Positions 1 to 64,000 of a stretch of DNA of 64,000 nt are shown one piece after another; position 1 is the first letter of the stretch; each line of letters opens with the position of its first letter. The notes beneath the pieces were generated by a model. The model searched no databases. It saw only the letters and a program-made list of their open reading frames with translations, and had not been told where the DNA came from. The DNA lies in NCBI GenBank assembly GCA_002118135.1, contig BDIU01000013.1, forward strand, positions 62,001 through 126,000. Direction: 5' to 3'. The translations under genes and the position numbers were made by a program. The DNA comes from Trebouxia sp. TZW2008. Lineage: Eukaryota; Chlorophyta; Trebouxiophyceae; Trebouxiales; Trebouxiaceae.

Positions 1-115
1 ATGATGTTGCCCAAAATGCACCACGTATAACATCATCTGTGGTTGCATGTTTGGGCAGAAGATCTTGCCTGATCTTTTCAAGTCAGCTTTGTGAGTCCTT
101 CCGTCACATGTGCAG

Positions 116-215
116 ATATTGGACGAGCCTAGACTGGGATACATCACAGACTAGCTCATGTCCCTATCAGTGTCAGCCTCAGCCCCTCCTCACCAGCAAG
201 CAGGTTCAAAAAGCC
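116..215 (+). repeat. Decayed intron copy of the Tudor exon start
   Basis: Bases 116 to about 215 repeat the start of the Tudor exon (288 onward) at an offset of 172 bp, including the preceding TGCAG acceptor and GATATTGGACGAGCCTAGAC. In the frame of the true exon the copy has a TAG where the true exon reads Gln, so it is not a productive exon. Confidence 0.85.
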
Positions 216-287
216 TTGCCCAAAACAGTTGCAATAATGTTTCTTCTGATCATGTCAACTCTGTACTCAACCCCTTTGCTTATGCAG

Positions 288-1878
288 ATATTGGACGAGC
301 CTAGACTGGGATACATCACAGACCAGCTCAAGTCTTTATCAGTCTCAGGCTCAGCCCCCCCTCAGCTGCAAGCAGGCTCCTTATGCCTTGCTCAGTACAG
401 CCTAGACAACGAATGGTACAGAGCCTCTGTGCAACGAATTGTCAGCAACGACCCAGTCAACCCTCAGTACGCTGTGATCTTCCTGGACTTTGGGAATACA
501 GATCGTGTCGGGGGCAAGAATATCAGGCCGATTGACTCAGCTTTGGCGGCTGTGCCAGCACAAGCACACTTGTGCACACTCTCCCATCTCAAGGTGCCTT
601 CTGTTCCTGTCTGTACTGTAGTGTTTGAAACTCTTTTGATCCTGGTAGTGTGTCATGCTCAGAAGTGTAGACAACTGAAAGAGCTGGCTTTGGCGGCTGT
701 GCCAGCTCCTTCATCTCAAGGTGGTTGCTCTTCCTGTTTGTAGCAAAAGAATTTCATGGCTTGTGACTGTCTAACATCTGTAGTGTTCACAGTTATGCTG
801 CGGTCATGCTTTATGTTACATGCGCAATTGAGTCATGACTTTGGTCGCCTGTGATAGCCTGAACAGATGCAAACGACAACTCCTAGTGTGCTTGCATTTG
901 GCTGAGTTGATGTTCATAACTTGCCATGCATGTGGTGCAGGTTCCCAGCTTGGATTCTGACTATGGCCTAGACGCTGCTCAGTTTGTGAGTCAAGCAACT
1001 GGTGGTGGGCAGCGCATGAGTGCAAGCATCCAGCGGAGGGAGAAACGGCAGCAGCAACAAGGCAGAGGGAAAGACCTTTTTGAGTCTCAGCCACTGCTGC
1101 ATGTAGTCTTGGCTAAAGATGGTGCAGCAGCAGCTGAGAGCGTGAACGCAGACCTGCTTAGAGCTGGTTTGGCGCGTGTCAAGCTTGCCAAGCGCGGCAA
1201 GGTACCTGTGCCCTGTGTTGCTGTTTGTGCAAGCCAATGTTTGCATGTTTGTTGGAAAGGTCAAAGCTGGTTTGGCGCATGCAAACCTTGCCACGTGGGG
1301 CAAGGTATGCATGCTGCATGCTGCCTTTCTTCTCTGCTCCCTTCTCAGGCAACAGCATGTGCATTTGCTACAATGTTGGCTTGGATGCTTTTGAGCCAGG
1401 TAGACCATATACATATGCTTTTGAGTCAGCTATCCATGCATTCCAACTATCCATGTTTGGGTTGCATCGAACCATGCGCTCTGTGTCTGTTGCACAGAAT
1501 GCCCTTTTACAAGCCTTGTAAGGAGATACGTCAAGCACCATACATACACAAGCAGACGGAAGACAAGCTGACTTTTTATGTACTTTATCTGCTTTGATCA
1601 CCAGCTCTGAAAGGTCGCATGGGCCAGGCATGCTACATACGCTGAGCGCGAGAAGCTGCTCTCAATAGAGCAGGCTGGTTTGTGCCTGTGTGGTCAGGTG
1701 AGTGAGGGGGTGTTGGCTGATACACATGTGTGTGCAGACTGATGAGCTGCAAGAGGTGTTCACTGGGTGTGAAGAAGAGGCCAGGAAGGGTCACACAGGC
1801 ATTTGGATTCATGGCGATCCTGGAAGCGAAAGTGATGAAGATGAAGCACCTCAAAAACCAGCATGGGGCAGGCGCTGA
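288..1878 (+). CDS. TSN: Tudor-SN (SND1/TSN) family nuclease, 3' end of gene
   Basis: Four exons fit in phase 0: 288-593, 941-1201, 1614-1697 and 1738-1878 (stop TGA). The first carries a Tudor domain, with NEWYRASVQRIV followed by AVIFLDFGNTD, the usual aromatic/Asp pattern of the methyl-arginine pocket. The second and third carry the C-terminal half of a split staphylococcal-nuclease fold (LLRAGLARVKLAKRG). The last holds the family tail (GIWIHGDPGSESDED) and a basic end. Tudor-SN is a multi-SN-domain RNA-binding protein of cytoplasmic granules; the four N-terminal SN domains would lie upstream of base 1. Odd points: intron copies of the Tudor exon lie on both sides of it and a copy of the exon-2 end lies in the next intron. 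A TGTAA-type polyadenylation element is seen near 2115. Identity is confident; exon 1614-1697 is the least certain. Confidence 0.85.
676..742 (+). repeat. Intron copy of the Tudor exon end with donor
   Basis: GCTTTGGCGGCTGTGCCAGC and a following CATCTCAAG/GT recur downstream of the true exon end (540-593). It is a 3'-end copy with a potential donor, lying downstream of the complete exon. Confidence 0.75.
1264..1303 (+). repeat. Intron copy of Tudor-SN exon 941-1201 end with donor
   Basis: The sequence repeats the end of exon 941-1201 (AAGCTGGTTTGGCGC..., ending GGCAAG) about 100 bp downstream, followed by GTATGC, a potential donor. Confidence 0.7.
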
Positions 1879-2935
1879 GTCTTACAGCTTACAATCCTAT
1901 CGATGCGCAGCATGACGCTTCCCGACAGGAACCAATTTTGAGGCCTTCAATAGGCTGTGCACAGAAGACAATCGAATCAGCCTGTCTTTTGTTTGCTTCG
2001 TCCTGGGAACTCTGCTTTGGTCACCAAGTCCAACGGCGATTACGCCGATTACATATGTGTGAGCAAGACAGTAATGCAACACGCAGGGACGAGCCTGATT
2101 GTCAGAATGTGACGTGTAACAGTGATCACTAAGCTTCAGCCACTGGGCATGTTGCTGATTGCGATCAACGTCAATTGATTGCAGTCAAATATAGTACACA
2201 TTAGCAGATGATGATCCCTGCTTGATGGCAATCGCATGTATCAATGCATGCACAATTATTGTAAGGCATGCGTGATCATGACGACTTGAGGCTCCACAAA
2301 CATACCTCTTTGTTTGGGTCTGTGTGTGAAGCAAGTCAGCAACACAAACTGCACATACAATGCATGGAACCGCATGATTTACCTCCTCAAACCCCTTGCA
2401 CATTTTACACATTGAACAATATATCAAGCTGTCAGTTGACCCTGTACGATAGGCAAAACCTGGCTTGTCAGTCGATTAAAGTCGTGTTCATGTCTCAAAA
2501 CACTGACACACAACGAAGTACAAATTCATCTCCTGCTATAAGTGAAGCGGGGCCGCCAAGCATAACTCCAAAACTCTGCGTATTTTGAGAGTACTTTCCT
2601 GGTAAAATCATAGTGTACAGCAAAAAATAATGAGGCAGTGTATCTTCTCTTCAATTCATACAAAAACAGCATCATCTTGCGAGCTCATCTGTTGACACAG
2701 CCAAAATTGTGCGCTGCTCAGGAAAAAATTGACCAAAACTTTATCCATGCAAGCTTACCAACCCTGTAGTGGGTACAGCCAAGCATGACCAGCCATTCAG
2801 CAGAGCAGCATATGCTGCATTCTCGTTCAGTGCAATGCATGACTTCACTCGACCTCTCAGAAGAGCCACATTCTGCTTCTGGGGCGAGGAGACCTTTATC
2901 AGAACAGCAAAGGGTTGTACACGGTAGCCTGATCT
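1879..2935. other. Convergent intergenic region and 3' UTRs
   Basis: This lies between the Tudor-SN stop and the stop of the minus-strand gene at 2936. It is AT-richer than its surroundings and has only short ORFs without domain resemblance. It should hold both 3' UTRs. I see no RNA gene or mobile element in it. Confidence 0.5.
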
Positions 2936-3793
2936 TCACTGTGACTGCTCCTCTGGTGAGGTGGGTGACCGCCTTGATGCCATCAGCTCCATTGACACAT
3001 CTGAGCCACAGCGTGGCAGCGGACAGCTGGTGGTCTCTACTGTGCGCTGAGCAGGTCTAGAGCTCTCAAAGGAGGTTCTTGGCTTGGACATGTTCACGTC
3101 CGAGTCCACGCTGACACAGGTGTTATCTGATTCGCCATTCGACAAAGAGCTGAGCTCCAGAACGGTGCATAACGCCGAAGTCATGCTGTCTTGCCGCTCT
3201 ATCGATCCGCTCTTGGGCTCAGACCTGTGGAGTCTATGCAAGGCACGAGAGGTGACCTACAAGAATCGCGCGCACGTCAGCACGAGGGCTTGGCTGCACA
3301 TGTGAACGTACGGCGCTGCCGGAAGAGCAAATTGAGCAACTGAGCTTTACAGCAGAGCCATGTGCAGCAGATGACTGTCAAGTACCTCTACGTCAACATC
3401 GGACTTTGGCGAGGCATCGTAGGACCTCGGCCTCGGCTTCTCCAGGGCCAAGGCCGAGTGTCCTAGGCATGTGCTCAAAGCATGATCTAGAGAAGAGAAA
3501 GACTGCGCCTTGTTTGCGTAGAATTTGGAAAGGCCCCTTGTGCGCTTGAACACAGGTTTGGAATGTGCTTCGTTATCTTTTTTGGCAACCATTGCGTGGC
3601 CAGAGCCTAGACGCAACGTCACATTGAACTTGAAAGAGACACTATCAAGGCTACAAAGAGCCTGAACGTCGGAAAATGGCCGATCTTCGCGCTGTGACGG
3701 GTGATAAGATGCGTGTTTGTCTTCATTTGTAAAACTGGTCTGGTCAGCAGCGCAAGTCAGCATGTGTGTGTGCTTGGGAAGTTGACTCAGCAT
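2936..3793 (-). CDS. Unrecognised Ser-rich protein, about 242 aa
   Basis: Two exons on the minus strand join in phase 0: 3793-3386 (ATG at 3793, ending DVDVE before GTACTT) and 3256-2936 (after TTGTAG). The product is hydrophilic and rich in Ser, Lys and Asp, for instance SVSFKFNVTLRLG in exon 1 and SLSNGESDNT in exon 2. I see no membrane segment or known domain. Exon 2 and the region upstream of exon 1 are CpG-rich like other gene starts here. The gene is convergent with Tudor-SN and divergent from the gene at 4000, sharing a start region of about 206 bp. The frame is open across both exons on one strand, which supports a real gene, but function is unknown and an extra upstream exon is possible. 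Confidence 0.5.
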
Positions 3794-3999
3794 CCAGGAT
3801 TAGCTTTAGGTTTAACCATCCAAATCGGTGAGGTGTAACGCCATAGGTTAAGGTAGGAATGGCAGGTGGTGGAGGTGGTTAAGGTGCAAACCATGGCACA
3901 AGACACAGGCACAGTGCATCGCACTGCAAACGTGAGCTGACAAGCAGGAGCGCGAGCGAGGGTTATGGTCATGTGCTCGCCTGTTGAGCAAAGCGCTCG
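3794..3999. promoter_or_regulatory. CpG-rich divergent start region
   Basis: The 206 bp between the divergent ATGs at 3793 (-) and 4000 (+) and the flanking coding ends are richer in CpG than most of the window. This is inferred to be a shared promoter; I see no convincing TATA box. Confidence 0.4.
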
Positions 4000-5226
4000 A
4001 TGCTGCCAGTGACGTCCGGCAGCTACAACTCAGGGCGCGACAAGTCTGTCCTTTCGACAGCGATCAAGCAGCTCAAGAGACGCTTCGGTCGAAGGCTTCG
4101 CCGGACGCTGCGTAAACATCGCTTCCTCCTAGGCGGGATCGCGTTCGCCGTTGTTTTCATTTGGTGGCTGACAAGAGCTGTCCGACCAGTCCCAGTCGTA
4201 GCTGCGGTATGGTGCTCGCTAAAATCAGAGACCAGCTCGATCACCGCTGGCTTGGGGCACGGCGACACACTGAAACCATTATGTGTCATTGCAGCAGTAG
4301 CTGCTAAGCCTGTGCGTGAAGCAGCCAGATGGCCCGCGAGCTTGGAGTAGGAACAGCGTTTCCGGTCAAGACCCAGCATTTTGGCTCTGAGGTTGACGAC
4401 AATTTTACTGACTTTTTGTTGTGTGCATATGCTGACTGCGTCATGATTACAGTCACTCAGACGGAGAGTATGGGCACAATATTCCAGTGCAAGTAAGGTC
4501 TGCCCTAGATTCAATAGCATTATGAGCTGGTTGAGCTTGCAACTCTCCACTGCTTAACTGGTTGCTTTGCCGACTGTAGAGTGGACCAAAACCTGGATGG
4601 AGCAGCTACCTTCAACACACGAGTACTTGTTGGCAACAGGAACGATGCCATGTTACAAGTCTGTGCTCGACAGCTCAGTGAAGCGGTCTCAGCTGCAGGA
4701 TGCTCCAGGTACCATACTCTCAGCAAATGTCAAGCTTATTGCATAGACAGTTTCTACAGTTGTGATGAATGGATACACTGGCTATGCCTATGCTGTGCCT
4801 GACTTTGTAACTGTTCCATGCAGGCCTGTGATGCTTTGCCTTGGGTTCAAGGAGCTCAGCATGCCCAGCATACGTCACATCATTCAGCAAGTAGTGCAGC
4901 ATCCAGTTTGGTGAAGCTTCTGCAGCGTTGCAGCTCAAATTGCACAAACAGTCAACATGCAAGCTGGCTGTTCCTAGCACATCAGCTTCTTATGTTGCTT
5001 GCCTCCAGAAAAAGAAAACGGTAACCTTGAACTGAGTGATTGAGCACATGTCCAGCCAGCCTGTTGTTTTGGGCAGCTGATATGTGCAAATCCAAAATTA
5101 TTGCATCAGCTAGAGTGTGAAATGCACCAAGCACTGGTTGCGAAACATTATGCTCGTTTTGATATGCTGCAAGTATCTGCCCATGTCACAAGTCCGCCAG
5201 CAGTATTGCAGCAAAAGGCGTACTGA
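4000..5226 (+). CDS. Small signal-anchored (type II) membrane protein, unrecognised
   Basis: A consistent model has exons 4000-4206, 4580-4677, 4824-4890 and 5077-5226 (stop TGA), about 173 aa. Exon 1 has a very basic stretch (residues about 24-45, including KQLKRRFGRRLRRTLRKHR) followed by a hydrophobic segment (FLLGGIAFAVVFIWWL), the layout of a type II signal anchor in the secretory pathway. The later exons give a soluble, helical-looking part (CLGFKELSMPSIRHIIQQ, then LLHQLECEMHQALVAKHYAR). Exon 1 and its upstream flank are CpG-rich, so this start is favoured. I do not recognise the lumenal part; a Golgi or ER enzyme accessory is only a guess. The exon 1 to 2 junction is the weakest. A 116-aa unspliced reading of exon 1 to 4350 is the alternative. 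Confidence 0.4.
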
Positions 5227-5367
5227 TTGTGACGTCACTTGGAATTTTGTCCTCTAGACTTAGCATCACAGCATCCTGCAACTCAGTCCCAGTGACTGGG
5301 ACAACTCTGGTTTAGACTTGATGTGGCTAATTTTGTCTGCAGTTCCAGTACAATGAAGTCAGGGCGG

Positions 5368-8300
5368 TCAATTGTTGCTTTCTTTGAAAAGGTTTGAAGA
5401 ATCTAGGCTGAGCTGGGCTCTAAGCTGCTGAACTTCCTGGATGCAATTCTTGATGTCTGGACAAAGCGCCACCTTTTTCTGCCACAAGGCCTGATGTGTA
5501 CTGGACAAGTCGGCCTGATGTTCAGCAATCCTGCCTAGGCCTAACGCTTTCAACTTGATTGCGCTGAAAGGCACCCCTGACAAATTCCGGCTGATTTGCT
5601 GATTGTGCAATTGCTGTGTCCTTGCTGGCAAGCTTATGGCATGACCTGACAACACAGGGACGTGACCAAAATGCAGGCTTTCAGGACTCTGACTTTGAGC
5701 AGCTGCATCAGTCGGTGCCCCATTAGCCATGTCAGCAGAGAGTTCAGCTGCTGTATTGTCATACAATGTCTCTGGAACAGACCCAGTATGGGCACTGAGT
5801 GACACAGGCTGACCGGACTCCGTCTGCTGTGCCTGCCGCGCATGCTGAGCCTGCTGTGAGTCAGAGCGCGGCAAAGTCCCAGTGAAACGCTCTCGCAGGG
5901 AGCCAGCCAACACAGAGCTGTCTGACACTCCACGCTGCAGGCTGATTGCTGTTTTCCTGGGACTGTCAGCGTGTGCGTATGAGTCCTGCATGGCTGAGTC
6001 TGCTTGCTCACGCAGCATTGACATCAGCAGGTTGCGCTCCTGCTGTGCAAGCTTGACCTGCATGATCACAACAGCTGCATGCATACTCGTATGAGCACTT
6101 CTAGCACACCCAGCATGCGTTGTCTGACACCCAAAATGTCTAGAAGGTCTGTACCTTCTGCACAATCAGCATGCTACAGTCACAACCCAAAGATTTCCCA
6201 CAAGATGTATCTGGCACAATCATAATGCTGGGTTCATTCCCACTGCCCGAAGCTGAAGTACTGAACCGCAGACTATACTCTGTGCAGAAGTGTGTGACAT
6301 GCTGTGAGTTGTGTCTCAGACACTTGCATGCCAAAGCGACCTTAAAATTTCAGACACACCGGGCAACAGGCAACACTGCTTTACTGTTGCACTTGCTTGC
6401 AAAGTTTGTGAAATCTACGGAGGCAACACATGACATACAAAAAGCATCATTCTGTCATGCTGCTGTACCTGATCATGCGCATTGCTGGTGCACTGCTGGG
6501 CATGAGCCTCTGAGCGTTCCAGTTGGCTGTTTACTCGCCTCAGCACATACAGTCTATCTTCCAAAGCTGCTACCTGCTCCTACAAAGCGCATGATAGGAG
6601 TCAAGCCATGCAGCTGCGGTTACTCTGCACCTGACACTGCTCAGCAAAGCAGTGCTGCATGCATGTCTCGATCATACCCTGCTTGTTTGCTTGCAGCCAG
6701 CTTCACACAACATCGTTGATCATGCCTTGCGCTCACAGCTGGCAGTCCCCAGGATGCAGCGTGCTGGGTTTGATGTATGCCTTAGTGTGTTCAGCTACAC
6801 ACCTAAGGGATTGCACTGTAGTCAACTGAAAGTTAGTTTCTCGGTAACGGTATAGTACCTGACTGGCGGCCAAGGCATGCTGAGTGTGCCGCTGATCATC
6901 CTTCAGAGAGTCATGCCGCCTTTGCAGGTCCATGTTGCGCCGGTCAGCCCGCAGCTTGCTCTTCAGAGTTGTCTCATTCTGGATCTGTAGCAAAGTAAAT
7001 GTTTGGTGCTCAATATTTGCAACAGCAGCATGGCAACCACAGCAAGCAGCAGAGCTTGGCATGCTGATCATCAGCTGAAGCTTAGCTACAGTGCAAGCAG
7101 ACTGAAACAAAAGACACTGCCTGTTTGTGTTGCTCACTGTAACTGTGTGTGTCTCGCTGTGCTTCCAGCGAGCAAAATGAAAGCAGCTTCAAGTGCTTCC
7201 TGACGTACAGCCAAGATAAATTTGGAGCACCTTGAGATGCTCTATGTGCTGTTGAAGACTGGCCACGTGGGCGGCTGCCTGCATAGCTGCAGCAGCTTCC
7301 TTGTCTGCTGCTGCCTGCTGCTCCAGCAGCTTCCTGTCTAGTGTCTGCTCCAGCTTCTGCTTCAGGAAACGCTCCTGTGCAACCTCACGCCGCCCAATCT
7401 CAACCCCTTCCATTTGTGCCTACAGAAAGGTATAGACATGAGAGCTACAGCTGCTTCTGTACAGTGTCTGCTCCAGCTTCTGCTCCAGAAACGCTCCTGT
7501 GCAACCTCACGCCGCCCAATGTCAATCCCGTCCATTTGTGCTTACAGCAAGCCACAGCCATGAGGACTATAGCTGCATGACTTGTTTCTTGAGTTAAGAT
7601 AACAGCAAACTTGTGCTGCCGGCAACCCAGGGGCTGCCAAAACAAGCAACTTGCAGCTTGGCCTTGACAGCAGCTTGGCTAGGCACTGAATCAGTATAAC
7701 AATCCGCATTGAATCCATTGCATCATGACGAGCTTGTAGCGCAGTGAGCGTTACAAGTGAAACAATTGATATTCTGAGTCACTCTTCTTCTTTTTGCATC
7801 AGAATGATAAGGTTACTTCTCGCACAACACAAGGTGTGATTTTTGCGCCAACGAGGCTGAAGTCTCTGACATCCGTTACACAGCTGGAGGATAGTAATTT
7901 CTGTGCATTGGCTCATGGGCTCAAGCATGCAATGGAAGAACCTTTTGCTATCAGCAGACGCTCCCAAACCGTGTCAAACAAAATTGCCTGTTCCACGAAA
8001 GGATGCATGCATGCTGAGACAGCTGACAAAGGTGCGCTAGACAGCACAAAACCCTATGATACAGTTTTGTTACCTGCTGAATGATATCTTCTTGAGCAGC
8101 CTCCAGGGCGTATAGACGCTCAAGGTCAGCATGAGATTTGGCCAGTTGCGCCTCCAGAGTCTTCCCTATGGCCTCTTGCTGATCCAGCTGTGCTTGCAGA
8201 TGCTTGATGATTTTGCTCAGCTGCAACAAAGAAGGCATTGAGTGTTTGCTTTGCTGAACACGGCTAGGGCATGCATAAGCACCGTACAATAAGTTGCAAT

Positions 8301-9995
8301 GTACAGAGGTTATGGTGTGCCAGACTGGAATACATTGGGCTGTGGTAGGCCATGCCTGGCTGAGCTGAGCTGGGCAAGAAAGTCCAATATGTGCTTCATC
8401 ACTTTTGCTGCAAGAGTGCTAGAAAAGTATTTACAGCTATGGTGATGTTTGGGTCTAATTTGGTGCTGGTGGGCAACTCTGATAATGCAACGTACTGCAA
8501 TCTTCCAAATGCATCAAGAGGTGACAGCAGGGAACACTTCTGCAAAGTGAGACAAGCTACAAGACTGAGTGAGCTTTACCTCAAGCATGTTCAGCGTCGT
8601 TTCTCCAAGCATTGGCCGCATGCTGCGCATGGTGGTATTGCGCATGTTCATGCTGCGCATGGTCATACTGTGCATGCTGGGACTGGCTTGCAGCTGGCTA
8701 CTCTGAGAGTTGCGTCGTTGCACAGACACTCTGTCCGCCTTGGTGCTTGTCTGCCACTGTTTGTCAGCCTCACGTCCGTGAGGGTGCTGACCTGCTTGTG
8801 CCTGCTGTTGCGCCTGCTGTTGCGCCTGCTGCTGTGGCTGCCGCTGCTGCTGCTGCCCCTGCTGCTGTGGCAGCTGCTGCTGCTTTTGCTGACCTACTTT
8901 GCCTTCCTGCTGCATTCAAGCATGCCATGAGCTGCTTGCATGATGGGTGTGTGTCAGCACGGTGGGGCACATTGATGCATACAAACGTTTCAACTGTGGT
9001 TCTGCAGTCATGTGATGACCTTGTGAGCAAGAAAGCTGTCAGCACTGCTGTCAGCAAAAGAGTCGTCTTTTGCTGACGACATCGTGCAGCTTCTGCACAC
9101 TGTGTTTGACCTCACATAAGTTTGATGCAGATTCCAAGAACGTGTTGTGGTGATCAGGCAATGCATTGGGTGGGGTTTGACAGCAAACAAACCACAATCA
9201 CCCCTGACTCTGCACTGTCCAAGTTGCTGCAGCGCTTGAGCAAAGATACAGGCTTCCAAGACATTGCCGCTCGATCAGCATGCATGCTGTTCACCTCATC
9301 AGCATCAATGGCAGCGCTTGTTGATACAGCAGTACTCGCAACTGCTCTTGATTCAGCATGCATGCACGCATGTGATTTTCATTGCTCACCTCATCAGCAT
9401 CAGCAGCAGCACTGGTTGATGCAGCAGCACTCCCAACTGCTCTTGATTTGCTTGAGGAGCAGGATGGCTCTGCATCTAGGCTCAGCTGCAAAGGCTGCTG
9501 AGCATTGTCTGCCTGCACTGGACTGCATTCAGGCTCTTGGCTGCTTTTGGACAGTTGACCGCTGGCAGGCACTTGGCTGCTTCCAAGCAGATCACACTCT
9601 TGCAAAGCAGCTTGAGCTTCTTCCCATAGCAGCTGAAGCTCTGAATGATGCTGGTATTCAGCTGGAGCGCACTTGGTGTGCCTGCCTGCGACCTGATCAC
9701 GCCCCTGCTGAGTGTCTGGTTTGTCAGGTTGACAGGCTTCAGGAATCAAGCTGCCTCCTGCAGCGGCTTTCCTGAGTGCTGTGTAAGTTGCTGTTGCCGA
9801 CAGCTGGCCCTTGCTGTTTCGCCTTAAGCCTTGCTTGATTAGTAAACAATTGTGAGCCAGCACCGCTGCTTGTGCCGCGCTTTCTGACTTGCTTTGGTGG
9901 CTTGGAAGAGCGGTTGTCTTTGATGTCGACCCCAGCGCTTTTTGTGCAGCAGCAATGTTCGACTTCTGACGGACTGCTCGCCTGTTTGCACTCAT
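5368..9995 (-). CDS. Coiled-coil, polyQ-containing protein, about 773 aa
   Basis: Eight minus-strand exons, all phase 0, join without a stop: 9995-9390 (ATG at 9995), 8909-8580, 8220-8074, 7419-7231, 6984-6859, 6579-6469, 6277-6155 and 6057-5368. Exon 1 is basic then Ser/Ala-rich. Exon 2 opens with a Gln-rich tract (QQKQQQLPQQQGQQQQ) and Met/Arg repeats. Exons 3-6 are heptad-rich coiled coil (LSKIIKHLQAQLDQQEAIGK; ERFLKQKLEQTLDRKLLEQQ). The last exon is a disordered linker ending in another coil (IKNCIQEVQQLRAQLSL). Length and layout suit a cytoskeletal, centrosomal or ciliary scaffold, but I cannot assign a family. Every exon starts and ends in phase 0, so any could be skipped or duplicated without a frame change. 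Two intron copies of its own exons are visible. Confidence 0.7.
7450..7542 (-). repeat. Frameshifted intron copy of coiled-coil exon 7419-7231
   Basis: Reading leftward from about 7542, the sequence repeats the start of exon 7419-7231 (GCACAAATGGA, then GGGCGGCGTGAGGTTGCAC). One base is missing after GAGCGTTTC relative to the true exon, which shifts the frame. The copy lies upstream in the transcript of the complete exon. Confidence 0.8.
9295..9362 (-). repeat. Intron copy of the coiled-coil exon 1 end with donor
   Basis: The last 22 or so codons of exon 1 (ending at 9390) recur immediately downstream in the intron, ending GATGAG/GTGAAC at 9295. The copy stays in frame (SRAVASTAVSTSAA compared with SRAVGSAAASTSAA) and keeps a GT donor, so it could act as an alternative exon end. 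Confidence 0.8.
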
Positions 9996-10160
9996 ATATT
10001 GCCAGGACACCAGCCAGCCTTTCGGATGTCCTTGTTTCGAAGCTGATCAGCCTCTGGCCGACTGTAAGTCAGCTCGGCTCAGCGCTGATTGCCGCCCGGT
10101 GAGCGCCAGCGTTGGGCAAGCAAAACGCAGCAGGGACCTTGCAACAGTTCGAACCGATTG
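9996..10160. promoter_or_regulatory. CpG-rich upstream region of the coiled-coil gene
   Basis: CpG density rises around 9900-10130, just upstream of the minus-strand ATG at 9995, matching the pattern at other gene starts. Inferred promoter and 5' UTR. Confidence 0.35.
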
Positions 10161-10724
10161 TCTTCATTACCGCTCAAGTTACGTCAATGGGTTTACTACC
10201 GGCTAAATCTTTTAGTCAGGCATGACAGCAGCAACCGTGACAAACAATATCTGATTTTGGTTAGTCAAATTATCGAAATCTAACCAGATTTGCCATCACT
10301 CAGTCCGAAAAGCTCATCACGATAAAATCACTCACCCTTACTTCATTCTGACTACCTTTGTACATCACTGAGTCAGGGCCCTGGCAGACAAGTGTGCTTG
10401 TTGAGCTCAAGTCACTGTCGTCAAGTCATATGAGCATGCATGCTCATGACTGACCTCCAACACACCTGCCAAGTCTGACTGCTCTGAGACACAACGATGG
10501 CAAGCTCCGAGCTTGGAGGCTCCAACCACTTAGGAGCTCACTGAGTCAAGTCGGACTTGCAATGAGAGCGTCAAAGAAACTGATGTCAGTACTGGTTGAA
10601 CACTCTGATAAAGGCTGCCAGTACCCATAGATCTGCTGGTTGTCTACTGTTCAGTCCTGTATCAGTGCATAACTTGGTGCATGTTGTATCCACATGATTG
10701 ATGTTTGCTGCATACATCATGCAG

Positions 10725-10862
10725 CATGCCTCTCATGATCAGCAGCTGGAGGCACTCAACAACGCCTTGCAGATGCAAGCCAAAAGCTGCACGGTTGCAA
10801 CACTGTGCACAGAATTGCATGGATTCAAGCTGATCGAGGGGTTGCTGGCTCTATCAGCTGAG
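10725..10862 (+). CDS. Isolated candidate exon, helical protein
   Basis: A 46-codon open phase-0 segment lies between CATGCAG and GAG/GTTTGA. It encodes an amphipathic helical stretch (QQLEALNNALQMQAKS, then FKLIEGLLALSAE). The composition is protein-like and the splice borders are plausible. I could not connect it to a start or a following exon, so the parent gene and function are unknown. It could instead be an orphaned duplicate exon. Confidence 0.35.
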
Positions 10863-12223
10863 GTTTGAATGCTGGCAGTTCTGAGACGCACGCCAAATAC
10901 TATCTGGCAAAACTTGCTTGTCAAGCAGTAGCTTTGCCTTCACGACAGCAAGTCTTAGACTGCTTTGTGCCAGTTGGCGTATTGCATGTCAAACCCAAAG
11001 TGCTAATCAAACAATTTTCAAAACGGGTGGCTCAAGCAAGGCTAGGGGCAGCAGCAGCAGTCCGCTATGACACACATCATCCGCGTTGCCTCTCAGAGGG
11101 AAGTGACGGTGTTGTTGTGTCACAGTGTACAGCAGGCAAAGCCAACATACTCCAGCTGCACTGATGCTGTAAGGATAAGGCATTCACATGGCAGCACAGA
11201 TACTTGAACATGTCTATGTGTGTCCAGACACCACAGCATGCTGAAGGCAGCTGCATCTCCCATGTGAGCTTCTGTGGTGACATCTCCTGTGAAAGGTTGC
11301 CATATGATGCGACCCTTTTGTACGTTGAAACATGTTCTGACTTATGTTTGCAAAAAGAAGTTGGTGTGCACAGCAGGATGGCAGTACGGCAGCGAGAACC
11401 AAAGATTGCATAGCTGTCCCTCTGCAGCGCTTAAGCATGGCAATTTCAGTACTTTGTTTGTGCAGAGCGGGGCACAATTCGGTGTTACACGCCCCATCAA
11501 AGACTGTGAGTCTGTTTTAGCCTTTGACAAAACGCGACTGCCAGTAAGCAGAGCCCAGTCGGAGCTAAATTGCGGCGAACAAAACGATCGAGGCAGTGCT
11601 CTGAACAGAGTGTCACCCGTGAGAGCGGCATCGGCTCCTTGCGCTGCAGATCTGCAAGTTGCAGACTGCTGCAACCACAGATTTGAATGCAACTCGATAG
11701 CTATGGCGCTGCTGACCTGTTGTTGCTGGTCTCAAACTGTTCATTGGTACCGTGCGCTTTGCTGGATCATCTGCCCCGCCATTGACATTTGTGTGGGAAA
11801 CATCTCAACTGCGCTTGGCTTGGGTTTGAACGCTGTGCGCAACCTGCCCAACTCGCTAAGATCACAGTGCGAGCGCGTCCGGACGGCTTATGGCGATTGT
11901 GGGCTAAAACGGGCCCTGTGAAGCCTGTTGAGGGTCTCACTAACTCGTTTTGGTCTGGGCAAAAGACTCCTCAAACCTCTACCGGACTGAGTCTGGTTGC
12001 CAGTCATGCTGCTTAGCGGGTAAGCAACAGCATTGATTGTAATGTCCTGCGCGCACAGCATTTGCAGTGCAAGTAGAATGCAGTCAACGTCCATGATCGT
12101 CTGACAGGCTGCCAAGAGGCCTGCTCCAATCTTGCCCTATCCCCTCGCACTGCAAGGCCTTCCAGCAGTGTAGAAGTGAGAGAGGCCATCCTGTCAGTTG
12201 CACCCAGGCAAGCAGATGCTCAC

Positions 12224-12331
12224 ATCTGCCAGACACAATGCAGCATGTGCACGAGACACAGCCTGCCAAGCTGAGTCGGCGGCAGCTGCTGCAGTCAGCA
12301 AGTGCAGCTGCAGCATTAATGCAGCTTGCGC
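12224..12331 (-). CDS. Isolated candidate exon, minus strand
   Basis: A 36-codon phase-0 segment reads from CATGCAG to GCAGAT/GTGAGC on the minus strand: Ala- and Leu-rich helix (MLQLHLLTAAAAADSAW). A second protein-like stretch (TSTLLEGLAVRGDRARLEQ) follows in another frame just downstream (about 12195-12100), too close for a normal intron, so the unit may be broken. No family recognised. Confidence 0.3.
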
Positions 12332-12764
12332 CTGCATGTCAGGTGCGCTTTGACCATCTTGCCTGATACCTACATAGCACACTCTGTATCAGATGGCGCA
12401 CTTGCCATAAGAGATACCGGACTCATGCATTGCCGCTTCACACTGCAGTCAATGACACCCCACGCACAACATACTTGTGCAATAGCATTGTGAGTCTGCA
12501 TATCACATGATGAGTGCGTGACACTTGACAGAATGACACAGGAACTGCATTATGTTCGTATCCTCCCTATTGCAGCTTGTCTTGTGCATTGTGCATCTTT
12601 GTTTCACGCAGTTGGCATGACCATGTTGCATGTAAGGTAGTGATAGCGCTTGTTGACACTTGGCGCCAATCCCATTTGTCACACTGTACGCTAGTCACAC
12701 CTGTGCATGAGGCCAATTTGCTGCCTGATTTGCCTGGCTTCAATGTAAGCACTTGTGGTGGCAG

Positions 12765-15205
12765 GCCAGTCTGCTGCCTGAGGCTGTGGACAACGCTTGG
12801 TCATCATTAGGAGGCGGTCCTTCAGATCTCACATTCCCAGAGCTGTTTGCTGGAACCTGGAGAGTGCAAACCACCCTGACCAAAGTTGAAACTCCTCTAG
12901 GGCCAGACTATGTGCCAGATATGAAGGTATTAATAAATTCTGCACTGTTGCTGTTTGTAAAGGGAGCAACAGTGAATATGGCAGTCCTGTAATCTTCGTG
13001 CCACAAAAGATGGCTCTATGCGCATGAACATTGACTAATGTGCATCACAACAGCAGACCTCAGACAACAGATGTCTTTGGCCGCGCGTTGATCATCAGCT
13101 TGAGCAACTGCAAGATATTTTGCATAAGTGCTGGTGGCCGCCCTCAAGGTAGCAATCTTGGGCTGCTTTTGCTTGCAGAAGCTGCTGTTATGATGCCGCA
13201 TGGTGTAGGCTGTTCTTGTCTTGCCTACTGTGGAGATGTGCAGGTGCTTCTGCCCCACACACCTAGCAATATTTGCTAGAAAGAGTGAAGCGCTGTTGTT
13301 GTTGTTATCATGGTCCAGGTGCTGCTGCAGCAACAAGTACTGGAGGCAGTCCAGCTGACTCGTAGCAGAATTCGAGGTCGATTCAATGCCGTGCCTGTCA
13401 CATGCTGATGACTGTCTGTACACTCTGGGCCTGATTCAATTTGTTAGCCCTTGTGTCATGCTGCTGCATTGATGCAGGGTTTCAGCTCATTCTATCCTAC
13501 GCACTCCAGCTGATTTGTCACAATCAACACAATTCACAGTTGTGGGAAGAAAGTCAAGTGTGAGTCAACGACTTTACAGTGCTGCTGTGGCATACATACA
13601 ATGGAAATGCACTGCAGGTTGTAGAGCGTGCACAGAAAGAAGATCTACAGCATCCGCAGAAGTACCTTGTAAGCTTCATGCGTAACAGCCGGGGTCAAGT
13701 TGTCATAGATCGCCGCTTCAACACCTCTCAGCTGGTCGGGATGTACCTGAACAAGCCTGTGCCAGAAGACAACATAGTATGGAACCCAGACAACCCAAAC
13801 CAATTACGCATGCTAGTCCCAGGTTTGTCTGTCATGACGCTTTCTGTACTAGTATGTGTAGTGCTATGGACTGTGCATGGTTGACGAATGTTTGGTTCAC
13901 CACCTCTCAGCTAGTAGGGATGTACCTGAACAAGCCTGTGCCTGAAGACATCATAGTATGGAGTTCAGACAATCCAAACCAGTTGCGCATGCTAGCACCA
14001 AGGACCAGTCTGTCTTGCATGAGACCTCTTGTGCTATTGACTGTGCATGTTCAATAGACCGCCGCTTCAACACCTCTCAGCTAGTAGGGATGTACCTGAA
14101 CAAGCCTGTGCCTAAAGACAACATACTGTGGAACCCAGACAACCCAAACCAGTTGCTTGTGCTAGTACAAAGTTTGTCTTCCATGACGCCTCCTGTGCTG
14201 TTCTCTACACATGTGCAGTGCTATCAACCACGCATGGTCGATGAATCTGTAATGCACCATCTCTTAGCTGGTTGGCATGTACCCAAACAAGCCTGTGCCA
14301 GAAGACACCATAGTGTGGAACCCAGACAACCCAAACCAATTACGCAGGCCAGCACCAGGTCTGTCTTGCATGACACCTCCTGTGCTGTTCTCTCTACATG
14401 TGCAGTGCTGTTGACACTGCACCTCATTTTTAGCTCAGGAGTTGTAGTGCTGAGCTTCTGCCTGTGTGCTTTCAGTTGTTGCACCATGTTTAGTGAAGTT
14501 GCTGATGCCGGCATAATTCAACAATAGCGGAATCTGTTGCTCAAGCGAATCAAGATGCTTTTTGGATGCTGCTGCTAGGAAGCATGACCATCAACACGAG
14601 GGTGACGAGGCGCTCACAGGAGACTCCTGCACCAGACAAGATCAACACTTCAGAATATTTCCAACAGATCTTTGACTTTCCTGAGAAGCCCCAAGCCAAG
14701 GTTTGTCCATGAAGCAAACCCTTGAGTGCCAAGTCTGGATTGCAGCGGTTAGCTGGATGCGCCTGAGATGCAGCTTGCAATGGTGGTCACTGTATTGCTT
14801 GGCCAGCCTTCATTAATGCAGGAACTAGGCTGTGAAACATGCTATCTACACACGTTGACAAGCTGCAAAGATTGCAAGGTTGCAAAATTGCTATCACTTG
14901 CTGTTGCAAGATTTGTTTGTTGCAAAGCTGTCAGAGGTTGCACCCTTTGCATAAAAGGGCAAATTGTTTGATACGACTGACGCTCTGTGCAGGTCAAAGC
15001 CAGTCAGTGCTATACAAAATACAAGTTTAGGAGCCAGGAAGCAGCTGACAGGCAAGGGGGACCTGCCATTGTTGCTACACAAGTCATCTCAGACTATCTC
15101 ACTGCATATGACGGTGAGCTGCAAGTAATCAAGGCACAGAACAGGCCAGTGGTTGTGTACACTTACACCATGAGCTTTGTGAAGCAGCCAGGCTTTGCTG
15201 TGTGA
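12765..15205 (+). CDS. DUF6816-type plastid protein (5' exon not found)
   Basis: Exons 12765-12926 (phase 0), 13618-13822 (ends phase 1), 14579-14700 and 14993-15205 (stop TGA) join in frame. The pieces match the DUF6816 family known from cyanobacteria and chloroplasts: FAGTWRVQTTLTKVETPLG, VVERAQKEDLQHP, RGQVVIDRRFNTSQLVG, then TRVTRRSQETPAPDKI and ASQCYTKYKFR with GPAIVATQVISDYL. Members are lipocalin-like and thylakoid-associated with no known reaction. The N-terminal transit peptide exon should lie upstream, probably within 11.5-12.7 kb, but I could not fix it. Exon 13618-13822 is followed by three further partial copies of itself in the next intron. Family assignment comes from remembered family features, not a search. 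Confidence 0.8.
13899..14352 (+). repeat. Three tandem intron copies of DUF6816 exon 13618-13822
   Basis: The 3' two thirds of the exon (FNTSQLVGMYLNKPVPED onward) recurs at about 13899-13999, 14057-14170 and 14230-14352, with a period near 160-180 bp. The second of these (14057) is the closest to the true exon and includes the IDRRFNTSQ codons. The last has an extra C in ATGTACCC and is frameshifted. The true exon ends CCAG/GTTTGT; the copies end in CCAAGG, ACAAAG/GT-like and CCAGG/T variants. Confidence 0.9.
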
Positions 15206-15613
15206 GTTGCTGTGTACCTCACAACAGTCTACTGAGCACATCTGACCTTGGGATTGAGACCGCTTCTACACTTGATGAGGCCTTATGTCTGGATCTACGC
15301 TTGCAATGTAGGCCAATGCAAGCATGCAGGACATACTCATGCTTGTAGTCCATCCCTGTGTACAGTGTTCAGCTTTTTCAGCAGGCTATTCAATGATTGC
15401 ATTTGAATGAATGCCCAAGCCTAACCAAACCCTGAACAGTAGCTGTAGCAGATGAGCAATCTGCTGTGAGTGTGCCGCCAAGCCGTCACATCTGTGCCGT
15501 TGCTTGCATGCAAGCCGTCACATTTGTGCATGCAGAAGTGCAGCGTGCTCAAATCACAGCTGCAATTGCACCTCGATATTGATGTGTTTGCCATCGTGAC
15601 TCATCTGCTGTTC
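15206..15613. other. Intergenic region
   Basis: This runs from the DUF6816 stop to the next proposed ATG. It holds the DUF6816 3' UTR and, towards 15590, the beginning of a CpG-rich patch that marks the next gene start. A direct repeat of about 18 bp (AAGCCGTCACATNTGTGC) occurs at 15480 and 15512. Nothing else seen. Confidence 0.4.
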
Positions 15614-16918
15614 ATGTCCGCCTTGAAAGCGCTCTCGATCAATCCGTCCGCGCAACCTCTGCTGACAATGATGACCGTCACCCACTCCAGTTGGAGCCAT
15701 ATTGCCTCTGTAGTACCACCTACTTCCACCTGGCAGCATAGCACCTTCTTGTTATTCGCAGCGATCATGCGCGGAGGGTCAACCCTTCGCAGTTTGCAGC
15801 TGCAGCTACGCCACAGTACTCGGTTATCAGCCTCGGAGCCTGCGTCAAGCAGGCTGCTAACAACACCAGAGCATCCGCAAGCGTCCGAGCATCACAGCTC
15901 GACCCCGTGTTCCGCCTCGAAATCTAGTTGCTCTTCATCAGTCAGCAACGAGCAGGTCCGCATGCATGCACAGCTGTGCTTGCGTCGCCTGATTAATTTT
16001 GATGGTCTGAGTAAATTGCATATCCTTACCAAACGCATGCCGCAAAGCTCTTGTGTTGGCAGTTGCTTGCCTATATGCAACTGCACACCTGCCACCCGGC
16101 ATTTGCTAATCTCCTAAAGATGACCCTCTGTACAGCTTGTGTGGACGATGCCTGACTAACGGCATGTGCAGGTGCTTGCGGGTCCCAATTTGCAAAACAA
16201 GATTTTGGTCGTTCAGCAGCCAGTTGTGCAGCGTGCAGCAGCTTTGACGTCAGCCTATCTGATTGCAACTCTGCTCAGCTGCAGCCAATTGTTGCACACA
16301 GACAGGCATATCAATGCAGGTGACCATGCCGATGCAGCATCACAGGTGATACTTCACTATAACTTCATGTCACTGGTTGACTGCTGTGCATGCCTCACCT
16401 GGCATCTGTCAGCCCCAAATGAGACACGAAGACAAGTACCCTGCAGCATACTTTGTGCTGTACAGGCTGCAGAGCATATTCACAAGTCCCCACACAGCAA
16501 GACACAGCCCTTTAGCAAAGAGCAAAGATCAGCTGATGCAGCAGCAGCAAGCATGCAGCCTTGCAGCATGTCATCACACAGCAATGGACTCAATGCACCA
16601 AATCAGGCAAACAGCCCATTACTCACACAAAACAAGCCACAGGCTGCAGCATGTCATGTTCCAGAACACAGACAGGCACCCACGCTATCGTTATGCAGCA
16701 AAGGATTTGATGCATCAGGTCAGCCAAACAGCACAGCACTTATGCAAAACAAGTCCCAGTCTGAGACATGTCGCGCTCCAAATCACAGGCAGACAGCCGT
16801 GCAGAATCAAACTTTGCAAAGAAAAGGGTCTGCACCAAAGCTGTCAATCTGGCAGTCAATTGCACAACGCAGCAAAAGCTACCCCAGAAAGTCTGTGTAT
16901 CCACGCTGTGGGCGGTGA
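15614..16918 (+). CDS. Unrecognised Ser/Gln-rich protein, about 322 aa
   Basis: Three phase-0 exons join: 15614-15955 (ATG at 15614), 16172-16345 and 16466-16918 (stop TGA). The N-terminal exon lies in a CpG-rich patch. The middle exon has a hydrophobic helix (AAALTSAYLIATLLSCS). The C-terminal exon holds an in-frame tandem repeat of about 34 codons: NGLNAPNQANSPLLTQNK, then KGFDASGQPNSTALMQNK. Conservation of the repeat at protein level supports this frame. The end is basic (SYPRKSVYPRCGR). No known domain recognised. Antisense frames are also open here (for example 15892-16095 minus), so the strand call is not certain. Confidence 0.45.
16595..16810 (+). repeat. In-frame tandem repeat within the last exon
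   Basis: Two units of roughly 108-117 bp, diverged in DNA but aligned in protein (QANSPLLTQNK compared with QPNSTALMQNK, then PEHRQ compared with PNHRQ). It lies wholly inside coding sequence. Confidence 0.65.
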
Positions 16919-17880
16919 CATCAGGGTGCAGGCGGGAGAGTGCTGTCGGTTGTGAGGGGCGCATGATCATCAACGCATGCCCAGGAAGGCTAGTCAGATG
17001 GTCTAAACTTTAGCTAATACGGGGGCATCATTGTTCACAAGGCTTTGTGAGTGGCTCAATGCTTCATCACGCAACTAAGCTTCCTGCTTTGCAAGCTTTC
17101 CTCACTGCTTTGCAAACTTTCCTCACTGCTTTGCAAAGCATCTGTGTTATGATCATCATCAAAGAGACCATTGATATCTGCTGGATTTCCCCAGGCAATT
17201 GTTGCAACACACAACCACTTTGTCAGCATCAGTACATGCACATGGTAAAGTTGGTCATGCTGACAGCTTGACAGGCAATGATTCTGCACCTTTGATTGCT
17301 GAGTCCTGTGCTTGGCAAGGTGAGTCTGTCAAGTGCATGGTCTGACAAATACGTGGAAAACAATATACTCGCTCAACTTCACAAGGAAACGCAGTTTGCA
17401 GGATGTGAGGTCGTTGTTGCACCTCATCCCATGTAATGCAATGATCTGCAAGGGTCACATAATTCAGCTGCAGACCCAGGAACGTATTGGACTAAATCAT
17501 AAAGTCCCCATCAGCATGCTAGAAGTGCCCTCAGCGCGCCACACAAACCCAACAACAGCATGTCCTTCGTCTTCACTCTTCAGCTCTTCCTCCAGCAAAT
17601 CAAGCTTGCAAAGCTTGCCTTCCCAAGGCAGTGCAAACCACCTGTACACAGCAGTACACGATAGTCATACTGCAAACGCTTGCCAAATGAAGACATCACT
17701 GATTACAGCTGTCAGCACTATTGCGCTGCATTCAGAACCCTGACATGCCATGTACCCTTGACATTACCAAGCAGGTCATGCAGTGACCTTTATATTGCCG
17801 TAAACGAAAGATGGCGAGACAAGATGGGTGCCACACACACCTATCACAGGTGCTACAAACTGACACACCTAGCACACATG
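16919..17880. other. Intergenic region with a short tandem repeat
   Basis: This separates the stop at 16918 from the convergent NYN gene stop at 17881. At 17083-17139 a 21-bp unit (CTGCTTTGCAAACTTTCCTCA) is present about 2.7 times. Short ORFs occur without protein-like features. It should include both 3' UTRs. Confidence 0.5.
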
Positions 17881-19839
17881 CTACAAACTGTAAAGGACCG
17901 ACATCAAGATCAAGTGGTACCTTGCATCTGACTCAGACTGGCTGTCTGCATCCAAAGTCAGCCACAGCTGGTACTGCTGCTCCACAGCTACACAGTCTTC
18001 CTTTGGCAACACCTTCTCACTACCATCCAAGTTCTGCAAGCCCCAACAAACTGGCCCCTGACTGAACCTTGACTCCTTGCTTGTGCTGCCAAAATCCATG
18101 TGGCTGTTGCTGTTGTTGTTGCTGCTTGCATTGGCCACAGCAGATTGGCTTGGGCCTTGTTCATTGCCTTGCAGGACATGACTGCTGAAGGCTGCATGAC
18201 TGTTATTGCCACTCACACTGCCTCCATTGGCCACAGCAGATTGACTTGGACCTTGTTCACTGCTTTGCTGTACATGACTGCCGAAAGGTCCGCCGCTGCG
18301 TGCAGACACAACAGATGTGACTGGCACTGCATTGCCAGCTCCTGGAATTTGAGGCTGCACAGTCTGAGCTGAATGAGGAGTGGTGCCCACTCTAGCAATG
18401 CTTGGACCACCAACAGTATTGTTGCTTGCATTTCCCATAGGGCGGGCAGGTGTTCCCACCAGCTTGACATTGACTGTTGAGCTGAACCACATTTGCCCAT
18501 TCAGGGCTTTGACAGCATCAGCTGCTGCTTGAGCTGGATTGGGCATTGCACTGAAGTCCAGAACAGCAAATGAGGCATTTGCGTCCTTGCCAGTCAGTAC
18601 AGTGATGACAACACTGTCAGCTGCCTGCTGACTGATGTGCTGAAGCAGCAGCATCTTGCATTTCTTGTCGATAGAGGTGCCATCATTGATCAGGCCCGAA
18701 ACCTCCACCTGAGCGTTTCTTGCTGTTGCTGCTCTTGGCTGCACAGTAGTGTATGCCTGGCGGAACCTGCTGCCTGCATTTGGCTGAATTTGTTTGCCTT
18801 TAGACTGCTGCTGACCCACTGGATTGGCTGCATTTGGCTGCACCTGCTTCCCAGTAGAAAGGTCCTGTGCTGCCCGATTGCCTACATTGCACTGCCTTGC
18901 TGCATAGTACTGGCTGGGGTCATATGCTACAGTCAGATCCTGACGATTCAGGTGCTTTCTGAGGAAGGGCAGCCAGTCGTATGCTTTGTCAGCAGCGTTG
19001 ATGATGCTGACTGGCTTTCGGCTGGCTGATGGGAGGTGATACAGCACCTCAACTTTGAAGTTCCTTGACTGCAAGTCTGCTATCTTGTCGCTGAAATCCT
19101 CGTCTGAAGTGACAAAGACAACAAGATGCTGGGTGGGCTGCACACCTTGGCGCAGAGGCCGTTCCATCAGCCGTGCAAAGCGATCTGCAGCCTGCAAGCA
19201 AAAGGTACAGAGGTCCCCACACAATTTGCAAAGGGTTCAACAGTATGCTTGTGCTTTGCAGAGGGTGAAACAGTGTGCTGAAGCTTTGCATTGGGTAAAG
19301 TAGTATGCACTGCCGTCTGGAGAGTCAGCATCATGCTTGCAACCAATGACAAGGCTCAGCAGATGCACTGTACCCGCTTGAGCAGCCGATCAGCATTGTG
19401 AACTTTGTCTCCGCCTTTGCCTTGCCACTGATATGACAGCGCTTCAACATCACCCAGTGTAGTTAGGCAGCCAAGCAGGTCTGAGTAAGGTGAGCGCTGG
19501 TCCGACCAGCGACACCCAAGCTTGATTGTGTACAAGTATTTGCCCCTAGACGTCGCAAACTCCTCTTTAAGCAGGGCAGTAAGCTGCTTGACGCCGGAGG
19601 CATCGTTGAGCTCCCTAGGAACTGGAACGTTCTCTGCAAGCACAAGAACATAAGTGGAAGCAGCAGCGGTAGACAGCTCAGATGCAGTAATAGATGCACG
19701 ACGTCCGGCTGGTGCTTTTTCCAGCCATACGGTGCCGGGTCAGGCGTTTGATTCAGTCATCAATAGGCCCACCTATGTCCCACAGTATCAGGGTCCACTC
19801 GCTTTCGTTGTGATCGAGTCTCTGTGCCTGCTGCGACAT
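17881..19839 (-). CDS. NYN-domain ribonuclease with RRM-like domain, about 545 aa
   Basis: Three minus-strand exons: 19839-19773 (ATG at 19839), 19633-19374 and 19191-17881. The first junction restores TLILWDIENVPVP, the signature of limkain-b1/MARF1-type NYN domains, which carry PIN-like metal-dependent nuclease folds. Further acidic positions are present: LNDASGVKQL, GGDKVHNADRLLKR and VVFVTSDEDFSDKI, the last matching the SDSDF-type motif. After a linker, residues about 320-390 look like an RRM (FAVLDFSAMPNPAQAAADAV, then STVNVKLVGTP). The C-terminal third is low-complexity Ser/Asn/Gln with an in-frame repeat (EQGPSQSAVAN twice). It is likely a cytoplasmic RNA nuclease or RNA-decay regulator. 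It is divergent from the DEAH-RBR gene. The reading to 17881 is open, but a splice near the end is possible. Confidence 0.8.
18128..18290 (-). repeat. In-frame repeat in the NYN protein C-terminal region
   Basis: CATTGGCCACAGCAGATTG occurs twice about 95 bp apart. In the protein the unit begins NEQGPSQSAVAN or SEQGPSQSAVAN and is followed by Ser/Asn-rich sequence. It is a coding tandem duplication of about 32 residues. Confidence 0.75.
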
Positions 19840-20411
19840 CTTGATACGCAGTCAAAGTGGTGACTCTATTGCTGTGGTGTCCCCGAGCGCATCCCGCATC
19901 GAGCAGTCTCTTTTTGCAATTTCCAAGAGTGAAATTTGCACAATGGCGGGCTGTTCGATCTGCAAATAGATCGCTGGTGCATTTGCCGCATCATCCTGAC
20001 GCGAACATTTCATGCAGTTTTGCTTCTATCATGATCAGCTGCTCTTGTCACTCACGTTGAGGGCAATCATATCCAAGGCAAAAGGTTCAGCTTGACCCGC
20101 ATACTTTCACCGGCAGGCGCCTTCAAAAAGCGTACTACTTTACGGGGCTGCTTTGATCGCTGCCTTGCGCACAGGTGCGTACGCTTGCTTTGTTCCGCAC
20201 GTTTCAGTGCACTCAGTCACCACACCAACAAACCGGACCTGCCTCTTTTCGGCTGAGTGTGTCGCGATCTGCAAAAGTCTGGTCTTGCAGGTCTCTTCTG
20301 CGCGCTGAAGTAGTCGGCGAATCAGTGACCCTGAGTCTCAGGCTATGGCAGGTACTGACAGCCTCAGCTTTGCCAGGACACGCTTTTGCCGCAGAAGAGT
20401 GTCGCTGCACA
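19840..20411. promoter_or_regulatory. CpG-rich divergent start region (NYN and DEAH-RBR genes)
   Basis: About 570 bp between the divergent ATGs. CpG is clearly enriched, notably 19880-20010 and 20160-20420. Inferred bidirectional promoter with both 5' UTRs; part of 20175-20411 may be the first DEAH-RBR exon, as the frame stays open there without an ATG. Confidence 0.45.
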
Positions 20412-23400
20412 ATGCACCTGCAGAATCTTTCCGCATCAGCAGCTTGTGTGATACCACACCAACTTTTTTGTGACATCATTGCAGAGGCAGAGCCCCCCTG
20501 CAGCTATGGCACACAGTGTTTCAACATCCACTGCCGCAAAAGCCATCCAGCGGGCCTGTGTCCGGATGTGCACACCTGCAACAACTTCAACTGTGGGTTG
20601 CGGCACAGCAAGAACCGAACACGCCTTTGCCAGAACAAGGCTGCATGCAGACGACCAGACTGCCATTTCCTGCACCCTGAAGGTTGGAATCCCCGATCAC
20701 CAAACAGCAATGGTCAAACAGCTAGACCTACTGCTACACCTTCCAACACACGCCCAGTCAACGATGGCCAATCATCTGGATCCACAGCTGCACCCACCAG
20801 CAGACCACCACCCAGCAGTGGCTTGATGTCTAGAGCTGCAGCTGTGCCTGTCAACAGAGCACCAGCTAGAACTGCTCCTGCACCTGGTGGTGGACAATCC
20901 TCAAGCATCCTCTGCATTACAGGCTTTGGGTCCCATGTGACTGACCCCCGCCAAGCAGCACAGCAGCTATCAGACGCCCTGAGACAGCTGACTCATCAGG
21001 AGGTGCTAGTCAACATCCCTGGCGCTGCTGGAATGGCTCTCACAGCTGCTCAGGCAACTGCTTGCTTTCAGACTGCAGAAGCTGCTCAGGCTGCTGCTGA
21101 GCACTTCAGGGCAGGTCCAGTCAGCTTGCTAGGGCTGGGGCCCCTCAGAGCTGAACTGCACTGCCCGGATCAACAGCTGAAGAGGAGTCAGGCAGGGGCA
21201 AGAACCCCCCCTGCAGCCCCCCTGCAAAACCTCACCCCACATGATCGTCAGGCATGCCTTCTGCACCTGCTCGCCTTTTTCCAAGTTGGCTGTTTCTGTC
21301 TGAGTACTGCAGCAACGCATTTCTCTGTGTCTTCTTGCCAACTCTTATTGCTTTCCAGCTCAACTGTTTTTGTTTTCTGAATATATGCAGGAATGCATTG
21401 CTTCTGAGCAAATCTATGCGTGACAATTGCTACAAATGCAGTATTGCATGGAACTGGGCATGTCTCTGAACTTGCTTTCCTTGCTTTTCAGCAGTACTGT
21501 TTCTTGGAGGATGGCTAAACACTTGCTTGTCTGCAACCAACAGATGCACACCTCTCAGCAGCCATGTGCGTTGCACAACAGCAATGTGTGATGAATGGAG
21601 TCTTGCCCAATCAGAAGTGCCAGCAGTCAACCTTGCAAGCATGACCGTGGCGCTCAGAATCATATTGCAAATGAGTGTACTGTTGCCAAAATTGCAAAAA
21701 TAGGGACCCAGAATCATGTGTGCGCAACTGGGTGTGGTATCAATAAAGTGCACAACCAGGGACTACAAGTTATTGGGTGTGTTGCCCATTGCTGTTTATA
21801 AGCAGGGATCAAGAGTCATTGGAGGAGAGGCTGAACTGCGAGCTCTAGGCAATCATCCAGCCTTGGCAGAGTTGAGGGAACGCATCAAAGCTGTCCTGAC
21901 AGGACAGCAAGACAAGGCGGATGCTGCTCAGAAGACACATGAGGGGCTGGCGGAGAATGCGATGCATCTGGCTGGTGCTGACCTGAAACAGGCTGTGAAT
22001 GCCATTGAGCGTGTGCAGAAGGAATTAGCTCTGCAGCTTCAAGTCTTCTTGGACTATGTCACAAGGCTGCTGCAGGTGTTGTCACTAGTCCCAGTTCCAT
22101 TGAATGCAGTCAGTTCCATGAGAACGTGTCCTCTGCAAACGTTGTCAATATGTTGGGAGACATCCAGCTGACATGTTGCATGAATTGTAGCTCACAGACA
22201 TTTTTGCATGCACGAGGATGTTTTCATCATGTGACAGCAGCTGCATGATGACACATCAGGAGTGTGGTCGCTGACTCGCAAACTGTGACAGACCAGCAAA
22301 ACAGGCAAAAATGAAGGAAGATATGTTGCTGTGTTCAATGCTGTCATAATATATGCCAGTATGAACCCCCTGTACTGCCCCTGTTACTTGACAGTGATGC
22401 TTCTCAAAAAATAGTCCTTGCCTTTGTTTGGGTTGTTCCTTTCAGCACCAACACATTGCCGCAATTCTTGAGGCCTGAGATCCAATCACAGATTCCACGC
22501 TATCTGAGAAAATTTGCAATTGTGACAGTTTGTGTCGTCACTGCAGGCAGGCCTGAACCGGCCAACAACTCTGGCTGCTCTATCAACAGAGGCTTTCCAG
22601 CTTCAATTTGTTCTGCCTGCTTTGGCAGTTTCAACTGAATTTGCCCTGACTTTGGGGCAGCAGTGATCAAAGATTTTGATGATCTACCTTGGGCAACATG
22701 GATTAATGACGCTTTGTGGCATGACTGCAGGCAGGCTTGAACCAGCCAACAACTCTGGCCGTCCTTTCCAGAGAGGCTTACAGGCCTGAAGCTGCCTTGC
22801 CTGCTTTGGCGGTTTGAACTCAATACGGCCGGAAGTTGAGACAGCAGTGAATGGGATTCCCCACTACCTGTGACAAGGTGAAGCCATTGTGTTTCAGCAT
22901 GAGCGCGTAATAAAGGCTGCCAAATGTGATTCAGTAGGAACTGCTAGATAGTGCTGTCACTTTTGTCTCAGCAAGAACGTCTTCTCCATGCTGTCCTTGT
23001 ATTTTAGAAAGCAAATAAAGAAAAAGAAAACAAAAGAAAAGAAAGTTTTTTAGCATGAAGATCCAGTGTGTGCTGTCATCTGTGTTTCAGCATGAACGCT
23101 TAGTACATGCTGTCACTTATATTTTAGCACAAATGCCTAGTCAAGGCTGTCAATTGTATTTCAGTGCAACAATCCAGTGAATGCTGTTCCCCACGCCTAA
23201 GTCATAAAGAGGGCGTTGTTCAGTCTTTTCACAGAGTGAGTATATGTTATGCTTTCAAAAGCTTCATACTCTGTATGCAGGTCATAGTGACCCAGCCTCG
23301 CAAGGTTGCTGCACAAGAGTTGGCAAAGAGGGTTGGTATTGAGTACGCTGCTGGTAATGCGGAATGGGCCAGGAGAAGTGGCATAGTTGGGTGTCATGTG

Positions 23401-26400
23401 GGGGGAGACCGTAACTTCACTCAAGACTGCCGTATCAAGTACATGACTGAAGCTGTGCTGCTGGCTCAAATTTTAGACAATGTGGATCTGGGAAGGTATG
23501 TTTGTGTATCTTGTAGTTTGTTGTAGCCGATCTTTGACTCCTACTGTATGCACCTGGTCAAGTCCTACAGCCCCACTAGCATGCATGCCAATGGTGATGA
23601 TGACGATGTCTTCAAGCACTGGTGGGCACAAGATGCGGCATGCAAAGCTTTCAAGCAGACGTGGCTGTGACCACAGATTGACTGAGCGTACATTGTGGCA
23701 GCAGCACAATTCTTTTGGACAGAAGTTTTGGCATACGGTAACAGGAGCTGTGCATGTGTAGCATTGTCAGGAACATATGCTGCTTGCACAGTGACCCTAA
23801 GCAGTGGCGTGTGAACAAAGCTGACAGTTACAGCCTGACTTGCAGGTATGGTGCCATAATAGTGGACGAGGCCCATGAGCGAAGCATCAACACAGACGTC
23901 CTGTTAGGCCTGCTTAAGAGAGCAGCCCACAAGCACCCACACCTCAAGATATGCGTCACCTCAGCCACAATAGAGACCGCTCTCTTCAGCACAATCTTTG
24001 GTCAGGCAGCTTGTGTGAACATACCAGGGCGTATGTTTCCTGTGAATGTGAAACACATGGTCATACCAGATGCTCAGGACTTGGCTAAGCCTACGGTGGC
24101 TGCTGTGCTGAGAATCTTGGATGAGACTGCTGCTGAGCAACAGCATGATGGTGGGCCTAACCAGAACAGAGGTGGCGATGTGCTTGTCTTCCTTACAGGC
24201 CGGGTATGCTTTTGCTTCAATCTATGTCTGTTCCTTCAGTATGGCATTTGCTACATTGTGTGCTGAGGATTTTGCGTGAGACTGCTGCTGAGCAACAGCA
24301 TACTGGTGGACCTAATCAGAATAGAGGTGGCGATGTGCTTGTCTTCCTTACAGGCCGGGTATGCTTTTGCTTCAACTTCAATCTGTGTCTGTTCCTTCAG
24401 TATGGCATTTGCTACATTATGTGCTGAGGATTTTGGATGAGATAGCTGCTACGTGTCAGCCTGATGGTGGACCTAACCAGAATCGAGGTGGCAATGTGCT
24501 TGTCTTCCTTACAGGCCGGGTATGCTACAATCTGGCATTTGCTGTGTCATGTGCTTGTTTTGCTGATAGGATGGGTAGGCTTTTGCTTTGATCTGTGGAT
24601 GTCCCTTTGATATGGCAACTGCTATATTATGTGCTGGGAATCTTGGATGAGACAGCTGCTGAACAACAGCATAAAGGTGGACCTAAGCAGAATAGAGGTG
24701 GCGATGTGCTGGTCTTCCAAGACAGGACGGGTATGCTTCTGCCTCGATCTAAGACACTGTGCGCCGCAAACCTGTGGCATCAACTTTGTCAGCATGTGAC
24801 AGCACCTTGAGCATTTGATACACCTTTGAGCCATGGTGAGCCACAGAGGTGAAGATATGCTTGTCTTCCTGACAGGCCGGCTATGCACTGCTTTGGCCTG
24901 TGTTTGTCTCTTTGATTGGGTATCTGCTACATCATGTGCCGAGGATTCTGTATGAATCAGCTGCTAAACGTCAGCCCAATGCCGAGTCCAACCAAATTGG
25001 AGGTGGCAACATGCTTGTCTTTCTGACTGGGCGAATAAGCTTTTGCTGTGATCTGTACCTGTTTTATCTGGCGTCTGCTGCATCACAGATTGTGTCAAGG
25101 CCATGGCACTGTACAGTCAGCAAGTGCCTCTTGTGCTCTGCAGGATGGTGTTGAGTCTGCCAAGAAAGAATTGGGCAGAAAGCTAAACATTCAGCGGTTC
25201 AAACACCTCCAGGATCTTGTCAAGCCTATGGCATTGTACAGGCAGCAAGTACCAAGAAAGAGTTGATCAATGCTTCTGTCTGTGCATCTAAACTTTGCAG
25301 TTGACGGTAGACCTTTCTGTGTCCCGCAGGATGACGTTGAGTCTGCTAAGAAAGAGTTGGACAGGAAGCTTAACCTGCAGCAGTTCCGGCACCTCAAGGA
25401 TCATGTCAAGCCCATGGCTTTGTATGGACAGCAGCAGCCAGCGCTCATTCAAGCTGCAGTAGCCAAGGGCCAACTGCACGAGAGGCGTGTTGTGTTTGCC
25501 ACAAACATGGCTGAGACTTCGCTCACAATAGACGGAGTGACTGTGGTTGTGGATGCTGGGTTCACCAAAGAGTCCCTGTATGACCATCAGAAGCGTATGA
25601 AGGTTTTACAGGTACAAAGCGCACCCTTGCTGTTGAAACAAAGCAATGTTTGAATGCACTAGAGTTCAAATCACGGTTCACAAAGCTCCAAATACATGGG
25701 CATTCACACATCTCACTCTGGTGTAGATGTGTTGCGCCTCAAGTATCTCAAGAGCAACACATGTACACCAGGTTTTCAATGGCCACATACGCAGTTCTAA
25801 ATGTATTTTCAATCCGATCACCGCAAGAGTATAGCATATGCATCACAGTGTTCACTCATACAGACCTGGAAAGACAGGTTTCGAACACCTAGCCCTCAAG
25901 GTGGAAAATGTAACATGTAACAAACTATGATTGGCACTATGCAGACCTTCAGAATCACACAGAGTTCAGCAAAGCAGCGTCAGGGGCGAGCAGGACGCAC
26001 AGCACCAGGCATCTGCTACCGCCTCTACTCAGAGGAGGATATGATGGCCATGCAGCCGTCACAGACTGCTGAGATCCTGAGAAGTCCCTTGGAGCTCACA
26101 CTTCTCAACCTCAAGCAGCTAGGTAAGAATCAGTCCCTTGTTGACGTGACTGTTTCTCAGTCAAAGAGCGAGACCCGTTGGGACAGTAGACGTCACAGTG
26201 AGATTGACTTGTCAATCAGTTGCAGTGTATGCGCAACTGCAAGCTTACAGCTCACATTGCTCAACCTCAAGCAGCTAGGTGAGAGCCAGGCCTTTGTTGA
26301 TGTGAAGCCTGACTGTAACTGCACTAGGCATCTGCTACCATCTATACTCCAAAAGAGTATGTGATGGCAATGCAGCCGTCGCAGACTGCTGAGATCCTGA

Positions 26401-29400
26401 AAAGTCCTTTGACGCTCACACTGCTCAATCTCAAGCAGCTAGGTAAGAGGCAGGTCCTTGCTGACTGATAGTGACAAGTGAATGGCAAGTATGCCGACTG
26501 TCTACTGACAGCCAGACAAGGGCCAGGCCCTTATGGACACTGAGTGTGACTGCCGCTGTTGATGTCAAGTCTGGCTGTAAGTGAATGACAGTGAGTTTTC
26601 AACACGTTATCCTGCTGTCGCTCAACAAGCGCAACTTCGCTGTAGGCATTGATGCTCTCGACTTTGATTGGCTGGAAGCGCCAGAGCAGGACAAACTGGA
26701 AACCGCAGTGCAGCAGTTAAGTTCATTGCAGTCACTGAGTAAGCGCAATACTATTGCAGGCATTGATGCTCAGGACTTTGACTGGCTAGAAGCGCCAGAG
26801 CAGGAGAAACTGGACACAGCTGTGCAGCACTTGCATTGCTTGCCGTCACTGAACAAGCCTAATTCTGCTGCAGGCATTGACGCCCAAGATTTCGATTGGC
26901 TGGAAGCGCCAGAGCAGGACAAGCTGGACACCGCAATGCAGCAGTTGCGCTACTTGCAGGCGCTTGAACCAGAGGGGCAAGGCTACAAGATCGCGCCTTT
27001 CGGCAAGCTGGTCATCAGCTTGCAGGCAAGTGATCAGCTGGCTTAAACCCAATGAACCCAATAACCCCAATAAACTCAAATAAATGTGAACTGCAATGAG
27101 CGGTCAAAGGCGTCACTACTATCAAAATGCATGGCCCTGCAACGCCTTGCAGTGAGAGCAAGAACTCACACTCAAAGGCCACTCAGGCATGACACCATCT
27201 TTGAGATATTTTATACCTATTAACAGTCTGGGGACCCTGGCTTTGTAGTCTATGCCCAGCGTAAAGTTCTGCGGCATTTGCCCAGCTTAGGCATAGAATG
27301 TCATAGATGGTGTCATGCCTGAGCAACCTTTGAGTCTGATCTCTTGCTCTCTCTTCGGACCATTGCAGGGCCATGCATTCTCATAAAGTATTTAGGGCAC
27401 TGCAGTCAAGACCGTTTTACTGCTTTCTGGCAGGATTGCCGTGTCTTCCCTGCATGCAGGCAATTATTGCATTGGCAATGCCAGCGCTCTGTGTTGACAG
27501 TGCCAGCATTTTGCTTTGACAATGCCAGCACTCTGTATTGACAGTGCCAGCATTTTGCTTTGACAATGCCAGCGCTCTGCATTGTCTCATGTCTGCAGTG
27601 CCAGACTCACATTGCCCCGCCATAGCAATCAATCTTTATGTCACATTTTGACCTGCACACACAACTTGAACCTGCAATGCAACCTATAGCACACTCTCTT
27701 GTGTCAGTCTTACCACGAAAGGCATAATTTAGCATTTTCAGTTGCGTTATCACATGTCCTGTTCAGAACTTGCTACTGGCTGCAGATGGACCCTCAGATT
27801 TGCAGAGTGGTGCACTATGGGATACAGAAGGGTATGGGACCCACAGCAGTAACCCTAGCAGCATTGCTTACAAGCGGAATGAGGATTTTCTACCATGTGC
27901 AGTCTGCTGATCCGCAGTCCAGGGATGCTATGAACAGGAGAAAGGCTGAGCTAATGGATGCAGAGGTGAGATCTTTGAGCATTGCAAAAAAGGCCAATTT
28001 TGCTGTTGTTTGACACAAGCTGTCAAAATCATTGGCATTTTCAGATTTTGAGCATTTTGCCCTTGGATCACACAGCAGATGCAGCTGTTTGCTGGCACAT
28101 CGAACAGAAATCTGTTTTTGCGGAAAGGAAAAGGTTGATTGACTGAGTAACCTGATTTCAAGTGTTCATGGTATTTCTGTTCTGCTGATTGTTGGAAAAG
28201 ATCACCGTAAGCACATGGATGAGGTCCTGTGACAGAGTATGGTCGCGCTGATTGAGACCTGCAACAATACCCTGGTCTGTGCAGAATGGGGATGTTGTCA
28301 CAGCTTTGAAGGTCTTCAAAAGATGGCTTGAAGTGGGCAGCGGAGTTTCAAGAACAAGATCACAAAATGCTACTCCAAGCAACAGCCGCCCAGGTTCTGC
28401 CAATGGCAGCCAAGCGGCAGATGACTTGGCAGATGACGTATCAGTCAATAGCAGTGAGTACAGTGGTGCTAGCACTGCATACAGCAGCCGATTTAGTCCC
28501 CAAGGACAGCAAGCAGCTGCTCACTGGTGCCAACAGTATTACGTCAACAACAAGACGCTGAGCATTGCAAGGGCGGCAAGATCTGACATCACCAGGCAGC
28601 TGGCCAGTGCAAGTATCGCAGTGGACAACCGCAATGAAGGCAGTTGTGGGGCAGGGGACATAAACAAGATGTTTGCGGCGGGGTTCTTCCAAAACCTAGC
28701 CAGCCGCCAGGGGAGAGAACCTAGCTTCCTCGCAGCTGAGGCTCAGCAAGTAGGGTTTGTGCATCCAAGCTCAGCACACCAGGAGCTCAATGCCAACAGG
28801 TACAGTGATTTCTCTTTATGATGACTGTGTTTGTCACCAAAGAAATTGACCTTATAGCAAATTCTCCTTACTCACAAGTTCCATTGCAGTCAAATTGCAG
28901 TGATTGGTTCCCAATTGCATTGTCCTTACAACAAATATGCCCTTGTATCTAATGTCCTCAAATCGAGGAAGTACTGTAGTTGCAGCATCATGCATCTTGG
29001 TGGAGCGGCAGCAGTCGTGTACTCAGTATACTGTAATCAAGACCATGCAAGTCTTACTTGATTGCCATTTGTTGCCTTCGCTGCATGTGGGCAACTCCTG
29101 CATCAGCAGTCATGATATACTCAGTACTGCAGCCAATACCATGTGAGTTTTGGTTGGTTGCCGTATGTTGTATTTACTGCGTGTGGGCAACTACTGTAGC
29201 AGCAGTCATGATGCATTCAGTACTGCAGTCAATGCCATTTGGGTGTTGGCTGATTGCCATATATTGTCTTCACTGCATGCGGGCAAGCATTGCATTAGCA
29301 ACGCCAGCACTTCTTGTTGTGTTATGTCTCAAGCTGCCAGGAACACTGTGATCCAGTCGTTATTTGGCATACAATCTACAAACTTGAGTTTAGCATCATA

Positions 29401-32400
29401 CCACTGCCGGTCTTACTAGCTTTGGTGCTCAGTAGTTGATACTTGGCATACCGTCTACGGGCTTCAGTTCAGCATTGGATTACTGATGGTCTTCCTATCT
29501 TTCAAACTTGGTGCTCAGTAATTGATACTTGGCATACTGTCTCCAGGGTTGAAGTGAGCATCATACCACTGACGGTCTTACAAGCTTTGGTGCTCATTAG
29601 TCGATACTTGGCGTACTGTCTATTGGCTTGCGTGAAGCATTGTACTACTGATGGTCTTCCTATCTTCCTTACTTGTTGCCCAGTTTGGTTCACTCACTCT
29701 GCGCTGCAAGGCCAACAATGAGAGTGTTAAGATCTGACCTGACGTGAACAGGTGGTCTCACTGGAGGGATTGATTGTGTCATTGATCAACTGATTTACTG
29801 ACTCATTAGCAGTCGACTAACTGATTGGTAAACTGATTGACAGGTGGTCACACTGGCTTGCATACTTGGAGCTGTTCCGTTCAAAGAAGACCTTCCTGAT
29901 GAGCGTTGTTCCTTTCAACATGGAGTGGCTGGCTGAGCTGGCGCCTGTGTACCACCAAGAAAAGCTTGAGATGCTGCAGGTGCGGCTTTATCCCCTGAAA
30001 ATCTCACTCAGTTGGCTTCTGATACATATTTGCTTCACGACTAAAGATTTGTCTGTGCATCAACTGCTGTGAATGGTGACAATTTCTGTCAAGAGTCTGC
30101 AGCTGGCACTTTTATGCCGTCAAGAGGAGCTGGAAATGTTGCAGGTACAATGCCGCCCCTTGCTTTCCTGGCAGCTGACTCAGACAGTAATGTATGACTG
30201 TAAACATGCATATGCATTACTCCACCAAATTGCTCCAATTGTCTTGGGTCATAATGAGAGCCTCTTTCAGTATCTGCTGCATGCATGCAAATTGTTATAT
30301 ACTACCATACTACCATGAAACCCTGTGTCTTCTGGTCAACAGCGCATTATTGAGCAGCTGCTGCCCACCTTCTGCTGCCTGCTTTGTGTGTTATGTCTTG
30401 CGGTATAGGTGAGTAGCATTGCTGCAATCATGCTTGACACCGCAACTGAGGAGTGCATAGCACTGGTTGCACCGTGTGTACTTGAAGCATGACATGCGTT
30501 TTGCTCGGGGGATGATAGTCATTGCAAGGCTGATACATGGTCACTACATGCCACTGACTGTGCAGGAGAGAGCTGTGGATGAGCGGAAGCTGGCCAATCT
30601 GATAGGCAACTGAAAGCATCTATAGCTGTTGACTACAGACATGAGAAAGAACATGTTACCTGGTGATGACATGTTAGTGCCTGTACAGGAAAGAGCTATG
30701 GATGAGCGCAAGTTGAACAATCTCAGCTTGGCTATGATCAGCACTCTAGTGGGCAAGCAGCAAAGTCACCTTGTAGCGCTCAAGAGGCAACTGCAAGCAT
30801 CCATAGCTGTGCAGTACAGACATGAGAAAGTACATGTTACCTGGTGATTAAGCGCTAGTGCCTGTACAGGAAAGAGCTATGGATGAGCGGAAGTTGACTA
30901 ATGTCAGCTTGGCTATGATCTGCACCCTAGTGGACAGGCAACAATGCAACCTTGTGGAACTTGAAGACGCAACTGCGACCATCCATAGCTGTGAAGTATG
31001 GAAATACAACAGTGTATATCACATGCTACTGCATGTACAGGAGAGAGCTATGGATGAGCGCAAGTTGACCAATCTCAGCTTGGCTATGATCAGCACTCTG
31101 GTGGGCAAGCAGCAGTGCAACCTTGTAGCACTTGAGAGGCAACTGCAAGCATCTATAGCTGTGGACTACAGAAATGAGGTTCTCACAATTTGGGCTCTGC
31201 CAAGAGACATTGACAACGCGGTTGCCCAAATTGAGCAAATGTGTGAGTCGCACAGGTACAGTCATGCTTGACAGCACATGCGGGCTCATGTTTGCCATCA
31301 CTGCTGTACCAGCTATACAGATACAAAGCGTTGAAACTCAGATCGTCTCTTCTCATGCAGAGCAAGCTTGTGCTGTGCACACCTGGGATTTGCGCTGAGT
31401 AGCGTAAACCAAAACTGTGATGTTGCTGCTGCTGCCGCTGCTGCCATTCTTTGCACCATTGTCAGAAACAGCATCAACATTATCATCGCTACGTTTGTAC
31501 TCTTTGTACTGTTGACTTGGTCCAGCATTTGCTCGCCATTGTTACCGTACACCTGGTAATTACATTTGCACACTTAACGATGCAAGCTCCCTAAGCGTTA
31601 AGCAGAAGCAGGGCGAGCAGTTGCAGGTGCCTTATCAGCCCCAAGTTCAACATGCTCCAGGTCATCAAAAGCTGATGTGCAGTATGGCTTTGACTGCAGG
31701 ACCTTTCGCCTCAAGGAGACTTTGTAGCTGCACAAGCCCGGAGGGACAGCTTTGTTTTTCTAATTGCTGTTATCCTTGACTCTGTGATTGTGATCTGTTG
31801 TCGTAGAATGCAGTCAGAGGCGACCACATGAGCATGCTTGCAGGACTTTGCTGCTCAAGGAGACTTTGGAGGTGCACAAACTTGGAGGGACCAGGGTGCT
31901 GTACGGCACTGGTTGTGCCATCAAGCGCTTGCTGCTTGGCAAGGAGTTTGTGAGACTTAACATTGAAGGACTGCCTACATCCTTCACACAGCAGCAACTG
32001 GTGGCCAAAATTGTTGAACTCCATCCTGCTGCTGAGGTGAGTTGATTATTGTCACTATAACAATTGTATAACAAATGAGCTGCATCCGGCAAATGCTGCT
32101 GGGGTACTCAAACCTTTGTAGCAACTTGTATGCTTGGCAAAAAGTTTGTGAGACTCAACATAGAAGGGCTGCCTACGTCCTTCAGTCAGCAACAGCTGTT
32201 GTCCAAATCTGTTGAACTCCATCCTGCTGCTGAGGTCAGTCAGTGATTATGGTTACATCTTGTACACTGTATTCTTGGCAAGGAGCTTGTGAATCCTGCT
32301 GCTGAGGCGAGCAAGCCTTAATGATTGCTCATGCGCTTGCTAGTGGAACTTTTGCAGTTGTGCAGGGTCTGCTTGTGGTCATGGTGCAATTAGCCCAAGG

Positions 32401-35353
32401 TTGCCTGAGAGACTTGTTCAGCGCATATTGCATGCTGTCACATTGTCATCATACTGCAGCCACCATTGCTGCAAAAAGAAATGCAGATTTTGCTGCATTT
32501 CTTCGTCAGGACATGCAATATATGCTGCCGATGGAAGTGATGTCCAATCAGTATTTACAAGAATTAGGATTCATAAAAATTATATTCAAATTTGTCCTGA
32601 AGGGCAACAGGACAGATTGCCGCTGTTTTGGCATTGGAATACAGTCTGTTCATATTGTGTCAGTGATCTCAGTCCCTGAACCTCAATCACAGCCCAATAT
32701 TGATCAGTTGATGCAAACAGCTCGTTAAGCAGGCTCTGAGAATCTGTGACTGGGTATTTTTGATCCAAGTTGTGCACCTTCTGCGCTTTGTTAAGCGCCT
32801 TAGAGTCACAACCTTTGAAAACAGCAAATAGAAATTCTCTCTTACAAATGCAAACACTGCCTGCAGGGTCAGATAGAAAGTGTGACTGTAGAGGGCAACA
32901 TGCAGACACACAGAAGATGGGCACATATGGAATTTGCTCAGCCAGAGCATGCTGCAGCTGTGCAAGACAAGCTTCACGACTATATCTTAGATGGCAAGTC
33001 TCTCATAGCCAAGGCTGCAGGCATGCACAACCCAAACCAGTCCAATATGGTGGATGCAAAGCTGATGGTCATGTGGAAAACTGGCGTCTCGACAGGGACT
33101 GGTTTCGTGAAGTTTGCAACAGCTGAGGCGGCAAACGATGCCATCAGCCATACTGCCGATCACCCTTTAGATGGCAAGGTGCTGAACGTCAAAGCAGCCC
33201 CCAAGGTCGACGGCAAGAAGGATCAGCCTAATTACGAGCTGGAGGTCAACAGCGAAGGCAGGTTCACCGGCAGGCTTGTCAGCAATGCAGCTGGGTTGAA
33301 GACTGCAGCACTGAGGTATCAAGTCCGGATCAAGGATCTACCCCCAGCAGTCGATGAGATCCTGCTGCGGCAGCATCTCCAGGGCTTCGGCAATGTGTCT
33401 GGTGTGAACATCGCACGCAAGGCAGCAGATGCCCATGACGACGAGAACGAGGCGGTGCGCATCACCATGCTGCAGTCACTGATCCCTGATGCACCTGGGT
33501 TCCAGATTCAGACTCTGGTCAGTTTGCCAAGCCAGAAGCACAACTCTGGGTTCATTGTGCACTACGAGAATATGGCTCAGACCAAGGCTGCTGCAGCTCA
33601 GTTTCAACAGCAAGCAGCCACAGATTCAGCCACCTACACTTTCTTGGGACAGCCAATTCGAGCAGTGCCTGACTACACCTACACTGTGTCTTTTCATAGA
33701 GCCATCTATGACAGCAGAAGGGCAGAGTATGAAAACGTGCAAGCTTGGTGTACAGCACATGGCGTGAGATGCATTGTGAAAGATCTGCCTGGTGCACAAC
33801 CCAGAAAGCTATTTAGACTCACCTGCAGCGATGAAGACTACCTGTTGGACGCTAGACGCCAACTAGACAGACTCCTAAGGTGCAGCATTATCAAGCGCGA
33901 TGAGTTGTTCAGCCACTTTGGCCGGTCCAAGATGATGGAGGCTGAGAGGAGGGCACGTGAGTCTGGTCATGCGTCAGCTTACATCCACTGGGATAACAGC
34001 ACCCGCCAGATCAGGGTGTACGGTAACACAGCTGACAAAGCCTCTCTGGTGCAGCAGCTGACAGCGGTTGCAGATGAGCTTGCAGCCTTGCAGAAGGTGG
34101 AAATTGAGATTGTGTCCAGGAGGAAGAGGGAGTGTTTGAATGCTTTACCCCGGCTGAACAGGATTGAAGGTGTTGCATCTGTGCGGATCATGGGGTAAGT
34201 TGTGCCTCCATCTTATGCATATCTGGCGCAGCATCAGAATGATGCCATAATTGTCTGACATATCTTGTTGCAAGTCTCTGTCGTGAATGAGCAGCTTCAG
34301 CTTCCCCAAAATTTGTGCAAAGCCGGATATTTTGCTTTGTGTGCATAGCTGATTTTGAGGGTCTCCAATGCATTACTTGACACGTCCTGTAAGACAAAGA
34401 AAGCATACCTTTGCCTAAATCATCAATAATACACTTCTGCCTCATGTATGACACCTGGCAAGCAGATCAGAATGACGCTGTTGCTTCTGTACTTACCTAG
34501 CTGCGCCTGCTGCGCCTGCCTAGCGTACGGTGTTAATGAAATAAGCACTGCATCTCTCTTGGGCTGCAGGGACGTGATCATGGCTACCTGTACAGATCAG
34601 GCTGCAGTGGTGTTGCGCCAGCAGGTGTCTCAAATCATTGGCAGATCAGCCAGCAACAGGTCACATCATGGCCGTGGCGAGTGCTGTGTCTGCAGTGATG
34701 TCTTGGAGCAGCCCTTCACACTGCAAGCATGCGGGCATAAGGCTTGCACCGATTGCCTGAAGCCCATGTTTGCCTCAGCTGCTAACTCCACAGCTAGCTT
34801 CCCTCTGACTTGCCCTATGCTTGACTGCGGCAAGCCGATCATCATCAAAGATGTCATCAGCCTTGCAGATCCAGATGACTTAGACAAGATCATGCTGCAG
34901 TCCTACGCTTTGTACAAGGCGAGCCACACAGCAGACATCTTTGTATGCCAAGCCATGGAGTGTCAGCAAGCTGGCAGGATCGGTGCAGATGAGGACATGA
35001 CTCACTGGCATTGTGATGTATGCTTGGCAACATACTGTGTGCTCTGTCAGAAGGAACTGCAAGAAGCAGCCCCCACTCACAGGGGCATGACATGCCAAGA
35101 GTACCAAGATGCTATCAAGGCAGCCCGGCAAAGTGCAACATATGATCTTGCCTCCATGGGCAATATGATCTGTCCGTGCCCTGGGTGCAGAGCCTACACT
35201 GAGAAGACTGCTGGATGTCTTCACATGCATTGCTCGCAATGTGATATGCATTTCTGCTGGGGTTGCGGTCATGCTTTTGGCACTGGTGGGGGTCACACCA
35301 CGTACACACACATCTGGGGTTGCACAGGACCTCGAGCAAAGGATGCCAACTAG
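20412..35353 (+). CDS. CCCH zinc finger-DEAH RNA helicase-RRM-RBR E3 ligase (DEAH11/12-like)
   Basis: Exons: 20412-21251, 21806-22075, 23281-23495, 23846-24203, 25330-25611, 25945-26122, 26874-27025 (or from 26646 or 26760), 27786-27965, 28285-28799, 29844-29979, 31041-31255, 31844-32036, 32867-34194, 34570-35353. From 23281 to the stop all phases agree. Total is about 1880 aa. Order: Cys/His fingers (CSYGTQCFNIHCRKSHPAG), helicase motifs Ia (TQPRKVAA), II (DEAH), III (SAT), IV (FLTGR), V (NMAETSLTI) and VI (QRQGRAGR), winged-helix/OB region, RRM-like repeats, then RING1 (CCVCSDVLEQPF), IBR and RING2 with presumed catalytic Cys in KTAGCLHMHC. It resembles Arabidopsis DEAH11/12: a helicase joined to a ubiquitin ligase, presumably acting on RNPs. 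The Walker A exon expected between 22075 and 23281 is not visible. One intron has a GC donor (CAG/GCAAGT at 27026). Exon 1 end (GC donor) and start are tentative. Confidence 0.85.
22446..22520 (+). pseudogene. Possible decayed remnant of the helicase motif I exon
   Basis: After TTTCAG, one frame reads HQHIAAILEA then TGA, and a few bases later another frame reads SQIPRYL, which resembles the SQIPQFL-type tail that follows Walker A in DEAH proteins. The GxxGxGK(S/T) codons themselves are absent. Interpretation is tentative. Confidence 0.3.
22541..22854. repeat. Two-unit tandem repeat in helicase intron
   Basis: Units at about 22541-22668 and 22728-22854 share GCAGGCAGG then TTGAACC/CTGAACC and CCAACAACTCTGGC, with a common second half (CTGCCTTGCCTGCTTTGGC-like). 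Period about 187 bp. The origin is unclear. Confidence 0.7.
22880..23195 (+). repeat. Cluster of acceptor-like repeats in helicase intron
   Basis: A unit resembling TNTTTCAGCATGAACGC followed by TAGTNNATGCTGTCA recurs about seven times (near 22886, 22928, 22960, 23050, 23086, 23128 and 23160) with periods of about 36-90 bp. Each copy starts with a pyrimidine-rich AG acceptor-like sequence. Best explained as repeated partial copies of an exon start. Confidence 0.65.
24262..25035 (+). repeat. Five intron copies of the helicase motif IV exon end
   Basis: The end of exon 23846-24203 (VLRILDETAAEQQ through VFLTGR) recurs ending at about 24358, 24519, 24729, 24883 and 25035. The first two keep frame and an intact CGG/GTATGC donor. 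The third has altered TTACAGGCC, the fourth is shortened and its donor is CTATGC, the fifth has lost GT (AATAAGC). Flanking intron sequence (CTGTTCCTTCAGTATGGCAT) is duplicated as well. Confidence 0.95.
25144..25255 (+). repeat. Upstream copy of helicase exon 25330 start
   Basis: After GCAG, the copy reads in frame through ESAKKELGRKL and VKPMALY, matching ESAKKELDRKL and VKPMALY of the true exon 186 bp downstream, then diverges at GTACCAAGAAAG. Its acceptor is intact. Confidence 0.9.
26249..26442 (+). repeat. Two downstream copies of helicase exon 25945-26122 end
   Basis: LTLLNLKQLG with donor recurs ending at 26278 (GTGAGA) and at 26442 (GTAAGA). The second copy is longer, starting near 26321, and keeps MAMQPSQTAEIL but is frameshifted near its start. 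The true exon ends CTAG/GTAAGA at 26122. Confidence 0.9.
26646..26873 (+). repeat. Two in-frame 114-bp copies of the helicase winged-helix exon start
   Basis: The winged-helix exon start (GIDAQDFDWLEAPEQDKLDT) is present three times at exactly 114-bp steps: 26646, 26760 and 26874. All three have a TAG or CAG acceptor and the frame is open across all of them, so using any acceptor gives a protein with one, two or three 38-residue units. The third continues into the rest of the exon, ending at 27025. Confidence 0.95.
27127..27378. mobile_element. Inverted-repeat (MITE-like) element in helicase intron
   Basis: Arms of about 78 bp at 27127-27203 and 27303-27378 are inverted copies: both read inwards ATGCATGGCCCTGCAA, then GAGAGCAAGA, ACTCAAAGG and CTCAGGCATGACACCATCT, separated by about 100 bp. 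This is the shape of a foldback or non-autonomous DNA transposon. No coding capacity and no clear target-site duplication seen. It lies inside the GC-AG intron 27026-27785. Confidence 0.6.
27466..27574. repeat. 22-bp alternating tandem repeat in helicase intron
   Basis: About five units alternate between AATGCCAGCGCTCTG and AGTGCCAGCATTTTG cores, each joined by TTGAC. Confidence 0.85.
29055..29690. repeat. Two adjacent intronic minisatellite-like arrays
   Basis: At 29055-29300 a unit of about 92 bp (GATTGCCAT, then GCATGTGGGCAACT and GCAGTCATGAT) occurs about three times. At 29352-29690 a unit of about 85 bp (GATACTTGGCATACTGTC, then TCTTACAAGCTTTGGTGCTC) occurs about four times. Both are in the intron before exon 29844 and look noncoding. 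Confidence 0.8.
30079..30146 (+). repeat. Copy of the helicase exon 29844-29979 end
   Basis: CGTCAAGAGGAGCTGGAAAT then GTTGCAG/GTACAA repeats the true exon end (CACCAAGAAAAGCTTGAGAT then GCTGCAG/GTGCGG). The donor is kept. The copy is diverged but in frame at its end (RQEELEMLQ compared with HQEKLEMLQ). Confidence 0.75.
30566..31040 (+). repeat. Three upstream copies of helicase exon 31041 start
   Basis: Acceptor plus ERAMDERKL-type sequence occurs at 30566, 30689, 30870 and, as the true exon, 31041. The 30566 copy has an internal deletion of about 54 bp. The 30689 copy is nearly intact to QASIAVQYR. The 30870 copy reads in frame for 171 bp straight into the true exon. Confidence 0.95.
31700..31752 (+). 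repeat. Stop-bearing upstream copy of helicase exon 31844
   Basis: After TGCAG the copy reads TTTCGCCTCAAGGAGACTTT then TAG; the true exon has TTGGAG at that point. The acceptor is kept but the frame is broken. Confidence 0.8.
32128..32306 (+). repeat. Downstream copies of helicase exon 31844-32036 end
   Basis: One near-complete copy (LGKKFVRLNIEGLPTSFSQQ in frame, ending GAG/GTCAGT at 32234) and a shorter fragment (ending GAG/GCGAGC at 32306, donor changed from GT to GC). Confidence 0.9.
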
Positions 35354-35939
35354 GATATCCTGGAGATTGTTTTGTTGCTTCAGCAGCATGCATTTAGTTT
35401 GATTTGCTTTGTACAAAGTTTTCTGGTTGTCTACAGAGCAGTAGTAGCAGTTTTTGAGTTGGGCAGGATTTGGACTAGTCGAGGCATGCTAAAAGCTCAC
35501 AACAGTTTCATAAGACATCCTTATGTTGCTACAGCAGACATGACGTGAAACAGCACTCCCTAACGAAATTCAATGACTCATAGAGGGTCTGCTTTATGTG
35601 AATACAGGTTTAGGTCTGACCTGCAGCCACACCATGCATGACGTCAATTGTCATGCTGTAATTGATCATGAGCGTGAGCTGGTGGTGTGTCACCTAGATC
35701 ACAGGGTTTTTGCCAGCACTCTTGACCAGTCAAGGAGGTATGCCAACGGCATGTTAGTTTCCAAGACGCAAGGAATGTTAGATGCACCTACAGCTGAATC
35801 ATAACAACACAACCCAGAATGTCAGATCAAGGGGTCAACTTGGTAGCAAGAAACTGAATGCATCACACTGGAGCCAAGCAACATCGCAGTATAATCAATA
35901 CAATGTCTCACACATAGGATGAGCAGACGTACTACGGTG
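35354..35939. other. Convergent 3' region
   Basis: Between the DEAH-RBR stop and the stop of the minus-strand gene. A TGTAAT element near 35656 may mark the helicase polyadenylation site. A 68-codon plus-strand ORF (35598-35804) has no recognisable features. Confidence 0.4.
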
Positions 35940-36422
35940 TTACTGCTGCGCTTGAAAACGTCTCCAGGAACCAAAGTCTGTGATGTCCTTGACTGAAAGA
36001 TTGCTTCCGTTTTCACCGTTTTCTGTATCTACGGCATGATTAGCCAGATTTGTAACATAGCCCTCACAAATGAAGCCCTTTACATTGCTGCCATCCTCAA
36101 GTAAAACAGTGCCCAGGCCAAGTGGCGCAGTGGTCTGCTGAAAGAGTTTGCCCAGATTCTCTACAGACAGATTCCACACTTCCAGGTCAATGGCTCTGCC
36201 TTGGCCATGCCCAACATACACCATGCCAGGCTTGCAAATGTTGCTGGTACGATCTGTGATTGCGTACAGTTTGTATGTCGGTGCACTCTTGCAAGCCTTG
36301 AGAAATGACCCTTTGAGGTCTGTGAGCTGATGTTCAAGCTTTTGCCCACGCATGTGCAACCCACACACGCCAAGCTCCATGGGATTGATACCGGCAAAAC
36401 AGCGCCTAAGAGCCACTTTGAG
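35940..36422 (-). CDS. Allophanate-hydrolase C-terminal-domain (gamma-glutamylcyclotransferase-like) protein
   Basis: The exon 36422-35940 follows TTCAG on the minus strand and ends in TAA. It matches the C-terminal domain of allophanate hydrolases: LGVCGLHMRGQKLEHQLTDL, YKLYAITD, KPGMVYVGHGQGRAIDLEVW, LGTVLLEDGSNVKGFICEG and DITDFGSWRRF. In full-length enzymes this domain follows an amidase and supports the second step of urea degradation by the urea amidolyase route. Here no amidase domain is present nearby, so this is a standalone domain of about 150 aa. An upstream exon 36714-36610 (ATG at 36714, MVIKFALSCYRCAQSFLE) joins in phase 0, but its ATG overlaps the ATG of the divergent plus-strand gene in the same CCATGG. 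An ATG at about 36380 is the alternative start. Confidence 0.75.
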   Translation of the reverse strand, partial: LKVALRRCFAGINPMELGVCGLHMRGQKLEHQLTDLKGSFLKACKSAPTYKLYAITDRTSNICKPGMVYVGHGQGRAIDLEVWNLSVENLGKLFQQTTAPLGLGTVLLEDGSNVKGFICEGYVTNLANHAVDTENGENGSNLSVKDITDFGSWRRFQAQQ

Positions 36423-36712
36423 CTGAACAGGGTTTACGCAACATTACACATGCTACTTGCAAGTTTGATCCGTTGCGCAACACCTGCTGAATGCAGGCGA
36501 GCCCAAATTTTGTCATGCAGCAACTGACATCAGCCAACATGACCAGAACGCTTCTTGTTTCAAACAACAGGAGTTTGATCGCCATTGCAGCGCAGCAGCA
36601 TGCGCAGACCTTACGCTTGAAATGCGCGCAGCATAAGAGCTTGTGAACTCCTCTCTTTGACTCAAGGAATGACTGTGCACAGCGGTAACAGGACAGAGCG
36701 AACTTGATCACC
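36423..36712. promoter_or_regulatory. Divergent start region of the allophanate-domain and plastid-protein genes
   Basis: CpG is enriched around 36600-36720 and on into the plus-strand first exon. Inferred shared promoter; an alternative first exon of the minus gene may occupy 36714-36610. Confidence 0.4.
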
Positions 36713-37600
36713 ATGGCCGGCCGTGTTTGCGTCCTGCCCTCAGCTTCGGCGTCTTTGGCCTGCCGACAACGGCCTATTCTGCGTCACAGACACGGCGCCT
36801 TGCATCCACTGACTGTTGATTGGGGTCGGACGACCCGGCTCGGTTGTAGATGTAACAGCGCCACAGGAAGTGCTGCTCAGCCACTGCCAGAGGAGCCCAG
36901 AAATGAGCAAGTGCCCGACACAAGCGACAATCATCAGCCTATTGCAAGCGTGAATGACACAGAGCGGAATCCGAGCTTTGGCAGGCGCATCAAAAACTTC
37001 TTTGGGGGTGACAAGATGGACATGCAGAGGCTCAAAGCACTAGGTCTAGGAGCAGTTGCATCCTATGGTTGTGTCAGCAATGTCACATATGGCACAGGAC
37101 TTGCAATATCCTGGATCACTTTTGTCAAGCAGACAGGTAAAGCCCAGAGTCATACGTTGCACTCTGCAAGCAAGCATGACTAGCATTGGACCTTTGTACC
37201 TTTTCCGCAATTTTGAGACCTGAAGGTCACTTGTTCATGAGATTATCTGCGATTCACTCACGCTCCAGCTGATGCACATGCTGCATGACTTTATTTTTTC
37301 ATGACATTTGTTGCTGTTGCAGGAAAGTCCCCATTGATGGCAAATCAATGGAAGCCTTTTTTGGCATTGTACGGAGGCTTTTGGGCTGCGCAGCACTTTG
37401 TGAGGCCTTTGCGGTTTAGCTTGGCGCTGTTCATGGCACCTGTTTTTGACAAATTCATCAACTTTGTGCAACATCGGGGCAAATTGAAACGGCAAAATGC
37501 ATTTGGCGTCTACCTGTTTTTGTTGGGCTCGATCACCAGCATAAGTGTGTTTGGTAGCATTAGACTGCTTGCTGGGGCGCTGGCGTTTGCCAGAGGGTAG
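36713..37600 (+). CDS. Conserved plastid-targeted membrane protein, about 233 aa
   Basis: Two exons, 36713-37136 and 37323-37600 (stop TAG), join in phase 1. The N-terminal 70 residues are Arg/Ser/Ala-rich and acid-poor, like a chloroplast transit peptide. Then come a soluble linker and a conserved core: MQRLKALGLGAVASYGCVSN, ISWITFVKQTGKSP, QWKPFLALYGGFWAAQHFVR, and two further hydrophobic stretches near the end (FGVYLFLLGSITSISVFG). The core is like an uncharacterised family of plant chloroplast membrane proteins of similar length. Function unknown. The start lies in a CpG-rich patch. The overlapping minus-strand ATG is discussed in the neighbouring entry; this strand is the better-supported one at that point. 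Confidence 0.75.
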
Positions 37601-38529
37601 GCATGCCGTGAAGTCATGGAGTCATCAAGTGGGAATATTATCCATTGTGGCACCTTGTGGTCATTGTGTGTCAAGAAAGGAGAATAACAGTCTACGCCAT
37701 TAGGCGTCACAGCGGGAGCCTATGTCTAAAGAGGCAGCCCGGGAATCTGTGTCATATACACTGACTGTGACTGGCTGCGTTACAGTAATATCAGTATGCC
37801 CTTTATGAAGGGGCTAAGCCAAACTAGCGTGTCATTTTCAGTGTCAAGGTCATTGCAGTCTTGTTCTTTTAAACGCCTGTTAGCATGCCATGAGTAGCAT
37901 TTATTTTGGCAAACACGTGTTGCTGTCCATTGTTGCAGGAGACTGCAACTAAAAATCAGGTGGTGCTGTCCTTTGTACCCTCAGACACGTTGTTTCTGTT
38001 GTAATTGCAAATTTGCAAACACGAGCTTGCCTTGCCAAGCTTGGCATCAGACTGAGACTGAAGGCACCCAAGCAACAGGTCCACCAGCCGGGCCTGCAGA
38101 TCCTGTCTGAGGCTGGATGATCCATCGGGTATAAAAGCATCTGCGATACAGCTGATATCCAAGCTCATGCGCATGCATGCAAATGCCACAGTTTCTTTGA
38201 ATGGTTTGTGATTGAAAATTGGCTACTGGACCAGGCGATGGGTACAAAAGTAGTGGCAGCATGTTGGCGTCTGAAACTCGTTGCTTTGCAGGCAAAATTG
38301 GCGGCGTTACTGCAGAAGCAAACATAAACGTTTGTGGAACAAACTTCGATCATCAAAGCTAGGCAAGCTTGACTGGTTTCGGAGCGATGCAGTAGCGCGC
38401 GCTTCGCATGCGCAGAAACACAGCCTTGAGTCTTCCGAGAACGTTTCAAGAACGCGCTTCCCCGGCGAAGTGGGGAAATAATAGAGTCTTCACGTATACT
38501 GCAGACTCGTCAAGCAGCTCCTGACCTTA
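37601..38529. other. Intergenic region with a weak minus-strand ORF
   Basis: This holds the 3' UTR of the plastid protein gene and a CpG-rich patch at 38330-38529 upstream of the next ATG. On the minus strand 38189-37956 one frame looks protein-like (ADAFIPDGSSSLRQDLQAR, then LVDLLLGCLQSQSDAKLG), possibly an exon of a small gene divergent from the XEG113-like gene, but I cannot complete it. Confidence 0.35.
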
Positions 38530-41500
38530 ATGTCCCTTGGACGAGCCTCGGGCGACTCGTCAAGACAAAGCAGTATATATAACGCAAAGCGCCTGTACTT
38601 AGGTCTTGGCGGTGCGGGCTTGCTCTTTGTAGTGTGGCTTTTGAGCACACCTATCCATCAAATATACTGGGCAACGCAAGACAGCTTCTCTGACGCAAAG
38701 AACGCGGCATTTGCGTCTCGTGATCAGTCCGACGGTACGCCAAACTAGACACTGTCAACTTCAATGCCAGCCCAGCTGCAACGCACACTTGCTCGCAGCG
38801 AGAGCCTGGCCTGCAGCGATGCACGTGCAGAGCCTGACATGACCGTGCAGCCTACTGTGCAGCATTGCATTTTTCCTCAGGGCTGCAGCCACTGACTGGG
38901 CTAAGCATACTTCGTGTGCATTGCAGGGCAATATCGAACAGCTGCTGAAAGTTTTGACAAGCAGACTGGGCAGCCTCTGCAGAAGGCAGATCCAGAAGCA
39001 TCCTCACAAAGCATCTCCCTCCCTCGACTGCTCAAACACATCCAAGTCAAAGTCGCCGGCAAATTTGGGCGCGCAAATCACCAGCACTTGCCCTCTACAG
39101 AAGACAGTAGGGAGCTGCTCGACCAGCCACACCAGCAGACGTTGTCAGCTCAAGACCAGCCGGCAGTCACCACAGCCAATCATGAAACTAACATCACCAA
39201 CCACAGTCAGCAGCAAAGCACTCCCCACTCCGGCAGGCACAGCCATGACTCAGCTCAGCTGGATCTTGTGACTCATGCTGAGTCATCACCCGCACCTAAC
39301 AGCGACCTTCAAGGCGTCATAAGAGAAGCTCAGGATCTTGGCCTAGAGGCGTCTGTCATGCCTTATAACCACACAGCAACACCAAGCACAACCACCAACA
39401 CATCCATCCTCAATGCCACAGAGCCACACACTTTGAGACTGGGCAGCAAAAGCAACCTATCTGGACCCGCAGAAGTGCTCATACGGGCCGCAGGACAGTC
39501 AAGTCTTGGTGTTGGACCTCATACAGCGCATGGCAGGCAGAACGTGTCACAACAGCCCCTTTCCAGCAGCGATGCAGCAGAGCTCGAGTTTGGCCTTGAA
39601 GAATTGGACCGTGCCAGTATGCAGAGTGACGCCATTGATGATATGACGCTGTATACTGGGGAAAGCATCAATGACAATGATGATCTCTTGGTTAGACACA
39701 AGCAAACCCTTCACTCTTGACTTGTGTCCTCCTATGTTTACTGGCATTGTTCACATGCCACAAGACACACAAAAGCAATAGCTTGCTGTCACAGTGACAT
39801 TGGTCTTACTGCAAAATGTCTGGCATGCTCAAATTTGCAGTGATCTTTGCAACTGCATGCCTCCTAGAGCATGCACAGACCGTTCAAGTGCTTCAAAAGT
39901 AAGCGGTGTGCAGCTGCTTGTGCTGCACTTGCCTTGCAAGGATCCCCAGGATCATACGCACGTCTTCTGAAAGTCTTGAAGCTTGTCTGTGATGTGTGCA
40001 GCGCCCTGGCCAGCATGTACTGACTGAGGAGCAGCTCACTAGTGAGGCAGACCCTTCAAAAGTCTATACTGTAGAGCAAGCAGAGCCCTTGTCAGATGCC
40101 ATACACAGGGAAGAGGAGGTTCAAAGGGCAACTTGAAATCCTTTGCCTGATGTGTGCAGTTGCCAGGACAAGCTTTACCCGACACAGAAGTCCTTGGCGG
40201 TGAGGCGGACCCTGCAAGAGGTTACACTGTGGAGGAGTCAGTTGTGGAGGCGGCAGAGCCCATGTCAAATGCAATCCACAGGGAAGAGGAGGCTCACAGG
40301 GCAGTTGCAGCCCTTGGCGCAAAGGCCACTCATGCTGCAGCCCATAAACTCACCAAGTAACAGCTTGTGGTGACTGTTTTGGCATGTCAACTTTGCGTGA
40401 TTGCTTTTCAATGTCATTACAAGAGCCTTTATAATTGGCGACAGCCTCAAAGCTGTGGAGCATCAGCTTTACGAAAGCGCGCTGCTCACGGCATGCATAG
40501 TGCATCAAGCAGCTTGACATGCTCATTTGCCTGTCTCTGCCAAAACCCATGTGCAACTGTTTGCTCGTCGCATTTGTGCTGTTGCTTAATCTATAGCTTT
40601 GCTGTCTTGACAGCTGATGTCATGAGAACAAAGTGACATCTGTCATGATCTCCGGAGTGCAGTACTGCACAAGACAGCACATCTGAACCTAGGGCACCAC
40701 ACCATACCACACCAAACTGCAGCTACTTACTTTTGTACAGATCCAAACTGCAGTCTCATCTCCCATGCCTGGGAAGCCCAATATACTTATGTCCTTGAGC
40801 CTCACCCTTTAGTACAAGAGCTTGGTATATAGCCTTGCCGCTGATGGCATATTCATAACTACTTGGTTCAACTTTCACTACCAGGATTTCACCACGAACC
40901 GGGTCTGCCATTCAATAGCTGCATGCCTCTGTATAGGAGCTTAGTGCAAACCGTTGGCCCTGATGTGCAGGGTAACACAGTGCAGCAAGTGGAGCATGTC
41001 AAATCAGCAGCTGCATTCTTTTGTGCAGGAGTTTGGTCCAGAGCGTTGCCTCTGATAACATGGTCTTGGTCACCTGGGCCCACTACCACTACCTGAACTT
41101 GACCACAAAAAAGGTTTGTCGCATAAAACGTACCACTCCACATCACATAATATCATGATGCTTCATGACACTTTGGTGCAGGAGCTTGGTGCAGAGCGTC
41201 GCCTCTGATAACATGGTCATGGTGACTTGGGCCAACTTCCACTACTTGGATTTCACCATGAACTGGGTCCGCCATGTGCAAGCCGTCAACATCTCGTCAT
41301 ATCTGGTGGGGGCTATGGATGATGAACTGCTTGAAGCCCTTGTGGAAAGGGGCGTCAATTGCTTTGCCATGCAGAGCGGCCTCAGCACCGCAGACTTTGG
41401 TTGGGGCAGCAAGCAGTTCCACAAGATGGTAAGCTTGAATGCGAAACGCTCTTGCAAGGCTGAAACACCATTTGTCTGATTTTGCATGCAATCTATGCAT

Positions 41501-41788
41501 AAACACCAATGACACGCAGGCAACATACAAGCATGTCTGACCATTGAGCACTCCAGACTCTGTCAAAGGACAAGGAAATGCAGTGCATAGGTGGGTGGAC
41601 TTAGCCTGTATGTAAGTGTTGCTCTCTTCGTTGATGGGATGGGTCGCATGAGTGGCAGCATGCATTCTTGCTGACAGGGGCTATGGCTGTCGTTTCACAG
41701 CATTGCTTCAGCAGTTGGGCAAATCAACAAAAGGTTGCTTCAGCCAGCCTTGCAATGCTTCACTGCTGCATGTATAGCATTGCAGTGT

Positions 41789-41822
<34 letters not shown>

Positions 41823-44800
41823 NNCCCCCCCCCCCCCCCCGGCCTGCTGCACACCCCAAGCTGCACCCCTGATTCATGATAAGGGCATATTGTTGCAAAT
41901 TACAGTTTTGAGTTTTTGCTGCAGCCCAGGCTGCGTCCCTAATCGACATTGAGGGCACATTTGGAAGGCTCCAGCTCATGGAGTCTGCATACCCCATGCT
42001 GCACCCCTGAACTGTACCAAAGGCACGCTTAGGAGCCTGCAGTTGAAGTTAGCTTGCAGTTCATGCGCTGCTACCTTCTGACCATGTCTATAGCAGCATT
42101 GTATATAGCAGAAAGTAGATGTGCTGCCCCGAACTGTCTCAAATATTGCTTGTTCCTGATGTTGCCCCTCTTTCTTTGTTAAGCTTGTTTGGGATTGCGT
42201 ACCTTTGCAGGGGCATAAGAAGACCAGGCTGGCGCTGACTTCCACAAAGATGGGCTTTGGTATTGTAGATTTGGAGCTCTTTGAGAACATGCAGCCAAAA
42301 GTGCATGCCTGATTGTTGATGAGAAGACAGTCAGAAGGCTCAAGTTGTAACCAACTTGCGATTCTGTGCTGCTGCCTCAGGGGCATCAGGAGGTTGGGTT
42401 GGTGCTGACTTTCACAGATATGGGCTCTGGAGTTGTAGCTTTGGATCTGTACAAAAGAATGCAGCAAAAGATGCATCCTTGATCCACACTGAAAGGGACA
42501 CTTTACAGGATACATTTGATATTGACTTGCAATGACATGTTGCATCCTGGATTGAGGAGCGGGCACAGGCTACTGTACACTTGAAACTGACCTGCGTGAA
42601 ATGCTGCTGCCATAGGGGCGTGAGAAGATTGGGTTGGTGCTGACCTTCACAGACATGGGCTTTGACATTGTGGTTTCAGATGTGGATACGGTTTGGCTGA
42701 AGAATCCGGTACCCTACCTGGCTCAATACCCTGAAGCTGACATCCTAGTGTCTAGTGACAGCTTGGTAGGTTGCTTCTCCCCTGCTTGAGCCCATGACTG
42801 CATTGTTGGCAATCACAGGGGAATATTGCCGCTGTGTTTGTGCTAATGAACGAGAGCCTACATGCTGCATGTTACTCTGCTGTGTTTGCTGCTGCTTGAG
42901 CCTATGACTGCATAAGCAGCAACAGAAGTGGCCGCATTGTGATGCTGCGTGCATTCTGCCTTGTATGCATCCGCATGCTGCATGCTGGAGCTGACATCCT
43001 AGTGTCCAGTGGCAGCTTGATAGGTTACTTGACCCCTTGCTTGAGCCTATGACTGCATTGATAGCAACCGCAGGAAAATTTCGCGAGTGTGTTTGCTGAC
43101 TTGCGTGAGGTTTCATGCTACATCCTGCCTAGTTGTTTCACCTATTGCTTTGGCCTATGACTGCATTCACAGCAACTCAGAAGGGCTGCAGATTCGCTAT
43201 AGTGTTTATGCTGGTTTCGATGAAATCTTCATACTGCATGTCGTTAATGTCAAGAGTTTCAGCCAAACAATTGTATCAACTTCAAAAAGCACAGCCATTA
43301 AGGGCATTGCAGCCAAAAGCAGCCTGTTGGCGTGGCCTAATAATGACCCCTGTCCACAAAGCACACGGCGTCAAAATGGTCCAAGTTGGATTTTTTTCTA
43401 CTAGACCCTGCTTGAGCTGGCAGACTTGCATATGCTAGGCTACCAGGCCTGGGATTGATGACTCACACATCAGTGAGTCATCACACCCAACCACCGGCTG
43501 ACCACTTGACAGCCAAATGTCGAGTGGTCAGCCGTTTTGATTGATAGAATGTTCTTGCAGCACGCCACCAGCACTGACGGGCCATTCGAGATGTACTCAG
43601 CTGCTGGGGTGGCCAACATCAACATCATGCTGTTCTGCTCCACACACTGTCAATTTCCTCTACTCAATTTGTCATTGGTTGCTGTGTCCATGCAGCATGC
43701 CACCACAATTGATGGGGCATTGGAGATGTATCCAGCTGCTGGAGTAGCCAACATTGGCATCATGCTGTTCTGCTCCACACACTGTCAATTTCGCCAATGA
43801 ACACATCAATATTAACAGTGGCTGGGTTGTGCTTGCAGCATGCCACTACAACTGATGGGGCATTGGAGATGTTCCCAGCTGCCGGGGTGGCCAACATCGG
43901 CATCATGCTGTTCCGCTCCACAGCCATGCAGTTTGCAGAGGTAAGCATGCACAAGGGCTGGACCTCAAGCAGCCATACCTGTATATTCTACACTGCACTT
44001 CCAGATCCAGTGTGACTTCTGCTGGAAGCATGCAACAGCTGCAGTATAAGCATGTACAAAGGCCCAGGACTAGAAGCAACCTGCCAATGCCGAAAGCACC
44101 CTGCAGACAACATCAATGTGGCAACATACTGTTCGTCTCCTCAGCCATGCATTTCGCAGGGTTGGGCATGCACAAGCATTACTCTTCCTTTAGCCTCAGT
44201 GAGTGGGTTGTTGGCAGATGCAATTCTCTGTGATCAACAATATGGTCAACAAGCACGTAACCACTCACTGACTTTGCATGCTTGTTTGCAAGAAGCAGCT
44301 CTATCTGCCTGATTTTGAAGGCACCCTGACAGGTAGACATCATACGAACGGCTTCATTCTGTCGCTGTTGGTGCAGTCAATTTATGTACAAGTCAAAGCC
44401 ATGTTTTGCAGGAATGGAATGAAGCATTACTGGCAAATGATGACTACTGGGACCAAAATGCCTTCAATGACCTGATGAATAAAGGTGCCAAGTTCGATGA
44501 TCAGCGCAGCGACCGCCTATTCATGTAAGTCCCCACACAGCCTCACATTATCTGTGCAGACTCATCGAGTACATCTTGCTTCAACGCTCAAATGCAATGC
44601 ATCTGCAGCTTTGTCTTTAACTCTCTATACGCTTGGTGACCTAGACAACGCAGCACAGTCACTACAGTTACAACAAGCATGATACGGGACAGCTGCAAGC
44701 GTCACATGCAAATGAGCACACATTGGCATCAAGGTGTTGTGCATTGATGTTGACATGGCATCAAGAAGTTGTGAATTGATATGTGACATGTATTTCAATT

Positions 44801-47800
44801 GGACATTTGCGCCGGGACAGGGGCTTTGATGGCAATATGAAGACAAACGTCCTGCTTGCTGTGCCACATCCTGCTTGCTGTGCCACATCCTGCTTGCTGT
44901 GCCTATAGCTGCATTGCAGCAGAACTGCCGCAAAACTGCATGCCGAACTGAATAGATGGGATGATGAGCCCTTGCTCTAACCAGGAGGATTGCTTTGTGA
45001 CTTGTTATGTGCATCATGACATAGGCTTTCATGGTAGATTGCGGATGGGCGACTTGGCAGTGTCCACATTCTGCAGTGGAAACACCTGCTTTATACAGCG
45101 CATGGCAAATACACTACACCTTTGAGCATAAAACCATACGCTCGCCATTGAGCATTGGCAAAGATGCTGTTCACCAATCATTGTTTTTGCGTCATGACAG
45201 GGGCTTTCATGGGAGACTGAAGATGGGCATCTTGCCAGTGTCTACCTTCTGCAGTGGGCACACCTTCTTCATACAGCGCATGGCAGACACCCTGGGTCTG
45301 GAACCTTATGTCGTCCATGCCACGTTCCAGTTCTCAGGCACTCCAGGCAAGCGCCACCGCATGAGAGAGAGCCAGTTGTGGGTCATGGTAAGCCTCAGCA
45401 CTCAGCGACATTCTGTGTGTTGTGACAGACTGCATCATCCCTGAAAAACATTGGCAATCTATGCTGTCCATGCCGTAATCCAGTTCTCAGGCACTTCAGG
45501 CAAGCAACACCGCATGAGAGAGAGCCGGTTGTGGGTCATGGTAAGCCGCAGAACTCAGCTCACTTGCTTTGGCGTGCTATCCTCTCAACCTTTCCAAAGA
45601 CTGTTTGAGAGACGCTTTTCTTTAGTACACACAACGCATTTAGCGGCATCGCTCATTGATGTTGCCTGCTATTGCTTGCAGAATGTGTTGTCGGGCTCTG
45701 TCCAACCAGTTGCAGTCGGAAGTCGCAAGTAACAGTGGAAGTGCAGACCTGCATTTGCAGCAGCGGTCAATGACCAACAGATGCAAGCGCGTCTCACTGT
45801 GAAGCTTATGCTGGATGCAGCCTTATGTCACAGCAAACTCAAGGAGTTGTGATTCAACAAAGACAGCTCGCACTGCTCTCAGAGCCTCTCAAACGCCCAG
45901 TTCAATCAACACCTGTGCAGCAGCAGTCAATAGTGCTCCTTGGCCCCAGGTCATGCAATTAGCAGCACTCAGCAGAGGTCGCATTGCATGAGATTGCTTT
46001 GCTTTGTGTGGCCCAGAGGAGCACTTCAGACCGCCTGGTGGTTTCCTCACCTTTGACCTACAACTGCGTGACCTGGTGCAACATTCAGCATCTCGTCAGT
46101 AAGTGATGCACAGCATAGTCAGATTGCTCTGCAGGACTCAGAAGAGTAATTCAGGCCGCCTGGTGGTCTCTTGACCCTTGATCTACACTTGCATGACCTG
46201 GTACAGCATTCAATGCTGCATCAACAGCTGATGCACAGCATCAATACCATATGCTTTGCAGGACCCAGAAGAGTGTTTCGGGCCGCCTAGTGGTTTTGTT
46301 CACCTTTGATCTGCACCTGCACGATTTGTGCAGCACTCAGCGCCAAATCAGAAATCAATGGACAGAAGTTGCTCTGCTTTGCAGGACTCAGAAGAGTACT
46401 TCAGGCCGCCTGGTAGCTTGCTGACCTTTGACCTACACCTGCACGACCTGGTACCGGACGCCACGCCAAATCAGCAACTGATGCATTAGGCAATTTATTG
46501 CAACATCAGCACACGAGTCAACACAGTTGCTTAGCCCCAAGCGCTTCTATGTAAGGCCTTCACCAGGCCACCTGCATTGCAATTCATGTGCCAAAGTGAC
46601 ATGAACTGACTTTGCCAAACTGACATGAACTGACTTTACTTTGCAGGACCCAGAGGAGTACTACAGGCCGCCTGGTGGTTTGCTCACCTTTGACCTGCAC
46701 CTGCACGATCTGGTACAGCATTCAGCGCCAAATCAGCAACTGATGCACAGCGTTGACAGCGGCCTGCAGCGAAACAACCTCAAGCTAGATGACAACAAAG
46801 CTGGCCACTTTGAACTGGCCAATGCACAGATACAGCAGGTCAGTCTGCTGTGCCGTGCGTTTTGTGTTTTGAGTGCATGAGGAACTGCTGCACAACATTG
46901 ACAGTGGCATGCAGCACAAGAACCTTCCATTTGGATGACAACAAAGCTGGCCACTTTCACTTGGCCGATGCCCAGATACAGCAGGTTTCGTCTGCTGTGC
47001 AATGCGATTCGTGCTTGCGAGCATGAGGAACTGATGCACAGCATTGACAGCGGCATGCAGTACAAAGTTTAAGTTGACATATATGACAACAAAGCTGGCC
47101 ATTTTGAGCTGGCCAATGCCCAGATACAACAGGTCAGTTGACAAGAAGCGCCAACTTTGAAGCAGTGTATCACATGGCTTAGAAAGTCAGCTGCACAGTG
47201 CTCGCTGTGAATGCTTTCTCACAGTGTGATGCTTGGCAGAGTGCTGAATAGCGTCACAGTGTAGTGCATGGCAGAGTACATCATAGCGCGGCTACTCTGA
47301 AATCAACAGAGCTTGTTTGGTCAAACTCAAGGCAAGTTATGCTGCAGGTGAGGGCAGCAATGGCTGTGGCCACAGCCCTGAACCGCACATTGGTGATGCC
47401 ACAGCTGTGGTGCGGCATGGACCGGTGGTGGGCGCCGCATGATGGCAACATTCCTGGATCCTCCCTGCAGCTACCTTTCAAATGCCCCATGGACCACATC
47501 TTTGACCTGGAACAGTAAGCTCATGAACAGCCCATCATCCAACCTGCACCATGCCAACTGTTTTGCGATGACCTTGTGCCGTCAGCATTGCTCTGTGAGC
47601 TGAGCAGGGCCCTGCAACAATGTGAGAGTACCGGTTCTTGATCTGCATGGTTGATGATGTTTTGTGGCAGGTCTAAAGGTTGACACAGCGGCTCACACAG
47701 GCTATGCTGCCTGAAGTCACCCTGCCCCTATGCAATGGCAAGGACACTAGGCTGCTTTGTCAATGCAAGCAAGTGCAGAAATTTCTGCAGTTCAGATACT

Positions 47801-50470
47801 TTGTGGCCTGAGCAGCATACATGTGCAGCAGTCAGCTGTTGTACTGCAGCTCATCTGTAGAGCCCTTCCAAAAGATGCTGCAAGCATAGCCTGCATGAGC
47901 TGATTGGCTGTTAATGCCTGGTGCTCCAGGAGGCAATCTTGCATTTGACTGCATTGTCTTGTTAGGTACCAGGGACAATCTGAGCAACACAGATTTGTGT
48001 GCTGGTTGAAACACTGCACATAAACATGCATGTCCTTGGTCAGCTCGCTTTTGCTGCTGCAGATCAGATCGCCATGCAGAAGACGCGCTTGGCCCTCACA
48101 TAGACTGCAGGGAATACTCTTTGCTGAACTACACTCGAGACCAAACTCCTTTTGCCTGTTTGTTCATTTCGGACAATCCTGCTAGCAGGTTGACTCCTAG
48201 GCAGATGTAACACAAACAGCATGCATGGTCTAGTCAAGCCGACTTGTGCTGATGCAGAATGATCAAACACCATCCAGAAGAAGCCCTTGGTCCCCACATT
48301 GACCAAAGGGAGCACTCTCTGCTGACCAACAACAAAAGACTGAAGGCCCTTGACTGTTTTGACTGTTGGGACAACCCTGCCAGCTGTGAAAGTGCTAGGC
48401 AGACCCAGAAGATACAGCATGCACGGCGTACGTCAGCTTGCTTGTGCTGCTGCAAAATGATCAAGCATGCGCTTGGGCCTTGCAAAGACTAGAGGGAGCA
48501 CTCTCTGCTGAGCGACTCCCAAAGCCCAACTCCCTTTGACTGCTTCACAAGACACTTTCTCAAGTTTCAAGTGCTTGGCGGACTTGGAACAGCCAACATG
48601 CATGGCCTGGATCAGCTCGTCTGTGCTGCTGCAGAATGATTCAGCACCGTCCAGAAGATGCCCTTGGCCCCCACATTGACTGGCGGGAGCACTCTCTGCT
48701 GAACAATACCCAAATGCCGCCAGAGGACATCGCTAGCACTGCCCACATACACATCTGCCAGGCAAGTGCGCAGGGTTGTACTGCTTACGTACCAGCTGAG
48801 CTGCTGATGAATGCCCAAATGTTGCCACAGGACATTGCCAGCACTGCCCACAAACACACCTTCCAGACAAGTGTGCAGCTAGCTACTGCTTACATACATC
48901 GCTGCAATGCTGATGCACCATTAGTAACCTGCAAGGTGATTGGTTGACGTTGCCATGCTCATCAATGAAGCAGCAGTGAGGCAACGGCACTGGAGAGACA
49001 GCTGTTTGACCAATGCAGCATCAGCACACAGTACACTTCAACACTTGATGATCAACAGTAAAACACATTGTGCGTTGTGTCAGGGCTGTGATAGGGCCTG
49101 CTAAGGCAACCATTGCCTGTGCTCGCAGGCAGGCAGACGAGGCAAGCTGCATTGATGGCATGAGGTTATGCTAGGTCATGCGCTAGGGCATGATGTGGCA
49201 CCCACAGCTTTGGTTGTGAATGCAGGAAACAAGGCAAGGTGCAGTGATGGCATGGGGTTATGCTAGGTCATGTGCTAGGGCATTTTTTGGCACCCACAGC
49301 TTTGGTTGTGTATGCAGGAAAAGAGGCAAGTTGCAGTGATGGCATGGGGTCATGCTAGGTCATGTGCTAGGGCGTGTTATGGCCACAGCTTTGGATGTGT
49401 ACGCAGGAAACTTGGCAGGCTGCACTGATGGCATGAGAATGTGCTAGGTCGTGCGCTAGGGCTCTATAAGGCACCCATAGCTTGCTTGTGCATGCAGGAA
49501 GATGAGGCAGGCTGCAGTGCTGGCAGCACGCCTGCTGTAGTTGGTGGCAGCAGTACAGTTGTTGGCTTGCAAGCCAACTTGACTGATCAGCAGCTCCGCA
49601 TAGCGTTGTCAGTAAGTGCTGACCTTGCACCAGCAATTCATGACCTTGTTTGCAATCTACAAACGGATGATTGCATCCCGCAAACCATCAACATCAATCT
49701 TGCCTGGCATTCTGTGATATGAAGCAATGAGCAGAATGTTCTGCCATTTCTGCAATGCGTCATCTTGCATATGCTGCTCCAGGTACGAGCATTTGTGGGT
49801 AGACTTTTGTCGCTCAAAAGCCTGACCTCAGCTTTGTACCTTGCATTGAATACAGCTTCAGAAGTCTAGCTAGGTTCCCTGTATCCCTTTGGGGTGAAGG
49901 GGGAACCTTTCTGTATCCTTTAATCTCCTTGTAAAAAGGAGCACACAAAGCTGCAGCATTCTTTTTGGGCTCAGACATTATGCAACATTACATACTTTGT
50001 TATGACAAGACAAGGTCTGGCTTGTGCAGGGCTTGAAGGACACAGCAATTGTGCACTTTGACACAATGCAGGGCGCATTTGGTGGTCATGCTAGCCATGG
50101 GGATGCCAGCAGGTACACACTTGCTCACTCCTGCTGCTTCCAAGCCTGAACAATCTGCTCTGTAGAAAATGTGCTGCAAATGCTGATTTTTTCTTAACGA
50201 AGGTTGGAGCCAATGTGGCACCAGTCATTTGGCAGTTGGCAATGGTATGGACTGCATCAGAAAATGTGGTGTGTTTGTTTCGAGCCTGCAACCAATATTG
50301 GCAATGTTGGCAGGTTTCAGCGGCGCACTGAGATACACACAAGCCTTTGGTGCTGTGTGGATGCCCACCCAGGTCATGTTTGGTACGACATGTGGTGGGA
50401 CCAGATACCGCATGAGGATAGGCATAAGCGCCAAATCAGCACAGCATGGAAACCAAGCACTGGCCCATGA
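38530..50470 (+). CDS. XEG113-like arabinosyltransferase (nucleotide-diphospho-sugar transferase family), about 934 aa
   Basis: Exons: 38530-38734, 38927-39690, 40160-40356, 41182-41428, 42616-42765, 43839-43940, 44412-44524, 45201-45387, 46647-46838, 47348-47514, 48635-48761, 49498-49611, 50030-50112, 50314-50470. All phases agree. Residues about 22-42 form a type II membrane anchor (YLGLGGAGLLFVVWLL), then a long disordered stem to about 390. The catalytic domain follows: VTWANFHYLDFTMNWVRH, VGAMDDELLEAL, the DxD site SDVDTVWLKNPVPYL, YWDQNAFNDL, ILPVSTFCSGHTFFIQ, LNRTLVMPQLWCGMDRWW and CPMDHIFDLEQ. This matches plant XEG113, a Golgi enzyme that arabinosylates hydroxyproline-rich glycoproteins. 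Donor 48762 is GC (CAG/GCAAGT). At least nine of its introns contain partial copies of neighbouring exons, making it 12 kb long. Identity by remembered family motifs; high confidence in family. Confidence 0.9.
40002..40136 (+). repeat. Upstream copy of XEG113-like exon 40160
   Basis: After GTGCAG the copy is open for 44 codons and matches the true exon (YTVEQAEPLSDAIHREEE compared with YTVEESVVEAAEPMSNAIHR), then runs into TGA. Acceptor intact. Confidence 0.85.
40817..41115 (+). repeat. Two to three upstream copies of XEG113-like exon 41182 start
   Basis: A decayed copy lies at about 40817-40910 (AACTTTCACTACCAGGATTT), a short fragment at about 40937-40970 (GGAGCTTAGTGCAAACCGTT) and a good copy at about 41028-41115 (SDNMVLVTWAHYHYLNLTTK in frame). 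The true exon starts at 41182. Confidence 0.85.
41790..41840. repeat. Poly-C tract with two N
   Basis: Thirty-three C, two N (41823-41824), then sixteen C, inside an intron of the XEG113-like gene. The true length is unknown; the N bases show the assembly did not resolve it. Confidence 0.95.
42211..42450 (+). repeat. Two decayed upstream copies of XEG113-like exon 42616
   Basis: Starting after CTTTGCAG (42211) and CCTCAG (42381), both resemble the exon start (GGGCGTGAGAAGATTGGGTT). The second is closer (VGLVLTFTDMGSGVVALD). Neither retains the DxD codons. Confidence 0.85.
42985..43022 (+). repeat. Downstream fragment of XEG113-like exon 42616-42765 end
   Basis: GAGCTGACATCCTAGTGTCC, then AGTGGCAGCTTG, repeats the exon end, but the donor GTAGGT has become ATAGGT. 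Confidence 0.8.
43458..43534. other. Two adjacent hairpins in an XEG113-like intron
   Basis: GATGACTCAC, six bases, GTGAGTCATC forms a perfect 10-bp stem. It is followed at 43495-43534 by CGGCTGACCACTTGAC, eight bases, GTCGAGTGGTCAGCCG, a 16-bp stem with one T/G position. Both lie just upstream of the first duplicate of exon 6. Confidence 0.75.
43561..43796 (+). repeat. Two upstream copies of XEG113-like exon 43839-43940
   Basis: Copies after TTGCAG at 43561 and after ATGCAG at 43696 match the true exon (HATTTDGALEMFPAAGVANI) with HATSTDGPFEMYSAAGVANI and HATTIDGALEMYPAAGVANI. Both acceptors and frames are intact through IMLF. Spacing 135 and 143 bp. A decayed fragment also lies at about 44110-44165. 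Confidence 0.95.
44819..45125 (+). repeat. Upstream copies of XEG113-like exon 45201
   Basis: A fragment at about 44819 (GGGCTTTGATGGCAATATGA) and a longer copy at about 45029-45125 (GCTTTCATGGTAGATTGCGG, then TTCTGCAGTGGAAACACC). Between them GTGCCACATCCTGCTTGCT is tandemly repeated near 44860. Confidence 0.8.
45459..45540 (+). repeat. Downstream copy of XEG113-like exon 45201-45387 end
   Basis: YAVHAVIQFSGTSGKQHRMR compared with YVVHATFQFSGTPGKRHRMR, followed by an intact ATG/GTAAGC donor. Confidence 0.9.
46012..46470 (+). repeat. Four upstream copies of XEG113-like exon 46647 start
   Basis: Copies start at about 46012, 46135, 46262 and 46385, three of them after TTTGCAG or CTGCAG, and match the true exon start DPEEYYRPPGGLLTFDLHLH. 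The second has TAA and the third is frameshifted; the fourth is closest to intact. Spacing about 123-127 bp. Confidence 0.95.
46885..47132 (+). repeat. Two downstream copies of XEG113-like exon 46647-46838 end
   Basis: Both contain GATGACAACAAAGCTGGCCA and end CAGCAG/GTTTCG (46984) and CAACAG/GTCAGT (47132). The same exon therefore has copies of its start upstream and of its end downstream. Confidence 0.95.
48063..48861 (+). repeat. Copies of XEG113-like exon 48635-48761
   Basis: Upstream copies start at 48063, 48257 and about 48456; the 48257 copy is the best (HPEEALGPHIDQREHSLL compared with RPEDALGPHIDWREHSLL). Downstream, about 48786-48861 repeats the exon end, with its donor CAG/ACAAGT in place of CAG/GCAAGT. 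Confidence 0.9.
49128..49497 (+). repeat. 90-bp tandem array of intron plus exon start (XEG113-like exon 49498)
   Basis: Units begin after GCAG at about 49136, 49226, 49318, 49407 and the true exon 49498, a period of 89-92 bp. Each has GGCAAG-like exon-start sequence, ATGCTAGGTCATG, and TTTGG-TGTG before the next GCAG. Only the last leads into an open exon. Confidence 0.95.
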
Positions 50471-51311
50471 TTCATGATAGCAAAATGAATTTGGATACAG
50501 AATTGTGAGGTACAGAATTGATTGCCTGGAGTCGTGGTATGCAGCAGTGAAAGTGGATTGTGAAGCAGTGGGCTGTTTATAAACTTCGCACAACCCCAGG
50601 TGCAGTGTTTGAAACGTTCACATCAATTTGATGTCATTTTGCTGGTTCGATGCCAGCATCTGTGTAGCTACCCGTGTCTTACACTGAAGACTCCAATCTT
50701 TTATAGCTTTAATCAACATGAGTAGTGGCTTCCCATGCTCACAGCATGCATCTATCCATGGTGACAGGATGCAGCATGCCAAGCGCGACAAGCTTGTGTT
50801 AACGGTAGAGGTGCGATCTCGACATGAACTCACAGAATCCTTGATGCCCCCTCTGTAAGCGAGGAAGAAGTGTGGACCGGGAGGTAGACTTCGTGCAGAG
50901 TGACCTGGCAATCGACACTTGAGCCCGACCGGCTTCCCAGCAAACGCCCAAGGGTTCTGGCTTCAGCTCCAGTTGCTTCAAATTGCCGGTTGCTGCTTCC
51001 GAGGCATTCGCGCTGTGTTGTAGCTAGCACAACGATACGCAACTGATCTCGGTCAACGTCGGTCAGCGAGTGTGCACAGCCGCTTTGCATTTCGTCGTTG
51101 TGGCCGAAGCGTGTTGATAGCTTTTTCGGAAATACCTATCATGTTAGCCTGTTTCCCAACGTCGGTTGCACATCAGTCTGCGCAAAGGCCTTGCCACTCT
51201 GCCATTTGTCTGTGAGCGCAGCAGACTGAGCTCAAGGTGCGTTGACCCGAGGACTGCCTGGTCGCCCGTCCTGCCCGAACGACTTTGAGACATAGATGTC
51301 ACGCAGGTTTC
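50471..51311. other. Intergenic region with possible minus-strand exon and CpG-rich start
   Basis: It holds the XEG113-like 3' UTR and a CpG-rich block about 50770-51300 ahead of the AUX1-like ATG. A minus-strand ORF 51090-50830 starts with ATG and is protein-like (DRDQLRIVVLATTQRECLG), with a GTGAGT donor-like site near its end; it may be the first exon of a small divergent gene, not confirmed. Confidence 0.4.
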
Positions 51312-54300
51312 ATGGTGGAGCTGCTCGGGATGCAGCGCGTCAACGAGCGTGGCTATGCACCTTTCGAAGATGCCTCAGTACATGCTGAGGAGGAGGCTGC
51401 GTTACCTATCAGCATTCCCGCACAGGAGTTACGGCACTTGACAGCAAACGGCAGCCCAGAGACAACATCGTCGCTGATTGCAGAGGCAAAGTCCTCAGTC
51501 CTCAGCACAGTCACACACTTTGTCTGGCAAGGAGGTTCTCCTGGAGATGCCTGGTTGCATATGACAGCGGCACAGGTGAGCATAAGTTGCATGCATTGCA
51601 TGGCAGATGCTTTCAGCTGTCGTGCTGCAACTGATGCTTCTGCCTTCAGCTTCTAGTCAACCTCTGCTACATGTGCTGATGATATGGAGTTTGCAACATC
51701 AGTGTCTGCATGCACAGCTTTCATGCGAGGCGATGTAAGCCGCTTAGCTGCCACTTGCAGACCACATAGGCATTTGCGCAACTAAAAGTCACCTCAAGAA
51801 CCATTTTTGACACGGCACATGGTTTGCTGTTCTGCTTGCATCCTATACATTTCTCAACCGTATGACAACAGCTGGTTAGCTGTAATCAGGTTGGACAAGT
51901 GATCCTGACCCTGCCATATACCATGGCTCAGACAGGAATGCTATTTGGCATTCTGCTTCAGCTGGGTTATGCAATCATGGCAACTTGGACAGCGTATCTG
52001 ATGAACACCCTGTACATGGAGTATGTCAACAGGCAGGAGAGATCCAAGGCGCTGTCCACTCAGCCAGTGCACCCTTCTGACAAGTAAGTGATGCCAAACC
52101 TGTGAAGCAGCTTCTCCGCTTTGTTGGGCATGTTGCTGGCTATCAGGTGGACAGCCTGTATGTGGAGTATGCGAACTGACAGTAGTGGTCCAAGGCGCTG
52201 TCAACTCAGCCAGTACACCCTCAAGACAAGTATTGCTCGTCGACACTCCACATGTCATCTGGACTATTCATTGCAAACGCATGCTGGGCAAGCTCAGCAG
52301 GCCCAGCTAGGTACATGCTGGAGCAATCCACTGTCTCCAACCAGTTCAGTCCTGTGCTTGTCCTCCACATGTAACATGCCAGTAAAGCTTTTTCAAGGGT
52401 GGGATTGTGCGTGTTGCAAGCGCAGCATGCGTTGAGTCACAGCGCGCACTTCTGCCCGTTGTATCATCCATTGCATTTGCAAATGACCTCAAGGTCTTGC
52501 CAACTTACCATCTTCAGTCCAATGTTCAGGTCAGCCCTGGACGGCCCGTGACATAGTTCTGCATCAACCCAACCAGAAGCTTGGTTCTAGTTGCTGATTA
52601 GATTAATTTCCATGTGCTGCTGCTATGCTGGCAGCATTATTTGTACAAAGCCAGTACTGTTGAGTGAGTTGTCATCTTCACGCCTCAAGCTGCGTGTAGG
52701 GACCACATCATTCAATACCACGAGGTTATTGGTGGCTTGGTGGGTCCTTGGGGTGAGACTGCAGCCCTCTTCTTCAACGTGGTTTCCCTGCTGGGCTTGG
52801 CTGTGGTCCAGATCATTGCCTGTGCCAGTGACGCCTACTATCTGTATGACGCCCTCAATAAGAGGTGACATTGAGTGATCTTATCATTGTTTGTTTGTTT
52901 GATTTTTTGTTTTGCCAAAAGCAAGCTAAGCAAGCTCTGTTCAGTAGATCAACGTGAAGACATGCGTGTATTGGACAGCGTTGAAATGCACCAAGCTGCA
53001 TAGATATTGCATATGTAAAGGGCCTGTGCCAGTTTCATCACAAGCTGTTAGTGTCTCATACAAAACCTCACTGTATTGGCCTAGCTGTTCTCACGAGTGC
53101 CTGCAGTCAAGCAGTAGAAGTAGCCAAAATTGTCATTCAGAGACTGGCAGCAGAAGACGCTGAGCACACTGATTGCAGCTGTCCCTATCAGCTCAAGCAT
53201 TGCAGCATTCCACAAAATTGATTAGCTCGTGCATTTGAGGAAGCACCACTTCACACCTAAGAGCTCAGCCGCCTAACATTGGCAAGAATGCTTTGCAATA
53301 TGTTGCTGCATGTTCAATGGAGGACATCGGCCATTGTGTGGGGCAGAGTGTCTCTGTTCACAGTGCTGCTACCTTCCTTCCAAAAATAACGTGCATTCTC
53401 TTTCCTTGGGCTGATAGCCACCACCTTTACAGCCTGGTACATGATGGGCACAGCAGTGCATGACAAGCAATATGGTTTAATAGGCATTGCAGGACAGGGA
53501 AAAGTGTGTGCGGAGTAGTGTCTCTGCACAGGGGCTGCAGCCTTCTAGAACTACGATGCAAGCAGCACAAACCACCAGACAGTCTGGCAGCAGATGCCAC
53601 CAACTGCATTGCACAGTGGTGCATTTCAAATGTCTGAGGTGTGATCTCACATGCCATGCAGGACTTGGGCGATTGTGTGGGGCATAGTATCTCTGTTCAC
53701 AGTGCTGCTACCCTCCTTCCAAAACTACCGTGCATTCTCTTTCCTTGGGCTGATAGCCACCACCTTTACAGCCTGGTACATGATGGGCACAGCAGTGCAT
53801 GAGGGACAGGCGCCTGGGGTCAGGCATTCTGGCCCCCTTGACCCCCAGCAGTTCTTCACGGGTGCTACCAACATACTATTCACCTTTGGGGGCCATGCAA
53901 TGTCTGTGTAAGCCCTCTGCCCTATGCTTTACTGCTGCGTTTGACTGCTGCCTGTGACTGTCGGGCTCCATACACCCTGGCGCAAGCCCTCGGTTTTGGA
54001 CTTTCTGCTGTGTGTGACTGCTGTGCGTAATTGCTGTACATAGTTGCTGTCTGTGACAGATACAGCATGCAGGAAATGACTCACCTGGCTGCGCTTGGAG
54101 TCTTGTGCACATCCGGACTTGACAGCATAGTGCATGCGTATGGGTTTGCTTTAGACCTATTGCGTTCTGTCTCTTTGCCGCAAGTCTGCATTGCCCAGCT
54201 GCTTGGCATGAGCTGTTGCCATGAGCTTGAAGGAAATGCACACCTCTTGTTTCACAGGCATGTACCATAGCTGCGCATTGCTGCTGCACCGCACGTGCTG

Positions 54301-55051
54301 AAGTGATTGGGCCTGGACAGCATTGCTTTGTGACTTGTTGCTTGAATCTGAGCAGTGATGAATACGCAACCAGGTGATTGATTGATGTTGCTGTGCGTGC
54401 AGGGAGGTCATGCACGCCATGAGTAAACCAGGAAAGTTCAGTGTAGTGTACCTGTTGAGCTCAATGTACGTTTTTACACTCACCCTGCCAAATACTATAT
54501 CTGTCTATTGGGCGCATGGAGATACCCTATTGACACACACAAATGCTCTCAGTGTTCTGCCAGCTTCACCATTAAGAAGTACAGCAGTGATTTTGATGAT
54601 CGCTCATCAGTGCGTTGCTTTTGGGCTGTTCATCACTCCCTTATATTTTGTCTGGGAGAAGTTGATTGGCACTCACCATGCCAAGTACAGAACGAAGGTG
54701 TTGTCACGTGTGCCAGTTGTCCTGCTTGTGTGGTTGCTTGCTACTGCTTTTCCTTTTTTTGGCCCAGTCAATTCCCTGCTGGGCGCTTTCACCACGACTT
54801 TCTCTACATATCTGGTCCCCTGTGTCGCCTTTAATTCGACTTACTTTAGCAAAAGTGCGCAAGATAGTGCTGTCAGGGGCCCGCCTAGATGGGTCCCTGC
54901 CTGGTCTGCGGTTTTTGCTGTTAATGTTTTTGTGTTTGTTTGGGCAGCTGTGCTTGGGGTAGGCTTTGGGGGCTGGGCTAGTGTCAAGGAAGTCGTACGT
55001 CAAGTTGACACCTTTGGACTGTTTGATCCATGCTATCAATGTTATTCATGA
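51312..55051 (+). CDS. AUX1/LAX-type auxin influx carrier, about 505 aa
   Basis: Exons 51312-51575, 51890-52083, 52700-52864, 53662-53907 and 54403-55051 (stop TGA) join with matching phases. The product follows plant AUX1/LAX from end to end: FVWQGGSPGDAWLH, VILTLPYTMAQTGMLFGILL, TWTAYLMNTLYMEY, IIACASDAYYLYDALNKR, TWAIVWGIVSLFTVLLPSFQ, FTGATNILFTFGGHAMSVEV, MHAMSKPGKF, LPNTISVYWAHGD, TPLYFVWEKLIG, FPFFGPVNSLLGAF and GFGGWASVKEVVRQVDTFGL. AUX1/LAX proteins are proton symporters of the amino acid/auxin permease family in the plasma membrane that import indole-3-acetic acid. Length is close to plant AUX1 (about 485 aa). The N-terminus before FVWQGG is longer and unlike plants. Introns hold decayed copies of exons 2 and 4. 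Whether the alga uses it for auxin or another substrate is not shown. Confidence 0.93.
52150..52229 (+). repeat. Decayed downstream copy of AUX1-like exon 2 end
   Basis: CCTGTATGTGGAGTATGCGA then TGA, AAGGCGCTGTCAACTCAGCC, ending AAGACAA/GTATTG, repeats the end of exon 51890-52083. In-frame TGA present; donor GT kept. Confidence 0.9.
53321..53558 (+). repeat. Decayed upstream copies of AUX1-like exon 4
   Basis: About 145 bp (53321-53465) is nearly identical to the first part of exon 53662-53907 but reads CAAAAATAACG where the true exon has CAAAACTACCG, giving TAA in frame. A second, shorter and more decayed fragment lies at about 53508-53558. Confidence 0.92.
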
Positions 55052-55294
55052 TGAGTAAAGCAGTGAGTGTCACGTGCACTGGTGATGAGGCAAAATGGTC
55101 TCGGAGCACCTTCTTTGTGTTTGTGACCTTTGGCGCCAGATCAGAGCGTGGCCATCCGCGTGGGCATTGTTCGTTCGGCTTGCCAACGTGCGCTTTGGTG
55201 CAGAAGATCCATGTGGACGACCGTAGATTGGTGGTCGCCCGGCTTCTAGAACGCTCATTGATCACAGCAAGACAAGATTGACTCGACGCCTAAC

Positions 55295-55609
55295 TTGAGG
55301 CGTATTAGCACACTCGCTAGGCCGCGTCGTCCGTGGCGAAGCTGGGCCCCGCCTATTTTTGGCAATGTCTTCTGCCCTGAAGATCTCGAAGAACATTTCT
55401 ATCACCTGTATCACCCTTCACAACAGCTGCAGCGAAGCGAGCATGCAAAGCCACTACGAGAGCAAGGAGAACCAGTTGAAAGCCCTTACTGCGGTGACCC
55501 CAAGTTGGTCTTGAATCCTGATGAAAGCGAGGTTGCCATCGCCCGTCAGTTGAAGCCTGATTTTGGACGCCCAACCAGCGCGTTACAGAATTTTGCTGCA
55601 GTCCAAGAG
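55295..55609 (+). CDS. Candidate first or internal exon, unrecognised protein
   Basis: A 105-codon open stretch in a CpG-rich patch ends CAAGAG/GTAGGC. It is protein-like and charged (FCPEDLEEHFYHLYHPSQQL, then PDESEVAIARQLKPDFGR). There is no in-frame ATG, so it needs an upstream exon; alternatively an ATG at 55365 in another frame opens a shorter reading. No family recognised, and no following exon could be fixed. Confidence 0.35.
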
Positions 55610-56856
55610 GTAGGCATGGCAACAATAGTATCCATGACAGGCCATACAAGAGGTCTGCTACTTTATTCTTGTCTTCATCACCCACGCATTACATGGTTGT
55701 GAGCACGTTGCATCTAAAGCCATGTTGTTGTCTAGTGCACTCAAAGCACCCCGTTGGGTAAGCCTTGCGCAGACAAATAGAACGCTGAGGCGTTGCTCAG
55801 TCGTAATCTGTCCACTCAAATGTTGCAAACATGGCAGTTAGCTTATGATGCAGCTGCTTTACAGGTGTCTGGTGGATCAGCGCATGCATCTCAGACTGTG
55901 CCAGCAACAGCTATGTATGTAGCACATATGACCCTTGACTCTGGATGACCAAATTTGCGGCAGAGTCATGTCGTCTCAACTTATGACAAACGTTTGATGC
56001 CAGCAGCCCTGCTACTTTACTTCTGGGATGTTTGAGGCGCAAGCAATAATGACGCAGCCATAGTGAAAAGTCACAAGCGATGACAATACAGCAATAAGGC
56101 CAGCTGTATCTGTTCTGAATGTATAGTTCTAGTCAAATTTGCTGGTACTGTAGCCCATATATAACTTTCATATCGTTTGCACTACTGATGACTGGCTGAC
56201 GACACACCTCAAGAGGGCGTGTCAACACTCTGATTCTGCTGATTGTATGTTTTATGTCTGCTCAGCAAGTCAATGATTTCCGACAGGAGCATAGTGTACA
56301 AGTTACTTTGTCAGAAACTTGCAATTCATGTTGTATAGGACACTGCTGCGTGGCTGCAACAGCAATAGCATGGCTTGCTAGTTTTGCAAACTTTAGTTGG
56401 AACTCAGGTCTAGACGATATGATTTTGCTGTTAATTGCGCGCTCAGCAGCATTTACCAGTTTACAGACACATCCTTACCGCTGTCTAGCGACATGGGTTG
56501 CAACGTTAAGTGTTTAGGAGCTTACAGTCTCACATACTTCCCAATGGCTTAGTCATGAATCTAAACGCACATTTGCACTTGTAGTTTGATTGCCTGCTTT
56601 TCTACAGCTCAGTAATCCACGTCTACTGTGTTGCACCTGAAATGCTGTGTTATGATGCAAAGCCAGCATAGAGGCATGTGACTGGTCACTTGACAGACTC
56701 AACAGCCAGTCATGAAACCTTGCTTAGACCTTGAGCTCTCGTAAGCTGCATCAAATGCACTGTCCCGCTGTAGACAGAAGGTATGCCAAGACACCGTCAA
56801 AATCATTGCAATTGAACGCTACATGTTTGGGCAACGCATCATCTGCCTCTCAGTCT
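55610..56856. other. Region without a supported gene
   Basis: AT-richer, CpG-poor. One ATG-started ORF (56254-56517, 87 codons) has a hydrophobic stretch but nothing recognisable. Probably introns or UTR of the neighbouring models. Confidence 0.35.
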
Positions 56857-58193
56857 TCATTCATCTGCCTTGGGTCGACGCCAAAGCCACAGTGCAATGG
56901 TACCAAGGCCTGCTGCTGCAAACATCAACCAAGGCAAAGGTTCTGTTGCGGCACCAGCTGACAGCACTCGCTCCTCACCTATCTCAGCTCCAATGCTGTC
57001 TTCTGTACACATTCCCACCAATGCTGACCTGTTCTGCACCATGCGCAAGCCTTGCATGGCAACTGAATTATCAAAATAGGGGTGGCTGGCAGCCCTCCTG
57101 CGTACTGCTGGAGTGGCGATGTTGCCCTTGCCACTTGAGACAGGCTGCATATCAGTCTGATTGATTGCAGCAACATTTGAAGCTGTGCGCTGGCTATCAA
57201 TTGCTGCACGGCTGAGCTGTGGGTCTTGTGGAGCAACTGATGCTGCTCTTGGATGTGCGCGTGTTTGCCCAGATGCAGTGTCAGCAGCTGCTGGGGAAGC
57301 TGCATCTGGCCGCACTGTACCTTTCTCAGAAGCATTGTCAGCAGCTGTTGGGGATAGTACATTTGGCTGCATATCGCCTTGCTCAGAAGCAGTGCCAGCA
57401 GCTGTTGGGGCAGCTGCACCTTGACCGATGACAGTCTCAAAGCTGTTTGCAGAGGTGTCTTGAGCGCATGGTTTCAGTTGCGGAGACAGGCTGTTGCTAG
57501 GCTGTTTCCCAGTTTCTGATAAGTGTGGGAGATCAGCTTTGTTGTCTTGCTCAGGACTATGTTTTCCAGAAGAAATGTCAGTAGCTGTTGCAAAACTGCC
57601 TGCTTCTGAATGTGCGTCACTGACAAGCTGGCTTTCAACTTGCTCAGATTCAGCTGCCTGCAGGTGAAAGCAGACGCCGAGACTTCAGTACTCTGAATGC
57701 AACCCGATGTTGGCAATAAGCTTGACACAAGAGCACAAATGCAACAGTTCGAATAGAACTGGTGACCTAATTGATCAGAAACCTTGTAGTGAAGGTGACA
57801 CGAGGGGTTGCTAGGTAGGGATTCAAAAGCTTGCAGACCAGGTGATGCATCACTTACCTTGGCACTGTCTACAATCACTGCATCGAAAAGATCACCAACC
57901 TCATCAAGGTCTGTAATTGCAAAGCTTTTGAGGGCTGCCTGTGCAGCTGATCCAGATGGCTGCATTTGGTCCGTCTTGTCGTCATTGTTCTGCGGTACAC
58001 AGAACGCTCACTCGGGACGAGTCACTTGTTGCTAAAGTCAGCAGCAAGCTACACGCGGCGCCGGTCGACACCACCGGCCGGCAGGAGTACGTGCACTTAC
58101 AAGCTGCGCTTTGTGTGTTTGTGCAGAGCGTGCACGGTCGTCATCAGCAACACCTTTGGTCGAGGCATTGTTGCGAACATCAGATTTTGACAT
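56857..58193 (-). CDS. Tail-anchored, disordered protein, about 341 aa
   Basis: Three minus-strand exons, all phase 0: 58193-58101 (ATG at 58193), 57989-57858 and 57657-56857. The N-terminus is polar (STKGVADDDRARSAQTHKAQ). Exon 2 carries a helix-like acidic motif (SFAITDLDEVGDLFDAVIVD). The long third exon is Ala/Ser/Glu-rich with loosely repeated AAPTAAGTASEQGDMQP-like units. The C-terminus is a single hydrophobic segment followed by basic residues (PLPWLMFAAAGLGTIALWLW, then RRPK), typical of a tail anchor. No family recognised. Repeats of GCAGCTGTTGGGG-type sequence within exon 3 are in-frame coding repeats. Divergent from the gene at 58529 with a CpG-rich start region. Confidence 0.6.
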
Positions 58194-58528
58194 GTCTGCA
58201 AACTGTTTACGCTCCCTACCGACGTAACGGTTGCCGACTCAAGCTGTCGACCTCGACTGCTTAGGATCAAAGGAGGGAACTTCGCTGAAGCCTATTTGGT
58301 TGAGCTTGCTGCACGGCCCTTGGTAAGTTGTGGATCAGCGGCTTGTGCTTGAGCAACGCGTTGCCGCAGTTTGCCTCGGGCACTCACCATAAACCTGCAC
58401 GAGACAAAGCCCACCTCGACTGCCCGCACCTGGCACTTGCACGCCAAACGTGCACACGGAGTCATCATCTCTCCACCGACACTGCCTGCGTTCCGCTTCA
58501 GCAAGCTCCACAGATCGATGTTGCAGAT
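58194..58528. promoter_or_regulatory. CpG-rich divergent start region
   Basis: CpG is dense from about 58010 to 58530, between the minus-strand ATG at 58193 and a plus-strand ATG at 58529. Inferred bidirectional promoter. Confidence 0.4.
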
Positions 58529-59568
58529 ATGACGTACAATTCGGCCCGTCACTTGTCGCTCATTATCAATACCTGTGCTGCACCAAGATCCACTGTCACG
58601 AGTCGCAACGTTGATAGTGCAGACGAGCTTTCACGACTTCCAGGTATGCCTGCACTACATGATTCTGAGAGTAAGGTCAATGCTGCTGCCCTGAGCCAGC
58701 GTCCTGCACGAAATGCAGAAGCAAGAGAACCCCCAGCAAAAGTGCTTGAGAACCTGGCAATACCTTGTGGTTGCCTAACAGCTGACAGGTCGCAATTGTG
58801 TTGACATCGAGCTGACCTATACACTGTTGCAAGCTGCAAAATGTCACAGTCAGGATGCTGCAGGCTGCCAAAGTTACCTATATTAGTGAACTAACAGCAC
58901 TGCTGACAGGTCGCAATTGTGTTGACTTCAACTTGACCTATACACTGTTGCAAGCTGCAAAATGCCACAGTCAAGCACCCTGCAGGCTGCTACAGATACA
59001 CAAAAACAGCAGATTTCGCAAGATATCTCACTTGCATCCACAGGCAATATGCAAGTCCATCAGTGCTGTTGAATGCAATGTCTGCTGCCATAGCAACCGC
59101 TGCATCTGCGTTTGATGCGTAAACGTATAGTCCACAGTGCAGCTGTTGCGTTGCCACAATGACATCTGATACTCATTACTCGCTTTCAACAGACAGCTTT
59201 TGTCCTTTGCAGAGCACTTTGTTTGGTCACGCATGGCAGAGCTGTATCAAGTGCCAAAGCGCAATCAGGCTTTGCAAGCTGCCTGAAGCATTTTACAACA
59301 GCTTGTGACTTGTGCAGTGATTGCATTTCTGCAAGAATGTCTCTCCTGTTTGCAGGCTGAGAGCCCAAACCAGCGCACAAACCAGCCTGAAGGCAAAACC
59401 CAGCTCAAAACAACTAGCTTAGTCTCACCTGTTGAGTCTTTGCCCAAAACAGCTAGCGCAGCACCAATGTCGCATGCACTACAGCCAGTGCAACAACCCA
59501 CAACAGCCAGTCAAGATGCCATTCCTGCTGCAGATGTTCACAACAGCTCTATGCAAGGTGCAGTGTAA
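58529..59568 (+). CDS. Tentative gene, unrecognised
   Basis: An ATG at 58529 opens a Ser/Arg/Ala-rich frame (SARHLSLIINTCAAPRSTVT, then DESADEL-like acidic residues) to about 58804. A second protein-like open stretch (59357-59568, after TTGCAG, stop TAA) reads Thr/Gln/Pro-rich (NQRTNQPEGKTQLKTTSLVS). I could not find a junction with matching phase, so at least one exon between them is missing or they belong to different genes. A 117-bp tandem duplication lies between them. Confidence 0.3.
58786..58990. repeat. 117-bp tandem duplication
   Basis: GCTGACAGGTCGCAATTGTG and CCTATACACTGTTGCAAGCT recur at a period of about 117 bp (58786 and 58903). Confidence 0.85.
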
Positions 59569-60723
59569 CAAACCTGAAGTGAAAAGGTTTGATCCCATTG
59601 TGGCAGGGTGAGCGTGATGTCATTTTTGGGCCATAGATCGTACTGAATGCCAAGTAACGACCACTACTTTGCATGCAGCTTTGCCAAAACATGGCAACAA
59701 AGCTTGACATGGTACAGCCACATGCAGCTTGGGCCAGTCAGGCTGGCCAATAAGGCGCTAATAGACACGACAAGCAGCAGACAGCACTGCAGCTGATGCG
59801 AGAGCGCGACCTGCTGAAGCAAGATTGGGTGGCAAAACAGAGCTCGTATTGCCTGGCTGAAGCATGTGGCTTCAGAGCACGATCAGCAAACAGTGCAGCC
59901 CAGAATCAGCACCACATGTCAGATCAGCAGAAGGCATCACTGGAGCTGAGCAGTGTGAACAGTCAAGGTTGACAGCCAGTGCAGCAGCAGCAAATCCTCA
60001 ATCCCCTCAGTGTTGGCATCCGCACCCTGCACTCAGGCTGCCAAGACACATGATCAAGGTCAAGAAGATTCTGTGACACGCTAAATGACATGACAGTGTG
60101 AGCTGAGGCGCGCGAGTTCTGGCTCGTAAGTGCAACAGCATATTTTTGCCAAATGTGTGCAGCTTTGCAGCAGCTTTGTTGCGCTGAATCTTGCAGACTC
60201 AAGGCACAGCTGGCAATCAGCCAGAGGATGCACAAGTCTTCAATATGTTGACATGAAGGGCAAAACGTTTTGAGGAAGATTCACCATGTCCCCCATACTC
60301 AGCCAATCCAGGTGTGCGTAACTTTGTGAGATCTATGTAAGGCTATGCTGCAATGCATGCATTTTGCAGGTCACGGTGCACGAGGCCAGCACAAATTGAA
60401 TTGAATTGGATTGGAAACTAGCAATGTAGAGCGTACACTGCGCTGTCAGCGACAATCCCGCAAGCGAACTGATGTGCTATGCCATAGCAATTGCCATAGG
60501 CATGTTGCCAGATTCTCAGCCGAATGCAAGCTTTGTGACTCGCTTAGCTGGGTGCCTTAGCTGTTTGAGTTTTGCCTCGATTAGTCACTCAACTTCGACG
60601 CTGGCTGCAGTATTGACATGAACCAGGAAGGCGAGTCGCTGACATGACTCCCTGTCATATCAGGCGCAGCGCATTTAAAATTGGCCAGCTCGCCCTCCTT
60701 TGTGCTCATCAAGATACAACATC
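59569..60723. other. Region without a supported gene
   Basis: Short open stretches only, for example a coil-like reading near 59790 (LMRERDLLKQDWVAKQSS). CpG rises from about 60560, marking the start of the next gene. Confidence 0.35.
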
Positions 60724-61654
60724 ATGCTTCGCAAGCTCAGTACGCTGGAGATATCTAACCTTCCGCAAGGCCGGCGTCAGCTGCAGCGTTTTCATGGGGC
60801 CATCGCTGACGCGCGGTACGCGAGTTTGACGCTTTAGACAAGACCTGCAACTCCTTCTGCTCATGGACGGCTTTTCTAAAATGTGTGCTTGTGTTGCAGA
60901 CCAGCCGAAGCGGCAGCAGTCGCCGATGGATCGCTGCAGAAACTGCCCGACTCGGTGCTGCAGAGCGGCAGCGGGTCACCGTTCGCCTGTGCAGCACAGA
61001 TTAGCCTGGTAAGTAGCCACTGTCTCATCAATGTTGACACTAAAGCTCTGCATTGCGTTGCATTCTGACGCTACGGTTGCCCTCGGAATGCAGCCAGTTG
61101 TGTTTTCACACTGCCTTTCAATGCCTTACAACTTTCTTGCTGTGCAGGCAGCGAGAGTTCCGCCCCTTCTGACACCCGACGTTACACAGTCCTGCGTTCC
61201 GCTTCATGTTGCTAGCGAGCAGGTACATTATGCTGCTCATCTTGCCTTAAGCTGTCATTGCTTAGCGAATCTTGCAGATCTTTCTTTCCACAGCACATGT
61301 TGCTCACATTTTGCCAATGTCATGCAGGCAAGCCTCCGTAGCAGCGTCCAGGATCAGCGGCCCTTTCCATACACAGAAGATCAGCTGAAAAGACCACTTG
61401 AAGATCTACTGCACAACAGGATGCATGGAGCACACAGCACAAGTGCCATCACATCCAAATGGCTCAGTCCAATCGTCACACAAGACCCAGAGTGTGGGAT
61501 AGCACTTGCACAGAAGCCTGTACCACCAAGCGCAGCTGGGGCTTTAGCGGTGGCCACTGCCATAAATCAGGTTGCAGTTGAAGGTTCCAAGTCAAAGCTG
61601 TGGTCCTTGTCATTGGCGACCCTAGCCATCTTTTGCGCTGTCTTTGTCTCTTGA
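60724..61654 (+). CDS. Small tail-anchored protein, about 200 aa
   Basis: Four exons join: 60724-60815 (ATG at 60724, ends phase 2), 60900-61008, 61148-61222 and 61328-61654 (stop TGA). The N-terminus is amphipathic and basic (STLEISNLPQGRRQLQRFHG). The middle is Ala/Ser-rich. The last exon has a polar stretch (DQRPFPYTEDQLKRPLEDLL) and ends in one hydrophobic segment (LWSLSLATLAIFCAVFVS) at the very C-terminus, again a tail-anchor layout. No family recognised. The first two exons are CpG-rich, as expected for a gene start. Phases agree throughout, which supports the model. Confidence 0.6.
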
Positions 61655-62990
61655 CAATGCTGCAAGTACATGCTGTCAGCTGCCAGCCATTGACAGGAGA
61701 TGCCAGTTGGCTCCGCTCAGTGACTGTCTGTCAGCATGTAAGATCACCTTGAAAGTGGCACACTGATTGCAACTGACAGCCTATGCATGCTCTTATGATG
61801 TTGCAATTTCGAGCTGAACCTGTCAGTCGTGCTCAAGTCCTTCCAACACTTAGCTTTGATAGAAGACACCCGTCAACTGATGCAGTCTGCATGAGCTCCT
61901 GACAGCGCTGCTAGCATGAGTGCAAAATAACGCTTACTGATCATGCCAGCAACATCCTATTCCTGTAAGCATTGGCTGGACTCAACATTACAAAAGGTGC
62001 ATTGCTGGGTCTTGCTGACAAATTACCGCCTCAACTGCTTATTGCAAAAGAGCGATGCTTCTGTGCAACTCAGGCTCGCAGCGTCACAATATTTACAAGG
62101 TGATCAAATTCACTACTTTAGCCGACTTAACAGCTACCAACTGTATGCTCTGATGTGGCATTGCAGCTGAGACACCTCTGCACACGTGTGTGCAATGTGC
62201 TGCCAGTACAATGACAGGGAGTCAGATATCGAATTGGTCCATGGTGCTCTGCTGCATGACAGCTACAATGCGGCAATGGTCCGTATGGACCGTTGTGTGC
62301 ATGCATGCACATGCTGGACAGCACAGTGTATGTTGAACAAGTTTTGCTGACAAACATCCTTGCCAGTGATCTGGCAGCCTAAGTGGACAGTGTGCAGCAT
62401 GGGCTGGTAGATGAGCACATCAGCAAACAGCCTGGTAGCATCTGAATGTTCAGCAGCCAGGCCTAGGGTCGACGCCCTCAGGCTGACTTATGTCAGAGCT
62501 GTATCCGCAGTGACTTTTGAAGCTAAGCCTGCTTCTGACTGTCAAAGTCAAAGGGTCACATGCCAGCAGCAAGTGACTCGCTGCTTGTCAGTGGCAAACA
62601 AGCATGGCAGTAAGGGAATCCCGAGCGATGCACGTCAGCCTGCCGCTTGCCTGCAACGTGCCTCCAGGTGGTTTCGGAGCTGCGCCTTAGCCACGTGGAA
62701 AGGCCACGTAACAAGGTACAGGCAGAGCGGGCAAAATTTCAAATTCGGCAAATTTGTTTTGGTTTCGTAGCCAAACAGCCAAAATGTCATCAAATTTGAG
62801 CCGATTTTGGAGCTTAGTCATGTCAGCTGCCCGTGCCACTTAGGATTGATCACATGCCCAGCTCCTTGCCACTTGTCTTCACTTGTTCTCGAGTTACGAC
62901 CGACTTGCGACGTTCCTATCGATCAGATCACTCGTACACAGGTCGCAAACATCTGTGCAATTGATGTCGATAGACCTGGAGCGAGACGCG
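61655..62990. other. Intergenic region
   Basis: It includes the 3' UTR of the tail-anchored gene and a CpG-rich start region (about 62870-62990). An ATG-started ORF at 62411-62770 (119 codons, Cys/Arg/Ser-rich) has no recognisable feature and is probably not a gene. No RNA gene seen. Confidence 0.4.
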
Positions 62991-64000
62991 ATGTCCAATA
63001 TTAAGCAATCGGAGGTGATGCGTCTGGACATCACAGACGTCACTAGCCCACTGCCGGAACAGGTCAAGGCCAGATGGGGCCCATACAAGCAACGCTCCAT
63101 GGAAAGGCCAGAAGTAAGCATCGAGCACATACAAGCCAGGATGGCAGCTGCAGACCGCAAGCGACAGGTCCGCACTCCAGATTGTCGGAAGCATCACGAT
63201 CGTACACCTTCAGCTCACGCTATGGCCCGCGTGCCCCTCAGCTCTCTTTACGGATCCTCATCTCCATCGCATCTGCATACGTTCTGACCAGCGTGCTGCT
63301 TCTCCGCTGCAGGAAGTGTTGCGGTGGGTGATGACTAGAGCTCAGACTCACAGCAGCTCCCCCCGTCGCTCCAGCATGCACAGCAGCCCAGACAGGGCTC
63401 ACAGACTTGAGGTGAGCATGCCTTTCGTTTTGCTGCCACATAGTCTCTTTTCATCTTGGACCCAGCAACTATGCCAACATCCAGGCTTCTCTGACTGAGA
63501 CGCATCACTTCCTGTGGTGCAGGCCAGGTTAGCTGCAGCAGAGGCCAAGAGGCAGGCGTCCATAGACAGCAGACGGTCACGAGCAACCTCCATGCTAGAC
63601 CGTAATACTGAGGTGCGCCCTGATTCTCACACCCTTGACAGGTGCCATACAACCCTCCATGCAGCTGCTTCTCATGTACCTCATCCAGACTATGTTACTG
63701 AGCTGACTTCATCCCCTTGACAGTTTGCACACAAATAATGCCCTGCCTGCTGGTAAAGTAGCTCATGCACTCCAGTGCACGTGTGCCATGCTCTGTGCAG
63801 CTGCTTCTAAATCACCTCATATAGACTAGTTCATTGCTCTGACTGTATGCGCTTTGCAGGTAGCAGACAGGCTTGCAAAGAAGCAGTCTGATGCAGCAGA
63901 GAAGACAGAGTCCAGTCTACGTGCAGCTGATGCCCACAGGCAGGCACGCTTGGACGCCAAAGCAGCAGCAGCACAAGGCTCTGAAGCCTTCCTGCAGCGC
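62991..64000 (+). CDS. Coiled-coil protein with repeated Ala/Lys/Arg motif, 5' part
   Basis: Phase-0 exons 62991-63167 (ATG at 62991), 63313-63411, 63523-63612 and 63860 to the window end remain open. Three of the four carry variants of one motif: IQARMAAADRKRQ, ARLAAAEAKRQASI and SLRAADAHRQARLDAKAAAA, so each exon encodes about one repeat of a charged helix. This resembles repeat-built coiled-coil or microtubule-associated proteins, but I cannot name a family. The start is in a CpG-rich patch. The end of exon 1 is uncertain (an earlier GAA/GTAAGC donor at 63115 is possible). The gene continues beyond the window. Confidence 0.6.
63655..63850. repeat. Intronic duplication in the last gene
   Basis: GCAGCTGCTTCT, then ACCTCAT and AGACTA, recur at about 63660 and 63801 (141 bp apart) within the intron before exon 63860. 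Confidence 0.7.

Follow-up and report, generated by a model that had tools for sequence, protein, structure and literature searches.

Local, direct copies of exon edges in the introns of the green alga Trebouxia sp. TZW2008

Introduction

Why do introns of Trebouxia sp. TZW2008 hold fragments of the exons beside them, and why does each kind of fragment lie on one particular side of the complete exon? The question was raised by a 64-kb stretch of nuclear DNA (hereafter the window), in which an earlier note had described partial exon copies of strict polarity and had ascribed them to tandem duplication across exon-intron junctions. Here, the copies are described by position, orientation, divergence and flanking sequence, and the explanations for them are weighed.

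Materials and methods

The DNA examined comprised the window and further nuclear stretches of the same genome. Self-comparison was run under two settings, which returned 56 pairs and, with the more sensitive second setting, 62 pairs in the window. Junctions were analyzed one by one in four homology-supported genes (XEG113-like, DEAH-RBR, AUX1-like, and DUF6816; 30 exons, 26 introns), all drawn from the genes that the earlier note had named. Exons of the XEG113-like and DEAH-RBR genes were fixed by homology and splice-site reading, and domain matches identified the AUX1-like gene (PF01490), the DUF6816 gene (PF20670), and a Tudor gene (PF00567). Named hits of XEG113 and of the plastid rpoC2 are mostly trebouxiophyte green algae, with no close relative among them. 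Exons outside the window are calls of our own unsupervised gene finder, which merges genes and sometimes takes copies for exons. Array grouping differs between the two tests of edge excess, giving 25 and 22 arrays in the curated genes. Copies were sorted by hand into members of regular arrays and 15 copies outside them.

Results and discussion

All 56 matches found by self-comparison of the window, an analysis the earlier note had asked for, were direct (56/56, none inverted), with offsets of 79-677 bp. The sensitive run over the window and 17 other nuclear stretches (216,451 bases) gave 191 near direct pairs, one far direct pair, and four inverted pairs, while dinucleotide shuffles of the same bases, one per stretch, gave none. 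Over 256,451 nuclear bases the set of duplications is direct in orientation and short in range, with 230 direct pairs less than 1 kb apart, two direct pairs farther apart, and four inverted pairs, all four of which are palindromes. Offsets of the 99 primary pairs had a median of 153 bp (quartiles 124 and 181) and were widely spread, from 95 to 217 bp between the 10th and 90th percentiles.

Within the four curated genes, 45 copy matches were identified, corresponding to 44 distinct copies in our reading as one copy was split in two. Acceptors were carried by 24 matches and donors by 19, while two fragments carried no junction and both lay upstream. Every acceptor-bearing copy was upstream of the complete exon (24/24) and every donor-bearing copy downstream of it (19/19); all 43 junction-bearing copies were direct and of the stated polarity. 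The partial exon copies and strict polarity reported for the window are thereby confirmed in these genes, and the Tudor-domain gene adds a further acceptor pair. The genes are not exceptional either, as 18 of the 21 stretches sampled beyond the window contained local direct pairs and 73 of 78 one-junction matches at unsupervised exon calls in 17 other stretches had the same polarity. A complete exon with both splice sites was found in none of the 45 copies of the curated genes; 12 putative whole-exon matches occurred at unsupervised calls in other stretches. A match of the AGGT type, in which the start of the downstream exon without its acceptor lies at the 5' end of an intron, was absent from the 45. 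Polarity was also kept in 15 of the 15 non-array copies, although the mirror position is likewise intronic for seven of them, as a tandem origin predicts.

All features lie on the forward (+) strand. The Tudor-domain gene (111-400; self-comparison and domain match), which is outside the 45, has an acceptor copy at 111-228 upstream of the exon edge at 283-400. The complete exon of the DUF6816 gene at 13618-13822, placed by splice-site reading and domain match, is followed by three donor copies at 13896-14386. Exon 3 of the DEAH-RBR gene (23846-24203; homology and splice-site reading) ends at the donor GTATGC and is followed by an array of six donor-copy matches with a period of about 155 bp (24259-25063). 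Further downstream in the same gene are an acceptor copy of exon 4 (25330-25611) at 25132-25247, two donor copies of exon 5 (25945-26122) at 26249-26465, and two acceptor copies of exon 6 (26874-27025) at 26613-26857 with a period of 114 bp. Exon 10 (31041-31242) is preceded by an acceptor-copy array with a period of 181 bp (30546-31005), and exon 11 (31844-32036) has an acceptor copy at 31695-31747 and a donor copy at 32131-32256.

In the XEG113-like gene, upstream acceptor copies of exon 1 (41182-41428) occupy 40804-41105 and are outside the 45. Exon 2 (42616-42765) has two upstream copies at 42209-42429, one match beginning at the acceptor, and a donor copy at 42985-43095. Exons 3 (43839-43940) and 5 (45201-45387) each have two acceptor copies (43550-43779 and 44806-45115) and one donor copy (44120-44176 and 45460-45559). 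Exon 6 (46647-46838) lies between four acceptor copies with a period of 125 bp (45997-46485) and two donor copies with a period of 145 bp (46877-47138). Three acceptor copies of exon 8 (48635-48761), with a period of 195 bp, occur at 48023-48523 and a donor copy at 48801-48915, and exon 9 (49498-49611) is preceded by four acceptor copies with a period of 92 bp (49102-49433). In the AUX1-like gene, a donor copy of the exon ending at 52083 lies at 52141-52232, and an acceptor copy of the exon at 53662-53907, 94% identical and containing a stop, at 53317-53463.

Copies were present in 16 of the 26 curated introns and accounted for 4,912 of 19,426 intron bases (25%). The median intron measured 797 bp with copies and 457 bp without (P 0.03), in agreement with the earlier suggestion that the copies add to intron length. 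None of the 4,912 copy bases matched any other sampled stretch, and two arrays searched against the whole genome, with only the best candidates scored, matched nowhere but their own place; dispersed repeats and introners were rejected as the source. Similar copies at many unlinked loci, by which introners are recognized, were not found.

The most likely explanation, to which we assign a probability of about 0.65, is that short tandem duplications arise locally and pass through a selective filter, after which the surviving exon-edge copies decay. Short direct (tandem) duplications, most of them 90-220 bp long, would arise across much of the nuclear genome. Those over one splice junction would survive because the complete exon remains while its own junction stays in use, and those within exons or of a whole exon would mostly be lost. 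The extra edge would come to lie upstream if it bears the acceptor and downstream if it bears the donor, and would then decay roughly neutrally as intron. Some units would be amplified to arrays in which the exon and its copies make up 3-7 units, and repeated rounds would lengthen the introns. The DNA step may be replication slippage or a break repair that involves fill-in, with unequal exchange afterwards. The data themselves show that the duplications are local, direct, and of this size and polarity, that they recur in other contigs and are in excess at exon edges, and that the copies decay nearly neutrally; the selective filter and the DNA step are inferred.

The tandem part of this explanation covers only some of the pairs. 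While the duplications are local, direct, and junction-spanning as the earlier note had it, full-length head-to-tail pairs made up 38 of the 99 primary pairs, and an unaligned spacer separated the other 61. Neither 40-bp flank was similar in 50 of the 61 spaced pairs, whereas simulated tandems (t 0.06-0.18) retain flank similarity in 96-100% of cases, which counts against a simple tandem origin of these pairs. As a short spacer split to both sides can hide similarity from the 40-bp test, the test was repeated for spacers of at least 80 bp; of the 24 such pairs, only 5 had the one complete similar flank that a tandem has to leave. The spaced pairs might instead come from break repair that duplicated the flanks around filler DNA, or be old tandems into which gene conversion has copied exon sequence anew, and we regard this as a serious if less probable alternative. 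Besides the dissimilar flanks, it draws on mosaicism within 9 of 83 pairs at P<0.05 (4.2 expected) and on a perfect run of 74 bases in the AUX1-like pair. However, clean tandems were commoner among non-coding (19/31) than coding pairs (19/68), polarity holds even at sites where inserted filler would leave it free, and no other match was found for the one spacer searched against the genome. As an explanation for spaced pairs at large, gene conversion was set aside, the mosaic signal being weak. A tandem origin of the spaced pairs is a presumed part of the preferred explanation.

Junction-spanning arrays were in excess in the curated genes (22/25, compared to 31-40% under random placement), while the simulated detection advantage of junction-spanning pairs was 1.3-fold (excess P 2e-5 or less). 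When each array was reduced to one pair and the expectation taken from local shifts, 19 of 22 arrays in the curated genes (9.9 +- 2.1 expected) and 47 of 77 in other contigs (31.1 +- 3.8 expected) spanned a junction, both at P 0.002, the lowest value that 500 shifts allow; an earlier form of the test gave 44 of 64 outside the window (28.6 +- 3.6 expected). This excess and the non-clean tandem pairs are points beyond the earlier note. The excess counts against a pure filter, which predicts less, and it could be explained if duplication itself were targeted to exon-intron junctions, for example through nicks linked to transcription or nucleosomes positioned on exons, the unit being near nucleosome size. 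Such targeting is possible but doubtful. The detection advantage rises with age in the simulation (0.63 vs 0.16 at t = 0.21), so that an old burst of duplications could give the same excess; the curated genes all come from the list of the earlier note, the exon calls outside the window may mistake copies for exons, and the offsets are widely spread.

Divergence between copy and exon in the curated copies was 0.131, 0.104, and 0.228 at the three codon positions and 0.203 in the intronic part; in the 15 non-array copies it was 0.124, 0.122, and 0.203 by codon position. This is as expected with a neutral copy and a constrained exon. Counting against the preferred explanation, 13 of 14 non-array copies had an exonic part that exceeded the intronic one. 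In-frame stops numbered 8 in 1,152 copy codons, compared to a neutral mean of 10.5-13.9 (P 0.26-0.05 over the rates tried), with 4 in 799 codons of array copies alone, and exon indels affected 13 of the 45 matches. Stops and indels together are within or slightly under neutral expectation, and the reading frame is not conserved. The AG was intact in 21 of 24 acceptor copies (16.4 expected from flank identity; P 0.03) and the GT/GC in 13 of 19 donor copies (13.1 expected; P 0.63). The copies otherwise appear to drift much like neutral sequence, and the proposal of a constant stock of alternative splice sites seems unsupported as it was worded.

Between copies, divergence was 0.205, 0.146, and 0.298 by codon position (ratio 0.59, interval 0.53-0.78; 12 arrays). 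This third-position bias could reflect constraint on the copies, but in our reading the copies were taken at different times from an exon under constraint. Like the AG retention and the fewer stops than the neutral mean, the bias counts against neutral decay. The bias and the AG retention also speak for the copies being functional, as parts of alternative or mutually exclusive exons held by purifying selection, as does the open frame kept in some copies, e.g., at 26613-27025. That the copies are functional is nevertheless improbable given the lack of whole-exon copies with both splice sites in the 45, the indels and stops, a stop even in the most similar copy, and a second-position divergence, both overall and outside arrays, close to that of a neutral copy branch. 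Constraint as the main cause of copy survival was rejected on codon-position divergence and stops despite these contrary signs. Both measures fit copies that are mostly neutral while the exon is constrained, and most of the copies have the look of dead by-products that add to intron length.

Identity reached at least 92% in only 7 of the 99 primary pairs, one of which adjoins an assembly gap, and lay at 75-90% in 70. Taken by itself, the scarcity of young copies would count against a steady process, which must give a non-increasing age curve. One sampled stretch (L005) contains a gap of 114 Ns with identical 41-mers on both flanks, which suggests scaffolding that may collapse young copies. The continuing process that had been proposed is unsupported in that form, though it may still hold if such collapse caused the scarcity. 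Judged by eye from identities, the age gradient from the exon to the distal copy ran each way in about half of the arrays and was left unused. That the copies themselves are an assembly artefact is very unlikely: the L005 gap does indicate an assembly struggling at some repeats, but most pairs are too divergent and their decay tracks codon structure.

The copies share with intron growth or gain by tandem genomic duplication the nearby, direct duplication of a junction (43 copies; window pairs <700 bp). In the potato RdRp gene, a single tandem duplication ran from the last part of an intron into the following exon and inherited the acceptor, and the copy was spliced into mRNA and created a new intron (Ma, Lan and Niu 2016, PMC4974935). 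The Trebouxia duplications likewise span a junction, and many inherit the acceptor; unlike that one spliced copy, they number tens in 64 kb, with similar pairs in most other contigs sampled, and are known from genomic sequence alone. In mouse and human cells, end joining that follows fill-in produces small tandem duplications, described as short insertions of <100 bp (Schimmel et al. 2021, PMC8355091). These are equally short, local, and direct, whereas the Trebouxia pairs are offset by a median of 153 bp, old, and amplified, often with unrelated spacers. Chlamydomonas and Volvox are also green algae with intron-enriched tandem repeats, concentrated toward intron ends, but the repeats described there are short motifs rather than exon-derived copies (PMC3887541). 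Introners, copies of one element inserted in many genes (PMC9860276), similarly alter introns in many genes, while the Trebouxia copies are local. The words "tandem" and "duplicated exon" are absent from the main text of the Asterochloris genome paper (PMC6652019), and our literature searches returned no prior report of exon-edge copies littering introns, which is no proof of absence.

Conclusions

The copies form a natural series of junction-spanning duplications of various ages in a single genome. Such a series could make measurable how introns lengthen, how the spliceosome bypasses decoy acceptors and donors, and at what rate new exons or introns arise. It also calls for caution with gene predictors, as exon-like copies can be called exons, which happened with our own gene finder. 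A bolder and less probable reading is that a mutation process prefers pieces of about nucleosome size at the boundaries of exons and introns, by which introns would grow largely from their own exon edges; 25% of intron bases in the four genes are recognizable as such, and older, unrecognizable copies may be much of the rest.

Local direct repeats in the nuclear DNA

The assembly comprises 68.5 Mb in 527 contigs, with 690,608 bases in contig 13, of which the window takes up positions 62,001-126,000. Genes of the window have plant and green-algal homologues and include an XEG113-like glycosyltransferase, with its top matches in Coccomyxa, and a DEAH helicase whose matches carry RBR-type domains; PF01490, DUF6816 and Tudor domains were also found. 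Self-comparison of the window gave 56 matches, all 56 of them direct, at spacings of 79-677 bp. Across the window and 17 other stretches (216,451 nuclear bases), 191 near direct pairs (less than 1 kb apart), 1 far pair and 4 inverted pairs were identified, all four inverted pairs being palindromes, and one shuffle per stretch of the same bases returned 0 pairs. With four further stretches (256,451 bases), these counts were 230, 2 and 4, respectively. At least one near pair occurred in 18 of the 21 stretches outside the window, two of which flank it on contig 13; the remaining 19 come from as many other contigs. For primary pairs in the 216,451-base sample (n = 99), offsets had their median at 153 bp and their quartiles at 124 and 181, and identity was 75-90% in 70 pairs.

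A short search match (L001) and a plastid stretch of contig C17 (L015) were left out of the nuclear sample. The plastid-type RNA polymerase frame of C17 has green-algal matches, which we take to be mostly from Trebouxiophyceae. In L015 this beta'' frame is uninterrupted across the stretch's entire 3,333 codons; matches span 1,854-4,062 residues, so the frame is long, yet paralleled.

Two other repeats were observed in the DEAH gene. An imperfect 265-bp palindrome (27120-27385) lies in an intron and matches its own reverse complement at 70.5%. A dispersed MITE-like repeat of about 190 bp (28800-28980) has inverted ends GTACAGTGA ... TTTACTGTAC; a genome search with it gave 743 first-look candidates, of which 40 were scored, with both strands among the matches listed. 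Since the GT donor of intron 8 falls at the start of this element, the repeat may have supplied that donor.

Polarity and placement of exon-edge copies

The exons of four genes (XEG113-like, DEAH-RBR, AUX1-like and DUF6816), 30 in total, were defined by homology and splice signals, and copies were sought in the introns on either side of every exon. Each of these genes is supported by a family assignment or a homologue; since all were among those named in the earlier note, their choice was not blind. The 45 copy matches comprised 24 acceptor-bearing copies, all upstream of the complete exon, 19 donor-bearing copies, all downstream, and two fragments, both upstream; neither a polarity violation nor a whole-exon copy occurred among the 45. 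Copies were present at 21 of 52 internal junctions and at the acceptor of XEG113-like exon 1 (22 junctions), in 16 of 26 introns, and accounted for 25% of intron bases. A blind check used 194 exons that our gene finder predicted in 17 stretches beyond the window: acceptor matches were upstream in 41 cases and downstream in 2, donor matches were downstream in 32 and upstream in 3, 12 matches covered both junctions and 25 were internal. The strict polarity claimed in the earlier note holds in the four genes, and the blind check mostly agrees. Head-to-tail repeats of predicted whole exons were observed in two other stretches (L002:6189-6446 and L008:525-790) and could be true tandem exon duplications or protein repeats.

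Junction-spanning arrays made up 22 of 25 in the four genes, against a random-unit expectation, at observed lengths, of 31% with the present structure and 40% with copies removed. After local shifting of arrays, 19 of 22 observed compared with 9.9 ± 2.1 in these genes, and 47 of 77 with 31.1 ± 3.8 elsewhere. By these comparisons exon edges are over-represented about 1.5-1.9 fold, an excess partly explicable by detection bias and by the gene finder; in simulations, detection favoured junction copies 1.3-fold over a uniform age range, an advantage rising with age.

Spacing and age of the pairs

The alignment covered at least 90% of the offset in only 38 of 99 primary pairs. In 50 of the 61 spaced pairs the 40-bp flanks showed no similarity on either side, whereas it is retained in simulated tandems. 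Omitting one pair that adjoins an N gap, a similar flank was found in 9 of 51 pairs where the spacer was at least 30 bp and in 5 of 24 where it was at least 80 bp (3 of 19 and 2 of 12 for pairs at least 86% identical). Spaced pairs were more frequent among coding (49/68) than non-coding pairs (12/31; Fisher P 0.003). Polarity was kept in all 15 copies outside arrays, for 7 of which the opposite side was possible without entering the exon. Possible explanations that fit the spaced pairs are a tandem origin with later turnover of the remaining intronic sequence, conversion templated by the exon, or filler DNA at a repair joint.

Identity reached at least 92% in only 7 of 99 primary pairs, one of which adjoins a gap in another stretch, L005. 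A constant birth rate predicts young pairs at least as frequent as old, so either the process has slowed or young copies were lost in assembly. The L005 gap (114 N, 6018-6131) has an identical 41 bases on both sides and is likely an assembly scar, which favours assembly loss in at least some cases.

Relation to known duplications and state of the copies

A single junction-spanning tandem duplication is known in potato RdRp (PMC4974935), and break repair is a known source of small tandem duplications (PMC8355091). Distinctive here are the copy number, the polarity in all four genes examined and the exon-edge excess. Novelty is claimed with reserve, since the analysis covered the genome of this alga alone among eukaryotes and a literature with few subscription papers.

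Copies and exons mismatched at rates of 0.131, 0.104 and 0.228 at codon positions 1, 2 and 3, and 0.203 in the intronic part; if a copy drifts neutrally while its exon is constrained, positions 1 and 2 are expected at about half of position 3. The rates were 0.134, 0.097 and 0.240 in the 30 array matches (4 stops in 799 codons) and 0.124, 0.122 and 0.203 in the 15 copies outside regular arrays (4 in 353). Three observations count against purely neutral copies. Position bias was also seen between copies. The 8 stops were somewhat below the simulated 10.5-13.9 (P between 0.26 and 0.05, depending on the rate used). AG was intact in 21 of 24 acceptor copies against 16.4 expected (P 0.03), an excess possibly inflated by alignment ends close to the junction. 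At 26613-27025, two copies and their exon form three units that repeat every 114 bp (38 codons) in a single open frame, so that translation might continue across the whole array and yield a protein repeat. Overall, we regard most of the copies as dead, although some may be used.
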